The notes under the pieces: model-generated
Told to the model about the DNA's origin: nothing
Database searches by the model: none
The model's input: only the letters and a program-made list of their open reading frames with translations
Part shown: in pieces, positions 1 to 64,000 of the stretch
How the letters are laid out: every line of letters starts with the position of its first letter
How positions within the stretch are numbered: the first letter of the stretch is position 1
Program-made: the position numbers and the translations under genes
Source: Mya arenaria
Lineage: Eukaryota; Mollusca; Bivalvia; Myida; Myidae
Direction of reading: 5' to 3'
Assembly: GCF_026914265.1 (NCBI RefSeq)
Contig: NC_069125.1
Location: 69,394,046 to 69,458,045 of the forward strand
Length of the DNA: 64,000 nucleotides

Positions 1-45
1 CATTTAGTATATGTATTTCAAATAAAGCATCTTTAAATTACAATT
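1..45 (+). other. 3' end (last UTR exon, poly(A) signal) of an upstream family member, copy A
   Basis: The first bases match the last 3'UTR exon of copies B (about 17870-17915) and E (about 44515-44560). An AATAAA signal lies at 21-26, followed by the same AT-rich tail as in copy B. The gene body lies left of the window. The similarity continues into the flank (next entry), so this is the end of another + strand copy and not a chance match. No coding sequence of copy A is visible. Confidence 0.75.
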
Positions 46-1550
46 GGTGTATACATTTATTTTACCCAAATGGTTCCTAATGATTCATTATCTTATTTTT
101 GAGGGAGTCATTCATATGCTTATTATTTATTATATCCTGGAATTCAAAAAAGCTTTCAAGTGATCAAAATTGATCAAATTTGCCGCACTTACTCTCAATT
201 TCAATCTGAACTCATTTTATCACAAAACATCAAAACATCTCTATCGTATAAGTTTAAAAAATAAATAAAATGGCCTTGTGTCATAGAACATGTTGATTGA
301 AACGTTGGCAAGATTTACGCGAAAAAATATTCCACAGAAAAAAATGAAACTCAGTAAAAATTTTGTTTTTTGTTTTATCAATTGCTGAAGTATATTTTGT
401 AAACAATAAAGGAAGTTCTCATCGCCCACTAACCAATCGTATGATGAGTTTCTCCTACTTTTTTTAAACTTTTCTGCGGATGAAACAGTATATTATAACT
501 AACCCTACAGCCGACACGCAACACAAATAAACAATGTGTTAGTTTGTTCTATTTTGGAAGATAAACTGCGTAATTATCTTGATTCATTTAACTGCAATTA
601 AACTTTCCTTATTTTTAAAGAGTCAGGTAAAAGAAGGGAAGCATTAAGTCATTAGACTTTGAAGATATTGTATTTGATATGATCGTACTGTAGAGGTTCA
701 TTCATGGCGAAGCGTGACAATTGACCCGAGTGTCTCATAACTGTCCGACGCGTATGCATGTATTACTTTAAACCTTGCGGTCAAGGATAACCCGTGAAAG
801 TTCGAGCACTTATTTCCAACGGGGTCCTTTATTTTTTACAGAATGGACAGCACTCGAAAGAGACATTGGTGGGAAACAAGGAAGTCCGGATGCGATACCC
901 AAACTTTTTTTCGAAGAGACCCCTTGATTCTTTTACGTACTCTGTGTAAGCACCGATATACGGGGTACAACTTTCCAGGGTGAAACCAGTACTGAGTACA
1001 ACACTTTTCCAAGCACTACCCTTTAAATGCCGAGCGACAGGCAAGGGAGCTACTTGTACCAACTTTTAACATCTTTAAGTATGACGCGACCAGGGATCGT
1101 ACCCACGACTTTTTAGCTCCGTAGGCGGATGCCTTTACCACATGGCCACGGACACGTAGAGGAGTGACGTTATGAGCACGCGGACCAGTTATCACGAAAC
1201 GGCGCGCCTCCGCAATGTAATAACCTTTAAAGAATACGTTCTTTTTAAAAAACAATATCTGTACAAGATTAAGCTGACGCCTTCGCTCAACGAGACCGAT
1301 GCTCTCTTTACTTTTAAGGATTACCCTGGTACTATATAAACTTACCTCAACCCCAGCTGCTTTGCTATCACTGTCCGATGACGAAGATGGGTAAACCTTA
1401 TATCGAAATAAATGTTGTGGGTAACTCAGGTCGGAAACAGCAAACAACATTTTGTTCACATTTGTTTCATGAATAATTTGTAAAAATCTACACTTTTTCC
1501 GTATTAATGAAAAGTCCACAAGTTTTATCCGAAATTGTTGTTTACGAATC
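46..1550 (+). repeat. 3'-flank duplicon, copy 1 (after copy A), with an insertion at about 740-1319
   Basis: Bases 46-739 and 1320-1550 align by eye, with scattered small gaps, to 17916-19430 downstream of copy B and in part to 44560-46150 downstream of copy E. Shared landmarks include CCCAAATGGTT, TGTTGATTGAAA, TTTAAAGAGTCAGGTA and TTACCCTGG.ACTATATAA. The block at about 740-1319 is absent from the copy-B flank and is therefore a later insertion. The segment looks like non-coding gene flank that was copied along with the genes. Confidence 0.65.
740..1319 (-). mobile_element. Inserted repeat with a tRNA-like head (possible SINE)
   Basis: This block is missing from the paralogous flank at about 19215, so it is an insertion. 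On the minus strand around 1165-1085 there is a tRNA-like segment with an A-box-like GTGGCCATGTGG and a B-box-like GGGTACGATCCC about 40 nt apart. The acceptor and T-stem pairing is imperfect, so it is not a credible functional tRNA. A tRNA-derived SINE with a body toward 780 fits best. Clear target-site duplications were not found. Open frames here look accidental. Confidence 0.45.
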
Positions 1551-2854
1551 ATTGATACCTTTTCTCCTTTATTTCTTGCATTTCACTATTTGAATTTATC
1601 AAAACGAACTCATAGCAAGCAAAATATTGTTTTGATGTAAAATTAGCAAAAACCTCGTATTTGTGATATTGACATATACGTACAGTGTACAAACTTTGAT
1701 AAAATACCCATTTATAACCGAAAAATGATTCTGTATTATCCTAAAGCTTGATGAACGTGCTTTTTATTGAAAAATATTGACTACATATTCTAAAACGACG
1801 TCCGACACATACTATGTGAGTATGTAATATATCACATACTTACCCTTGTTTTCTGTGTAATATACCCATTACGAATATTTTTATCTTACACATGTGCAAG
1901 ATAACCTATCAGACATTTCTATTGGCTAGACTAATCACACGCGACCTAGATATCCCTCCGCATTGTGTGTAAACAAAATGGTTTAAACGCCAACAAATAC
2001 TTACCTCAACAATGAAGCTGTAGGACTTCCGGGAGACAAATGGCTAACGAATCATAGTGTCAGAAAGCATCTTGTTCAAAAACTTTCTGATAACAATGTT
2101 CCGCCAACCAGATAATGCAGCCCATTAGTCACAGAAATATCCAGTCAGTCAACAAATACAGCCACATTAGTGACAAACAACACGAGAACATTTCAAACAT
2201 TTCCATCTCGACCAACACAAGCAATATGCAATCAATGCCATTTGCTTGCCAGTTTAATCAGCTGTCAGTTACAGAAAACACAAATACGAATTCCGCAGCA
2301 CATACATCTCCTTACATATCCCATGGCGGCTAGAACATTATGTTCTCCGGAAACATTCTTGGTGTAACTTGGTGCAACATCAACATCCATGCAGTACAGA
2401 GTAAGGCTTCGCCGTAATCATCTGCATATTGTGAAACTCCATGTACACTAAGAAAACGCCTCAAAATCATCGTAGAAAGTTACAGCAAATTACTTTTAAA
2501 TCCGTGCACACAGTAAAACTTGACAGACTGATGTAGGTCACATAAACCGCGTAAATGCATGAACTCTGAGTGTGACGTCATCAAATTGTGTACTTATTGT
2601 GTTTTTTTTGTTAAAATCGTTCGTTATTCATATTGTTGGATATTTTACAACACATTTTATATTCATGATTTGTTAAGCGCTTTATCAGAATAAAAACTTG
2701 ATAACTGCTAGCTATTTTTGTCATTTTAATTTGGAACTATTTATATGGCGCATCGTTGACATTCTACTCTGAGTACTTCGGCTGTCAAACAATCGGTTCA
2801 GAAAGTGGAAATAAATTGATAATAAAAACATCGTTTTAAGCATGTGATAAAAAA
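1551..2854. other. Intergenic, nothing recognised
   Basis: AT-rich sequence. A 72-codon open frame at 2115-2333 (+) has Ser/Asn/Thr-rich low-complexity content, no recognisable domain and no splice context. It is not called as a gene. Confidence 0.5.
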
Positions 2855-3002
2855 GATCTGACACTCGTTGTCATTTAATACAAGAATTTTATTAAACTCG
2901 ACCATGGAAGTTGTTAGTAAGCTCGCCAGAGGCTCGCTTACTAACAAATTTCATGAACTCGTTTAATAAAATCTTGTATTGAATGACAACTCGTGTCAGA
3001 TC
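2855..3002. mobile_element. Near-perfect palindrome of about 148 bp (MITE-like)
   Basis: The left arm begins GATCTGACAC and runs to about 2922. The right arm from about 2936 to 3002 is its reverse complement with only a few mismatches. The spacer is about 14 bp, around TCGCCAGAGGCTCG. Arms of about 66 bp on such a short loop are typical of foldback MITEs. No coding capacity. Target duplication not resolved. Confidence 0.6.
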
Positions 3003-3669
3003 CTATATATATATGCAATAATATTTTGTTGAGGTCGTATTGATATACTTCAAACATATAAGATATCAATTATATTTATAAATGCTCTTAGAACTCCTTT
3101 AAAGTATACCTTTGAATAAAAGTAATAGCATGCCAGTTCATAAAATTATATCCGTTTTTTCAGTATATATTCCTAACTTTAGTTTTTATTTTAATTTATA
3201 TAAATGTTTTGTATTTCGTTTGAGAAAGTTCAGTTTTAACATTTTATAAAATAAAACAAAGCATGAAATGTAACGATTCTACGATATAACCTACTGTAAC
3301 TGATCATCAGTTTGATTTTATATTATTGTATTGCAATCTGTAATAATTATGTATTTTAAATCATGATCAATCTTGATTATTTTTAAAATGTAAAACTGTT
3401 TATTAATATTTATATATGCTTTACTAGTATTTGATTGGTCTTGTATGTTTTTTGCAGTTAGTATTTAATAAATTGTTTTGGCCATTGCTCATATCGACCT
3501 CAATAAAACAAATAATTTGTATATATAATTTCGATGAATAAATGATTTTTTTATAGCACCTCGATATAATTTTGCAAATATGCATGCAATCATGTTATAC
3601 TTCATGCGCTTTATGATAAGGCAATACTATTCTTATTATATAATAACAGTGAAAGTGAAGCATAGTTAT
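3003..3669. other. AT-rich intergenic, nothing recognised
   Basis: Very AT-rich with stop codons in all frames. No repeat or gene signal was identified before the LINE that starts near 3670. Confidence 0.5.
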
Positions 3670-5362
3670 TAAGTGTTATAGGAAAACTGTTCACCAAAAT
3701 TATTAATACTCGCTTAACAAGATGGGCTGAGAATTATTATGTGTACGTCGAAGCTCAAGCAGGTTTTAGAGCAAAGATGGGCACTGTTGACAATGTTTTT
3801 GTTCTAAACGCATTAATTAATCATTGTTTAAATAATAATGACAAGCTATATTGTTTATTTGTCGATTATTCCAAGGCATTCGATTATATTGTTAGGCCAA
3901 ATATTTGGCAAAAGATATATAGACTAGGTATAAGAGGTAAATTATTTAATATTATAAAGTCAATGTATAATACTGTTAGCTCACGTGTTAAATTACTAGG
4001 TAAACAGGTGATGCCTTTGAATGTTTACTCGGTGTCAGGCAAGGTGAAAGTTTGAGTCCATTTTTATTTGTAATGTATCTAAACAATTTAGAGGAAGAGC
4101 TTATGACAAAAGGTGCAAATGGCATTGATGTAAATACACTAAAAATATTCCTGTTGATGTACGCAGACGATATTGTTATTTTTGCAACTACACCAGCAGA
4201 TATGCAATCAAATTTAGATATTCTGGAGCAATACTGTAAACGCTGGAAATTAATTGTTAATAGAGATCAAACAAAGATAGTTGTGTTTAGAAAAGGCTGT
4301 AGACTGCCTAATGATTTGAACTTCCGTTATGAGGGTGGGAATATTGAGATTGTTAACAAATATTGTTATCTGGGTATTGTTTTCACGCCTGGTGGTTCGT
4401 TTCAAAATACATGCAAGACATAAGCTGGCCAAGCGCTAAAAGCTATTTTCAAGTTGAAGAGATACTTATTTCATTTCACTTATATTTCCGTAGAACATAT
4501 CTTAGATCTTTTTGATAAGCTGGTTAAGCCTATCTTATTTTATGGATGTGAGGTTTGGGGATTTACAGATGCATTGTGTGTAGAACGCATACACACTTTA
4601 TTTTGCAAAACAATACTGAAAGTTAAGACATCAACGCAAAACGATTTTGTATATAACGAGCTGGGACGCTTAGTCTTTAATCATCTACGTTATGTATCTA
4701 TTCTTAAATACTGGTTTAAAGTGATAGAGTGCTCGGATAGAAAATTTATTAACAATGTGTATAAAATGATGTTAAGAGACATTGATATTAGACCAAGAAA
4801 AAAGAACTGGGCCGCTAGTGTTAGAGACATGCTGTGTAATTTTGGGTTCAATGAGGTATGGTTAACACAAGGTGTTGGTGATATAAATGTATTTATCAGC
4901 TTGTTTAAGCAAAGAGTCAAAGATAACTTTATTCAAAATCTTAATAGTCGGATAAATGATTCATCTAGAGCAACGTTTTATATCTATCTCGGTAATTTTG
5001 AATACCAAGCATACTTGAATATTGTTAATGTAGAAAAATATAGAATTGCTATGTCACGGTTAAGACTTAGTTCTCATCGTTTACTAATAGAAACTGGACG
5101 ATGGTCAAATGTACCAAGAGAAGATAGGATCTGTAATTTATGCCAAGTACTTGAAGATGAATACCATTTTTTGATGGAATGTAATCTTTATAATACTATT
5201 AGAGATAAATATATAAAACGATATTATAAACTTAGGCCTAGTATGTATAAGACTGTACAACTTTTGCAGTCCGAAAACGTTAATACTGTAAGAAACTTAT
5301 CAGCATACATATATCATGCTTTTGAATTAAGAAAATTAAGAATGAGTGTAAACACGACTTAG
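3670..5362 (+). mobile_element. Non-LTR retrotransposon (LINE), 5'-truncated, with reverse transcriptase (LINE 1)
   Basis: Translation shows typical LINE reverse-transcriptase blocks: VIGKLFTKIINTRLT (from about 3675), AQAGFRAKMGTVDN (3750), FVDYSKAFD (about 3858) and LMYADDIVIFA (about 4150, the YADD catalytic box). A C-terminal region ends with a CNLC...H...C zinc-knuckle-like motif (about 5128-5190). The endonuclease is missing, so the copy is 5'-truncated. The frame changes near 4045 and an in-frame TAA follows at 4421-4423, so it is inactive. Clade not determined. Confidence 0.85.
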
Positions 5363-6039
5363 TGTAAGGTTACATTGTATTTGAATAACGGTACTCTTTA
5401 TGGTAGACGTAGAGTGTATATATGAAATACAACAGATTAATAAATTATTCGGAATAAGTTGACACACATTAACCGGTATCGATGACAACCATACATATTT
5501 GTACGTACAAGCCTGATTTTGGTATTTTGTTATCTTTCTGTTAAAAACTTAGTCCAAACTAGCAAAACATTATTGAAGTTATTTGTAGATAATGAGTACA
5601 GTAGTAACGAGAATTGCTTATCAAAATTCATGGTATCATTGTAGTGTTGTGCATAAGTCATACGGTTGATAGATATGTATTTAAGTTATAACTCATAACC
5701 GATAAAGACAATTATATTAAATTATATGAATATAGTTGTTAAATCTGTGAATATATAAATAGAGTCAATCAATCTGTTCCGCCATACATGTATATATAAG
5801 TCATTGTATTACATTGATTTGATCACGGGTCATGTTGGCCTATTTCAAATATGTATTGTGTGGTATATTTCTTTGAATAAAATTTCTTCTTTCATATTAT
5901 CTGGCTTGGCCATGTAGTTCCCAATACATTATTTAGAAAGACCCTTAACCATCCGTATTTATCTTAACAATCTTTGGTTGTTCGAGTTTACTTGGTTTTA
6001 ACACCAAGCTCAGACTTTAATGATTTTAAGCACGGATTG
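5363..6039. other. LINE 3' tail and AT-rich intergenic
   Basis: The first about 100 bp is probably the 3'UTR of the preceding LINE. The rest is AT-rich with no recognised feature. Confidence 0.4.
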
Positions 6040-6490
6040 ATTGCTATTAAACAATATCGAGGCAAATTTAATTATGAAACACATACAAACCAATGGAACT
6101 TTGTCAAACAGATTTTTTGGTGTTTTACTTTCTAGCACCTCTTCCTGGATCAAGTATATTCGACTTGCAGCGCATATATTTAATGCGGTCTTTCAAAGAT
6201 GACATTGACCACATATCTCTAGAAATTTTTTATACTGCATTCATAAGGCCCTGACTTGAATATTCTGAAATTACCTTTAAAAGCAGACAAGGATGACCCT
6301 AAAAAGTTCAACATGAAACTGCCAAAATTTGTGGTGCAACACTACTTGTGTCCATTAACAACCTTTATATCGAACTTGCTATTAAGTATCTTGATGATAA
6401 GAGACATAAACACGTGCTCATCGTAAATTTCATGTTTCACTCACTCCCTCCATCACACATGGGTCGTCTTTGATTCTGTCACGTGTTGCA
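6040..6490 (+). mobile_element. Worn LINE C-terminal fragment
   Basis: Scattered frames encode pieces typical of the region after the LINE reverse transcriptase: a YTAFIRP-like stretch near 6235, then VQHETAKICGAT and SINNLYIELAIKYL around 6310-6400. Several stops and shifts interrupt it. A related, shorter stretch occurs at about 19440-19610 as part of the duplicated flank. Confidence 0.5.
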
Positions 6491-7440
6491 AATATCAGTT
6501 AGGTTTCGCTTATAGCGCGTGTTTTCATCCTGACTGACTGTTGCAGAATGACAGCTTCATGAACATGACATGATCTCGTGTTTCTCTGATCACGGCGGTA
6601 ATCCCATCATTTAACTGTCAACCTATTTTGAAAAGTGTGTCGTCTGTCTGAGGTGTTTGAATTTGTGTGTGTTGTTTCTAAACACGATTTATATTTGATT
6701 GTTCGACTACTGGGCTTGTCACTATAGTTTCATTGTATGACTGGCTGCTAAAAATGACAGCTTGGCAGTGTCGAAGCATTGACGTGACAGCATAATGTCA
6801 TGGTAGGTTGACATACTCTTGAACAAATTTCGTTCTTATCTGGGCGATTTGTGGCGTTAATTGCAAATGCTAAGTACAGCCTACACTGTATCACGGAACA
6901 TAAATTTAACTTTTTGTTTTATGTTCGACCAAATTTAATTAACATTTAATTGTAACAACATTAAATATACATACATTTTAAAGATTTTGGAACACCAGCG
7001 CTTACCAGTTGTGCGGCTTGTTCATGCTGTTGAATACGCAACAGTCTTCATTTGGTTTATTTTCTGCGGGAATCGTAATACCATAAATACCATACACACT
7101 GTCCACGTACATTTGTATGGTTAAAATACGGCAAGCAGGGTAAATAAATCCATAAGGACAATGGAAATGAAGTGATAAATATGTGTTAAGTATCAAGTGA
7201 GTGTTGATACCGCTGAAGTAGTTAAGGTGTAGAAACGAATCCCTTCTCTTTTTTCAATTTAATTCAGTTGTTCATAAAACCTAAATGATCCAAAAGTTTT
7301 GTATATAATGATGTTTCATACGTTATTTGGAATGAATGATTTGATTATTAAAGGCTCTATTCCACACATCTACGTTAGAAATAAAATACATCACAAAACG
7401 AAACACAAACATGAAGAAATGATAAAAAGTTACAAATTTA
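6330..7440 (+). repeat. 5'-flank duplicon upstream of copy B's minisatellite (copy 1)
   Basis: Bases 6330-7085 align by eye with 19440-19985, and 7135-7440 align with about 22985-23300. Shared landmarks include GACTGCT/GGCTGCT followed by GCTTGGCAG, CTCTTGAACAAA.TTCG, TGAATGATTTGATTAT and CATGAAGAAATGATA.AAA. In the second copy the two halves are split by LINE 2. The segment precedes the minisatellite and gene in both places, so the whole upstream neighbourhood was duplicated. Confidence 0.6.
6655..6745 (+). repeat. Fragment of the dispersed GGCGGT/GTTCAGTGT repeat family
   Basis: Contains the 3' part of the family (TGTTCGACTACTGGGCTTGT, then a GTTTCATTG-like end) also seen near 50720-50770 and 62085-62105. 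The 5' core is missing. Confidence 0.4.
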
Positions 7441-7839
7441 CAAACTGTCTACATTGATAGGTATTTAATTTGATAAATTTGATTAATGCAATACAGGGCG
7501 CAAATGAAAATAGTTTACAATAAAAAGGCGCATACATGATTATATTGTCATGTGGACATATTGATTTCAACAATTTTATTTGGTGCAATATTTATGCGAA
7601 AATCGACAAGAAAAGCTCTGCAAAATAGTATGTGTGTTCCTATTTATAGAATTGATGGCAAAACCCTATTGACATGAATGGATGAGTCCCGCATTTTCCA
7701 CATATTTTAAACGTTCTTGTAAGAGATATCATGATGAGTTAAATACTGTTTCATGTAAATAAAGAAGCACAATGCACACTCTCAAAGTATATTGACATTT
7801 TTGGATGAAGCGTTTTCAATTTCATGAAGGGCTCTTTGC
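7441..7839. other. Intergenic, nothing recognised
   Basis: AT-rich sequence between the duplicated flank and the start of the minisatellite. No gene signal seen. Confidence 0.5.
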
Positions 7840-9849
7840 AACAATCCCAGGATAAAACCCTTAGATAGAAGGTAATAAGCCCAGGGTAAAACCCTAACAA
7901 ACTATTAACAAACACAAGGGGAAACCGTTAATATCATTGGAAAACACCCATGGTAAAGCCCTTACAAACTTAGTAAAATACCTTAAGAAATATGTTATAT
8001 AGATACTTTAAAGAGAGTAAAGGTTAAAACAATAATAAATATTGTAACCCAGAGTAAAATCCTAAGATAATAGGTAAAAAGCACAGAATAAACCCTTACA
8101 AAGTATGTAACAAGCGCAAGGCAAAACCGTTTATATCGATTGTAAATACCGATGGTAAAAGTCTTACGAACTATGTCAAACCCTAAGGAAATATGAAACA
8201 AAGATACGACCGAGAAACTATAAAGAAATACTCTACAGTAAAACATTTAGAAAATATTTAACACGCTCATGGTAAAACCGTTAGAAACTATGCAACAAAC
8301 TAAAGGTAAAAATATCTTAGAAACAATGTAACAATCGCATAGTAGAACCCTTAAAATCTATATAACAAGTACAGGGTAAACCCTTCAAAAACTACGCAAA
8401 ACGCCCGCGCAAACTATTAAACAACCTCAGGATAAAGCCCATAAAACATGTTACATGGCAAGGGTAATACCCTAAGACGCTATGTAACAAGCACAATGTA
8501 AAATCCTAAAGAAAATGTTACATGGCGAGGGTAACACCCTTAGACACTATGTAACAAACCCAATGTAAAATGCTTTTAACATTGTTAAATGGCAATGGTA
8601 ACAGCCTTAATAAGATGTAACAACGCTTATATAAAAGCCTAAAAACAATGGAACATGACAATGGTAACACCCTTAGACACTTTATAAGAATTTCAATATA
8701 AATGCCTTTAGCATTGTTACATGGCAATGGTAACACCCTAAGACGATATGTAACGAGCCCAATGTAAAATCCTTAAACTTTGTTACATGGCAAGGGTAAC
8801 AACCTTTGACACTGTGAAACAAGCCCACGGAAAGTCGCTTTAAACAATGTTACATGGAAAGGGTAACAACCTTATACACTATGTAGATAGTCCATTGTTA
8901 ATCCCTAATATATGTTACATGGCAATGGTAACACTCTTAGACACTAAGTGACAAGCACAACGTGAAATCCTTAAAACGATGTCACATGGCAATTGTATCA
9001 CCCTTAGACACTAAGTGACACGCACAATGTGAAATCCTTAAAGCAATGTCACATGGCAATTGTATCACCCTTAGACACTAAGTGATAAGCACAATGTGGT
9101 ATCCTTAAAGCATTGTTACATGACAATGGTAACACCCTTAGACTCTATGTATCAAGCCCAATGTAAAATCCTTTAAACATTGTCACATGACAAAAGTAAC
9201 AACCTTAGACACTATGTGACAAGCCCAATGTAAAATCCTTTAAACATTGTCACATGGCAAAAGTAACAACCTAAGACACTATGTGACAAGCCCAATGTAA
9301 AATCCTTTAAACATTGTCACATGACAAAAGTAACAACCTTAGACACTATGTATCAAGCCCAATGTAAAATCCTTTAAACATTGTCACATGGCAAAAGTAA
9401 CACCGTTAGACACTATGTATCAAGCCCAATGTAAAATCCTTTAAACATTGTCACATGGCAAAAGTAACACCCTTAGACACTATGTGACAAGCCCAATGTA
9501 AAATCCTTTAAACATTGTAACATGACAAAAGTAACAACCTTAGACACTATGTGACAAGCCCAATGTAAAATCCTTTAAACATTGTCACATGGCAAAAGTA
9601 ACACCCTTAGACACTATGTATCAAGCCCAATGTAAAATCCTTTAAACATTGTCACATGGCAAAAGTAACACCCTTAGACACTATGTATCAAGCCCAATGT
9701 AAAATCCTTTAATCATTGTCACATGGCAAAAGTAACACCCTTAGACACTATGTGACAAGCCCAATGTAAAATCCTTTAAACATTGTCACATGGCAAAAGC
9801 AACACCCTTAGACACGATGTGACAAGCCCAATGTAAAATCCGTAAACTT
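7840..9849 (+). repeat. Minisatellite array 1, left part: 34-bp monomers passing into 66-bp dimers
   Basis: From about 7840 to 8500 there are loosely conserved units of about 34 bp built as GAAACTATGTAACAAGC, a CCAGGGTAAA block and ACCCTTA. From about 8500 the repeat period becomes about 66 bp (two diverged monomers, CAAGCCCAATGTAAAATCC plus CATGGCAA.AGTAACACC). From about 9130 to 9830 the 66-bp units are almost identical to each other. Minus-strand open frames through this region are by-products of the repeat. Confidence 0.9.
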
Positions 9850-12800
9850 TATTACATGGCAAGGGTAGCAGCCTTTGACACTATGAAACAAGCCCACGGT
9901 AAATCGCTTAAAACAATGTTACATGGCAATAGTAATACCCTTGGAGACTATATAACAATCCCAATGTAAATCCCTTTAACAATGCTAAAGGCAAGGGTAG
10001 CAACTTTTGACACTATGAAACAAGTCCACGGTAAATCGCTTAAAACAATGTTACATGGCAATAGTAATACCCTTGGAGACTATATAACAATCCCAATGTA
10101 AATCCCTTTAACAATGCTAAAGGCAAGGGTAGCAACCTTTGACACTATGAAACAAGCCCACGGTAAATCGCTTAAAACAATGTTACATGGCAATAGTAAT
10201 ACCTTTGGAGACTATATAACAATCCCAATGTAAATCCCTTTAACAATGCTAAAGGCAAAGGGTAGCAACCTTTGACACTATGAAACAAGCCCACGGTAAA
10301 TCGCTTAAAACAATGTTACATGGCAATAGTAATACCTTTGGAGACTATATAACAATCCCAATGTAAATCCCTTTAACAATGCTAAAGGCAAGGGTAGCAA
10401 CCTTTGACACTATGAAACAAGTCCAGGGTAAATCGCTTAAAACAATGTTACATGGCAATAGTAATACCCTTGGAGACTATATAACAATCCCAATGTAAAT
10501 CCCTTTACCAATGCTAAAGGCAAGGGTAGCAACCTTTGACACTATGAAACAAGTCCAGGGTAAATCGCTTAAAACAATGTTACATGGCAATAGTAATAAC
10601 CTTTGGAGACTATATAACAATCCCAATGTAAATCCCTTTAACAATGCTAAAGGCAAGGGTAGCAACCTTTGACACTATGAAAAAAGTCCAGGGTAAATCG
10701 CTTAAAACAATGTTACATGGCAATAGTAATACCCTTGGAGGCTATATAACAATCCCAATGTAAATCCCTTTAACAATGCTAAAGGCAAGGGTAGCAACCT
10801 TTGACACTATGAAACAAGTCCAGGGTAAATCGCTTAAAACAATGTTACATGGCAATAGTAATAACCTTTGGAGACTATATAACAATCCCAATGTAAATCC
10901 CTTTAACAATGCTAAAGGCAAGGGTAGCAACCTTTGACACTATGAAACAAGTCCAGGGTAAATCGCTTAAAACAATGTTACATGGCAATAGTAATAACCT
11001 TTGGAGACTATATAACAATCCCAATGTAAATCCCTTTAACAATGCTAAAGGCAAGGGTAGCAACCTTTGACACTATGAAACAAGTCCAGGGTAAATCGCT
11101 TAAAACAATGTTACATGGCAATAGTAATACCCTTGGAGACTATATAACAATCCCAATGTAAATCCCTTTAACAATGCTAAAGGCAAGGGTAGCAACCTTT
11201 GACACTATGAAACAAGCCCACGGTAAATCGCTTAAAACAATGTTACATGGCAATAGTAATACCTTTGGAGACTATATAACAATCCCAATGTAAATCCCTT
11301 TAACAATGCTAAAGGCAAGGGTAGCAACCTTTGACACTATGAAACAAGCCCACGGTAAATCGCTTAAAACAATGTTACATGGCAATAGTAATAACCTTTG
11401 GAGACTATATAACAATCCCAATGTAAATCCCTTTAACAATGCTAAAGGCAAGGGTAGCAACCTTTGACACTATGAAACAAGTCCAGGGTAAATCGCTTAA
11501 AACAATGTTACATGGCAATAGTAATACCCTTGGAGACTATATAACAATCCCAATGTAAATCCCTTTAACAATGCTAAAGGCAAGGGTAGCAACCTTTGAC
11601 ACTATGAAACAAGCCCACGGTAAATCGCTTAAAACAATGTTACATGGCAATAGTAATACCTTTGGAGACTATATAACAATCCCAATGTAAATCCCTTTAA
11701 CAATGCTAAAGGCAAGGGTAGCAACCTTTGACACTATGAAACAAGCCCACGGTAAATCGCTTAAAACAATGTTACATGGCAATAGTAATACCTTTGGAGA
11801 CTATATAACAATCCCAATGTAAATCCCTTTAACAATGCTAAAGGCAAGGGTAGCAACCTTTGACACTATGAAACAAGTCCAGGGTAAATCGCTTAAAACA
11901 ATGTTACATGGCAATAGTAATACCCTTGGAGACTATATAACAATCCCAATGTAAATCCCTTTACCAATGCTAAAGGCAAGGGTAGCAACCTTTGACACTA
12001 TGAAACAAGTCCAGGGTAAATCGCTTAAAACAATGTTACATGGCAATAGTAATAACCTTTGGAGACTATATAACAATCCCAATGTAAATCCCTTTAACAA
12101 TGCTAAAGGCAAGGGTAGCAACCTTTGACACTATGAAACAAGTCCACGGTAAATCGCTTAAAACAATGTTACATGGCAATAGTAATAACCTTTGGAGACT
12201 ATATAACAATCCCAATGTAAATCCCTTTAACAATGCTAAAGGCAAGGGTAGCAACCTTTGACACTATGAAACAAGTCCAGGGTAAATCGCTTAAAACAAT
12301 GTTACATGGCAATAGTAATAACCTTTGGAGACTATATAACAATCCCAATGTAAATCCCTTTAACAATGCTAAAGGCAAGGGTAGCAACCTTTGACACTAT
12401 GAAACAAGTCCAGGGTAAATCGCTTAAAACAATGTTACATGGCAATAGTAATACCCTTGGAGACTATATAACAATCCCAATGTAAATCCCTTTAACAATG
12501 CTAAAGGCAAGGGTAGCAACCTTTGACACTATGAAACAAGCCCACGGTAAATCGCTTAAAACAATGTTACATGGCAATAGTAATAACCTTGGAGACTATA
12601 TAACAATCCCAATGTAAATCCCTTTAACAATGCTAAAGGCAAGGGTAGCAACCTTTGACACTATGAAACAAGTCCAGGGTAAATCGCTTAAAACAATGTT
12701 ACATGGCAATAGTAATAACCTTTGGAGACTATATAACAATCCCAATGTAAATCCCTTTAACAATGCTAAAGGCAAGGGTAGCAACCTTTGACACTATGAA

Positions 12801-15600
12801 ACAAGTCCAGGGTAAATCGCTTAAAACAATGTTACATGGCAATAGTAATAACCTTTGGAGACTATATAACAATCCCAATGTAAATCCCTTTAACAATGCT
12901 AAAGGCAAGGGTAGCAATCTTTGACACTATGAAACAAGTCCAGGGTAAATCGCTTAAAACAATGTTACATGGCAATAGTAATACCCTTGGAGACTATATA
13001 ACAATCCCAATGTAAATCCCTTTAACAATGCTAAAGGCAAGGGTAGCAACCTTTGACACTATGAAACAAGTCCAGGGTAAATCGCTTAAAACAATGTTAC
13101 ATGGCAATAGTAATAACCTTTGGAGACTATATAACAATCCCAATGTAAATCCCTTTAACAATGCTAAAGGCAAGGGTAGCAACCTTTGACACTATGAAAC
13201 AAGTCCAGGATAAATCGCTTAAAACAATGTTACATGGCAATAGTAATAACCTTTGGAGACTATATAACAATCCCAATGTAAATCCCTTTAACAATGCTAA
13301 AGGCAAGGGTAGCAACCTTTGACACTATGAAACAAGTCCAGGGTAAATCGCTTAAAACAATGTTACATGGCAATAGTAATACCCTTGGAGACTATATAAC
13401 AATCCCAATGTAAATCCCTTTAACAATGCTAAAGGCAAGGGTAGCAACCTTTGACACTATGAAACAAGTCCAGGGTAAATCGCTTAAAACAATGTTACAT
13501 GGCAATAGTAATACCCTTGGAGACTATATAACAATCCCAATGTAAATCCCTTTAACAATGCTAAAGGCAAGGGTAGCAACCTTTGACACTATGAAAACAA
13601 GTCCAGGGTAAATCGCTTAAAACAATGTTACATGGCAATAGTAATAACCTTTGGAGGACTATATAACAATCCCAATGTAAATCCCTTTAACAATGCTAAA
13701 GGCAAGGGTAGCAACCTTTGACACTATGAATGAAGTCCACGGGTAAATCGCTTAAAACAATGTTACATGGCAATAGTAATAACCTTTGGAGACTATATAA
13801 CAATCCCAATGTAAATCCCTTTAACAATGCTAAAGGCAAGGGTAGCAACCTTTGACACTATGAAACAAGTCCAGGGTAATCGCTTAAAACAATGTTACAT
13901 GGCAATAGTAATAACCTTTGGAGACTATATAACAATCCCAATGTAAATCCCTTTAGCATTGTTAAAGGCAAGGGTAGCAACCTTTGACACTATGAAACAA
14001 GTCCAGGGTAAATCGCTTAAAACAATGTTACATGGCAATAGTAATACCCTTGGAGACTATATAACAATCCCAATGTAAATCCCTTTAACAATGCTAAAGG
14101 CAAGGGTAGCAACCTTTGACACTATGAAACAAGCCCACGGTAAATCGCTTAAAACAATGTTACATGGCAATAGTAATAACCTTGGAGACTATATAACAAT
14201 CCCAATGTAAATCCCTTTAACAATGCTAAAGGCAAGGGTAGCAACCTTTGACACTATGAAACAAGTCCAGGGTAAATCGCTTAAAACAATGTTACATGGC
14301 AATAGTAATAACCTTTGGAGACTATATAACAATCCCAATGTAAATCCCTTTAACAATGCTAAAGGCAAGGGTAGCAACCTTTGACACTATGAAACAAGTC
14401 CAGGGTAAATCGCTTAAAACAATGTTACATGGCAATAGTAATAACCTTTGGAGGACTATATAACAATCCCAATGTAAATCCCTTTAACAATGCTAAAGGC
14501 AAGGGTAGCAACCTTTGACACTATGAAACAAGTCCAGGGTAAATCGCTTAAAACAATGTTACATGGCAATAGTAATACCCTTGGAGACTATATAACAATC
14601 CCAATGTAAATCCCTTTAACAAATTAAAGGCAAGGGTAGCAACCTTTGACACTATGAAACAAGTCCAGGGTAAATCGCTTAAAACAATGTTACATGGCAA
14701 TAGTAATAACCTTTGGAGACTATATAACAATCCCAATGTAAATCCCTTTAACAATGCTAAAGGCAAGGGTAGCAACCTTTGACACTATGAAACAAGTCCA
14801 GGATAAATCGCTTAAAACAATGTTACATGGCAATAGTAATAACCTTTGGAGACTATATAACAATCCCAATGTAAATCCCTTTAACAATGCTAAAGGCAAG
14901 GTAGCAACCTTTGACACTATGAAACAAAGTCCAGGGTAAATCGCTTAAACAATGTTACATGGCAATAGTAATACCCTTGGAGACTATATAACAATCCCAA
15001 TGTAAATCCCTTTAACAATGCTAAAGGCAAGGGTAGCAACCTTTGACACTATGAAACAAGTCCAGGGTAAATCGCTTAAAACAATGTTACATGGCAATAG
15101 TAATACCCTTGGAGACTATATAACAATCCCAATGTAAATCCCTTTAACAATGCTAAAGGCAAGGGTAGCAACCTTTGACACTATGAAACAAGTCCAGGGT
15201 AAATCGCTTAAAACAATGTTACATGGCAATAGTAATAACCTTTGGAGACTATATAACAATCCCAATGTAAATCCCTTTAACAATGCTAAAGGCAAGGGTA
15301 GCAACCTTTGACACTATGAAACAAGTCCAGGGTAAATCGCTTAAAACAATGTTACATGGCAATAGTAATACCCTTGGAGACTATATAACAATCCCAATGT
15401 AAATCCCTTTAACAATGCTAAAGGCAAGGGTAGCAACCTTTGACACTATGAAACAAGTCCACGGTAAATCGCTTAAAACAATGTTACATGGCAATAGTAA
15501 TAACCTTTGGAGACTATATAACAATCCCAATGTAAATCCCTTTAACAATGCTAAAGGCAAGGGTAGCAACCTTTGACACTATGAAACAAGTCCAGGGTAG
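9850..15600 (+). repeat. Minisatellite array 1, main part: about 43 copies of a 133-bp higher-order unit
   Basis: The period is 133 bp (locally 132-134). Each unit joins two 66-bp halves: one with AAATCGCTTAAAACAATGTT and CATGGCAATAGTAATA, the other with AACAATCCCAATGTAAATCC and GCTAAAGGCAAGGGTAGC. Single-base variants (AGTCCAGGG against AGCCCACGG, ATAACCTTTGG against ATACCCTTGG) mark unit types. Rare shared variants 1,593 bp apart show that blocks of 12 units were duplicated. Because 133 is not a multiple of 3, reading frames rotate from unit to unit, so the recurrent 62-codon minus-strand frames are not a gene. Confidence 0.95.
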
Positions 15601-15720
15601 ATTCCTTAAAACAATGTTACATGGAAAGGGTAACATCCTTAGGGACTATATAACACGCCCATATTAAACCCTTAAAAACAAGCCCACTGTAAACCCCATA
15701 AGAAACTAATAACCAATGTT
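15601..15720 (+). repeat. Minisatellite array 1, worn right edge
   Basis: Units again become short and divergent (TTACATGGAAAGGGTAACATCC, then AACAAGCCCACTGTAAACC and AAGAAACTAATAACC). Diverged edges around a uniform core are the pattern expected from unequal crossing-over. The array stops about 310 bp before the TATA box of copy B. Confidence 0.8.
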
Positions 15721-15837
15721 TTAGGGTCTGAATTAGGTAAGTGACATTGAAGGTATTGAAACAATACCAAATACTTATGATTGATTGCAATACCCAATCA
15801 TCACGTAAATGGTAATTACAAAGCACTATGTCTTTTT

Positions 15838-16088
15838 ATGAATTAATTTGCATCCCGATTTGCATCTAATTAAGAATTGTGTAAACGAGTTTGATTGGAT
15901 GACGAAAGTGAAGACTAAGGCAAAAACAGAACACAACACAATTGACTGATTGATCGAAGTCACCAATTATGGTTAACGTATTAATTAAGTATTCATAAGA
16001 TGACTTAGTGTTAAAATAAAAACGTATAAAAGGCAGAGGCTTGATGTAGCCGGCAGTCAGGGAACATTCACCGACCAGACACATCACC
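15838..16088 (+). promoter_or_regulatory. Promoter and 5'UTR of copy B
   Basis: TATAAAAG lies at 16025-16032, 57 bp before the ATG, which puts transcription start near 16055-16060. Upstream boxes recur in the paralogues: AAGATGAC at 15997-16004 (also 42450-42457 in E, and 34265-34272 on the minus strand in D); TGATCGAAGTCACCAAT at 15951-15967 (E: 42402-42418); and two ATTTGCAT octamer-like sites at 15846-15853 and 15858-15865, the second next to TAATTA. Octamers of this type are known POU-domain sites; use by a POU factor here is inference. The 5'UTR block GTAGCCGGCAGTCA is shared with E. Confidence 0.7.
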
Positions 16089-17582
16089 ATGAAGTATCTT
16101 TTACTGCTCGCCGTCGCTCTCTTCGCAGTCAGTTCAGGTAGGACTAGTTTAGATACTTTGACATGTTGCTATACTTGATGTAGTCTTATTATTTTATATA
16201 AGCCTAACGTAAAACAAAATATCTTATATAAACATATCTTATATAATACCCTGACGTTTTCGAGAACTACATCATGACTATTCTGTTATCGTCTGCTATG
16301 ACAAACGTTATTTTTAATTTATTATTGTAAAGAAAGCAATGAATTGAAGCTTTTTTCTGTTGTAGCCAGTTTACAATTGTGCCGGTTTTACAGATGATTA
16401 CGACATTAAATTAGTATTCTGTTACATTTTTGATTACTTACAAATATATCATGTAAAAAGAAAGCAAACAATGGACTCATTTTAAATATATTCGTTAAAA
16501 TAACGATTGGAATATATACTATATTATTCTTTTTATGATTTATTAAACTTGCAGTGTCTGCACGAGGCAAATGGTCACGACCATGCAAAGGTAAGTGGTG
16601 CGGAGGCTATGGAGGCGGATACGGCGGTGGTGGATACGGAGGTGGAGGATATGGAATGTCCGGTGGTTATGGCGGCGGATTTGGCGGTTATGGCGGCGGA
16701 ATGAGCGGTAAGTGTACTCATTTATTATATTAATAAAATATATCACCTCGGTTGATCTCTTGAAAGTTAAAACATATCTTATGAAGTCACTATGTATACG
16801 CTTAACTTTATAATAAGAAACAGTAAGCAAATGAAACTACATATGTGACATCTGGCTAAATCATATCAGGTGGATACATGGGAGGATACGGTGGATTTAC
16901 CGGTGGTAAGAAATTCGGCGGCTATGGCGGCTATGGAGGTGGAGGATATGGTGGCATGTCCGGTGGATATGGTGGTGGATTCGGCGGATACGGTGGCATG
17001 TCCGGCGGATTCGGCGGATACGGTGGTATGTCAGGTGGATTCGGTGGCATGTCCGGCGGTTATGGTGGCGGATATGGCGGATTCGGAGGTGGCATGGGTG
17101 GCGGTTATGGAGGTGGATACGGCGGATTCGGCGGAAGTACGTATACAGTCTCAAACACAATTTATAACGTATATATGATTCATAGTCAGGAGGAGAATGA
17201 TTTGAATGGCAAACTTTCGCCTTATAAATTAGTATTCTTTGCTTTTATAATACTAAAAACCGTTATATATTAAAGTATAAGCAATACAAAAGTATGTACT
17301 AAAATATTATTTCTTGACCGAGTGCACTTGTTGCCAAACCAATATTTCAGAAAAAAAACAGTATACTTATAGTGTTACTGACATAATTAGGCATTTTGAA
17401 ATGTTGCTATATGATTCAGAACAACGCAAAAAAAACGCGAAAACGCTTTCTCTATATTCCCAGGAGGCCGATACTGCAAATGCGCTCCACGATGCAACAA
17501 ATGGCAAAAGTTCGTCGGCCGATGCCCATGGTGCAAGAAGGGCTGCAAGCTGGTGTTCTGTTGCAACCGCGGTAAAATGTAA
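16089..17582 (+). CDS. Copy B: secreted Gly/Tyr-rich protein with 8-Cys basic tail, 195 aa
   Basis: Coding exons: 16089-16137, 16555-16707, 16870-17136 and 17464-17582. All introns are GT-AG and phase 1; a further intron (17593-17820) lies in the 3'UTR. Residues 1-19 form a signal peptide (MKYLLLLAVALFAVSS, likely cut after VSA). The mature protein starts RGKWSRPCKGKWCGG (two Cys), continues with GGYGG/GGMSGG/GGFGG repeats, carries GGKKFGG near the start of exon 3, and ends in a 38-residue tail with cysteines in the pattern C-x-C-x3-C-x9-C-x2-C-x3-C-x4-C-C. The tail has 11 Lys/Arg and no Asp/Glu. Probably an extracellular structural protein. Pearl-oyster KRMPs and shematrins are the nearest compositional analogues known to me, but KRMPs have the basic domain before the Gly/Tyr part. 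An antimicrobial or polyanion-binding role of the tail is possible. Structure is well supported; function is inference. Confidence 0.85.
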
Positions 17583-17820
17583 ACTCTATGAGGTAGGCTT
17601 TCACCATGATATTCTCGTGTTTCGCATACAATATGAATGCTTTGAATTGAGCTCGCAAATTTTTGACGCAAGTTATCGCTTCTTTTGAAATGCATGAATA
17701 TATAGATGAAATATTTGTTCACTCATGACCGATCGAATACTTTAGTGTATAGTGCTTAAAAGAAACTTGACTAATAAACACATGTGGACGGCTTTAAACA
17801 TGAATGTTTGTTCTCTTCAG

Positions 17821-17915
17821 ATACTGACACCTTACGACGGATTTCTCCTGATGAATCCATTGTTCATTGCTCATTTTGTGTATATATTTTGAATAAAGCA
17901 TCTTTAAATTACAAT
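17821..17915 (+). other. 3'UTR exon and poly(A) signal of copy B
   Basis: Acceptor TTCTCTTCAG ends at 17820. The exon begins ATACTGACACC and contains AATAAA at 17892-17897. The same exon is recognisable in copies D, E, F and G. The stop codon is only about 10 nt before the UTR intron, so nonsense-mediated decay is not expected. Confidence 0.75.
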
Positions 17916-19430
17916 TCTTCTATATTCTTTCATTTTACCCAAATGGTTTATAATGATTTATAATTGTTGTCTGGTCGACACTTTTTCATAAGCTTACTAT
18001 CTTTAAATTGCGGTGGTTTAATAAAACATTCTCGTAGGACTGATCAAGTTTGCCGTACTGCAGATCAGTCTTAGTCTCACCTCATATTACCTCATGGCCT
18101 CAAAATATATTACGATTGTAGATGTTTATACACCTTTTTAAAAGCGCATTCTCTCATAGAATAATTATGTTGATTGAAAACGTTTGTCAAGTTTCCAGAA
18201 AAAAAATGTTCTACAGTTATGAAATAATTCAGTATAATTCATGTTTTTATATTTATATTTGATATAAGCACTTTTGTGCTATTATGTCAAGCCCAAATAA
18301 CACTTTATAGTGATAAGGTCAGCTAGGTATCGTAGCAATATGCCAATTGTAAAGTAGTTCTCTCCCTGCATTTCCCCAAGTGTTAGCTTAAACACATTTG
18401 TTGAAGCCCTTATCATTTCGAATGGATTTAGCCGAGGCTCAAACATGTATGTCAGACACTTAAACATACTTGTACACAAATGTTGGCAATGCGTATCAAT
18501 ACATTACTTCTGAAACTGTAAAGAGAGTTCGCAACATCGACCGACCAAGCTTGTGATGTGTTTTACATACCCCTTTTCAACTTTTATGCGGAAGTATAAA
18601 TATACCATAACTATTCCTACCACAGTCATTCAACAACAAATACACAATGAGTTTGATTATTCTGTTATGGAAGGTAAACCCCGTTTATCAAAGGCAATTT
18701 TACTGTTTTTTATTTAAAGAGTCAGGTAGGGATAGAGAAATATCAATTAGCGTTAAACACAATTAAAGTTCTTGATGAAAAATGTGCTACCTCTGAAAAG
18801 AATAAACCAGTTTATGTTTTTTTAATGTTTTTATGGCACTTCATTTAAATTTAAATGGTCATATAGGAAAAGGGAAACATCAATTAACGTAAGATATGAC
18901 AAAATACTGTGATAAAGAAATCATAACGACATCGTCTTTATCACTCAGAATACAACTTATAGCACACATTTAAATCCATAAGACAATCCAAACACACATT
19001 GATCCAGTCATGTGACACATAACCAGAAATCCATTTAGAACATTTAACTGATTGTTCCTTTGTACTGAATTTTGTTCGCCGTTTTATCTAATGAAGTGGT
19101 TGTCATTCAACGGTGGCGTCAGGCTAACCTTGTGCAGATTATGTATTAAATAAGATAGCATTTTAGAGGTTAATACATTGTGGACCCGGGCCGTTGCGTG
19201 ATAATTGACTCGAGTTTCTTATAAGTGTTTACCCTGGAACTATATAAGTTAACCTTTTCTCCACTCCAGTTGTATTGCTATCACAATCAGGTTTGACGAC
19301 GACGACGAGCAGGTTTAATCTGAAAATAGATACAATTTTAAGTAATCCAAGTCGGAAAAGTAAACAACATTGTGTTGTTAATTCATTTTTTTATGAATGC
19401 GTTAAGATCATTTACACTATAACCGTAAGA
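17916..19430 (+). repeat. 3'-flank duplicon, copy 2 (after copy B)
   Basis: Paralogous by eye to 46-1550 and partly to 44560-46150. It lacks the insertion found at 740-1319. Shared landmarks with the copy-E flank include TTTAGCCGAGGCT/TTCAGCCGAGGCT, GACCGACCAA and TTAAAGAGTCA. No coding sequence was recognised. Confidence 0.65.
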
Positions 19431-19439
19431 AACTGCCAA

Positions 19440-19985
19440 ATGGTATGTGGTGCATTACTTCTTTTGCCCTCTAACAACCTTTGCATCGATACTTCACTTG
19501 ATTTTCTTAATGATAGAATAATTTTATCTCACCCTATTCTACGAAATGTTTCACACACTCACTCAATAATATATGTCATCTTTGATTCCCTCACGTGTTT
19601 GTAAAACTTCGAAAATCGTAAAAGCCCAATGAATTTTAGACTTCTTGGTTTGTCTCTGTATTTTCCATTGTATTACTGACTGCTGATGACCGCTTGGCAG
19701 CGTAGCATTTACGTGACATAACATTACACATACTATGGTAGGTTTGCTCACTCTTGAACAAACTTCGCTCTTAGCTGGACGATTTGTAGCCTTTTGTAAT
19801 GAATACTACGGACAACATTAATTTAGTTTCTATATTTTGTTCGATCAAAACTGAATGAATTAACCAACAATAAAACAGTTGTTTTTAAATAGTATGGAGC
19901 ACCAGCCTTGATCAGTTCGATGGCTGTTCCGCGCTGTTGAATTCAGTCTCCATTTGGTGTAGTTTTTATGAGGATCGTAATTCCA
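19440..19985 (+). repeat. 5'-flank duplicon, copy 2, left half (upstream of remnant C)
   Basis: Corresponds to 6330-7085 upstream of copy B. Alignment stops at about 19985, where LINE 2 begins, and resumes at about 22985. Confidence 0.55.
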
Positions 19986-22685
19986 TCCGCAAACCTGACC
20001 CAGATGCTTTTGTGTTAAAAAAGTAGTTGACAGTGCGATTCAAACGTTACCTAAATGCAAGGCAGGTGGAAGTGACGTGATTTTATATGAACACCTTATC
20101 TATGGAAGGTCAATCATAGCTCCAGTTTTGGCTGATATGTTTACTTGTATGTTAAGGTTGTCCCATATCCCGGTGTTTATGAAGATAGGTACGATTAGTT
20201 ATCGCATATCCTATGCATAAGGGAGGTAATAAGAGAAAAGACGACCCAAATAACTATCGAGCCATCACTCTGTCGTCGGTCATTTTAAAAGTTTTTGACA
20301 TAGTTATTTTGCAACGATGCAAGGATCAACGACTTACAAACATTGACAACCAACAGGGTGGTTTTCAGGAACAGTTAGGGTGTTTGATGTCATCTTTTGC
20401 TCTACGTGAAAGCTTATTATTTGCCCGGGTACATTCCTCAGCTGTATATCTTTGTTTTCTGGATGGGAGACAAGGTTTTTACCGCGTCTTGCACGAAGGG
20501 CTTTTCTACAAACTTCTGCAAACCACTATGGATCAAACAACACTTCTTTCAGTAAAAGAGATGTATACAGCAGTACAAAGCCATGTAAGATATAAGGGTT
20601 TATCGTCGGAAAACTTCGACGTCCTACAAGGAAATCCTCAAGGCCCAAAGACGTCACCTATAATGTACCTTGACTTTATTGACGGACTTATAATGGAGTT
20701 GCGTGACAGTGGTTGTGGGCTGTGTATTTATAATATTTCCATAGGATCACCAACGGTAGCCGATGATATGGTGTTGCTTTCTTTATCTTAACACGGAATG
20801 GAAACTATGATGAGCATTTGTTGTAATTACTCCCGAAAATGGAGATTTTTATACAATGCAAATAAATGTGCTGTCTTAACATTCAACAATCGTTTACATC
20901 AATGTCACATTTTCTATCTGGGCAATGAACTTATCAGTGAATATGATGCGTATACACATTTGGGAATAATTTGCAACGCCACTTTGTCATCGACAAGCTC
21001 CATAAAGGCTGCGTGTATCAAGCTTCGTGGCACGTACCTTAACATCTGCAACAGTGGTATTCATCCGAAGTCGATGTCTCCATTAATTTTGAAGACTGTT
21101 TATGAGAGTGTCGTATTGCTTAAATCTCTGTATGGTTGCGAGACTTGGTACTTTTACTCGAAATCAGACATGCAAAAGCTCGAAACAGCTCATAGGTATT
21201 GCATTAAACATATGCAGAAAATAAAGCTGAACACCAATAACCAATTTGCATTTAGTGCGCTAATGATTCACGCTATCGAAGTGTTTATAGACTATAGAAA
21301 ACTTACATTTTTGGGCCAATTATGTCGACTGCCGACTAAATATTTGGCTAAGGAAATATTTAACCACAGACTTGTCAAGTATCTCCATGGTGACAAACAG
21401 ACTGTCGGCTTCGTTCCGGACGTATTTCGTTTATTGATGAAATATTCATTATACAAATACATAGTGTCTTACGTGGACTACGGTACGTTCCCCTCTTCCT
21501 ACGTTTGGAAAAGTATTCTCCAAAATAAGGTGCTGAAAATGGAAAGGCAAAAAGTGTTCGACTTTGTGCTCAAACTTAATTCAAGGTGGCTCACCCCAAA
21601 CATAATCACACCGGGGAAATATTCAAATTTAATTTATTGATAGCTTCAAAGGACTCTCCAAAACTATTGTCGAAGTGCTCATTTCTAATGAACTTAAGTG
21701 CCTCATTTATGACGAGACAATACTCTCGCAACTGTGAAATGTGTCATCTTATGTGTGAAAGCCTGCCAGAACATATCATGTGCTACTGTTATAAGATCGA
21801 TCATGTGAGGCAAACACTGTGGGAACATGTCATTGACCTTAAAGGTGTGGTTTATTTTAGAAAGTTTATGACTCTAAGTGGGAGAGAACAGTGCCTCAAT
21901 ATATTGAACATTTCTGCAGAAATGTCAGATTGGAAATTGTTAAGTTGGAATTTAGCATAAAAACATGTTTGAATTTGCATAATATAACCTGGACTTACAC
22001 ATAAAGACAGTGCATATATCGCCTCTAATGAAGGCTCGTTTGCTAAGAATGAAATATTCATCCTTATATTGCATTTCGTGTTGCTGTTGTTGTTATTACT
22101 TCTTTAAATGCTCAATGACTGTAATAAATGCTATTTTGTATTGACTACTCATCTGAACATTTAGTCTTAGTCTGCCACACTATTGATTCAACATACTGAA
22201 ATCATAATGAAATATACGAGCAGTAATAACTCGAAGCATGTTGGTAACACAAAGAACTTCAAATGTTTTTACTCTTATAAACAAAAAAAGCTTTTCACAT
22301 TTGTATTTCCATATAAATTAAATCGTTTACATTTGATTCTCCTTATGCAGTATGGAATTTAGAATTTCGCTTTCGTCTCTAGGTTTCAAAAACCTGCAAT
22401 TATAAACAAATCAACCAAACACCTCGGGCAATTACTCAGTTATATCTTAGTTGTGATAATTGAGTAGTTATCTTCACTGACCTTGCACATATAGGTGGAA
22501 TCATCCTTCAAATTTAAAAACACCAGTTCATTTATTTTGTATGTTTTTATCTTGTCCAATGTTGTGTATATAAAACCATGCATTATTTGACATTTGTATT
22601 GTACTTTGGTACCAACTAAACCTGCTGTATATATGTTATGCTCTCCATGTATGGAGGAAATAAAAGATCTATCTATCTATCGAAC
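19986..22685 (+). mobile_element. LINE 2: 5'-truncated non-LTR retrotransposon inserted in the 5'-flank duplicon
   Basis: Reverse-transcriptase blocks are readable: KAGGSDVILYEHLIYG (about 20065), HKGGNKRKDDPNNYRAIT (20216), LQGNPQGPKTSP (about 20625) and VADDMVLLS (about 20757; the usual YADD is VADD here). A C-terminal C-x2-C...H...C knuckle lies near 21740-21790. The frame changes near 20210 and 21640, and a stop lies at 20789-20791, so it is inactive. The 3' end shows GGAAATAAAAGATC followed by a short (ATCT)n tail near 22665-22685, a common LINE terminus. The endonuclease is absent. The insertion splits sequence that is continuous at 6330-7440. Confidence 0.85.
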
Positions 22686-23859
22686 GTACATTTCTATTTC
22701 GTGGCAACTAAAAAATTCTTGGGCTTTCGATATTTTTGTCGTTTCATGGATCAGCGCACTGTTTTATTTTAATTAATAATTGCGAACCAATGATAATAAT
22801 TGAAACCTACGACCAATACAAAATGTGTCGTGAAGAAATATTCCTTTCTAAATAAAGTTATACGGTATTGAATAACGAACACTTATAAGATGTGTGTGTG
22901 TGTATATATATATATTACACTCAGGTCCAACAACTCGTTTCACTACAAAAACTTAGTGTTAACATAATGGGGTAAAAAGAATCGCAGGTAAAGCAGGGCA
23001 AATAAATAAATGGACAATGAACAATAGCGAGTGCTGATGTTATGATTAAGGATGTTTGAAGCTTAAAGGTTCAGTTTGAATCACTCCTATTTCAATTTGT
23101 TTCCTTTTCTCTTTTTCAATTGAAACAATTTGTTCATAAAACCTAAATAATATGACATGAAAATAATAATTTTTACACCTTATTCGGTAATGAATGATTT
23201 GATTATCATTGGATTTATACCATAGATGTATTTTAGAAATAAAAAATATATATCACAAAACAAAATATAATCATGAAGAAATGATACAAACTTACAAATC
23301 AAATCCTTTCATGAAAAGTATTCAAAATAACATTGTTATTCTTGTTCTCATGGGTCATAACAAGTTATTGCTTATATTCAGTTTCATACTTGAAGGGAAA
23401 TCTCATTGTGTTGGGTAGCGGCTTTAACTTTAAATGGTGCAGTACACATACATATTGTTTTATTCCACTCTAAAATATGCTTCGTATTCTAAAGTGCTAG
23501 TAGTCATAGTGTTAATTTTTTATGCAGGATGACGTGTTATATTGTTATATGATTGATGTTAACCAAACGACCACCATACATTTTATTTTAGGTGTTTTAC
23601 GGTTTTGAGGTTTGTATGTTTGTAGATCAGCTAAAAACGAGCTTAAAACGAGCATAAACGATCTTTTGTTAAATTTCATTATTTGTTAAATTAACTGTTT
23701 TGAAATGACATCGAACATCACACGGTCACCTATTTAGAGTTTCAGTGCTTTAGCTTATATATGTATAAGGTCCAATGGTTTATTTCTTTTTCACATAAGG
23801 TTTGTCAAGTTATACTACACTTGACAAATCTAAATAATTTATCCTCTTTATTAAAAGAT
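22686..23859 (+). other. Intergenic: right half of the 5'-flank duplicon (about 22985-23300) and a TG/TA microsatellite
   Basis: A (TG)n(TA)n run lies at 22891-22916. From about 22985 to 23300 the sequence matches 7135-7440. The remainder to 23859 is AT-rich and unrecognised. Confidence 0.5.
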
Positions 23860-24000
23860 ACTAAGTACCAAGCCAAGGGTAAAAACTTTAAAAACGATGT
23901 AACAGGCCCAAGTTAAAATCGTTAGAAACTTTGTAACAAGACATGGTAAAACCCTTCGAAACAATGCAACAACTGCCGGTTAAAACCCTTGGAAAAGATT
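23860..24000 (+). repeat. Worn minisatellite upstream of remnant C, about four 34-bp monomers
   Basis: Units such as GATGTAACAGGCCCAAGTTAA, GAAACTTTGTAACAAG and CATGGTAAAACCCTT show the same monomer as array 1, at low copy number and with much divergence. It lies about 240 bp upstream of the surviving exon of copy C, the same relative place as in copies B, D and E. Confidence 0.65.
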
Positions 24001-24238
24001 AACAAGCGGCCAAAGTGGACGACTGAGTTTACCAAACGATTGAGATCTGTTTTATTGTGAGTTATCTTATATGACTGAATTGAAGGCACTGATGCCAAAA
24101 TGAGCTGATTCTGAGGCAATACAATTAGAAAAGGTAAAAGGTCTCAATTTGTGAGAATGCAGCTTTAAATCTACAAAAATCGATTGCTATAGATGTTATA
24201 TACATGCACTTCATTTCTGTGTTGTTTTATTTTAAAAG

Positions 24239-24625
24239 TGTCTGCGGCTGACAAACGGATACCACCATGCAAAGGTAAGCTGTGCGGTGGCTATTGAAGC
24301 GAATACGGCGGTGGCGCCGGAGGATACGGAGGTAGATCAGGCTTTGGCGGATTCGGAGGTGGTGCCGGAGGAATCGGCCTTGGAGGATACGGTGGCGGCA
24401 TGTCGAAGGTTTTGGTGGCGGAATGAGCTATAAGTGTACATTTTTTTGTAAAACATATTTCTTTCAATGATCTCTTTATAGTTACTCACTTGTGAATTTT
24501 GAAAACACTCGAAAATTCGATAAGCCTCTTATTCTGATGAAGTCACTATATATACATAAAATATGGTTGGATTATTGAAAGGATTCATTGGAAATACTGG
24601 TGGAAAGAAATGCGGCGGAAATTAA
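24239..24625 (+). pseudogene. Copy C: broken member of the Gly/Tyr-rich family
   Basis: Exon 2 is recognisable at 24239-24427: acceptor AAAAG, then VSAADKR..PPCKGKLCGGY. An in-frame TGA follows at 24295-24297, the Gly-rich part has lost frame, and the donor GGTAAG has become TATAAG. A piece of exon 3 (about 24565-24623, with TGGTGGAAAGAAATGCGGCGG) follows. No signal-peptide exon or Cys-tail exon was found. A LINE fragment begins right after it. The PPCKGK motif is closer to copy G than to copy B. Confidence 0.75.
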
Positions 24626-24639
24626 ACTCAGAAGATTTA

Positions 24640-25100
24640 GTAAAATGAGAAGAGTATCGTATGACTTGCGTCAAGTTGAATGGTTGACATACAGAATCGA
24701 TCTTTTGCTGAATGTTTATTTATATCTAGGTTGAAGTCCTCTGTGATAAGAATGTCTTTATTAACAGTATCAGCAGCCAATGAAATTGAGTTGTTAATAC
24801 ATTCAATTACTACAATTGGAGTAAGGAGGTCTATACAAGGCGTCTTTTTTTAATGCGCTGTTTTATCAAAATAATTCAATGTCGTTAATCTCAAGGCCAT
24901 GTCTTTCAATGACAAACACATTTAATGTAGACAATAAAACCTGCATGTTGATTGGAAGGTCTACCTTCTATAAGGAACATGGACTAACGGAAATATCAAA
25001 TCAGATGATGCTGAGTTATGAGTGAGCCATGTTTCCGTGAAAGCTAAAATGTCAAACTTGCCTTAATCAGTGAACAAAATGGCTTTTTTCACTACTGAAT
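24640..25100 (-). mobile_element. LINE endonuclease fragment
   Basis: Minus-strand translation gives FDILAFTETWLTHNSASSD (about 25055-25000; TETW is the endonuclease signature) and, farther on, VNKDILITEDFNLDINKHS (about 24765-24705), a variant of the usual GDFN block. Stops interrupt it. The fragment abuts copy C and may have removed its 3' end. Confidence 0.65.
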
Positions 25101-25746
25101 AAAACAATCTTTGAAAAACAACCTAAAAGAGTTATACCCCGATTTACATCATGAGGTCATTTTCTGAAAAGGAGTTGCTGCAATAAAATATTCTTCATTA
25201 ATCAATAAATCACCAGCGAAGGCTTTTTTATTTTTTTAAAGGTTTCACAACTACCGTTTAGTGATTGGAAAAAATATCTTATTCTTGAGAAAATACAATA
25301 ATCGCCATCAAAGCTTTGATAATTACAAAAATCTTCAATATTATCATTATCAATGCTGGGCTTGCTTTTATTTAAAAAGTCATAAACATTTGCAGCAGAA
25401 AAAAAATATTATTAACATACTTGTTTTTCGTAATATGTTTCCAGACATTTAAGGCTTAACTTTTATTTGCTTAGGCAGACTGTGTGTGATGTTCATAGTT
25501 TCAAACAATAACTGCATCATATCTTTGAAAAGTTTTAGCATTAGGTGCTATGAATTGTATTCCTTCGTCTGCTGATAGAGTCAGGATCTTTAAACATAGA
25601 AGTACTTGGGGTTTACCTATTAGTTAATTATTATTTGTTGTATTACTAAGTTTCCTCAAGTAAATGCATACTTTGATAAATTAACCATTTACGTTTTTAC
25701 TTTATTCGGGATTGTTGGGATAAAATTGTGGTTGTGCACACAAACT
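25101..25746. other. AT-rich intergenic, nothing recognised
   Basis: No credible gene or repeat seen. Short open frames are accidental. Confidence 0.5.
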
Positions 25747-26010
25747 GGTTTAAACCCCCAGTAAATTTACATTTTACTGACCGTTCCAAGGCGGTACCTA
25801 ACAATCCTTATCCCTAACATACCTAGTTTTTTTATATAGCATATATGTACTGTGTTGTTTGTGGAGTTTTGTGCTTTTGTTCCATGCTTCAGGTTTGTGA
25901 TTGTTTGTTTTTGTGTTATTTGTCTTTAGCGTTTACCCTGTGCCATTTAACCGGGTTCATGTTTAAACTTTCGGCTACTGAGCTTGTTTCTGTAGTTTTT
26001 CACATAAATC
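25747..26010 (+). repeat. Dispersed repeat family, nearly full copy
   Basis: Starts GGTTTAAACCCCCAGTAAAT and contains TGACCGTTCCAAGGCGGTAC, a TGTGTTGTTTGTG stretch, GCGTTTACCCTGTG and TTTCGGCTACTGAGCTTGTT. It closely matches 36528-36770 and, in parts, six other sites. No coding capacity. SINE or MITE status is undecided. Confidence 0.7.
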
Positions 26011-26139
26011 ATGATGCCGAAGACGTTCTATAGTTCTCAATTTATTTGCGACGCCATGAGATTTTAGTCTGTTTTTAAGAATCATCTCCATTGCTATCAT
26101 TGTTACTCATATTAATTGTTTCTTATGGTTTTCTTATAA

Positions 26140-26640
26140 ATGCATTTGCAGCTAAGCAACTGAATATGATTCAAAGACTAAGCATTCTTTTTGACAATCA
26201 TTACTAAGCTTATTGTCTTTAAATCTTTTATCAGATCAAATTCCAACTATTGTCCTGTTATTTGGCATTTTTGTAGCAAGATCAACATGGAATAATTAGG
26301 AAAAATTAACTACAGTGCTTTAAATATTGCTTTTAATGATTGCACCTCAACTTATGAAAATATCCCTAATTGAGTTTAATTGGCAAAACAACATTTGAGC
26401 ATCGCTATTGAAACTTACAAATGTCTATACGGTTTCTCACCAGAACATGTTCAAAACCTTGTAGTATTTAAGACACGTACATTTAGTCTCAGATATGAAA
26501 ACTGTGTAGATGTGACGTAAAAACAACTAAATATTAGAATAGCTTTTTCATCTTGGTGTGGCAGACCCTTCTTAAGGTGGTCACAAATCTACCTAGAATT
26601 TGAAAGGCTGATCCGCTCTTTGACAGGTCCCTTTTGTAAA
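26140..26640 (+). mobile_element. Worn LINE C-terminal fragment
   Basis: Pieces such as KLIVFKSFIRSNSNYCPVIW (about 26210-26270) and ETYKCLYGFSPEHVQNL (about 26408-26462) are typical of the region after the reverse transcriptase in CR1/Jockey-type LINEs. Several frame changes and stops. Confidence 0.6.
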
Positions 26641-28281
26641 TGCTCAATATGCAAATAATGAATTATAACTATAAAAAGAGAAACATAAGGTGTCTCATTG
26701 AATATTCTTTGGAAAATGAGTTTTGTTTTCAATTGAATGGTTTACACCCACTAGACAAGATATGGTATTCACAAACAAGAAAAGATTTCAGCGAGCATTT
26801 TGAATATACTATTATTTTAATTAACACATTTCGAGGGCTATTGTTTATATTTTACGTTTCTATATCATGAACATATTTCGAACACATACAACTACTTGTT
26901 TTGTTTTTCGGCAAGTTTTAATAAGGTGATACGATTTGGTAGATTTAATTAACATTTTTACACAGTGGTAATTCCTTATAACCTCCGGACAGCGGCCTGG
27001 CTGAGATTTGGATGGTTGAAGGTAATCATAGGAGCAACCATCAGAACTGTTCTGTCTCATAATGTCAGCAAAATATATTAGTACTTTAACGTACATGATA
27101 AATTAAGTTCTTCCTCTTAGCAATACTTGCAAAAACATTCTAGCAAGCTTTAGTAAAAACATAAATAAAATATACATATTTTACCAACTACACGTTAATA
27201 TACCTCGCTGTAATACCCATGTACATGATGCTACTTACAACGTTGCTGTTTAAAATGAATACTCTTATCATCCTGAATTTATATTCTTGAAATAACTAAC
27301 CATTGTACAGTGGTATATCAACTTGTGGAACCATGTGTGTATAAATTGGCCGTACAGCCGGAAAAACTTGTTGATGTTATTATTGTATACAATGCTCTAA
27401 TACATCCTACTTTTTGTAATTGTCTGCATGAATATAAACGGGCCTTTGTAACAACTTTTTCCCATGTGCAATGTATTTTAAACTATATGCTTTTATTTCC
27501 AGGTCATCAATTCATTGTTATGTATTGGTATGTTATGTATGTTTGTTATTTATGACGGAAAAGGGCTAACTGAGCTAATGTGTTTTTTTATTGTTCTTAT
27601 ATACCCGACTTTAAGTAAAGAATATTGTATCTTGTATCTTGTATTTTCTTTACGCATCATCAAACCATTCAACCTTTTTTATTTAAAGTATGATCAAGCA
27701 AGTATAATCCCCGATACCAAAGTAATTACCCAATCTCTCTTTTGCAATACCTTATGATGGGAAATTATAAAGGTCAAATAATTTTTTACCGAAATTGTTG
27801 CAATCCCATGATCACTTGAATAACAAAAAGAGGTTAATCCGCACAATATTCATCACAGACTAGTCAGTCAACAAATCTACCCCATTCGATAAAATAACCA
27901 TATCGTATTTATCATGCCCATTCATTTGAAAGTAAAGCACACCATTCTAAGCAATATTATATGAATCTTTATTTATCAGATTACAGGCTTTTTGGAGTTT
28001 AACCCAAATACACCCCCTACCAGATCAATGCTATTTTCTAAGCCATAAAAGAATTTGTTTAATTTCAGTTATATACTTGTATCATGATTATTTCTAACAA
28101 AACTAACCCCTTTATGAAAGTTATTTCGAATATACACAACAGCTTGCCTAATAGACTTTTTACCCGACTGTTCTAAAACTTAAGGTACAATTTATAGCAT
28201 TTATATCCATTTATTTCTAATTTTGAGTTCTGTTTCCCCAAGTCTCATATCATATATTAATATATTTTTGGCAAATTAGAG
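26641..28281. other. Intergenic, nothing recognised
   Basis: AT-rich. Short hydrophobic open frames (27310-27757) have no family features and no splice context. Confidence 0.5.
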
Positions 28282-28611
28282 TTACAAAATCTGAAACACA
28301 TAATTTGTTGCAAGACCAATAACGTTCCATGAGATAACAAAAAGCCCAGCCTCGGTAAACCGTAACGCCGATCCGTCCTTAACATTGGCTACCCTCAATC
28401 CGTCTGTCATTGCGATGGTCCTCATGCACTCTGGTCTGCCACGCTGCTTATCAGGATAACAGGCTCGAAATCCAGGCACGTGTACCCTTGCCTTTAGCCT
28501 CCTTCCGTGCTGGCTTGAGCGGATGACGTCAGAAATCTGATGGGGAAATTGCACTGCAGGAATAATCAATATAATCAAAATGCTTACGATCGGCAATGTC
28601 CTATGCAACAT
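28282..28611 (-). CDS. Uncharacterised 109-codon open frame, possible small secreted protein or exon
   Basis: The predicted product begins MLHRTLPIVSILIILIIPA, which resembles a signal peptide or anchor. A more polar, basic stretch follows with two Cys (RACYPDK, RPECMRT), then a second hydrophobic end. The central part (about 28370-28560) has clearly higher GC than its surroundings, as exons here do. No TATA box, convincing splice site or relative was recognised. It could equally be an exon piece or part of an unrecognised repeat. Weak call. Confidence 0.25.
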   Translation of the reverse strand: MLHRTLPIVSILIILIIPAVQFPHQISDVIRSSQHGRRLKARVHVPGFRACYPDKQRGRPECMRTIAMTDGLRVANVKDGSALRFTEAGLFVISWNVIGLATNYVFQIL

Positions 28612-29229
28612 TCAGCTTGCATATGGTGTTTAAAAACGGGATAATTACTAGAGTGGTTGATTATAACAATTTAGTTCACATTGGGATGACATACGTACAT
28701 GTAAATACTGTTACAGTTGTTGTGAGTGAAAAAGCATAGCAATTCTTTGTTTAAAAGTCATACAATATCCAAGTTTTGAAAAAAAGGTTTTTAATAATAA
28801 AACTATTATTTCAAACAATCGCACAGCTTTAAGATTTAAACGCTGTCAGCATTACAAAATTACATTAGTAAGCAATTTTGCAAATCTATTTACACGTGTA
28901 CTTGATACGGGGATAACGAAATGGTTTGAACAAAAAAGTTGTTTTTTGCTAATGCACATTTTGTTCCACAATCGATGCAGGTTTAATTATCCACTCAATT
29001 GTTAAAAAGCAAGTTACTTGAACAAACGTTTGCATTTCTGGTTTATTGATAACGTTGTTTTCAATCCCTGATCGTACGTGGGAAGTAGTCCTTGTAAATG
29101 CTGACTCCAGTTAGGATCTGGAACAGTGCAAAGATGGTTCTGCTGTCGACATGTCGCAGTACCTCTGTCGTTACTTGAACGATGTCATTCCGTACCTTAA
29201 AGAGCATGGCTGGTCTTTTAGGAATCTGA
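28612..29229. other. Intergenic, nothing recognised
   Basis: No supported feature. Confidence 0.5.
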
Positions 29230-30970
29230 CTTATTGTTATTACTATTAAACAAACTTATATAGCGCCCTTTTCATATACACGTTCAAAGGCGCTTTACAA
29301 CGATATAATCTGATAGCTAACTACAAGCAATATCATTAAAATACTAGACAGCTTTTGAACAATAAATGTACAACATACTAAAAAATATGAAACACAATAA
29401 AATGAAATGTGGTATTTAACTGGTCGTCTGAATTAAAAACAATAAATATCAATATCATACGATAAAAAAATAGTCTAGCGAAACTTTGATTTTTAAAAAA
29501 AATAAAATGATATTAACATAATTTACGCCTGACATCTAAATTGCATTTATATATTGTTTCAATAGTCTAAAACAGTTTACATAGGATATGTTACTGTACT
29601 AAAAGATCATGGTAGAATTAAAACAGGTTGTAAAATTATGTTTAAAATCACATAATGGTCACACAGTCTTCGTGAATCACTGTCACAGATCATTCCTGGT
29701 AAAAATGCTACTCATACGCCTGTTTGAAATAGTGTGTTTTAGTGCACGTTTGAAAGAACACAATGAACTTGAGTCTCTCACTCCGGATGGTAGGTCGTTC
29801 CACAGTTTCGGAGCTGCATATTCAAAACGTCGGTGGCCGTAGGTTACAGTTTTACTTTTTGGTATCACTAAAGTAAGTGCTTTGTTTTGAGATCGCAGAT
29901 TTCTTCGTGGTTTGTAAACACATAGCATTTCTTCCAAATACTCTGGTGATTTTCCGTTTAAAGCTTTGTAGGTATGCGTTAAAATTTTAAACTGAATTCT
30001 GTATTGCACTGGAAGCCAATGTAGGTCTTTAAGTACAGGTGTGATATGATCGTACCGCAAGATTCTGTTGATGATGCGGGCAGCTGTATTTTGAACGATC
30101 TGCAGTTTGTTGACTTATGTTTGAGAAACTCCATACAGTAATCTAGGCGCGAGATAACCAATGAAGTCACAAGTTGTTTGGATGCATCAATTGTCAGATA
30201 TTTCTGTATTCTGCCTATTTGTCTAAGATGTAAATAACATAATCTGCATACTGAATTAACGTGATCTTCCATGTTCATGTTTGAATCAAAGATGACACCT
30301 AATTTTTTTACATTAACAGACTGTTTAACTTTCGAGTCACCGACGGTTACCGATAGATCTTCAATGTGTTTGGCGTTATGAGGAGATGAGAACATGATGA
30401 CTTCTGTTTTATCAGTGTTAAGTTTGAGCATGTTTAGATTCATCTATGATATTATGTCTCGAAGGCACGATTGAATGCGTTGTAATGTTTCTTCCTTAAA
30501 AATGCTATCTAATGGTTTGAAAGATAAATACAGCTGTGAGTCATCGGCGTAGAGATGGTATTGCAGCCCATGCTCTTTGCAAATGGCACCAAGGGGTTTA
30601 GTGTACATTGTATAAAATTTCGGTCCAAATACGGACCCCTGTGGAACACTAAAATTCAGTGTGACCGGGTTTGACAGCACCCCATCAATGTATACTGTCT
30701 GTTTTCTATCTTGAAGGTATGATGTTATCCATTCCAGTGGTTTTCAGCGATTCGGAACACATTTTCAAGTCTTTGTAACAAAATTTTGTGATCGATTGTG
30801 TCAAAAGCTGCCAATAGATGGTTGCATTACCATGGTCAAGGGATTTAAGAACATCATTTTGGACTTTGATAAGCGCAGTTTCTGTCGAATGGAATTCACG
30901 ATAGGCTGACTGATGTTTTTCTTGAAGTTGATTTTCTGTCAAGTGTTCATCAATGCGAGAACTCACTACT
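29230..30970 (-). mobile_element. LINE 3: 5'-truncated L2/CR1-type retrotransposon
   Basis: Read on the minus strand: QSAYREFHSTETALIKVQND (about 30910-30850), PQGSVFGPKFYTMY (about 30645), YHLYADDSQLYLSF (about 30560; the YADD box), and then the well-known C-terminal block LHWLPVQYRIQFKIL (about 30025) to LWNDLPSGVRD (about 29780). Frame changes near 30690, 30440 and 30100 make it inactive. The end facing 29240 carries the TATAGCGCCCTTTTCATA tail common to such elements. No endonuclease. Confidence 0.85.
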
Positions 30971-32194
30971 TATTGGAAAGAGTTCCCGCCTAAATCCTGC
31001 ACAATCTTGTTCACAAGTATTCGAATATGATTATTTTATTGAAATTGCTATGTAAACATAAAATAGAGGTATATGATTGTTAACAATGAAATCGATGTCT
31101 AAGCACATGATTGGTTAGTTTCTTTATACATGTAAGGATACATTTATTAAGTCCTCCTAATATGAATAATTACTGACCGTGGAATAACTGAAAATGAAAA
31201 ATCATTAGCAGTCGAATTTGTTCAGAGTTTTATTTACGAAAGCTAAAGTAATTTTTAAGGAATATTTTGATATATAACACCAAACAAATAGTTCTACAGT
31301 TAAAAAATTAAAAAATGGATGTATTTATTTGGATGTAACACGTAAATGCATGATAGGCCTATTACTGAGCGCAACATGTATGAAAACCTGTTTGTTTATT
31401 AATGAATAATTACGCAATATTCAATACAACACATATTCAAATGGCTTATATAGTCATTGCTAACGAAGCTAACGATATTTATTAACTTTTTCAATATTTT
31501 AACTTTGAAACAATCTTTTTTACAAAATCTTAGAAATACGAAACGACGACTATTGTCCGTCATAATGTCACTGATCGACATTGCTATCTGATGTTAATAC
31601 TGGAAGATTCGTCTGGCGACCGACATGTATAGTATGGCCATAAACCACTTTCACCAATGTTCATAATGCTGTGTGCTAAATACGAAAGTAATTGTCTACA
31701 CAATCTGTCAATCCCAATTAGATAGTTTACTCCAGTATAACATACCTGTTTTGTGAAATATGATTTTTTGGGCAAAATATTTGAAAAATTAAATGAAAAT
31801 GAAAAGGCTAAAACACAGCCATATTTGCGTTTCACATAGCAAGACATTCTCTTAATGGATGCATTTTAACTTTACGCAAATGTGTGCCTCGCTCAACCTT
31901 TTCAATGCCAACATAATCCACCATGCTATTATTTATTATTGACGCAGTGTAATTCCGTTATTCCTCAACTATATAGTTTAATGACAACCAGCGATTTGTA
32001 ATAGCATGAACATATGTGATAATCACAAATAATTTCTAAAACAATATCCGTTTGGGTTCTAGACTAATTTGATCGCATGTATTTGTGATGATATATACCA
32101 GGAAATAATAAATAACACGCCTATATAAACGTCCATGATTACATGCATAAATCATAAGGAACGATTGGGTAAAACAAATGAATATACACAAATT
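30971..32194. other. Intergenic 3' of copy D, nothing recognised
   Basis: AT-rich. No gene or clear repeat seen. Confidence 0.45.
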
Positions 32195-32273
32195 GTAATT
32201 TCAAAGTACTTTAATATATGTCAAATCACAAAATGTACAATGGGGTCATCAGAAATCCGTTAGTTGTCTGTAC
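32195..32273 (-). other. 3'UTR exon and poly(A) signal of copy D
   Basis: On the minus strand, acceptor TTCACTGCAG (ending 32274) is followed by an exon matching the 3'UTR exons of B and E. ATTAAA lies at 32215-32210. Confidence 0.7.
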
Positions 32274-32511
32274 CTGCAGTGAACAATAAATAACATTTTA
32301 GGGTGTCTTTTTACAAAAGTGTAATCACCTTATATACTATTTTTGATAAATTATTCAATTGATCATACAGTATTATCTACGTAAGAACAAAGATTTCTTT
32401 AGATATTATCTATCTCTCCATACATTTCACAAGACGGACTCTCTACAGATCACTTACATTGTATGCAAAACACGAGAATATCATAGTGAAAGCCTACCTC
32501 ATAGTAAGAGT

Positions 32512-34177
32512 TTACATTTTACCGCGATTGCAGCAGAACACCAGCTTGCAGCCTTTCTTGCACCATGGGCATCGGCCGACAAACTTCTGCCATTTGTTGC
32601 ATCGTGGAGCGCATTTGCAGTATCGGCCTCCTACGGATATAGAGGGATAAAGATATAGCGGGCCCGTTTTATATACGATGTTATGAATTAAAACCGCTGT
32701 ATAGCATATCATACTATGAACATAGCAATATTACTATATTTCTGTTTCTTTATAATTGTTTGACAATAATTGCCCTTGGTCAAAATATTATTTTTCTAGT
32801 ACAAAATGAAATCATTACTTAGTATATTCGATTTAAATACTGCAATAAAGACTTGTTGTATTCTTATAGAAGCAATCGATGCTAATTTTCAAATTGAAAG
32901 TTTGACTTTGAACTCGTTCTTTCCTGAGATCTAAAATCTAGAAGTAACGAATTGTGTTCAAGACTATACGTACTTCCACCATAACTTCCATAACCGCCAC
33001 CACCGATTCCGCCGTATCCACCACCATATCCACCACCGTATCCCCCAGCTCCACTACCATAACCGCCACCGTATCCTCCAAGACCACCACCATAACCGCC
33101 ACCGAATCCTCCAGCACCACCTCCATAGCCGCCAACGCCGCCGAATTTCTTTCCAACGGAAAATCCACCGTATCCTCCCATATATCCACCTTAAATGGTT
33201 CAATCAGATGTAACATTTGCTAGCTATTATGTTTAAAATCATTGAATGCGCACACACAGTGACCTCATCAGGACAAGTGACTTATCATATACTAGATTGT
33301 ATCCAAAATGCTACAGTGTGTAACTATCACAAGATTATCAGTAGAGCTTTATTTTTCAATTCAATAAGGTTGTAGACTTACCGTTCATTCCACCGCTGAA
33401 ACCACCAAATCCGCTACCGTAACCACCATAACCACTGGACATGCCAACACTATATCCTTCATATTTCTTTCCACCACCGTGTCCGTATCCTCCGCCTCCG
33501 TATCCTCCGCTGCCACCTCCGTATCGTCCGGCGCCACCTCCGTATCCTCCGGCACCACCTCCGTATCCGCCTCCATATCCCCCTCCGTAGCCTCCGTCGC
33601 CACCTCCATATCCACCTCCGTAGCCCCCATCACCGTAGCCGCCTCTATAGCCACCGCACCACTTACCTTTGCATGGTCGTGGCCATTTGCCGCGAGCAGA
33701 CACTGCAAGTTAAATACAATATTGAAATATAGATTATATACCTATCGATGTTTTTAGCAACTAGTTTAACAGAAATACGATATTTTCTTTCGTTTTACAA
33801 ACATGCTATGTCTGTAAATTAAGAAAAATATTTTAGCATTCCACATAAATGACGTAGCCATCAGTAGCGGTCCGAACAATTGTATACATCCCGTGCTTTA
33901 AAGCATTGTTGGGGTATCGGCTTATGTAAGATCCGATTGAAGCTGTAATTCATTGGTATTAAACAAGAACTAACAATTACGCCTGCCATGAACAGACATA
34001 ATGTAGTTCCTTGAAACACCATACATAATTATATCATGCTACCTGTAGAGTATTCAAAGTGAAACCACAATATAAGGTGTAATATACTAAGGTACAGAAA
34101 CATGTCACTGTTTTTTAATTTTTCCTACCTGAACTGACTGCGAAGACAGCAACGACGAGCAGCAAGAGATACTTCAT
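32512..34177 (-). CDS. Copy D: secreted Gly/Tyr-rich protein with 8-Cys basic tail, 234 aa
   Basis: Coding exons on the minus strand: 34177-34129, 33702-33382, 33189-32974 and 32630-32512. Introns are GT-AG and phase 1; another intron (32497-32274) is in the 3'UTR. The signal peptide is MKYLLLLVVAVFAVSS. Exon 2 (107 codons, as in copy E) starts RGKWPRPCKGKWCGGYRGG, is rich in GGYGGG and GAGGYGG, and includes GHGGGKKYEGYS. Exon 3 opens GGYMGGYGGFSVGKKFGG. The last exon encodes the same 38-residue eight-cysteine tail as B, E and G, with only synonymous nucleotide changes. It is transcribed away from copy E, about 8.4 kb apart head to head. Function by composition only: extracellular structural protein. 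Confidence 0.85.
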
Positions 34178-34345
34178 GGTGATATGTCTGGTGGATGGAT
34201 CCTCCTGAAATGCAGGCTACATGAAATCCCAACCTTTTTATACTTTTAAAAAAATAAATAACGAGTCATCTTATACACACGTTATATGTAAGATCAAAAT
34301 CGTGTAAAAGTTTCATAATAAGATGCAAATCAGTATGCGCATAAA
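34178..34345 (-). promoter_or_regulatory. Promoter and 5'UTR of copy D
   Basis: Minus-strand TATAAAAA at 34242-34235, 58 bp before the ATG. AAGATGAC box at 34272-34265. On the minus strand an ATTTGCAT octamer (ATGCAAAT on +) lies at 34330-34323. The GATCGAAG box present in B and E is not recognisable here. Confidence 0.65.
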
Positions 34346-34439
34346 TATATAAAAAGTCATAGTATGTTTAATTACCATTCAGGTGGCGACTTGTTATTCG
34401 CATCAATCATACACATGTGGTATTGATGTAGTACTTTAA

Positions 34440-34650
34440 TGCCTTTATTTAGGACAATAAGGCATTGCAACCTTGGGCTTCATACATAGTTTCCAATTCT
34501 TCTACCTTGGGCTTCATAAATAGTTTCTATGGGTTTTACCTTGGGATCCAACATTATTTTCAAGGTGTAACCCCGAGCTTGATATGCGGTTTTAATTCTG
34601 GACGTGTTACATTATTTTTTAAGTGTAACCCCGAGCTGTGTTACACCGTG
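34440..34650 (-). repeat. Worn minisatellite upstream of copy D, about six 34-bp monomers
   Basis: On the minus strand the units read GAAACTATTTATGAAGCCCA, AGGTAGAAG and so on, and GAAACTATGTATGAAGCCCA with AGGTT, clearly the array 1 monomer. The units farthest from the gene keep GGTTACAC instead. It starts about 200 bp upstream of the TATA box. Confidence 0.65.
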
Positions 34651-36527
34651 TACATGTATAAGTAGTACACACTTGTACATAATTTAACAGTAGCTTGTTT
34701 ATGCTCTTAGTTGGTATACAAAAACAAAATTACAAACCTTAGAATAACTACAGTGAATTGTAGTCAAACAGATAACAATAGAACATGTCAATCTGCATCA
34801 CACATTACCACTATGACTAATGTGACTATATAACCCGTAGCATATACTAGGATGAAATAAAGCAGTATGTAGTTGTTCTTCACCATGTAAAGCAGCAATA
34901 ACACAATAAAGTCAAGTAGAAACGTCGTATATCTTCTTTTTATTTTTGCTTCATTAGCACTGCATATATCATGTGCAATAACGAATGTGATAATGTCAAA
35001 AGTTCAGGAACAACAATGAAAACGTCAATTGGAAGTTTTTCATTAATGAAAAACATTTTTACCAACAATATCATTATACTGAACTCTACTGGATGTGGAT
35101 GGGAAAACACATATACATACTGAATTGCTGAGTTTATCTTATTATGTTGCAAAACAAAAAATTATGAAACAAATATGTCGTTAATGCATGATGGTCAAGT
35201 TTGCGATTTCCCATAATGAGAAATCCCCAGGTTCGAATCTCGCAATTGTATTGTTTTGTGACTTATTTTTTAAAAAACAAAACACGTATGATTATTATAA
35301 ACTATGTTGTTGTTTTTTTATTAAATCCTAAAAACCGTATTTCAAATTTTAAGACCAGGAACTAAGAAAATACTATGCATTATTCAAACCTTTACAGTTT
35401 CTTTATTCATTAATATGTTTGCACGCCATTTTATGTATTGGCTTTTTAGAATTAATTCTCGGTTCAACTTTTCAATTAACATAAAACGGCGCGTTGAACC
35501 ATGAACAAAAGAAACATCTAAATCCACGAGAAAATAGTAAACAGGTGAGAAATAATTGTGTGTTATAAACAAACTTTTTAATTTCAGTTCTAACAAAATA
35601 TAACATTAAGGACTGCTCCTCAAATGTGCGTAGAACGCAAAGTTAAAAAATGCTATACTATGTACATTTTGCAGTGTAAAGTACGAGTGATGAAATAAGG
35701 ATAAGCCTTTTGTGATAAACACTTATTGTTGCACAACATAAATAAAAAGGTAAAATCAATTTAGTTTAAATACAAACCTATTGCGTTAAACCCATGGGAA
35801 GGTTTGGTGTAATTTTGGAAAACAATACCTCAAAGCAAATGAAATGTTTTATCCTGTACACGTTGGTACTTTCAATGCCACATGAGTAAATCGCAAGATT
35901 AAATGAGTTCAATTTAAACTTAATTAATTAGAAACTAATACATCGCTCAGAGAATATAATAAATAAAGTCCTTGAAATCTGGTGTTGTTGTAGTTTTACA
36001 GAGAAGACGGATGGACATTTATGATAAACGTCTTATGACTGAACATCCTTATTTTTTGCCGATCATGGAGAGAATATCTCAAAAATTAAAATACTGATAG
36101 CTTGCGTTCGTACATCATTATATTACCTAATTGTGCTAGTAGCTCACATGTAATTGAAGGGGCTCATGCAAATTAAAAAAAAAACCATACTTGGTATATA
36201 ATTACTTAACTGCAATAAACATAAATAGGTTAAATACAATTCAATGACTTTATCGTCTCCATGCTAGGAGATAGTAAAGGACATATGTCAAAACAGAAGG
36301 GAAGAATCCACCAAGCAGTTAAACAATGTGACTAATATGGTAGGTAAGATATATACAAAAGAAAACAATGCATATTGACAATATTAGGGAAAACAGTATG
36401 GGCAATTATACACGTGGTAATCATTTGCAAGAAAGTAATTCACACATAAATGTGCAAAATAAAACTATTGTTAAAATATTTATGCGAAAAGCTACAGAAA
36501 CAAGCTCGGAAGCAAAAAGTAAAGTAA
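34651..36527. other. Intergenic; one tRNA-like B-box region near 35190-35255
   Basis: Around 35185-35255 (+) an A-box-like ATGGTCAAGTTTGCG is followed 25-30 nt later by GGTTCGAATCTCG, resembling a tRNA or SINE head. The stems do not fold cleanly, so no tRNA is called. The rest is AT-rich and unrecognised. Confidence 0.3.
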
Positions 36528-36770
36528 ATTAGTAAATTTACATTTTACTGACCGTTCCAAGGCGGTACCTAACAATCCTTGATAAACACACCCAGATTTG
36601 TTATATAGTATATATGTACTGTGTTGTTTTGTGCTGTTGTTCCATGTTACTGGTTTGTGATTGTTTGTTTTTGTGTTCTATGTCTTTGGCGTTTACCCTG
36701 TGACATTAAACGGGGTTTATGTTTACACTTTCGGCTACTGAACTTGTTTCTGTAGTTTTTCATATAAATG
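36528..36770 (+). repeat. Dispersed repeat family copy
   Basis: Nearly the same as 25747-26010 over its length (AGTAAATTTACATTTTACTG, CCGTTCCAAGGCGGTACC, GCGTTTACCCTGTGACATT, TTTCGGCTACTGAACTTGTT). The high identity suggests a young pair. Confidence 0.7.
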
Positions 36771-37225
36771 TTGCATAAGAAATGAATGGGCAAGACTTTG
36801 GCTAGTCACAATCAAACTACATCACTTTTTATCTCACACAACATAACATACCATACCATCATTATGGGCAACATAATGGACAACATAAACATTTTAAGAT
36901 ATGGCAATGTCCAATATCATGAGACAATTTTTGATGTTTGAAGTATTTTAGCGTTTCCATAGAAAAAAGTGATATCTCGAAATTAAACAAAGTGAACGGA
37001 AAAGTGTATATATACAGTTTATCATTCACTCTCGATTTGTGACAAGACAAAACAACAGTAATCTGCATCACGTTTCACGTTTTTCATACGTAGTTTAATT
37101 CCGATATGTGTAGTATCATAGAAATATGAAAAGTCAATACCGCAAATAAATAGTTATCGATACGTAGTTATAATCACATATAACGACGTAAAGACAACTG
37201 TGAAAGTAACCAAACACAACCAGTG
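36771..37225. other. Intergenic, nothing recognised
   Basis: AT-rich with no supported feature. Confidence 0.5.
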
Positions 37226-37230
37226 AGATT

Positions 37231-37292
<62 letters not shown>

Positions 37293-38460
37293 TTTTATTT
37301 AACGAAGGTTACATACCAAGTGTACAATCATTACAGACATACTTCTTATTTCGAGCATGGCCTTCACACAAAAAGTATTACAAAAACACATATACTCACT
37401 TACATATTAAGCAACATACAAAACATACAATCACACTATCACTTTCATACTTTTCTCATGTAATTCAACATAAGTATACATGTATTCAACATTTCTTCGA
37501 CAAACACAACTCGGTTTAATATGATGATTATAGATTACAATAATTTCATCCTGTAAATAAAGTAGATATATTCAGTAAAACCACATTCAATCAATATATT
37601 TTCAACATTTACACATTTGGTAGTATCCATTACAAGTTTTTGCAAGAATGTCATATACGTACATCAACACAATTCATGTAAACAATGAACTATTTATTAT
37701 AATGTGAATTAAATAAAGTGTCAAGATTATTTTTTTCATAAGTGATAATATTATTCTGCCAATAAGTAGCCTTTTGATGCATATTTAAAGGCTGGTAGCT
37801 TATCTTGACATTTAAGGTATGTAGGAAGAGAATTCCAAATTTTCATTGCTTTATAGGCAAATGTATTTTTGATATAGTTTGTTCTAGGTTTTACAACAAA
37901 AAGATCCTTGTTTTTTGAAGAATGCAAGCTATAGTGCTCATTTTTGGCAAATGTTAACAATTCTGTGAAGTACGAAGGAGTCAAACATTTCATGCTTTTG
38001 AAAACAAGTAATGAAATATGATAATAGCACCTGTCTTCAAAAGATAGCAACCCTGACTGTTTGAATAGTGGCTAGTTCCCGACTTCATTATTAGCTTAAT
38101 CGCTCTTATCTGAATATTAGTGATTTTTGTGGTATCTGAGGAATGTGTAAGTCCCCAGACACTTCCACAGTACTCCATGTTTGACATGATATATGCATTA
38201 TAATACAATAATTAAATCTCGTCTGTTAGATAATATGCTATTCTTCTTAGAAAGGCCAATTTTGAATTAAGCTTATTCACTACAGTTTTAACATGTGTAT
38301 ACCATGACAATGTCTGATCAACATGCACCCCAAAGGACCTTTTGACATTTCACGTTTTCTACTGACAATCATCTATTGATGTTCAAGTTGCATTGCATAT
38401 TTTGCCTTATAATTAATATATAGAATCATACATTTGGTTTTTGATGGATGGATTGACATA
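37226..38460 (-). mobile_element. LINE 4: 3' part of a LINE ending in an ATA microsatellite
   Basis: The minus strand encodes KLNSKLAFLRRIAYYL (about 38270-38220), YYNAYIMSNMEYCGSVWGL (about 38205-38150) and LLVFKSMKCLTPSYFTELL (about 38010-37955) through KIWNSLPTYLK (about 37830-37798), the usual C-terminal LINE region. An (ATA)n run at 37231-37289 marks the 3' tail. One shift lies near 38050; the catalytic part of the reverse transcriptase is missing. Inactive. Confidence 0.7.
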
Positions 38461-39170
38461 TTATTAAGGAGCTGCTACCCTGAAACATCATTTAAACAAA
38501 TATATCGAGTACATCGAATTCGATTCGACGACATCCATCATGATAATAATATTAAACACATTGATATAATATTTAAATAATTTTCCTAATATAATGATTC
38601 TTGATTATTTTAAAACATGTAAAATCTAAGCGTCCGTCCTAAAAGCAATCTGTTCTTTTGCAAGCAAAAGGAGCTCACAAAATCTGGTCAAAACTCCAAT
38701 AATAACGCAAACAATTGATGAGTTATTCATCAATATGATCTAGAGAAAGCAGCTAGAAAACTACATTTTAATCTAAGTTTAGGCTTAATAATATTATTAC
38801 CACCTTGTACTATTATAAATGATATGCTTATAATTAATCCGTTCGGGCTATAAAAGTTCTGGTCGTGTCATGTGTGAAATAAGGCTACCCATGGGCCAAG
38901 TTCCGAGAACAGCAGTGCCTTCAGTGTCTACATTTAAGTGGGGGAAAAATGGGACCATGGTGCTTATCCATGTACATTAACCGAAAAAGATGTGATGAAG
39001 TCGACATTTAAAGAGATCAATAGCTACACCCTCAACCCAAGAAACATTGTCGTTGGCTATACATGTTGTATGGGCTTGGATTCCGTAATGGCGTCGAAAG
39101 CAGTGTTGATGTTTCAGAGTGTGGCGCTTGTGATCAGTATTGCCTTATTATATGTACCTTGCTGGTTTAC
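38461..39170 (+). other. Intergenic with an open frame from 38938, origin unknown
   Basis: From about 38938 to 39170 one frame is open (MGEKWDHGAYPCTLTEKDV, then NPRNIVVGYTCC and a hydrophobic LMFQSVALVISIALLYV stretch) and GC is somewhat raised. The frame continues into the adjacent MITE to 39255, so its end is artificial. It may be an old host exon or repeat piece. No family recognised. Confidence 0.25.
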
Positions 39171-39490
39171 TTATGCACCAGTCAATTGTAACCACGGCCC
39201 CCAGGTCAGGGACATAGCGGGGACTTTGACTTTCGGTCCAGCCAAGCTCGGGTAAAATCCCCGCCCTGGGGGGACGAACTGCTCGTAAAATTCCCGCCAA
39301 AAAATGCCCCCGCACCACAGGGACACTAGGTAAGGCCCATTCCCCGCTTTTATATGTCGTGAAAACAAACACACTGCATTCAACCGGCACTGCGGGGCCA
39401 CCTGGACGGTAAAAACACAGCCCAATTCCCCGGCTATTCCCGGACCTGGGGGGGGGGGGGGCGGCGTGGTAACAATTGACTGGTGCATAA
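39171..39490. mobile_element. GC-rich MITE of about 320 bp with terminal inverted repeats
   Basis: The left end TTATGCACCAGTCAATTGT is repeated in reverse complement at 39472-39490. The similarity continues inward imperfectly for about 55 bp (ACCACG, a C-run, AGGTC, GGGA.ATAG.CGGGGA). The interior is strongly GC-rich in an otherwise AT-rich region. No transposase. Target duplication is unclear. A poly(G) tract lies at about 39449-39461. Confidence 0.75.
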
Positions 39491-40892
39491 CCAGGTCATT
39501 TAGCCGACTAGCTCCACAGGGGCCTAGGGGAATTTTGAACGAAACATTTGGACAAATCGGTAGATTAAATAAAATTTTACTACATAAATTCATCATCATT
39601 CATCATTCTAGAGATTCCATCGGCAAATAAAACATTTCCATCTATTTACCAATTAAAAATTGATACAATTGACCCAAAGCTGGCTGAACGCTGTTCGAGC
39701 ATTTTATAGTAGAGGATGTTGTGGCCTATCTGCTCTCACTCGTCATAACCACGATCTACATCCAAGCGACACAGGTGCACATTTCAGCTACCGCAGCATG
39801 CTGTTGAAAGCTACAGAAGATGAAGGCAGATATGACCTTGAAGTTGACAAATGAGAGACGAGTGACATATGATTATTATTTTAATGTTCTTTAATTAAAT
39901 TAATGATTGATTGTTGTCAATGCAATCTTCCATTAAAGTCACTGGAGGTAAATTTGAAAGTATCATTTTACACATTGTTTAATAATAAAGGTTATAACAC
40001 GTGGTTTATTGGTTTCAATATTAGATCATATGCGACTTGGAAAATCTGGTTACTTTACCTGAGCAATTTTTAAAGAATGTATGGTAGGAAAAATAAAGCG
40101 ACCATTAAAAACAACGTCATATATGTCCAAAAACATATCTACATCACATGAGTGAAGGTTTTGGAAATATTAAATTTCATGTATATCTTTTTGTTTTAAA
40201 AGCACACATTCAGGTCTGTTGTTAAAGGAGCACACTATAAGTTGATGCATTGTTTTAAATGCATTATCATGTTTAACTCATTTGACTTTAATGATAAAAA
40301 ACAACTTGATTAAGGTACCGATAAAAATATTAAACTGCTTTAACAAGCTCTGACTAATAAGCGTGTCTGTCTTATGTATTTCCATAAAAATGAACTTCTG
40401 CGGCCTTATTAGTACATAATAAATAAAAGGAATGAGTTGTAAATGAACTTTTAATTCAATTGACACTCGTATTTAAAATCAATACATGCACATGTAAAAC
40501 AAACATAATTTGTGAAAGATAAACCTTTAACTACTTACTATATAATGCATTGGTGGAAACTATAAATTACCGATAACTAGATTGTAACCGTGTATTTAAT
40601 AGTGGAAACGCACACATACTAAATGACGGGTGAGTGCTTTAAGATTGACAGTGATCAAATATTAACTCATAAGGTAGGAATATCGTGTTTTCTGCACCTT
40701 TCTCTCAAATTAAGCACGGTATCCTTCATTAGAACCATTGTTTACGATATGTGTTCATCTTTTTCAGTAAATTAAAACCAATGTTTTAAGTGTGGTATAT
40801 CAGTGCATCATTAAAACTTTTAATAAGCATTTTTTTGTTTATTTTTGTCCGAAAAATAAAGGCCCAGAAATAATACTTCGCACCTATGAAAA
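39491..40892. other. Intergenic, nothing secure
   Basis: A 64-codon frame at 39660-39854 (+) lies in somewhat GC-richer sequence but has no recognisable motif. The remainder is AT-rich. Confidence 0.4.
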
Positions 40893-42215
40893 AGCCAAGG
40901 GTATAACCCACACAATCAATGTAACCAACTAAGATCCAAACTCTTTGAAACTGTGTAGCATGCCATGGTTAAAACTCTTAGAAAGTGTGTAGCATGCCAA
41001 GGTTTAAACTCTTAGAAACTGTGTAGCATGCCAAGGTTAAAACTCTAAGAAACTGTGTAGCATGCCTAGGTTAAAACTCTTAGAAACTGTGTAGCATGCC
41101 AAGGTTAACACTCTTAGAAACTGTGTAGCATGCCTAGGTTAAAACTCTTAGAAACTGTGTAGCATACCAAGGTTAAAACTCTTAGAAACTGTGTAGCATG
41201 CCAAGGTTAAGACTCTTAGAAACTGTGTAGCATGCCATGGTTAAGACTCTTAGAAAGTGTGTAGCATGCCAAGGTTAAGACTCTTAGAAACTGTGTAGCA
41301 TGCCATGGTTAAGACTCATAGAAAGTGTGTAGCATGCCAAGGTTAAGACTCTTAGAAACTGTGTAGCATGCCAAGGTTAAGACTCTTAGAAACTGTGTAG
41401 CATGCCAAGGTTAAAACTCTTAGAAACTGTGTAGCATGCCATGGTTAAAACTCTTAGAAACTGTGTAGCATGCCTAGGTTAAAACTTTTAGAAACTGTGT
41501 GGCATGCCTAGGTTAAAACTCTTAGAAACTGTGTGGCATGCCTAGGTTAAAACTCTTAGAAACTGTGTAGCATGCCAAGGTTAAAACTCTTAGAAACTGT
41601 GTAGCATGCCTAGGTTAAAACTCTTAGAAACTGTGTAGCATGCCTAGGTTAAAACTCTTAGAAACTGTGTAGCATGCCAAGGTTAAAACTCTTAGAAAGT
41701 GTGTAGCATGCCAAGGTTAAAACTCTTAGAAAGTGTGTAGCATGCCAAGGTTAAAACTCTTAGAAAGTGTGTAGCATGCCAAGGTTAAAACTCTTAGAAA
41801 GTGTGTAGCATGCCAAGGTTAAAACTCTTAGAAAGTGTGTAGCATGCCAAGGTTAAAACTCTTAAAAATTGTGTAGCATGCCAAGGTTAAAACTCTTAAA
41901 AACTGTGTAGCATGCCAAGGTTAAAACTCTTAGAAACTGTGTAGCATGCCAAGGTTAAAACTCTTAGAAACTGTGTAGCATGCCAAGGTTAAAACTCTTA
42001 GAAACTGTGTAGCATGCCAAGGTTAAAACTCTTAGAAACTGTGTAGCATGCCATGGTTAAAACTCTTAGAAACTGTGTAGCATGCCATGGTTAAAACTCT
42101 TAGAAACTGTGTAGCATGCCAAGTTTAAAACTCTTAGAAACTGTGTAGCATGCCAAGGTTAAAACTCTTTGAAACTGTGTAGCATGCCATGGTTAAAACT
42201 CTTGAAAACTGTGTT
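40893..42215 (+). repeat. Minisatellite array 2, about 37 copies of a 34-bp unit
   Basis: Exact 34-bp period (for example AGCATGCC at 40991 and 41025). The unit is GAAACTGTGTAGCATGCC, then AAGGTTAAAACTCTTA; main variants are AAGG/TAGG/ATGG and ACTGTG/AGTGTG. Worn units resembling array 1 monomers lie at 40893-40945. The unit aligns along its whole length with the array 1 monomer, so the two share ancestry but were homogenised separately. It ends about 260 bp before the TATA box of copy E. Confidence 0.95.
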
Positions 42216-42296
42216 TAAACTCTCAGTGTGTATAATTGATGCGAAATAATGCTAGTCATCATCTGAACAGAAATGAAATTATACTATTTCTTTTAG

Positions 42297-42533
42297 AAAT
42301 TTATGTGCATTCTAATTTCCATCTAATTATGAAATATTTACATAATTCCGTTTGAAGGAAAAAGTGACGAGTAGGGGCAAAAATGTTTGCAATGGACTGA
42401 TCGATCGAAGACACCAATCACTATTATGAAACACTACGTATTCTGTAAGAAGATGACTTGCTGTTTGGATAAAAAGTATAAAAGGTTGTTGTAGCCGGCA
42501 GTCAAGGAGGATCCGCTTACCAGACCAATCACC
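42297..42533 (+). promoter_or_regulatory. Promoter and 5'UTR of copy E
   Basis: TATAAAAG at 42477-42484, 50 bp before the ATG. AAGATGAC at 42450-42457. CGATCGAAGACACCAAT at 42402-42418. An octamer-like ATTTCCAT at 42315-42322 next to TAATTA (42324-42329) replaces the ATTTGCAT of B and D. The 5'UTR shares GTAGCCGGCAGTCA with copy B. Confidence 0.7.
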
Positions 42534-44210
42534 ATGAAGTATCTTTTGCTGCTAGCCGTCGCTCTCTTCGCAGTCAGTTCAGGTAGGACTAGTTCAGATA
42601 CTTGGCCATTTTATTGTCCTTTGTTTAGTAAAACTTATTCGAATGGTTTCACTTTGCATGAACTTGAGTTTATAATATATGTTTATTAAACATCGTGGTG
42701 ATTCAACGAACGAAGTACTTTCTGTTTCGTTATAACCGTTTACAAAAAACGGTATTGATAGAATTATATGATACTAACGAGTTACAGCTAGTATCGGTCG
42801 TACAAATCACAGAGACCCTTACAATGCATCAACTCTCGAGCTTTATTCAACGTGGTGCGTCTATAAAGATGGGTAGGACATTAGTTTAATAAGATAATGA
42901 TTTGTTTCCATTACTTACAGTGATATCGTGTTGATAATAAGAAAGCAAATATTAAATGGATTATAAACCAATTCATGAAAAAAAACATCGACTGGTATAG
43001 ATGGTACCGCTTATATGTCTATGTTGTATTGCCTTTTAAGTGTCTGCACGAGGCAAATGGCCACGACCATGCAAAGGTAAGTGGTGCGGTGGCTATGGAG
43101 GCGGATACGGTGGTGGCGCAGGAGGATACGGAGGTGGTTTCGGTAATGGTGGATACGGAGGTGGCTCCGGCTATGGCGGATACGGAGGTGGCTCCGGATA
43201 TGGAGGATACGGAGGTGGATATGGAAGTGGCGCCGGAGGATACGACTATAAAGGACACGGAAACGTCGGTGGAAAGAAATTTGGGGGGAAAAGTGGCGGC
43301 ATGTCCGGTGGAAATGGTGGTTTCGGAAGCGGGTTCGGTGGTTTCGGCGGCGGAATGAACGGTATATATTCGACATTTTTGATTTGTGAAATATATTTTG
43401 AATACTCTCGTGTTAGTAAAACATTTGGATAATTTGGAAACATTCATATATAGTATAACAATGAAGACGTTATGTATAATTATTATATGGTAATAAACAC
43501 AATCGCAAGAAAACGAAAATTCAAAAGTCACATCTGTTTGAATCTTTAGGTGGATACATGGGAGGGTACGGTGGATTTACCGGTGGAAAGAAATTCGGCG
43601 GCTATGGAGGTGGAGCCGGAGGATATGGTGGCATGTCCGGCGGTTATGGTGGCGGATTCGGTGGTGGCATATCCGGCAGTTATGGAGGCGGATTCGGTGG
43701 TAGCATGTCCGGCGGTTATGGTGGCGGATTCGGTGGTGACATGTTCGGCGGTTATGGAGGTGGTTTCGGCGGAAGTACGTATACAATTTCAAGCGCATTT
43801 GATATTTTCTAGGAATGATAACACAGAGAACAGCGACTTTAAACCATACGATTGATTTGATTGCTTGTCTAATTCTACTGCAGTTATGAAAAGACAAATC
43901 TTAATTGTAGATATTTAATTGAATTATACGGAGTAAAGATACCATTCTGTATTTAAAATGTAATTTTTGGAACAAATGTGTAGTTATTGGCAAACAGTTA
44001 TTAAGACATAGCGATTAACATATATTATTGTGTTTATAATAAAACGACGATGGGGAAATGAAACACGCAAGCGCCTTTTCTATATTCCCAGGAGGCCGAT
44101 ATTGCAAATGCGCTCCACGATGCAACAAATGGCAGAAGTTTGTCGGCCGATGTCCATGGTGCAAGAAGGGCTGCAAGCTGGTGTTCTGTTGCAACCGCGG
44201 TAAAATGTAA
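42534..44210 (+). CDS. Copy E: secreted Gly/Tyr-rich protein with 8-Cys basic tail, 237 aa
   Basis: Coding exons: 42534-42582, 43041-43361, 43550-43774 and 44092-44210. Introns are GT-AG and phase 1; a 3'UTR intron lies at 44221-44476. The signal peptide MKYLLLLAVALFAVSS is identical to that of B. Exon 2 starts RGKWPRPCKGKWCGGYGG, carries GGGSGYGGYGG repeats, then GGYDYKGHGNVGGKKFGGKS and an FGSGFGGFGGGMN end. Exon 3 opens GGYMGGYGGFTGGKKFGG and then alternates GGMSGGYGGGFGG. The last exon encodes the tail shared by all intact copies (eight Cys, 11 basic, no acidic residues). The ATG lies in ATCACCATG as in the paralogues. Extracellular structural role inferred. Confidence 0.85.
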
Positions 44211-44476
44211 ACTCTCTGATGTAAGTTTTCACCTGGATATGCTCGCGTTTCGCAAACAGTATGCTTAATTTGGAGTCATATCGAAACTTTATGACTAGAG
44301 CTATCGCTTCTTCTGAAATACATGAGAAGATACATATTTATTTTATGAAACATGTATTCGCTCTCAGACTGTAATGCAAAATGGATAACTGTATTGATTA
44401 CTTTAGTGTTTATTTTGTAGCAAAATTTAATAATTGAAATAGACAACTAACTAACTGATATTTGTTTTCTTCACAG

Positions 44477-44560
44477 AAGCGGACAACTTACGGGTTTATC
44501 CTGATGACTCCGTTGTACATTTAGTGTATTTATTTCCATTAAAGCATTTTGAAAATACAA
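44477..44560 (+). other. 3'UTR exon and poly(A) signal of copy E
   Basis: Acceptor TTTTCTTCACAG ends at 44476. The exon matches the 3'UTR exons of the other copies and has ATTAAA at 44538-44543. Confidence 0.7.
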
Positions 44561-46150
44561 TTGGTCAATTGGTGTACACTCATTCGTAATCTAATGATTC
44601 CTTATGGTGTAATATCGTTGTATAGAGTTGCTATCAATTTTGCGGTGATTGCGTGATCAGGGTCGTTTAGAACTCAAAGGTGAATGTCCCGTAACCGCAG
44701 TGGAAAGCGCACTAGCTTCTCACCGAGGCGTCCATGGTTCGATTTTGTAAGTTTGGTTTGTGGTCACGAAGCCGACCAAGAGAGCTTGTGTCGGGTTTTA
44801 CAGTTTCCCCACAACAAAAGACCACACTCCCGCGCAACATCGTGCCATCGTACTTAGCATAAGCTAATATAACTTTCTTCACCATCGACAGAAGTAGTTC
44901 TAATAAGATATGTGTGAATATCATTCGGGTAGAGTCACACCACGATGATTGCCATTCAAGCATGCAATTGATAAAAATGGACTATACTATGGCATGTATA
45001 CATAATAGCATATAGTTGCATACTCCAATGGGTTATAAACCTCCGATAATTGGCACAGTGAAATGAGGCTAACATCCGCGTTGTTTTGTTACCTCACTAA
45101 AATATATATCGCTAAGTAAATACTAATATGTTCGCAAAGTAGGTTGTGTTATGTTGCTAGCCTTTATGATGTAAGTGACATCAGTTCGCTGCGCAAACTA
45201 AGATTTATACCCTTTTTAATACAGTGTATTGTTATTATTAGGTATCTCGACCATAATGAAAACAATTACAAACTTTGCAAGCAAATGTATACTTCAGAGA
45301 AATGATGTGTTCCAATAAGCAAATATACCCTATTTAAGCACATGATTGGTTCCAAATCCAGTATAGCTGTAAATGTACATACTATATTGAATGACATGTA
45401 AGAATTAAAAATATTGGATTGGCTTTCCTCAACTCTGTATAATAGGTTTTATAAAAGGAGCCATACACTGCTTAACAAATGATAAAAGGCATATAACTCT
45501 ACTAAGAAAGATTTGTCAAGGCCCTCGAGAAATAATCAAGGTAACACTTCATGGTGACACGTCGAACTAAATGTCAAAGCAATACATCTACAACTATAAA
45601 GTAGTTCTCTTAAGCTAAATTTGGACCAATTGCTTATTATTACAGATGAATTCAGCCGAGGCTTATAAAATGATGTCAGATACTTCATCATACTTGCACA
45701 CATAATGGTAATGCCTATTACGTATCACGTATACTTCTTATACCGTAAAAAGAGTCCATTCCACTGACCGACCAACCGCCTGATTACTATGAAATAACTC
45801 CTGTTAAACTTGTAGGCGGATGTATACATACATACCATCACTAACAGAACTTTAGTCAACAAAAGCGTTTTTATTTTGTTCAGTCGTTTGAACGACGAAG
45901 TATTATCCTAGCTTCGTTCAAGGTGTATCATACTGCTCCTTTTTAAAGAGTCAATTAAGAATAGTGTTATAGCAATTAGCGTTAAATAAAATGATACAAT
46001 ATTGATAAGATCGTCTATTTAGCTCAGTTCTCAACTAAAAATACAAATATGAATTCATTAGACAAAACTTTCATCAATTTATTTCAGTGGCACCAAACTA
46101 GAAAGGCCGACCATAATAAGGTCATGTGACTGACTGTTTCATTTTATTTA
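44561..46150 (+). repeat. 3'-flank duplicon, copy 3 (after copy E)
   Basis: Parts align with the copy-B flank: about 45640-45860 with 18400-18590, and about 45940-46000 with 18710-18760. A SINE-like insertion sits at about 44690-44965. Confidence 0.5.
44685..44965 (+). mobile_element. tRNA-derived SINE, probable
   Basis: The head has an A-box-like CGCAGTGGAAAGCGC and, 33 nt on, a B-box GGTTCGATTTT in tRNA spacing. The body contains TTTTACAGTTTCCCCACAAC and AAAGACCACACTCCCGCGCA, a conserved kind of SINE body seen in marine invertebrates. No coding potential. Its 3' end is uncertain. Confidence 0.5.
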
Positions 46151-49004
46151 AGTATGTGTCGCCTGCAAGGTGCGAAATGGTTTTTTACATGGCGTCGATA
46201 TCTTCCAGCCCTGGCTTCTTCCTATCTTATCTTAATATATTTAATTAGAACGTTTTATTATCCAATGAATTTGACAAATGTTGACAGTGTTATGGTCATA
46301 ATGTCTATGCCAACTTTTATCGTTCGGCGTATTCCTAACTTAATTCCCAGTTAGGTCCCTTTCACATCAACATAATGTTTGGTACTTCTCTTGTGCAGGT
46401 ATGTATTCATCATCCAGTCTTAATGACTCCGTGGTGGCATATTCTTCAGGCTAAATTTGATCGTCAGAATAATCGCCCAAGTAGCATCGGAGTTATTTGC
46501 CTATTATAGCAAAATACATTTAAACTCTGTGCAAAAAACTTACGAATAAATCATACAAGCATTATAAAAGTTGGTTGAATAGGTTTATGGCCACGACATA
46601 CATGTCAAGTTCGAAAGCCAGATGAACACCAGAGTTAAACTTTCGTCAGAAGCCGATAAGCCACGCCCACTGAAAACCCATGATACTCTTACCGCAATGT
46701 CTGTCAGAGATAGCCGTACTCAAATGCTGTTTCAAATAGAAGCATAACCCAAACCACTGAAAAATTTCTGTCTCTTTCAATTTGTTCGTCATAAGGACGT
46801 CCTCTGTGGCTTTTTCGTATTCTCATAAATCATTTCAAATTTAAAACATTTCCAGATATAAATGACTTTATATGTTTTATTTTTGTTTTGTTTTCTGTGT
46901 TTTCACATAGCCCTGTGTTAAAACATAGACCTATGATGAACTATACATACTCCCGCCTTTAACGTCCAAGGTCTAATTCTTATGATAATAGCCGAAAATG
47001 TTCCGATTGTTTTAATGTTTAGCGTGAGGTTAGGAATTTGTCATTTGATAAGTGAATTATCGCACAAAACTTATCCTCCACCACAGCATTTTAAATTATT
47101 AAAACTTTATTACTTTTATCTGTTCAAATGTTAATAGTTGCAACTTTGAACAATTGTACTTAAAAGCATTTGTGCTTAAAAGCTGTATCATTATTAAATT
47201 TAACTACCCATGTGACCGTCCGCATCTTGGTATACACGTTCAACGTCAAGTTGTATAATGATTTTCTCAATTCTGTGTAGTCATGAAACAAGAAAAAAAA
47301 TCTCTTTTTTACTTTCAGTATTTCATTTTTTTCAATTTATCGCTGTATGCCAGAAATGATACCGAGCAGATTTATCATATTCTGTGCATCATGGAAGCTT
47401 CTTGAAATGGAGAAATCACTGTAAAACAAATTAGATACCTTCAATGAAGGGTCTGAAATTAAAACGAATATTTATAATAATATTCAATATTAAGCACAAA
47501 TTGAAATTACATTTGCATGAAACTTGATTGTTTCGAAAACGTTTAACGTGAAAGTTTTCAGAATAAGAACAGATCAATGTTTTAATATCTGAGTAAACAA
47601 CATAACAAGTTCATTTTACTAAACAAAATAAAAACACAACATAGGAACAACTCAAATCTACAAAAATACGCATATTTTCTCAAATGTTATGCAGTTTATT
47701 TAATTTATATATGAATTCCACTCAAAATCCTACTCAGTTCATATATTAAGTACATTTGCCATCAATGTCAGCTAGCTTCCTATCAAACGTGTGTTTTAAA
47801 TTATATTTATAATTGTTCATGATTTGAGAGACGATATCGGCTCATAAAACAAGTCCTTCAAATGTCTTTAATCCTGTGTGTAACAAAAGCTGCAGGGATC
47901 CATTTAATGCTTTAGGATAAATTCCATCGTACCAGAGCAAGTACTTGTTTGGGCTGTGCATTGTAATACAGCAATCCACAGTAACAATGCGCATGTATAA
48001 ATGCTCAAACGAGCTCAAAGTATGAACAACACACATAAAGTACATATAAATTCGACCTATAAAAATGACAAAAGGTGACGGAGAATTTGTTTTTGAAGTT
48101 CCTTACAAATCATTATAATTTTAATACACGTTGACAAGTCAAAGATTGATGACATTCTTTTATAACGCCCGTGTCCTTTTATTAGATTAGTGTCATTTTA
48201 ACCAACTATTAAACACATTGGAGATTTCCTTTTATAGGTTCAATTCCACAAATTCATGTTTTTGTTAAATGCACATTGTATCAGTATAACTTTGATAACT
48301 CGTTATTTGTGAGGGGTTTCATTATTTGTTGGTATTTGAATTCGTTAACATTAGTACTAAGAAACATAAGTCATAACATCTAATAACATTTACTCAACGA
48401 GTTTTAATGCATGTTTAAATATGTATTATGGCAACAAATAAACATTATTTGAGTACATGATGTGTTATATGCATTTTCGTGAAAGAGGAAGCGGAAAGTA
48501 TAGATCACAATGTGGTCGATAGCCATGAATAATAAAGAGTAAAACACATCTTTAAATACATTTCTGCTCCAATGTGATCGACACACGCATTTTATTTTTT
48601 TAAGTTGATTAAATTGAACAACTTAAACCATTAAAGCAGATAATTAAATAAAAGACATCAACTTATTTTTAGAGTGTTTTATGTAATAAATGACATGAAG
48701 TAAATTCTTAATGAATAACAATTGATCATTAAAAAATAGGTACAAAACTCGCCAAATTACGTCATCTAACTTACTTAGAATACAACCTCCTTGGCTGATA
48801 CATTGACTATGCAAAATCTAACACAGAGAATGTGTATCGGATGACTGGGAGTAGGCGGACCTTTAAACACCCACGAAAGGTGAAATTCTTAGTGATTAAG
48901 TTTTGTACTTAATGATTGCCTATCTGCAATTTCATTGGATTACAATGTAGGTTGTATTCTAAACATTAGTCTATGACATAACGCATGCGCATAATAAGTT
49001 AACG
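46151..49004. other. Intergenic, mostly nothing recognised
   Basis: AT-rich. Near 48775-48965, AGAATACAACCT and its reverse complement AGGTTGTATTCT flank about 170 bp, a possible worn inverted-repeat element. The stretch TAGGTACAAAACTCGCCAAA at about 48739 recurs at about 51989. Open frames here are short and unsupported. Confidence 0.4.
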
Positions 49005-49115
49005 TTTGTGTCTCTTGTTCAGTGCCGTTTGGCCCCTTACCTTCTGCCCCTAAACAGGGTTTCAATTTGCGTGATTCACTTCTGGGCTATTTCCTATATT
49101 GTATTATTGGTGAGA
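49005..49115 (+). repeat. Dispersed repeat family fragment
   Basis: Contains GTGTCTCTTGTTCAGTGCCG, TTTGGCCCCTTACC and TTCTGGGCTATTTCC, matching the 3' half of the family. Confidence 0.45.
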
Positions 49116-49391
49116 AACAAATTGAAAATGTACAATCAAAGTGCATGGTTGAGCTAAGGGGAAAATGTGAAAGATGGGAATTTGAAAAATAGTGCAACGT
49201 CAGCGAAGTAAACACTTTTTAACATTGGGAATTCGAATTAATTTAACACTTTAACTGTCTTCACCTGCACGTGTTTACAATATACAGCCAAATGCACACA
49301 AGACAACCCAAAAATTAAGAAGAAGTTCCTACTATATAATGTTCTTAAAGGCTTATTTTGTTTGGAAGCTATATTTTGTGAAGATAATGTT

Positions 49392-49422
49392 GCCAGTTAA
49401 CGAGGCTTGCCGAGTTACTGGC
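49392..49422. repeat. 31-bp imperfect palindrome
   Basis: GCCAGTTAACGAGG is followed by its near reverse complement ending GAGTTACTGGC. It may be the end of a larger element, since ATCCGG-containing inverted pieces occur near 49455 and 49850. Its borders are not resolved. Confidence 0.35.
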
Positions 49423-49997
49423 TACGAAACGTGCCCGAGGGTCGGATTTTTCTATCCGGAACGGACACACATGATTGATATTTTTTCTAGCATACCTTAA
49501 AGTACATTTCTTTTGTGAAAATATACATAGAAAAGCACATTTTTGTATATTTCACCAAAAAGCGCGTGCGATGATGTGTAATGACTGACGCCATGACGCG
49601 CAGTAATTTTTATCTACTGTATATATCAATAAGTTCCTTCAGTATCACGTCTTTTAAGAGTTATTTTGCTTTGTTTTGAAGGTATATTTTTGTAAAGTAA
49701 ATGTTAATGAACCAATCTATTGAAATCTCATAATTATGGTTACATAAAGGGTTTAATAAATTAAATAGAATTCAAAGTATTACGTCACAGCGTTTGTCAT
49801 GGCATGGAGGTAGATTTCAGATGGAATTTTCCAGCACGGCTGAATTCACTATCCGGTGTGCTAGAACAATGCTATGTTACACAAATGTTATATAAGAAAA
49901 AAATGAGGAATATCTATATTTTAAGTTAATACGTGTTTACGCTTTAGTGTTTAACTGACCGGCTATAACTTATAAATAAAGCTATTTTGATGCATTT

Positions 49998-50075
49998 GTG
50001 GTCTGTGGTGTTTGTATGTCTGTGTCTCTCGTTCAGTGTCGTTTGGGTCCTTACCGACAATGTGGCTTCTGTCAT
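49998..50075 (+). repeat. Dispersed repeat family fragment
   Basis: GTGTCTCTCGTTCAGTGTCG and TTTGGGTCCTTACC match the family core. A poly(C) run lies at about 50161-50172. Confidence 0.45.
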
Positions 50076-50565
50076 AATACTGGTATGCAAGTACATTTAA
50101 AATGGACAGAGACTATTGTCCTTAGAAATGTTTGGCCTTTGCATAACATTCAGCTGAAATCCCCCCCCCCCCCATTAATGAAATGAATATTTACATTGGT
50201 TGGTGTTTGATGGCTGATCCCATCGGAAATATTAACTAAGAGCATTATGAGTTTCAGAACTTTTCAGAATGGTACAGTCACACATATTGACGATTTCTAA
50301 AGAATGTATTCGTTTGTCAACGTCAAACTTACATTTGTGCAGAGAAAACATATCTCCAATAGTTAAAATGCTTGTTTTCGTGCATGGTTTGTGTGTTATT
50401 GGCATTTTATTAACCAAATTGGCCGATTTTGCTTTTTAGTTGCTAGCGAAATTCTATAACGCCGCCATTTTGTTTATACGGATGTGACGTTTTGACGATT
50501 TCTTACCTAAGCGATGTGGATATACATACAAACAAATAAGTTTACATTACTAAAACATAATGGGA

Positions 50566-50775
50566 CTTTAAAGCCCCCCAATGAACACCTGTATCGGTGA
50601 CCGTTCCAGGGCGGTGTATAATGTTAATTATGTGTTGATGCTTGTGTGGTATATTTGCATTGTTTGGTAATTTTTGTCGTTTGGTTCTCTCTCGTTCAGT
50701 GTATGTTAGGCATTAGTTCTGTGTATTTAAACAGGGTCGTTGGGTACTGGGCTTGTCCCTGAAAATTCCATAACG
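50566..50775 (+). repeat. Dispersed repeat family copy
   Basis: Shows TGACCGTTCCAGGGCGGTGT, TCTCTCGTTCAGTGTATGTT, TTTAAACAGGGTCG and TACTGGGCTTGTCCCTG. Confidence 0.6.
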
Positions 50776-51835
50776 ATATAAAACGATAATAAATCATAAT
50801 CATTGAGCAGCAATAATGATTAAACATGTATTAATATTTTATAAGTCTTAAATTGAAATAAATACACTAAATGTACAATGTACAATGACGTCATCAGGAG
50901 AAATCCTTGAAGTGTCAGGATCTGAAGAGAACAGACATTCATGTTTTAAATGTCCGCATGTATCAAGAGTCAATTTGCCTCTTAACGCAATTAATAACAC
51001 TTTTCGTTCGATCATATAGTTTAATTTATGAGTTAACAAACGTTTTACAAAACAATAAATATCTATCCTCGCATTTCACACGAAGCGGTTTAATTAATGC
51101 TGAATGTGAAAAGCGAAAATATGAAGTTGAAATCAACCTCATACATATTATATTTTACCACGGTTGCAGTAGAAAACCAGCGTTCAGCCCTTCCTACACC
51201 TATCCACCTTAAATGATTAAACCAGGTATACATTTTGTTTGCCTATTGTTTCTTATTATCATACAATGCGCATAAATAGTAACTTCGTGAGTGTAACTAT
51301 TACTATAAAATACAGAACTTATTTTAAACATGTCTCTGTATGTTAGTATCACGATTTTATTCGAAGAGATATTTTTTACAAGTCAATATGCACCTTACCA
51401 CTCATTCCATACCGCCCCGATAACCACTGGACATGACACCACCGTATCCGACACTGTGTCATCCAAAGCCGTATCAACCAGCGCCACCTCCATATCCGAC
51501 TCCGTACCTGCCAGCATCCTATCCACCGCCGTATCCGCCACACCGTGTCTACCACCTCCGTATCCGCGACTCATTCCCTATCCACAGGCGCCAGTGCCGT
51601 ACTCGCCTCCGTAGCCACCGTTACTCTTACCATTGCATGGTGGCCGTTTAACACGGGCAGAAACTGCAACAGAAATATAACCAACAAACTTTAAACCGAT
51701 CGATTGTTTTCATACAAAAAAAGCTAAATTCAATACAAATTTTGTTTATTATTAATCAACTATCACGTATTTGACGCAATACGGGGGTAAAAGCGCTACC
51801 AATACCAGACAATTAAAGACAATATATGCCAGAAA

Positions 51836-51992
51836 CCCGGTTTAATGGCACTGGGGAAACGCCAAAGACATAGAACATAAAACAAAAAATCACAAACAAG
51901 AAACATGGAAGAACAGCACAAAACACCACAAACAGCACAGTGCATACATACTATATATAAAAACTAGGTATGTTTATCAATGATTGTTAGGT
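51836..51992 (-). repeat. Dispersed repeat family copy inside intron 1 of copy F
   Basis: On the minus strand it matches 25830-25975: TGTTGTTTGTGGTGTTTTGT, TTTGTGATTTTTTG and GGCGTTTCCCCAGTGCCATT. Confidence 0.6.
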
Positions 51993-52526
51993 ACAAAACT
52001 CGCCAAATATAGGATTCGAGAAATGGGCAATTTTCATTGGCTTTCGAAACTCGCCTAATATGAGAAATATGAAATTATTTTAAAAGGTAGTCATTTTGTT
52101 TTCCGTTTTTCCGACTGTTTTGAATTTTTTTGCTTCGTATAAACCTTTTTGGAATACTTGAACCTATTGAATGATTGACCTACTCTGTACGGTTTGATAT
52201 AACAGTTGTATTTAACCCGTTGGTTGATTTTACGACTATTATGCTTTTGTACACCGACAAAATGGACGACGAAGGTGAAACATTTGACGTTTTGGCAAAC
52301 GATTTACAAAATTAAGATAAAAAGACATGCTTCCTTACATTGTACAGTGCTTTATACATAAGTATGTGCAATGTCACTTTAAGGATGCATGTCAAAATCA
52401 GCAAAGTCAAGTCTAGAAAAGCAGACACCATGAATGAATAATGGATGAATACGGCTTCAGTGTAAACTTAAGGTAAGTTATAAGAATGATTTTAACCAAA
52501 ATGGTAATAGTTAATTAATAAAATAC

Positions 52527-52664
52527 TTATTAATTATGTGATTTCATATTGGCCCAGTTATTTGTCCTCGGTCATCTGTATTTGCCTTCGCCCTTTCGGG
52601 CTCGGGCAAATACAGCTAAACTCGGACAAATAACTAGGCCAATATGAAATCACCTAATTAATAA
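52527..52664. mobile_element. Near-perfect palindrome of about 138 bp (MITE-like) in intron 1 of copy F
   Basis: Left arm TTATTAATTATGTGATTTCA continuing through GGCCCAGTTATTTGTCC. The right arm is its reverse complement with few mismatches. The central loop is around TTCGCCCTTTCGGGCTCGGG. It is a different sequence from the palindrome at 2855-3002. Confidence 0.6.
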
Positions 52665-53054
52665 CATTATAATAACATGATGTCTTAGTAATTAATTGAA
52701 AATGTTATAGGCATTATAAAGTAATGTCGATACATATTGTAGAGACCCATATATACTTTTTTAAACCTAGCGATTTAATTTATTGCTAGGGCCTCTGCTG
52801 ATGGTAACAATCGATAAAAGCTGTCTGTAGCTGTGGTTATACAAGAACTACTGACTGACATAACATGTGCCAGCATAACATACATAATAATATTCATCTT
52901 CAAGTATATAAGCTGTAACTTATGCAATGTTGTAGCCATCGTATGAAGCAGTCTCTTCTAACATACTTTAACAAAAACACATCCAAGTGTCTAAACTAGT
53001 CCTACCTGCATTGACTGCGTCTCGAGCGCAAACTAACAGCCATTGATACATTAT

Positions 53055-53290
53055 GGTGATGTGTCTGGTCGGTGAAACCTCCTTGACTGCGGCTACATCA
53101 AGCCCCTGCTTTATACTTTTCACTCAATCAGCATGTCATCTAAAACACAAGAAATACTTCGTTCGTTTACAGTTATTTGTGTTTTTGAAAAAAAAAGATC
53201 GATCAATCAGCCGATTGTCACCACAGTTTACTTTCTATCCAAAGAAAATCGTGTAAAGATTTCCTAATCAGACGGAAATCATGATGCACA
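53055..53290 (-). promoter_or_regulatory. Relic promoter of copy F
   Basis: Minus strand: TATAAAG at 53115-53109, an AGATGAC box near 53134-53128, TGATTGATCGATC near 53210, and an octamer-like site worn to ATTTCC near 53272. It is colinear with the promoters of B and E. No clear minisatellite was found beyond it. Confidence 0.5.
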
Positions 53291-55589
53291 TACATTTATA
53301 AAAATCTTTAACATGGAGATCCGGAATACTACTTTATTTTGAATCAGAATCCTTAAAACCATTAGGTATAAATATAGAATAATATGTCTAAATATTGCTT
53401 GATTTTCGTATATTTCATTTATTTTGTGGCTTACAGTGGAATTTTCATAATACGTAATGATAACTGATAAGTTGCGAAACGTACATATAGGTAAAGCCCA
53501 GCTATGGTAGGTTTCGAGGACATTTGATATCTAGAGATTCGTTTTCTTGAATAATTCAGACAATATCAACACATTTCCTACTAGTGTATGCCAACGTTGA
53601 ACTGTAATCAAGTGTAAGCAAGAATGAATATTCATTACATAATACCGTTAGCAAACAACCATGAGTAATATTCCCGTTGGTTTGTTTCCATTAAACTAGT
53701 ATATATTATATAAATCAGTGGCTAGCCAAGCGAGCGATGACATATGGGGACGAGAACGTCTCTGCTTTGAGTTGATTGTTTATGCACTACAGGAACCATC
53801 TTAAGACTATAACTACACAAAAGGTTTACGGAAATATAAGCACTTGCAGTACAGGCCCCTTAGAATCATCCTGATTCATTAGAAGTTTGATAATGATAAA
53901 CATTCTTATCCATTAGAGGTTTAATAATGATAAATCTTACAAAAATGTGGTACGCATAGTCTAATCACTATATGCATATATCCAGCATGCTGTCAATATA
54001 TACAAATATATATTTATTGCTCAAATTAAATAATATTTTGAGTTATAATCGCTATTCCAATACTTTTAGATTTCACATTTCGCCACCAGACTGTTTCTCC
54101 TTTAATACGCGAATCAAGGCTGATAATATAAATAGTTATTTGTTTTGTTTTGATGGACAACCAAATCAGCGATAAATAAGGAAACCCGTGTACTAAATTA
54201 CGATTTAAGAAAAAGCATGAAATATACTTATTTATGTATTGTTCAACGTCAAGGTACTAAGTCGGGTCGAACTCGTATGGATAATGGGAAAACGTAACAC
54301 AAGCTTTGAATGAAAATAGGGCATTTATTAATGCTAAAAAAGTGTTTTTACGAAATATCGTAAAATAAAACATAAGTGTCAATAGCATGTGTATAATAAC
54401 ATTTCCCGAAATACATATCTGGGTGGAAAAACTTATATATACGAATATGAGTATCCCAATTTCACTTACATTCTGCCTCCCTGTTCCTGGTAAGTATGCG
54501 TTTCTGATTTTCAGAGAAGGCAGAATAACAGTTAAGCTGCTGGAGTTGGTGTTTTTGTTTTTTGAAGGAAGAGAGATGAACAGTAAAGCTAAATATATTT
54601 TGGTTGAATTTCTGTAAGAAAATACTGATGAAAAGTGAAGTAAAGCGCCTTATCCTTGAAAAGCATTTTGAAGAACAAAAACACACTGCAACACTCATTG
54701 TGTTTGGACAGCCGAGTGGTATTTACTTTAAGTATTTTTTTCCACATGAATGTATTACTTAATTAGGCTTAATAATTGTTATTTAACGTGTTCATGCAAA
54801 TTCAAATGAATTTGAAATAAAGATACATTGATTAGATCGATTGAATGTAATCGCGACAGGCACAACTATTCAATGACTTAATGGCCTCAATAAAAGGAGA
54901 GAAGAATAGCAAATATATATGAAGAAAGAAGGGAAGAAGCAGCAATACAATTATGCATATGACATACATGATAGGTTATATATATAAATATATATCTTAA
55001 GAAAAGCATTATTGTAATAATTAACAATCAATTACAAAACGCATCATTACAAGTAAGAATTGTTATGACCATCAAACGTAACAGACATAGAGAAAAACAA
55101 AATTTAGTGAAAAACAGTTAAACAAAAGTAATTTCAAATAAGAAATTTGCTTAAATTTGAGTACATAGAATAAGAATAATGTCCGCAGTCAGAAAGTTCA
55201 CAAAATAGCTTTACTGGTGCTGGGTCCACATAATTTAATACACGTGAAATATTGAACGCACTTTATGACGACTATTTAAAAACACGTTCTTGAACTGTAG
55301 AAACTTTTATAGAAACTTATTCGGATTTCCGACTACCAACTTCCAACTACCTCCCAACTTTACCGTCATGAATTCTGCCCCTGATATACCAAATATTCGA
55401 GAACATTTTAAGAATCTTCAAGAACTTTCCTTCAAGTTCGATAAGAATCTTGTTTAGAAACTTGAAATTCTTTACATGAAATAAATAAAAAGTTTAAGTA
55501 CATTCTCAAAAATCCTGACAAAATCATTAAAAAACTGTATGCACAGGTCCCTGTCCCAAATAACATAAAATTTATACAGTAGCATGACA
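53291..55589. other. AT-rich intergenic, nothing recognised
   Basis: No supported gene or repeat. Open frames near 54390-54620 lack family features. Confidence 0.45.
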
Positions 55590-56210
55590 AAACTCACTTT
55601 TTGCAAATTTGATGGTCATCTTGGCATCTGTGAGTTGATAGAAGAAAACCCTGATTCACAAGCCGTTGAAATGTAGCCGGCGAATTCTTCACCCTTAATG
55701 GCAAAACCTTGTACAGGTAAAGGCCATTAGGTGTCTCAAAGGCTGTATCTTCTTAACTCGTTCTGGTATTGGAAAACAATCCTTTGAGAAAATCAAATTT
55801 TGTCACATATTTCGCTTTTACCATTTTGTTTATGCAATTATCGATTCTCGATATAGATATCCGTTTGGTCACATTATTTATTTTACAATAATATGTGCAC
55901 ATTCTGTATGTCCTATTTAGTATCGGCACAAGAACATATTATGAACTTTTATTGCTCTGAATTGGTTCAATGAAGTCATAATACAACACAACACATCTTA
56001 CTTTGTCTCTAAGGTATTGCTGTCTCAAAGGATTCATGCTATATGGATGTTGTTTTAACAGGTTTAATGTCCTTAACAACGCCAGCATGATAAATTGTAT
56101 CAGTCCTTGTTGCTCATATTCATTGATAAATCGTTCATATTCATTCCTTTGTGATGGCTCCAGTTGATCAAGTTTCTGGTCTAGATTTTGAAGAATTAAA
56201 CGTTTTCAGC
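55590..56210 (-). mobile_element. Fossil of a Ty3/Gypsy LTR retrotransposon (reverse-transcriptase region)
   Basis: The minus strand shows remnants of the region just before and within a Gypsy-type reverse transcriptase, including an ATFQRL-like block and the spacer before it. The copy is old and clearly broken, with several interruptions. Only this part of the pol region was recognised. LTRs, gag and integrase were not identified with confidence. Confidence 0.6.
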
Positions 56211-59200
56211 TTAGCGGAACCAGGATCTGACATACCAGTGTTATCACAATTGCACTCTAATTCATCATAGTGGCATGTTTCATGTGTGACAGAGTATACA
56301 ACCGACACTGGTTTATCAAAAAGTTACACGTTAACAAAACTAATTTATGTTTGTTAACGCCTTCCAGGATGGTTAACAACAAAATAAAGATCATACTTTC
56401 TGTCGACAGTGCATGGACCAAACTATCTAGCCTTAATGGTTTCCCAAGTATTTACTGAACAGAAGAGCAAGGACAACAATAAGAGAACAATTAGATTTTG
56501 CCAAGTATGTTCGGGAGTCATCCAGACAAGGTGAAAGGGGTTTGTTTATATCTGTATTAAGGACTGACCTATATAAGTGTTAGTTTAGTCAACATCTGTG
56601 TTATTGTTGTTCTCATTCTCTTGATTAGCCATAGCTGCTCGAGTAACTGCGTACGAAGAATAAAGGTCAGAGATGTTTTGCTAAGTGGAATCAGAGATCT
56701 GATTCACCTAAGTTGTTTCAGTTACAAGTGGGGCTATCGCAACTGTATTTGATCATTGCCTAGAAGTAAATGGGCACCCCTAAAGAGTAATAATGGTCTA
56801 TTAGAATCAACCACTGGATCAGTAACCAAATATAAGATAAAATGAAGTCTTCGAGGAAGTTATTAACGAATCTAAACTCTTCTCTCTGAATAAGGACAAC
56901 TATTCCTGAAGAAGTCATCTCAGAGAAGCGTATCTGTGAACGTCAAATAATAAAATTTTGAACCGAGGAGTTTCTTTATTTTTAGTCAAAAATCTCTGCT
57001 TCGAATCCTTTTAAGAACTTCTAAGTTACATCTGAGAATTTCTCGTTTAAATTCGCAGTGGTTATGAACGGAGTATAAACATTTTAACGCAGATATTGTT
57101 TGGAGTATAGCTTTCTTTGTACTGGGAATTGACATGCGCCTTATGAATATTCTAATCACAGTGTTGATATTTAGCATTCATAGTCACTGTCATTGTGACA
57201 CCATTTGAATATATATTGTTTTTCAAATTAAGCTGCATATAAATTTTACGTCGTTTGCAGATGCTATTGTTTTCCCTGTTCTTGACATTAGGCTTCACTG
57301 ATCTTTTGATTGACAACTTTAATTTCATTATTTGGGTGAGCATCAATCGAAAGTTGAATGGTGACATTGCAGTCGTGTGTCGCCTCGGCACAGTAGGGAC
57401 ACTGGGACATTTTAATCTGAAGGCGAAAGCGTGTCGAAAGTTTACACTTCAAGATGCAATCATTTGTTACACATTTCAAAGAAAAACAATATTGGACAAG
57501 TGACATATACTTCCAAAGTGCGCTTTGATCTTAAATATTATGACCTCAGTGAGTTATGCTATATGCTATACACTTCTGTGAATTTGGATTTACATCCTAG
57601 AGAAGCAGTTATTGTTCTGAACGAACGAGTAGACAAACAGGCGAACGGACAGGCAATGCATTACATATTTCTTATTCAAGTGGGAAAGTTGTCAGTCGCT
57701 TGCAGTGAAACTAGAAACAATAACATATTCTACTAACAGGTGAAATCGAAGAATGCCCTGATTATGGAGGCCAATTAGATCATGTACGGACTGCCAACGC
57801 CTTTCAATGACCAAAGTTGTCGATAGGTTGTTAAACCCAAACAAAACCAACATAATAAATGAATCAAATACGTATTTGCCTCCATTTTAGACAAAAAACC
57901 CTTATATACTTGATATTAAAAAACAACAACATATATTACACATTCCTTTAAATTTTATAGAGCTCTAGTTCCTCATTTTAAATTATATTTATATGTTGTA
58001 ATTTTTATATATGCACCAAATACTACTACGACTATGACACAATCAGTAAACTACTATCCACAGTACACTATTTCATAGTGTACAGCTATACCCAGTACAC
58101 AAAATATTATACCCAGTCCATATAATGTGGACATATCAAGGCTGTATCTTAATAATGAGTAATTCGAACAGCTCAGAAATAAATTCGAGTTCAAGCTGAA
58201 GTTCAACTTAAATCAGAGATATAATGAACACATGTGAAAATTTTGAGAGTGCTGTTAGGTTTCAAAAACGTATTGCACTGCTTTCAAACAAATCTGGGAT
58301 ATATTGCATGTTTACAGGTTGGAAAAACATCTGACAATAATAATCATTTAAAATTAACAGAAAAATCGTGTAAAGAAATACCTGTTCATTACATAAATAT
58401 TGCTTACGTCTCGCAAGGCCTACTATTTCCTGTGTACGGCGATCCACCGTGAAAAGGTATTCATTTTAAAACAGTATCTGGTGATGGTTTTTGTTACGGT
58501 ATTGGGTGTGTGACCATACCCATAAACGAGGTTAAGTACCTGGCATTCTAGTTGTACCGTCACAAATAATAGTATTGATTTGTTTTGATATGGTTTACTA
58601 AACAATAAAGTCTCCATTTATTTCCATTTCTATTAGATCATTCGATCACTCCAAAATAGGATTTTACTAAGTAGCGGTAGAGGAATTGCTTAACAAGTCA
58701 AGTAGACAGTGTATCGTACTACTAAAAAATATGTTATGCGTTATTGCCTGTCATAATTTGTGAACCGCTGTCGGACAGATAATTGCAGGCATAGGAATGC
58801 TAAATCAAAAATCCCAATTACTTGGACCAGGATTTTTATCGAAAAATCAAAACAATGATTAGAATTATCATATCCTCGAATTATCCTTATACAAGTAGCT
58901 TGTAAATGCTGTGGTCTACATAGGTTTTATTGGTAAGAAAAAGTTACGTGTTTTAGCAAGGGAGGTAGGTACTCGGTTCCGATGCATTCCCAATATGTTT
59001 GGATTCATTGATGAAGGAAACGACAACCAATTGTGTCGGAATATAGAAATCCAGCTCATATCCGGTCACTGGAGACTCTGAATTAGTCATGTGGGAGTCC
59101 ATGTGTTGAATAAAAGAACTGCCTTTATTTTCAGCGTTCGGGTTGTATTATTTATAATAAAATCACAGCCACGGTTTTGATTACTTATTTAGTCTATGAC

Positions 59201-59799
59201 TGCAATATTTAGGGGTATATTGCAAAATCATCCAATTCGAAATTCTAATTTTCACAGAGCAGAACTTTTTGTACATTACATTTCCACAAGCTTACCGAGA
59301 AAAAACTTGTAAGTGGAGAGTTTAAAATAGAAAGGAATCCTTCGAACAACAAATTAGGCACACAACTTATTATACATTAACAAGTGTTTTTTCTTTACTT
59401 TTAATTTTATACATTATTATGCTTTTTTTGTACTGTACGTAAGTTCACTAGACCATAATGATAAAGATTCTTCAAGTTCGTTTAGTTCTTTGCAGTACCA
59501 TTAACTTTTGTTAAACGTTTGTGTTTCAGCATTTTTTGTATCCAGAGAGGCAATTCAGGTCACGATGAGTCACAGAGTTATGGTTCAACTACTTCACATA
59601 AGTTCACATTGCCATAATTATATCGATGATTCAAGTTATATTTGATTCATTTCAGAACTGTTCATGTTCTGATGAAAAGCTGATTTTTGGCTGAATTTAG
59701 TAATTATACAAATAGTCAATACTCTGAACATATTGAAGATTAGCGTATACAACCTGTCAAAACGCACTTACACTAACACCAACACGCGTGCCTAAATGA
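56211..59799. other. Intergenic, nothing secure
   Basis: Two adjoining open frames (57255-57503 and 57431-57736, +) follow a CGTTTGCAG acceptor-like site, and the first begins with the hydrophobic MQMLLFSLFLTLGFTDLLI. No family is recognised and coding is doubtful. The rest is AT-rich. Confidence 0.35.
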
Positions 59800-60385
59800 T
59801 ATATATATAGATGTAGAAAAGTCTTATTAAAATATATGACGCACGAAATAATCACCATGTAAAAAGAGCTTTCCAAGACTATGCAAATTACATAGGAGAA
59901 AAACTTTTGTAAGATTCTTTTTTAAATGAACGAAACTGGACTTTTGAAAATATCTGAATAGACTTAATGAGAAACAGAATCAACCTGACGTTGACTGATC
60001 AGTATTTTATCAATGAAGAACTCAAGTCTGACAAACAATACTAACCAAAATAACGAGTCAATTGCAGATTTTCTAAATATTGATATAGAAAATAGTCTTA
60101 ATGACGAGATCGGTTTAGATCAAGTATATAAAGTTGTACATACTCCTAACAACGGTAAGACTCCGGCTGGGTTTGACCGAATAATACATGGATATATCAA
60201 AGGTAGCTTAATTATGCTTCTGAATCTATATGATATATGCTTTAGTATTATTCTGAAAAATGGATATTTGCCAGATTCACGGACAGTAAGCTGCATAGAA
60301 CCAATTCACATAAAGCAGATATTTCGTTACTAAAACAGTTATCGCCCAATAAACGCAGTTATGGACACGCGGCAGTAAGGAAATA
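59800..60385 (+). mobile_element. Worn LINE fragment (start of the reverse transcriptase)
   Basis: The open frame 60013-60333 reads SLNDEIGLDQVYKVVHTPNN, GKTPAGFDRIIHGYIKGSL and LKNGYLPDSRTV. This is the block just upstream of the RT core in LINEs (compare N-G-K-[ST]-P-G-x-D). The frame is lost soon after. Confidence 0.7.
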
Positions 60386-61908
60386 AGTTAGGAAAGGCAT
60401 ATTGATACTTAAATAGTTATCATAATCACTGTCTTGACAATTTATAGTGAAAGCAGAGAGCTATGTGTTGATAGATCTGGCCGTTACAAATTATAAGGCA
60501 GAACGAATGTCTTAACGTGTTATGAGCGCAAATGGGCGCGTCATTTGAGCGTGAAAGTCACTTGGTAATTGAGCTAGAGTGGTCGGTAATATTGGCGGGC
60601 AGATCAGTTCTAGGCTTGACTTCTAACAGTGAACGTCGATTTCATTCAAATTTGAAAAATATATTTATATACTTGTTTAAAATTTGTTTTTCACATGAAT
60701 GCATGTCCGGATGGATTCCGTCGTTCCTATTTTCTGAGGAATGAATTAGAGGTTATCTGTTTAGTTAAGCCCTACGTGCATCGCTTCGGCAACACGTTTC
60801 ATCCACAATGTGTTTTTCGTGGGCGGCTGTCATTCCTATTATTGACGCCTATTGGTCTACAGGTTTCATCAGGGCATGTGCCGGGTGTGCCGGCAGAATT
60901 CAGACTAAATAGAACAGTATGTTCGAACTTTACAGTGTTGTTAAAGTATTTATGAAGAGTATTTGTTTATCGTTTGTGTGTGTCTCACTGTTCCACTCTG
61001 TGCTAAAATAAATCAAAGTCTTGTCCCATTCAAACATGTGTTTGTCTTTAGTGCGTAGGGACGTTAAGACCATAAAGGATTTGTAGTGAATGCATAAGTT
61101 TATTCAAGAGTGTTCTTGGATGAGTAAGATAGAAGTGTAAAATAGGTGTATGGTATTATGCGTAAAAAATGTTTGTTTTCACTAACCCGGTCGATTCTAT
61201 ATTTTCACTTTGAAAAATCATTGTGCCATGCGTTTTAGTTTGTAGACCACATGCTTGGATACTATAGTACCTATAATCGAAATCAGGTCTCGCCAGATCT
61301 ACTTTTCGACATGACATGTTATAAGAATTAATGCGCCGGGGTTACAAAATTGGATGTATGGTGTTATGCGGTTTAAAATAGTGCATTAAAAGACCACTTT
61401 ATTCAAATAGGTTCATAAGATTGCAACGTTAATGTGAATTTGAAAGAAAGCTGAATAATCATGGTTAGGAAGGGAGGGAAATAGATAATTATAGATAATT
61501 ATGGAGAATATAGAAACGTGTTCGCTAAAAGACCCTGTCTTACTTTACCTAGTACAAATAGTCAATATCAGGTCTCATTTAATTAACTTTACACTAGCAA
61601 AAAACTTGCGAGTATATAAAGGTTCATCAGTTACTGTTATGAATAGAACTAATTTATTTATAAATCGTCAGTTGACATTACCTACTCTTAGGTAATGACA
61701 GTCACTTATCGGTTAGAGGTTTGAGCCTCTAAAAAATATTTTTGATTCGACTTTTACTACCTGTGTCCAGAATTGAAAACAAGTAAAATCAAGCTTTTCG
61801 CGCCTACAGCCTTTCAACGCATTCCGCGCTTTCATTTTAATGAGTATCGGTCATGCGATACACTTTGTTACAACTGTTGTGACAAGAGTAAGGTAAAGTA
61901 TTAAATAA
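60386..61908. other. Intergenic, nothing recognised
   Basis: Open frames at 60532-60955 have locally higher GC but no recognisable motif. Confidence 0.4.
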
Positions 61909-62105
61909 GGGTTTAAAACCCCCAGATTGCACCCGTTGCTGTGATCGTTTTAAGGCGGATACCCCAATACTAACGGATACATTATTGTGATGCATGTGTG
62001 ATATATTCTTGGGTTGTTGGTACATTTTGTGTTTCTTGTTCAGTGTATGTTCGACCTTAGTTGTGTGCATTCAACAAGGTATTTGGTGTTATTGTTGGCT
62101 ACTGG
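61909..62105 (+). repeat. Dispersed repeat family copy
   Basis: Begins GGGTTTAAAACCCCCAG and contains TGTGATCGTTTTAAGGCGG, TTTCTTGTTCAGTGTATGTT and TTGGCTACTGG. Confidence 0.6.
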
Positions 62106-62174
62106 TCACTTCACCTCTAGTTTCCATTTCAGATAACAAGTTACCATTGGGCAAAACGAATGAGTAAACACCAA

Positions 62175-62265
62175 TTGCATTTTCAAAATGCTTTAATTAA
62201 AATAAATACACTGAATGTATATTGTAGAATGAGGTTATCAGTAGAAGTTCGTAAGATGTCAGTAT
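62175..62265 (-). other. 3'UTR exon and poly(A) signal of copy G
   Basis: Minus strand: acceptor TTTTTCTCTCCAG is followed by ATACTGACATC, the conserved start of the UTR exon. ATTAAA lies at 62197-62192. Confidence 0.7.
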
Positions 62266-62474
62266 CTGGAGAGAAAAAAAACATTCATATTTTAATTGGC
62301 TATTTGTTCTCAGTCATTTGCCTCTTAACCCTATTTAATAAAATGCTCGATCGATCATACGGTATCAACAAACGTTTCATAAAAGAATATCTCTAAACGT
62401 ATTTCAAAAAAGCGGTTTAATAAATGTTGTATGCGAAACTCGAGAATATTAAGATGAAACCTACCTCATAGAGT

Positions 62475-64000
62475 TTACATTTTACCGCGGTTGCAACAGA
62501 ACACCAGCTTGCAGCCCTTCTTGCACCATGGGCATCGGCCGACAAACTTCTGCCATTTGTTGCACCGTGGAGCGCATTTGCAATATCGGCCTCCTGGGAA
62601 TATAGAGATAACGTTGTGCATTAAAATAACTCTTATAGCATGTCTTCCTGTGTTCATAACACTTTAAGAATCAAGATATGTTTTTAAACTTGTTCGGCAA
62701 CCGCTGTCCTTGATCGTACAGAATTAAATCTTTACTCAGAACTATCCGAGAAAACCTACGTATTAAGAAGTGTCCATTTATACTATTGGTAGAATTATAG
62801 AAGTAATCGATACTAATGTTTCAATCGAGAGTTTGTATTCGAAATCAGTCTTATCTGGGCTATGAATCCTAGGAGTTATGTTTTATACGTACTGCTGCCA
62901 TAACCACCGGACATGCCTCCACCGAATCCGCCAGACATTCCACCGTATCCGCCACCGTATCCACTTGACATGCCACCGTATCCACCACCAAATCCGCCAG
63001 ACATGCCGCCGAATCCGCCACCGTATCCGCCGGACATGCCACCGTATCCACCACCGTATCCGCCGGACATACCACCGCCATATCCGCCACCATATCCCCC
63101 TCCTCCACCTCCATAACCGCCACCACCGCCGAATTTCTTTCCGCTGGTAAATCCACCATGTCCTCCCATGTATCCACCTTAAATGATTTAACCAGATGTC
63201 ACAGATGTAGTTTCGCTTGTTTATCGTTTCTTATTAGCATGTAATGCGTATACACAGTGCTTGATAACTGACTTAAAATATGTGTATGTTTTGGAATTGC
63301 CTCAGTGTTTAACTATCACGAAAATATTCGAAGATATATGTTTTGCAAATCAGTGCAAATGTACACTAACCGCTCATTCCACCGCCAAAGCCGCCACCGT
63401 ATCCACCGGACATGCCGCCACCGTAACCGCCGCCGTGGCCGTGTCCACCACCACCGTGTCCGCCGGACATGCCACCGTATCCACCTAGTCCGCTAGACAT
63501 GCCTCCATATCCGCCGGACATACCACCACCGAATCCTCCACCATAACCGTATCCGCCGCCTCCACTTCCATAACCGCCAGCACCGCCAAATTTCTTTCCA
63601 CCGGTAAATCCACCGTACCCTCCCATGTACCCACCTTAAATGATTTAACCAAATGTCACATATGTAGTTTCATTTACTTACTGCTTCTTATTATCATGTA
63701 ATGCGTATACATAGTGACTTCATGATGATGAGTGATTAAAAATACAGTATATGATCTAGAATTTGCTCACAAGATATTTCGTTGAGATATGTTTTACAAA
63801 TCAATTAAAATCTACACATACCGCTCATTCCGCCGCCCAAACCGCCACCATAACCACCGGACATGCCGCCGAATCCGCCGCCCATTCCACCTCCGAATCC
63901 GCCGCCTATTCCGCCGCCCATTCCACCTCCGAATCCGCCGCCCATTCCACCTCCGTAGCCACCGCACATCTTACCTTTGCATGGTGGCTGTTTACCGCGG
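62475..64000 (-). CDS. Copy G: Gly/Tyr/Met-rich secreted protein with 8-Cys basic tail, 5' end outside the window
   Basis: Minus-strand exons visible: exon 2 from 64000 (incomplete) to 63822, an extra exon at 63634-63371, exon 3 at 63177-62893 and the tail exon at 62593-62475. The 3'UTR intron is 62464-62266. All junctions are phase 1. Exon 2 reads RGKQPPCKGKMCGGYGG and then GGGMGGGF repeats, richer in Met and poorer in Tyr than the other copies. The extra exon starts like exon 3 (GGYMGGYGGFTGGKKFGG) and ends like exon 2 (GGGMS), with HGGGGHGHGG in the middle. Exon 3 has GGMSGGYGGGYGG repeats. The 38-residue tail is identical in protein to B, D and E. The signal-peptide exon must lie to the right of 64000. 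Confidence 0.85.

Follow-up and report, generated by a model that had tools for sequence, protein, structure and literature searches.

The data presented here suggest that a minisatellite with a 33-34 bp monomer, found upstream of five neighbouring copies (A-E) of a gene family in Mya arenaria, is private to its locus and has very probably been copied with the module that holds it, evolving freely as a passenger. One monomer is common to all five arrays, which follow gene orientation, occur at a single run of neighbouring copies, differ independently in length and, in some copies, lie between homologous flanks. From this pattern we infer slippage and exchange as the mechanism, the direction of change in each array and that no role of the arrays has been under selection.

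The host genes (A-G) encode short glycine-rich proteins with a signal-peptide-like exon 1 and a Cys-rich last exon (tblastn), and their products would be secreted proteins. The window, the whole stretch of 64,000 nucleotides that was analysed, is C4:69394046-69458045 in a genome of 1,216,080,610 bases on 18 contigs, all of which was searched; local scans covered 264 kb, the window and its flanks. Copy A lies just left of the window and hence outside the view of the preliminary description, and exon 1 and the promoter of copy G lie to the right (TATA at 64542). The last exon had 14 genome matches (A, B, D, E and G, five distal copies, three on C12 and one on C15), and with the pseudogenes C and F this makes 16 family loci. 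The last exons are located at window positions 17463, 32631, 44091 and 62594, and at about -422 in copy A. At the protein level this 39-residue exon is 100% identical across A, B, D, E and G while the promoter blocks of these copies are no more than about 72-86% alike, a contrast that points to gene conversion or strong constraint. The heuristic exon script gave no model for copy A, where exon 2 (window coordinates about -1632 to -1450) ends in GTTAGT rather than the GTAAGT of B; this could reflect a weak donor site or the beginning of loss. By description the host proteins can be compared with the shematrin-like mantle proteins of which an excerpt of PMC9210306 speaks, these too being glycine-rich tandem-repeat proteins of molluscs. 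Searches with copy B and the last exon gave no Pfam match.

Table 1. Arrays, host genes and neighbouring features (window coordinates unless a contig is named)
Feature	Coordinates	Strand	Basis and remarks
Array A	-2481 to -2408		monomer HMM; outside window
Array B	7830..15700	+	HMM span 7834-15673; TRF 8413-15655, periods 132 and 265
Array B, monomer zone	7830..8430	+	diverged, period 33-34; autocorrelation peak 34; lag profile
Array B, dimer zone	8430..9870	+	67-bp units, 0.75-0.96 identity at lag 66-68
Array B, tetramer zone	9870..15700	+	132/265-bp units, 0.85-1.00 at lag 131-134
Copy B, promoter block	15701..16088	+	aligned to A, D, E, F, G; TATA 16025
Copy B, gene	16089..17579	+	tblastn; heuristic exon model open to stop
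Array C	23857..24010	+	HMM span 23857-23990; 4 scored monomers and a decayed one by eye
MITE-like arm	24094..24170	+	C-G blastn 74% over 77 bp
Copy C, pseudogene remnant	24237..24620	+	tblastn match, in-frame stop
Copy D, gene	32515..34177	-	open heuristic model; TATA upstream at 34242
Array D	34460..34624	-	HMM span 34470-34614; 4 scored monomers, 1-2 further ones decayed
Block upstream of array D	34764..34892	-	76% identical to C 23428-23556 (blastn)
Array E	40879..42214	+	HMM span 40947-42203; 39 scored 34-bp monomers
Copy E, gene	42534..44207	+	open heuristic model; TATA upstream at 42477
Copy F, pseudogene	50835..53304	-	blastn, stops in exons; recognisable promoter block; no array
Copy G	62170..64000	-	open frame, heuristic model; no array
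Distal copies, n=5	C4:69.51-69.61 Mb		last-exon matches
23-bp arrays	C4:69525460-69525600, 69531233-69531370, 69544526-69544617		three of five distal copies
23-bp single unit	C4:69513113-69513135		fourth distal copy
Large flanking minisatellites	C4:69376535-69385220; C4:69557412-69566197		window -17510 to -8825; 163367 to 172152

The units of the arrays run head to tail at 33-34 bp, with a 34-bp period in E (TRF: 40938-42214, period 34, 37.6 copies) and in the basal part of B, and the repeat is thus a minisatellite, a class in which tandem units of roughly 10-100 bp are joined head to tail. No reading frame passes through arrays B and E, where stops are frequent in all six frames. The preliminary description reported a 34-bp minisatellite at four promoters; the monomer and its positions proved to be real (TRF, HMM), but the copies number five once A is included. 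Arrays had also been said to follow gene orientation, with D on the minus strand, and this is so in all five, A among them. The distance from array end to TATA box was 325 bp in B, 263 bp in E and 218 bp in D, where about 310, 260 and 200 bp had been given, and 274 bp in A. Array C ends about 230-250 bp before the first surviving exon of its copy, in agreement with the earlier figure of about 240 bp.

One caveat of the model scans is that both models were made from the arrays: the monomer HMM was trained on 34 seed units from these very arrays (threshold 8 bits) and the covariance model, a sequence-only one, was built from 14 array dimers. Their matches within arrays are therefore expected by construction, and the informative parts are the empty remainder and the leave-one-out runs. 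Across the 264 kb, every one of the 120 HMM matches of at least 8 bits fell inside the five arrays, and the reversed sequence gave 0. The covariance model gave 154 matches up to E 10, of which the 147 at E<=0.01 were all in the five arrays; 2 of the 7 others lay outside them (E 1.6 and 2.3, both in L028). Both scans agree with the earlier statement that the repeat occurs nowhere else in the window. HMMs trained with one array left out recovered A, B, C and E (best E 0.0041, 0.0018, 0.0018 and 0.0017) and missed D, whose best E of 5.0 was worse than the best off-array match (0.89). Local alignment to the consensus scored 73.5 for A, 163 for C and 121.5 for D, and shuffle maxima were 36.5, 37.5 and 35.5; none of 300 shuffles reached the score of any of the three. 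Array D is the weakest of the five, its assignment depending on this whole-array alignment, on a D-E blastn match of 2e-6 in a seven-sequence database and on 86% identity along 76 bp with a consensus trimer that was written with D in view.

Genome-wide, searches of the present sensitivity place the repeat in this cluster alone. A degenerate 28-mer, allowed 3 mismatches at most, had 43 matches, of which 37 fell in E, 4 in B and 2 in C, against a control of 1+1. A 26-mer drawn from the consensus common to the arrays had 3, all in array B (control 0+0), and a 31-mer for decayed units, which was selected on these arrays themselves, had 49, all in arrays (36 E, 10 B, 2 A, 1 C), with a read-backwards control of 0+0. 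A consensus 31-mer had no match anywhere, arrays included, and the 265-bp unit of array B, used as a genome query, found 25 matches, all within array B. The first pattern had 26 matches, two of them isolated ones on C9 and C12 that are attributed to chance; these two disappeared with longer patterns, and the chance expectation for 15 fixed letters, calculated by hand as about 2, equals their number. The counts from these searches are lower bounds, and the patterns jointly detect arrays A, B, C and E and not D, so a repeat decayed like D would escape them. The DNA genome search was weak near 75% identity: it reported arrays B and D and not A, C or E, and with the block upstream of D as query it returned only that block itself despite a 76% local match in C. 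Genome-wide absence accordingly rests on the patterns. With this sensitivity to D-like decay in mind, no pattern match beyond the chance pair lay outside the arrays, as would be seen for a dispersed repeat, nor was the monomer found to be abundant at unrelated loci, an outcome the preliminary description had considered. Its suggestion that the monomer might be restricted to promoters of this family holds in that the repeat is found only there, but it is not general to them.

The array is present at five of the 16 family loci, all neighbours, and absent from F, G and nine further copies. Copy G had no monomer HMM match despite a TATA box, a promoter block that by eye includes the array-adjoining spacer, and an open frame in the heuristic model. 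The preliminary description expected members with intact promoters to carry the repeat, and this copy does not. Copy F gave no HMM match in the corresponding interval. At the five distal copies on C4 the whole interval was scanned and no array found (exon 1 recognised in three of five), and the four copies on C12 and C15, of which three have a recognised exon 1, gave 0 HMM matches in 5.8-6.0 kb each. A promoter-bearing, open copy G without array argues that the repeat is not a general feature of the family promoters, and a family-wide promoter element is ruled out by the absence of the array at G, F and the distal, C12 and C15 copies.

Blocks upstream of the arrays are homologous by blastn between B and C (77% over 202 bp), C and D (76% over 129 bp) and C and G (73% over 97 bp); the C block common to G (23519-23615) overlaps the C block common to D by 38 bp. 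Blastn of upstream regions did not detect such a block for A, E or F. The promoter block downstream is homologous in all copies but C. These homologous blocks indicate that the arrays of B, C and D sit within a duplicated module. In copy G the upstream and the downstream block are both present without an array, and a MITE-like element lies between them. This element (L012:960-1400) is palindromic, has places on 14 contigs and gave at least 83 matches from the 40 scored of 6831 candidates; both strands frequently match at a single location, as is expected of a palindrome. An arm of similar kind sits near the expected place of the lost promoter and exon 1 of copy C.

Three trees bear on when the array arose; they are unrooted, no branch in them was starred, and C is in one tree only, where it is 42% filled. 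The promoter tree separates F+G from A, B, D and E (support 91/90) and the intron-1 tree also joins F+G (85/87), whereas the 3' tree sets F and G apart and is alone in making A and B sisters (83/86). The pairing of F and G in two of three trees suggests that the array probably marks an A-E clade, and on the promoter tree its presence and absence amount, by eye, to one change. Without a root, a gain in A-E and a loss in F/G fit equally. A variant that is itself compatible with a passenger, in which the ancestor of all seven copies carried the array and the F/G ancestor lost it, is possible but somewhat doubtful. It too takes one change on the promoter tree (by eye), the MITE-like element lies in just the interval of G where the array would have been, and that interval is borderline when compared with the monomer: 15 of 300 shuffles scored as high (17 of 300 for its right part), which makes it only marginally free of monomer-like sequence. 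Against the variant, the HMM found nothing in the interval of either copy, and F scored below most shuffles, 277 of 300 being at least as high.

Under the passenger reading, the minisatellite would have arisen, or been retained, a single time in the 5' flank of the ancestor that A-E share, its closeness to the promoter reflecting its birthplace, and would have been duplicated inside a module of upstream block, array, promoter and gene. Each array would then have changed alone by slippage and unequal exchange: A, C and D would have stayed short or decayed, E would have been homogenised as a 34-bp array, and the unit of B would have doubled twice. In the single assembly analysed, where the variation seen is that between paralogs, the units scored by HMM numbered 2 in A, 4 in C, 4 in D, 39 in E and 151 in B. 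By eye, A, C and D each have one or two extra decayed units, and by length array B holds about 235 (7,871 bp / 33.5). Hidden decayed monomers may or may not extend into the stretch right of array C and the sequence upstream of array A, whose monomer scores were reached by 5 and 26 of 300 shuffles. The wide range of about 4 to about 200 units in the preliminary description is thus upheld but its limits become about 2 (A) and about 235 (B). A, with about 2-3 units, is the sister of B in the 3' tree. Mean pairwise identity within arrays is 93% in E and 63-69% in A, C and D.

Array B is layered. Its monomer zone is probably the oldest, to judge from its letters: the consensus of 13 basal monomers is close to that of C, with 1 difference in 33 co-covered letters, and the consensus monomers of D, A and E diverge more. 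In the tetramer zone the multimers resemble one another far more closely than do the monomers that compose them (0.85-1.00 versus 0.39-0.48 at lag 33-35), which makes it a higher-order repeat. Homogeneity was greatest toward the gene, with a diverged gene-side edge from about 15630. This layering would be consistent with a doubling of the unit by slippage and unequal exchange.

An alternative is that the array is a cis-regulatory element, either a binding-site array or a nucleosome-positioning tract, whose unit number tunes output. The unit number of the insulin 5' VNTR is reported to tune output in this way, and insulin-type promoter VNTRs are G-rich repeats able to form quadruplexes. The present arrays resemble that insulin-linked polymorphic region in that their units run head to tail at a few hundred bp 5' of the gene start; an excerpt of PMC11336075 puts 363 bp between the insulin VNTR and the start site, and the distance to TATA here is 218-325 bp in the four copies with one. 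The array also keeps the same side and orientation in all five copies, and A, B, D and E have all kept the array, or at least part of it, in that position, a point that counts against the passenger reading as well as for regulation. However, copy G lacks an array although it has a promoter and an open model, pseudogene C has retained one, and the unit number spans about 2 to about 235. The monomers of A and B are 65% identical and their promoter blocks 76.9%, a rough comparison since the monomers are not one-to-one counterparts, and the repeat therefore shows no visible excess of conservation over its flank. Across 23 old units, monomer positions differed in how well they are conserved (chi2 76, df 33, with ends inflated by local alignment), and a binding site or the local alignment itself could be the cause. 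Unlike the insulin VNTR, the unit is AT-rich, and no G3 motif with loops of 1-7 was found on either strand of any of the five arrays, so that quadruplex formation was rejected; one G3 motif appeared on the minus strand of array B once loops up to 12 were allowed. Array E is almost without CpG (observed/expected 0.02, versus 0.33 in B, 0.89 in C and 0.83 in the window), which makes CpG methylation of E implausible. A cis-regulatory role is consequently improbable, and it is quite improbable that the arrays of A-E would form a shared module whose diverged lengths act as a copy-by-copy expression dial.

It is highly improbable that a mobile element brought the repeat as an internal minisatellite, whether by one insertion upstream of the ancestor or by repeated insertions: such elements are frequent in this region, as the MITE-like element at G and its arm near C attest, but the patterns gave no second genomic place for the monomer, the arrays occupy one homologous position next to the promoter block, and two dispersed elements of the neighbourhood reach 40 scored places each, albeit in DNA searches rather than with patterns. 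A different dispersed repeat lies at L012:6920-7360 (window about 70920-71360), with at least 42 matches from the 40 scored of 1985 candidates.

Other minisatellites occur nearby. Distal copies carry an unrelated 23-bp minisatellite (AATGTATTATCGCCTTTGGGCAG) 1.0-1.2 kb 3' of the last exon. Its arrays and its single unit have the same orientation relative to the gene, and with up to 2 mismatches all 14 genome matches to the unit fell at four distal copies (4, 5, 4 and 1; control 0+0). Being 3' of genes, these arrays show that a minisatellite can follow gene copies here away from a promoter. Unrelated 22-bp and 34-bp minisatellites, each of about 8.7-8.8 kb, flank the cluster on both sides, and an unrelated minisatellite with a 34-bp period within 264 kb indicates that the period itself is not special. 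The passenger view, one of two offered in the preliminary description, is well supported by the single neighbouring run of arrays between homologous blocks, by G, which has the blocks without the array, by lengths that differ wildly between close paralogs and by the similar behaviour of the independent 3' minisatellite.

Minisatellites that differ between paralogs are already a known kind, and it is the completeness of the natural series that is unusual here. Alpha satellite is an example of the higher-order repeat satellites that the multimers of array B resemble, but array B consists of 33-bp units in 7.9 kb within a gene cluster. The arrays also differ from the insulin VNTR in being common to five paralogs through duplication. 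Minisatellite expansion in recently duplicated human paralogs is treated in PMC2812944; as far as an excerpt of that paper goes, tandem repeat length likewise differs between duplicated copies, but those repeats are gene-internal and modify gene structure, whereas the arrays here are 5' of the promoter. Among the titles and abstract openings listed from the open-licence literature, no description of this locus or repeat was found.

If the dial reading were true, the recent paralogs A and B would be set to different output or tissue. Array B can be read as a record of unit doubling (34, 67, 132 bp), and the cluster as a whole offers a natural series of one repeat in one place, with five descendants of about 2 to about 235 units. 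The array-free sister copy G and the unrelated 3' 23-bp minisatellite serve as controls, and with this series and these controls the question of whether such a repeat regulates the genes or rides along with them becomes directly testable with RNA-seq and long reads.
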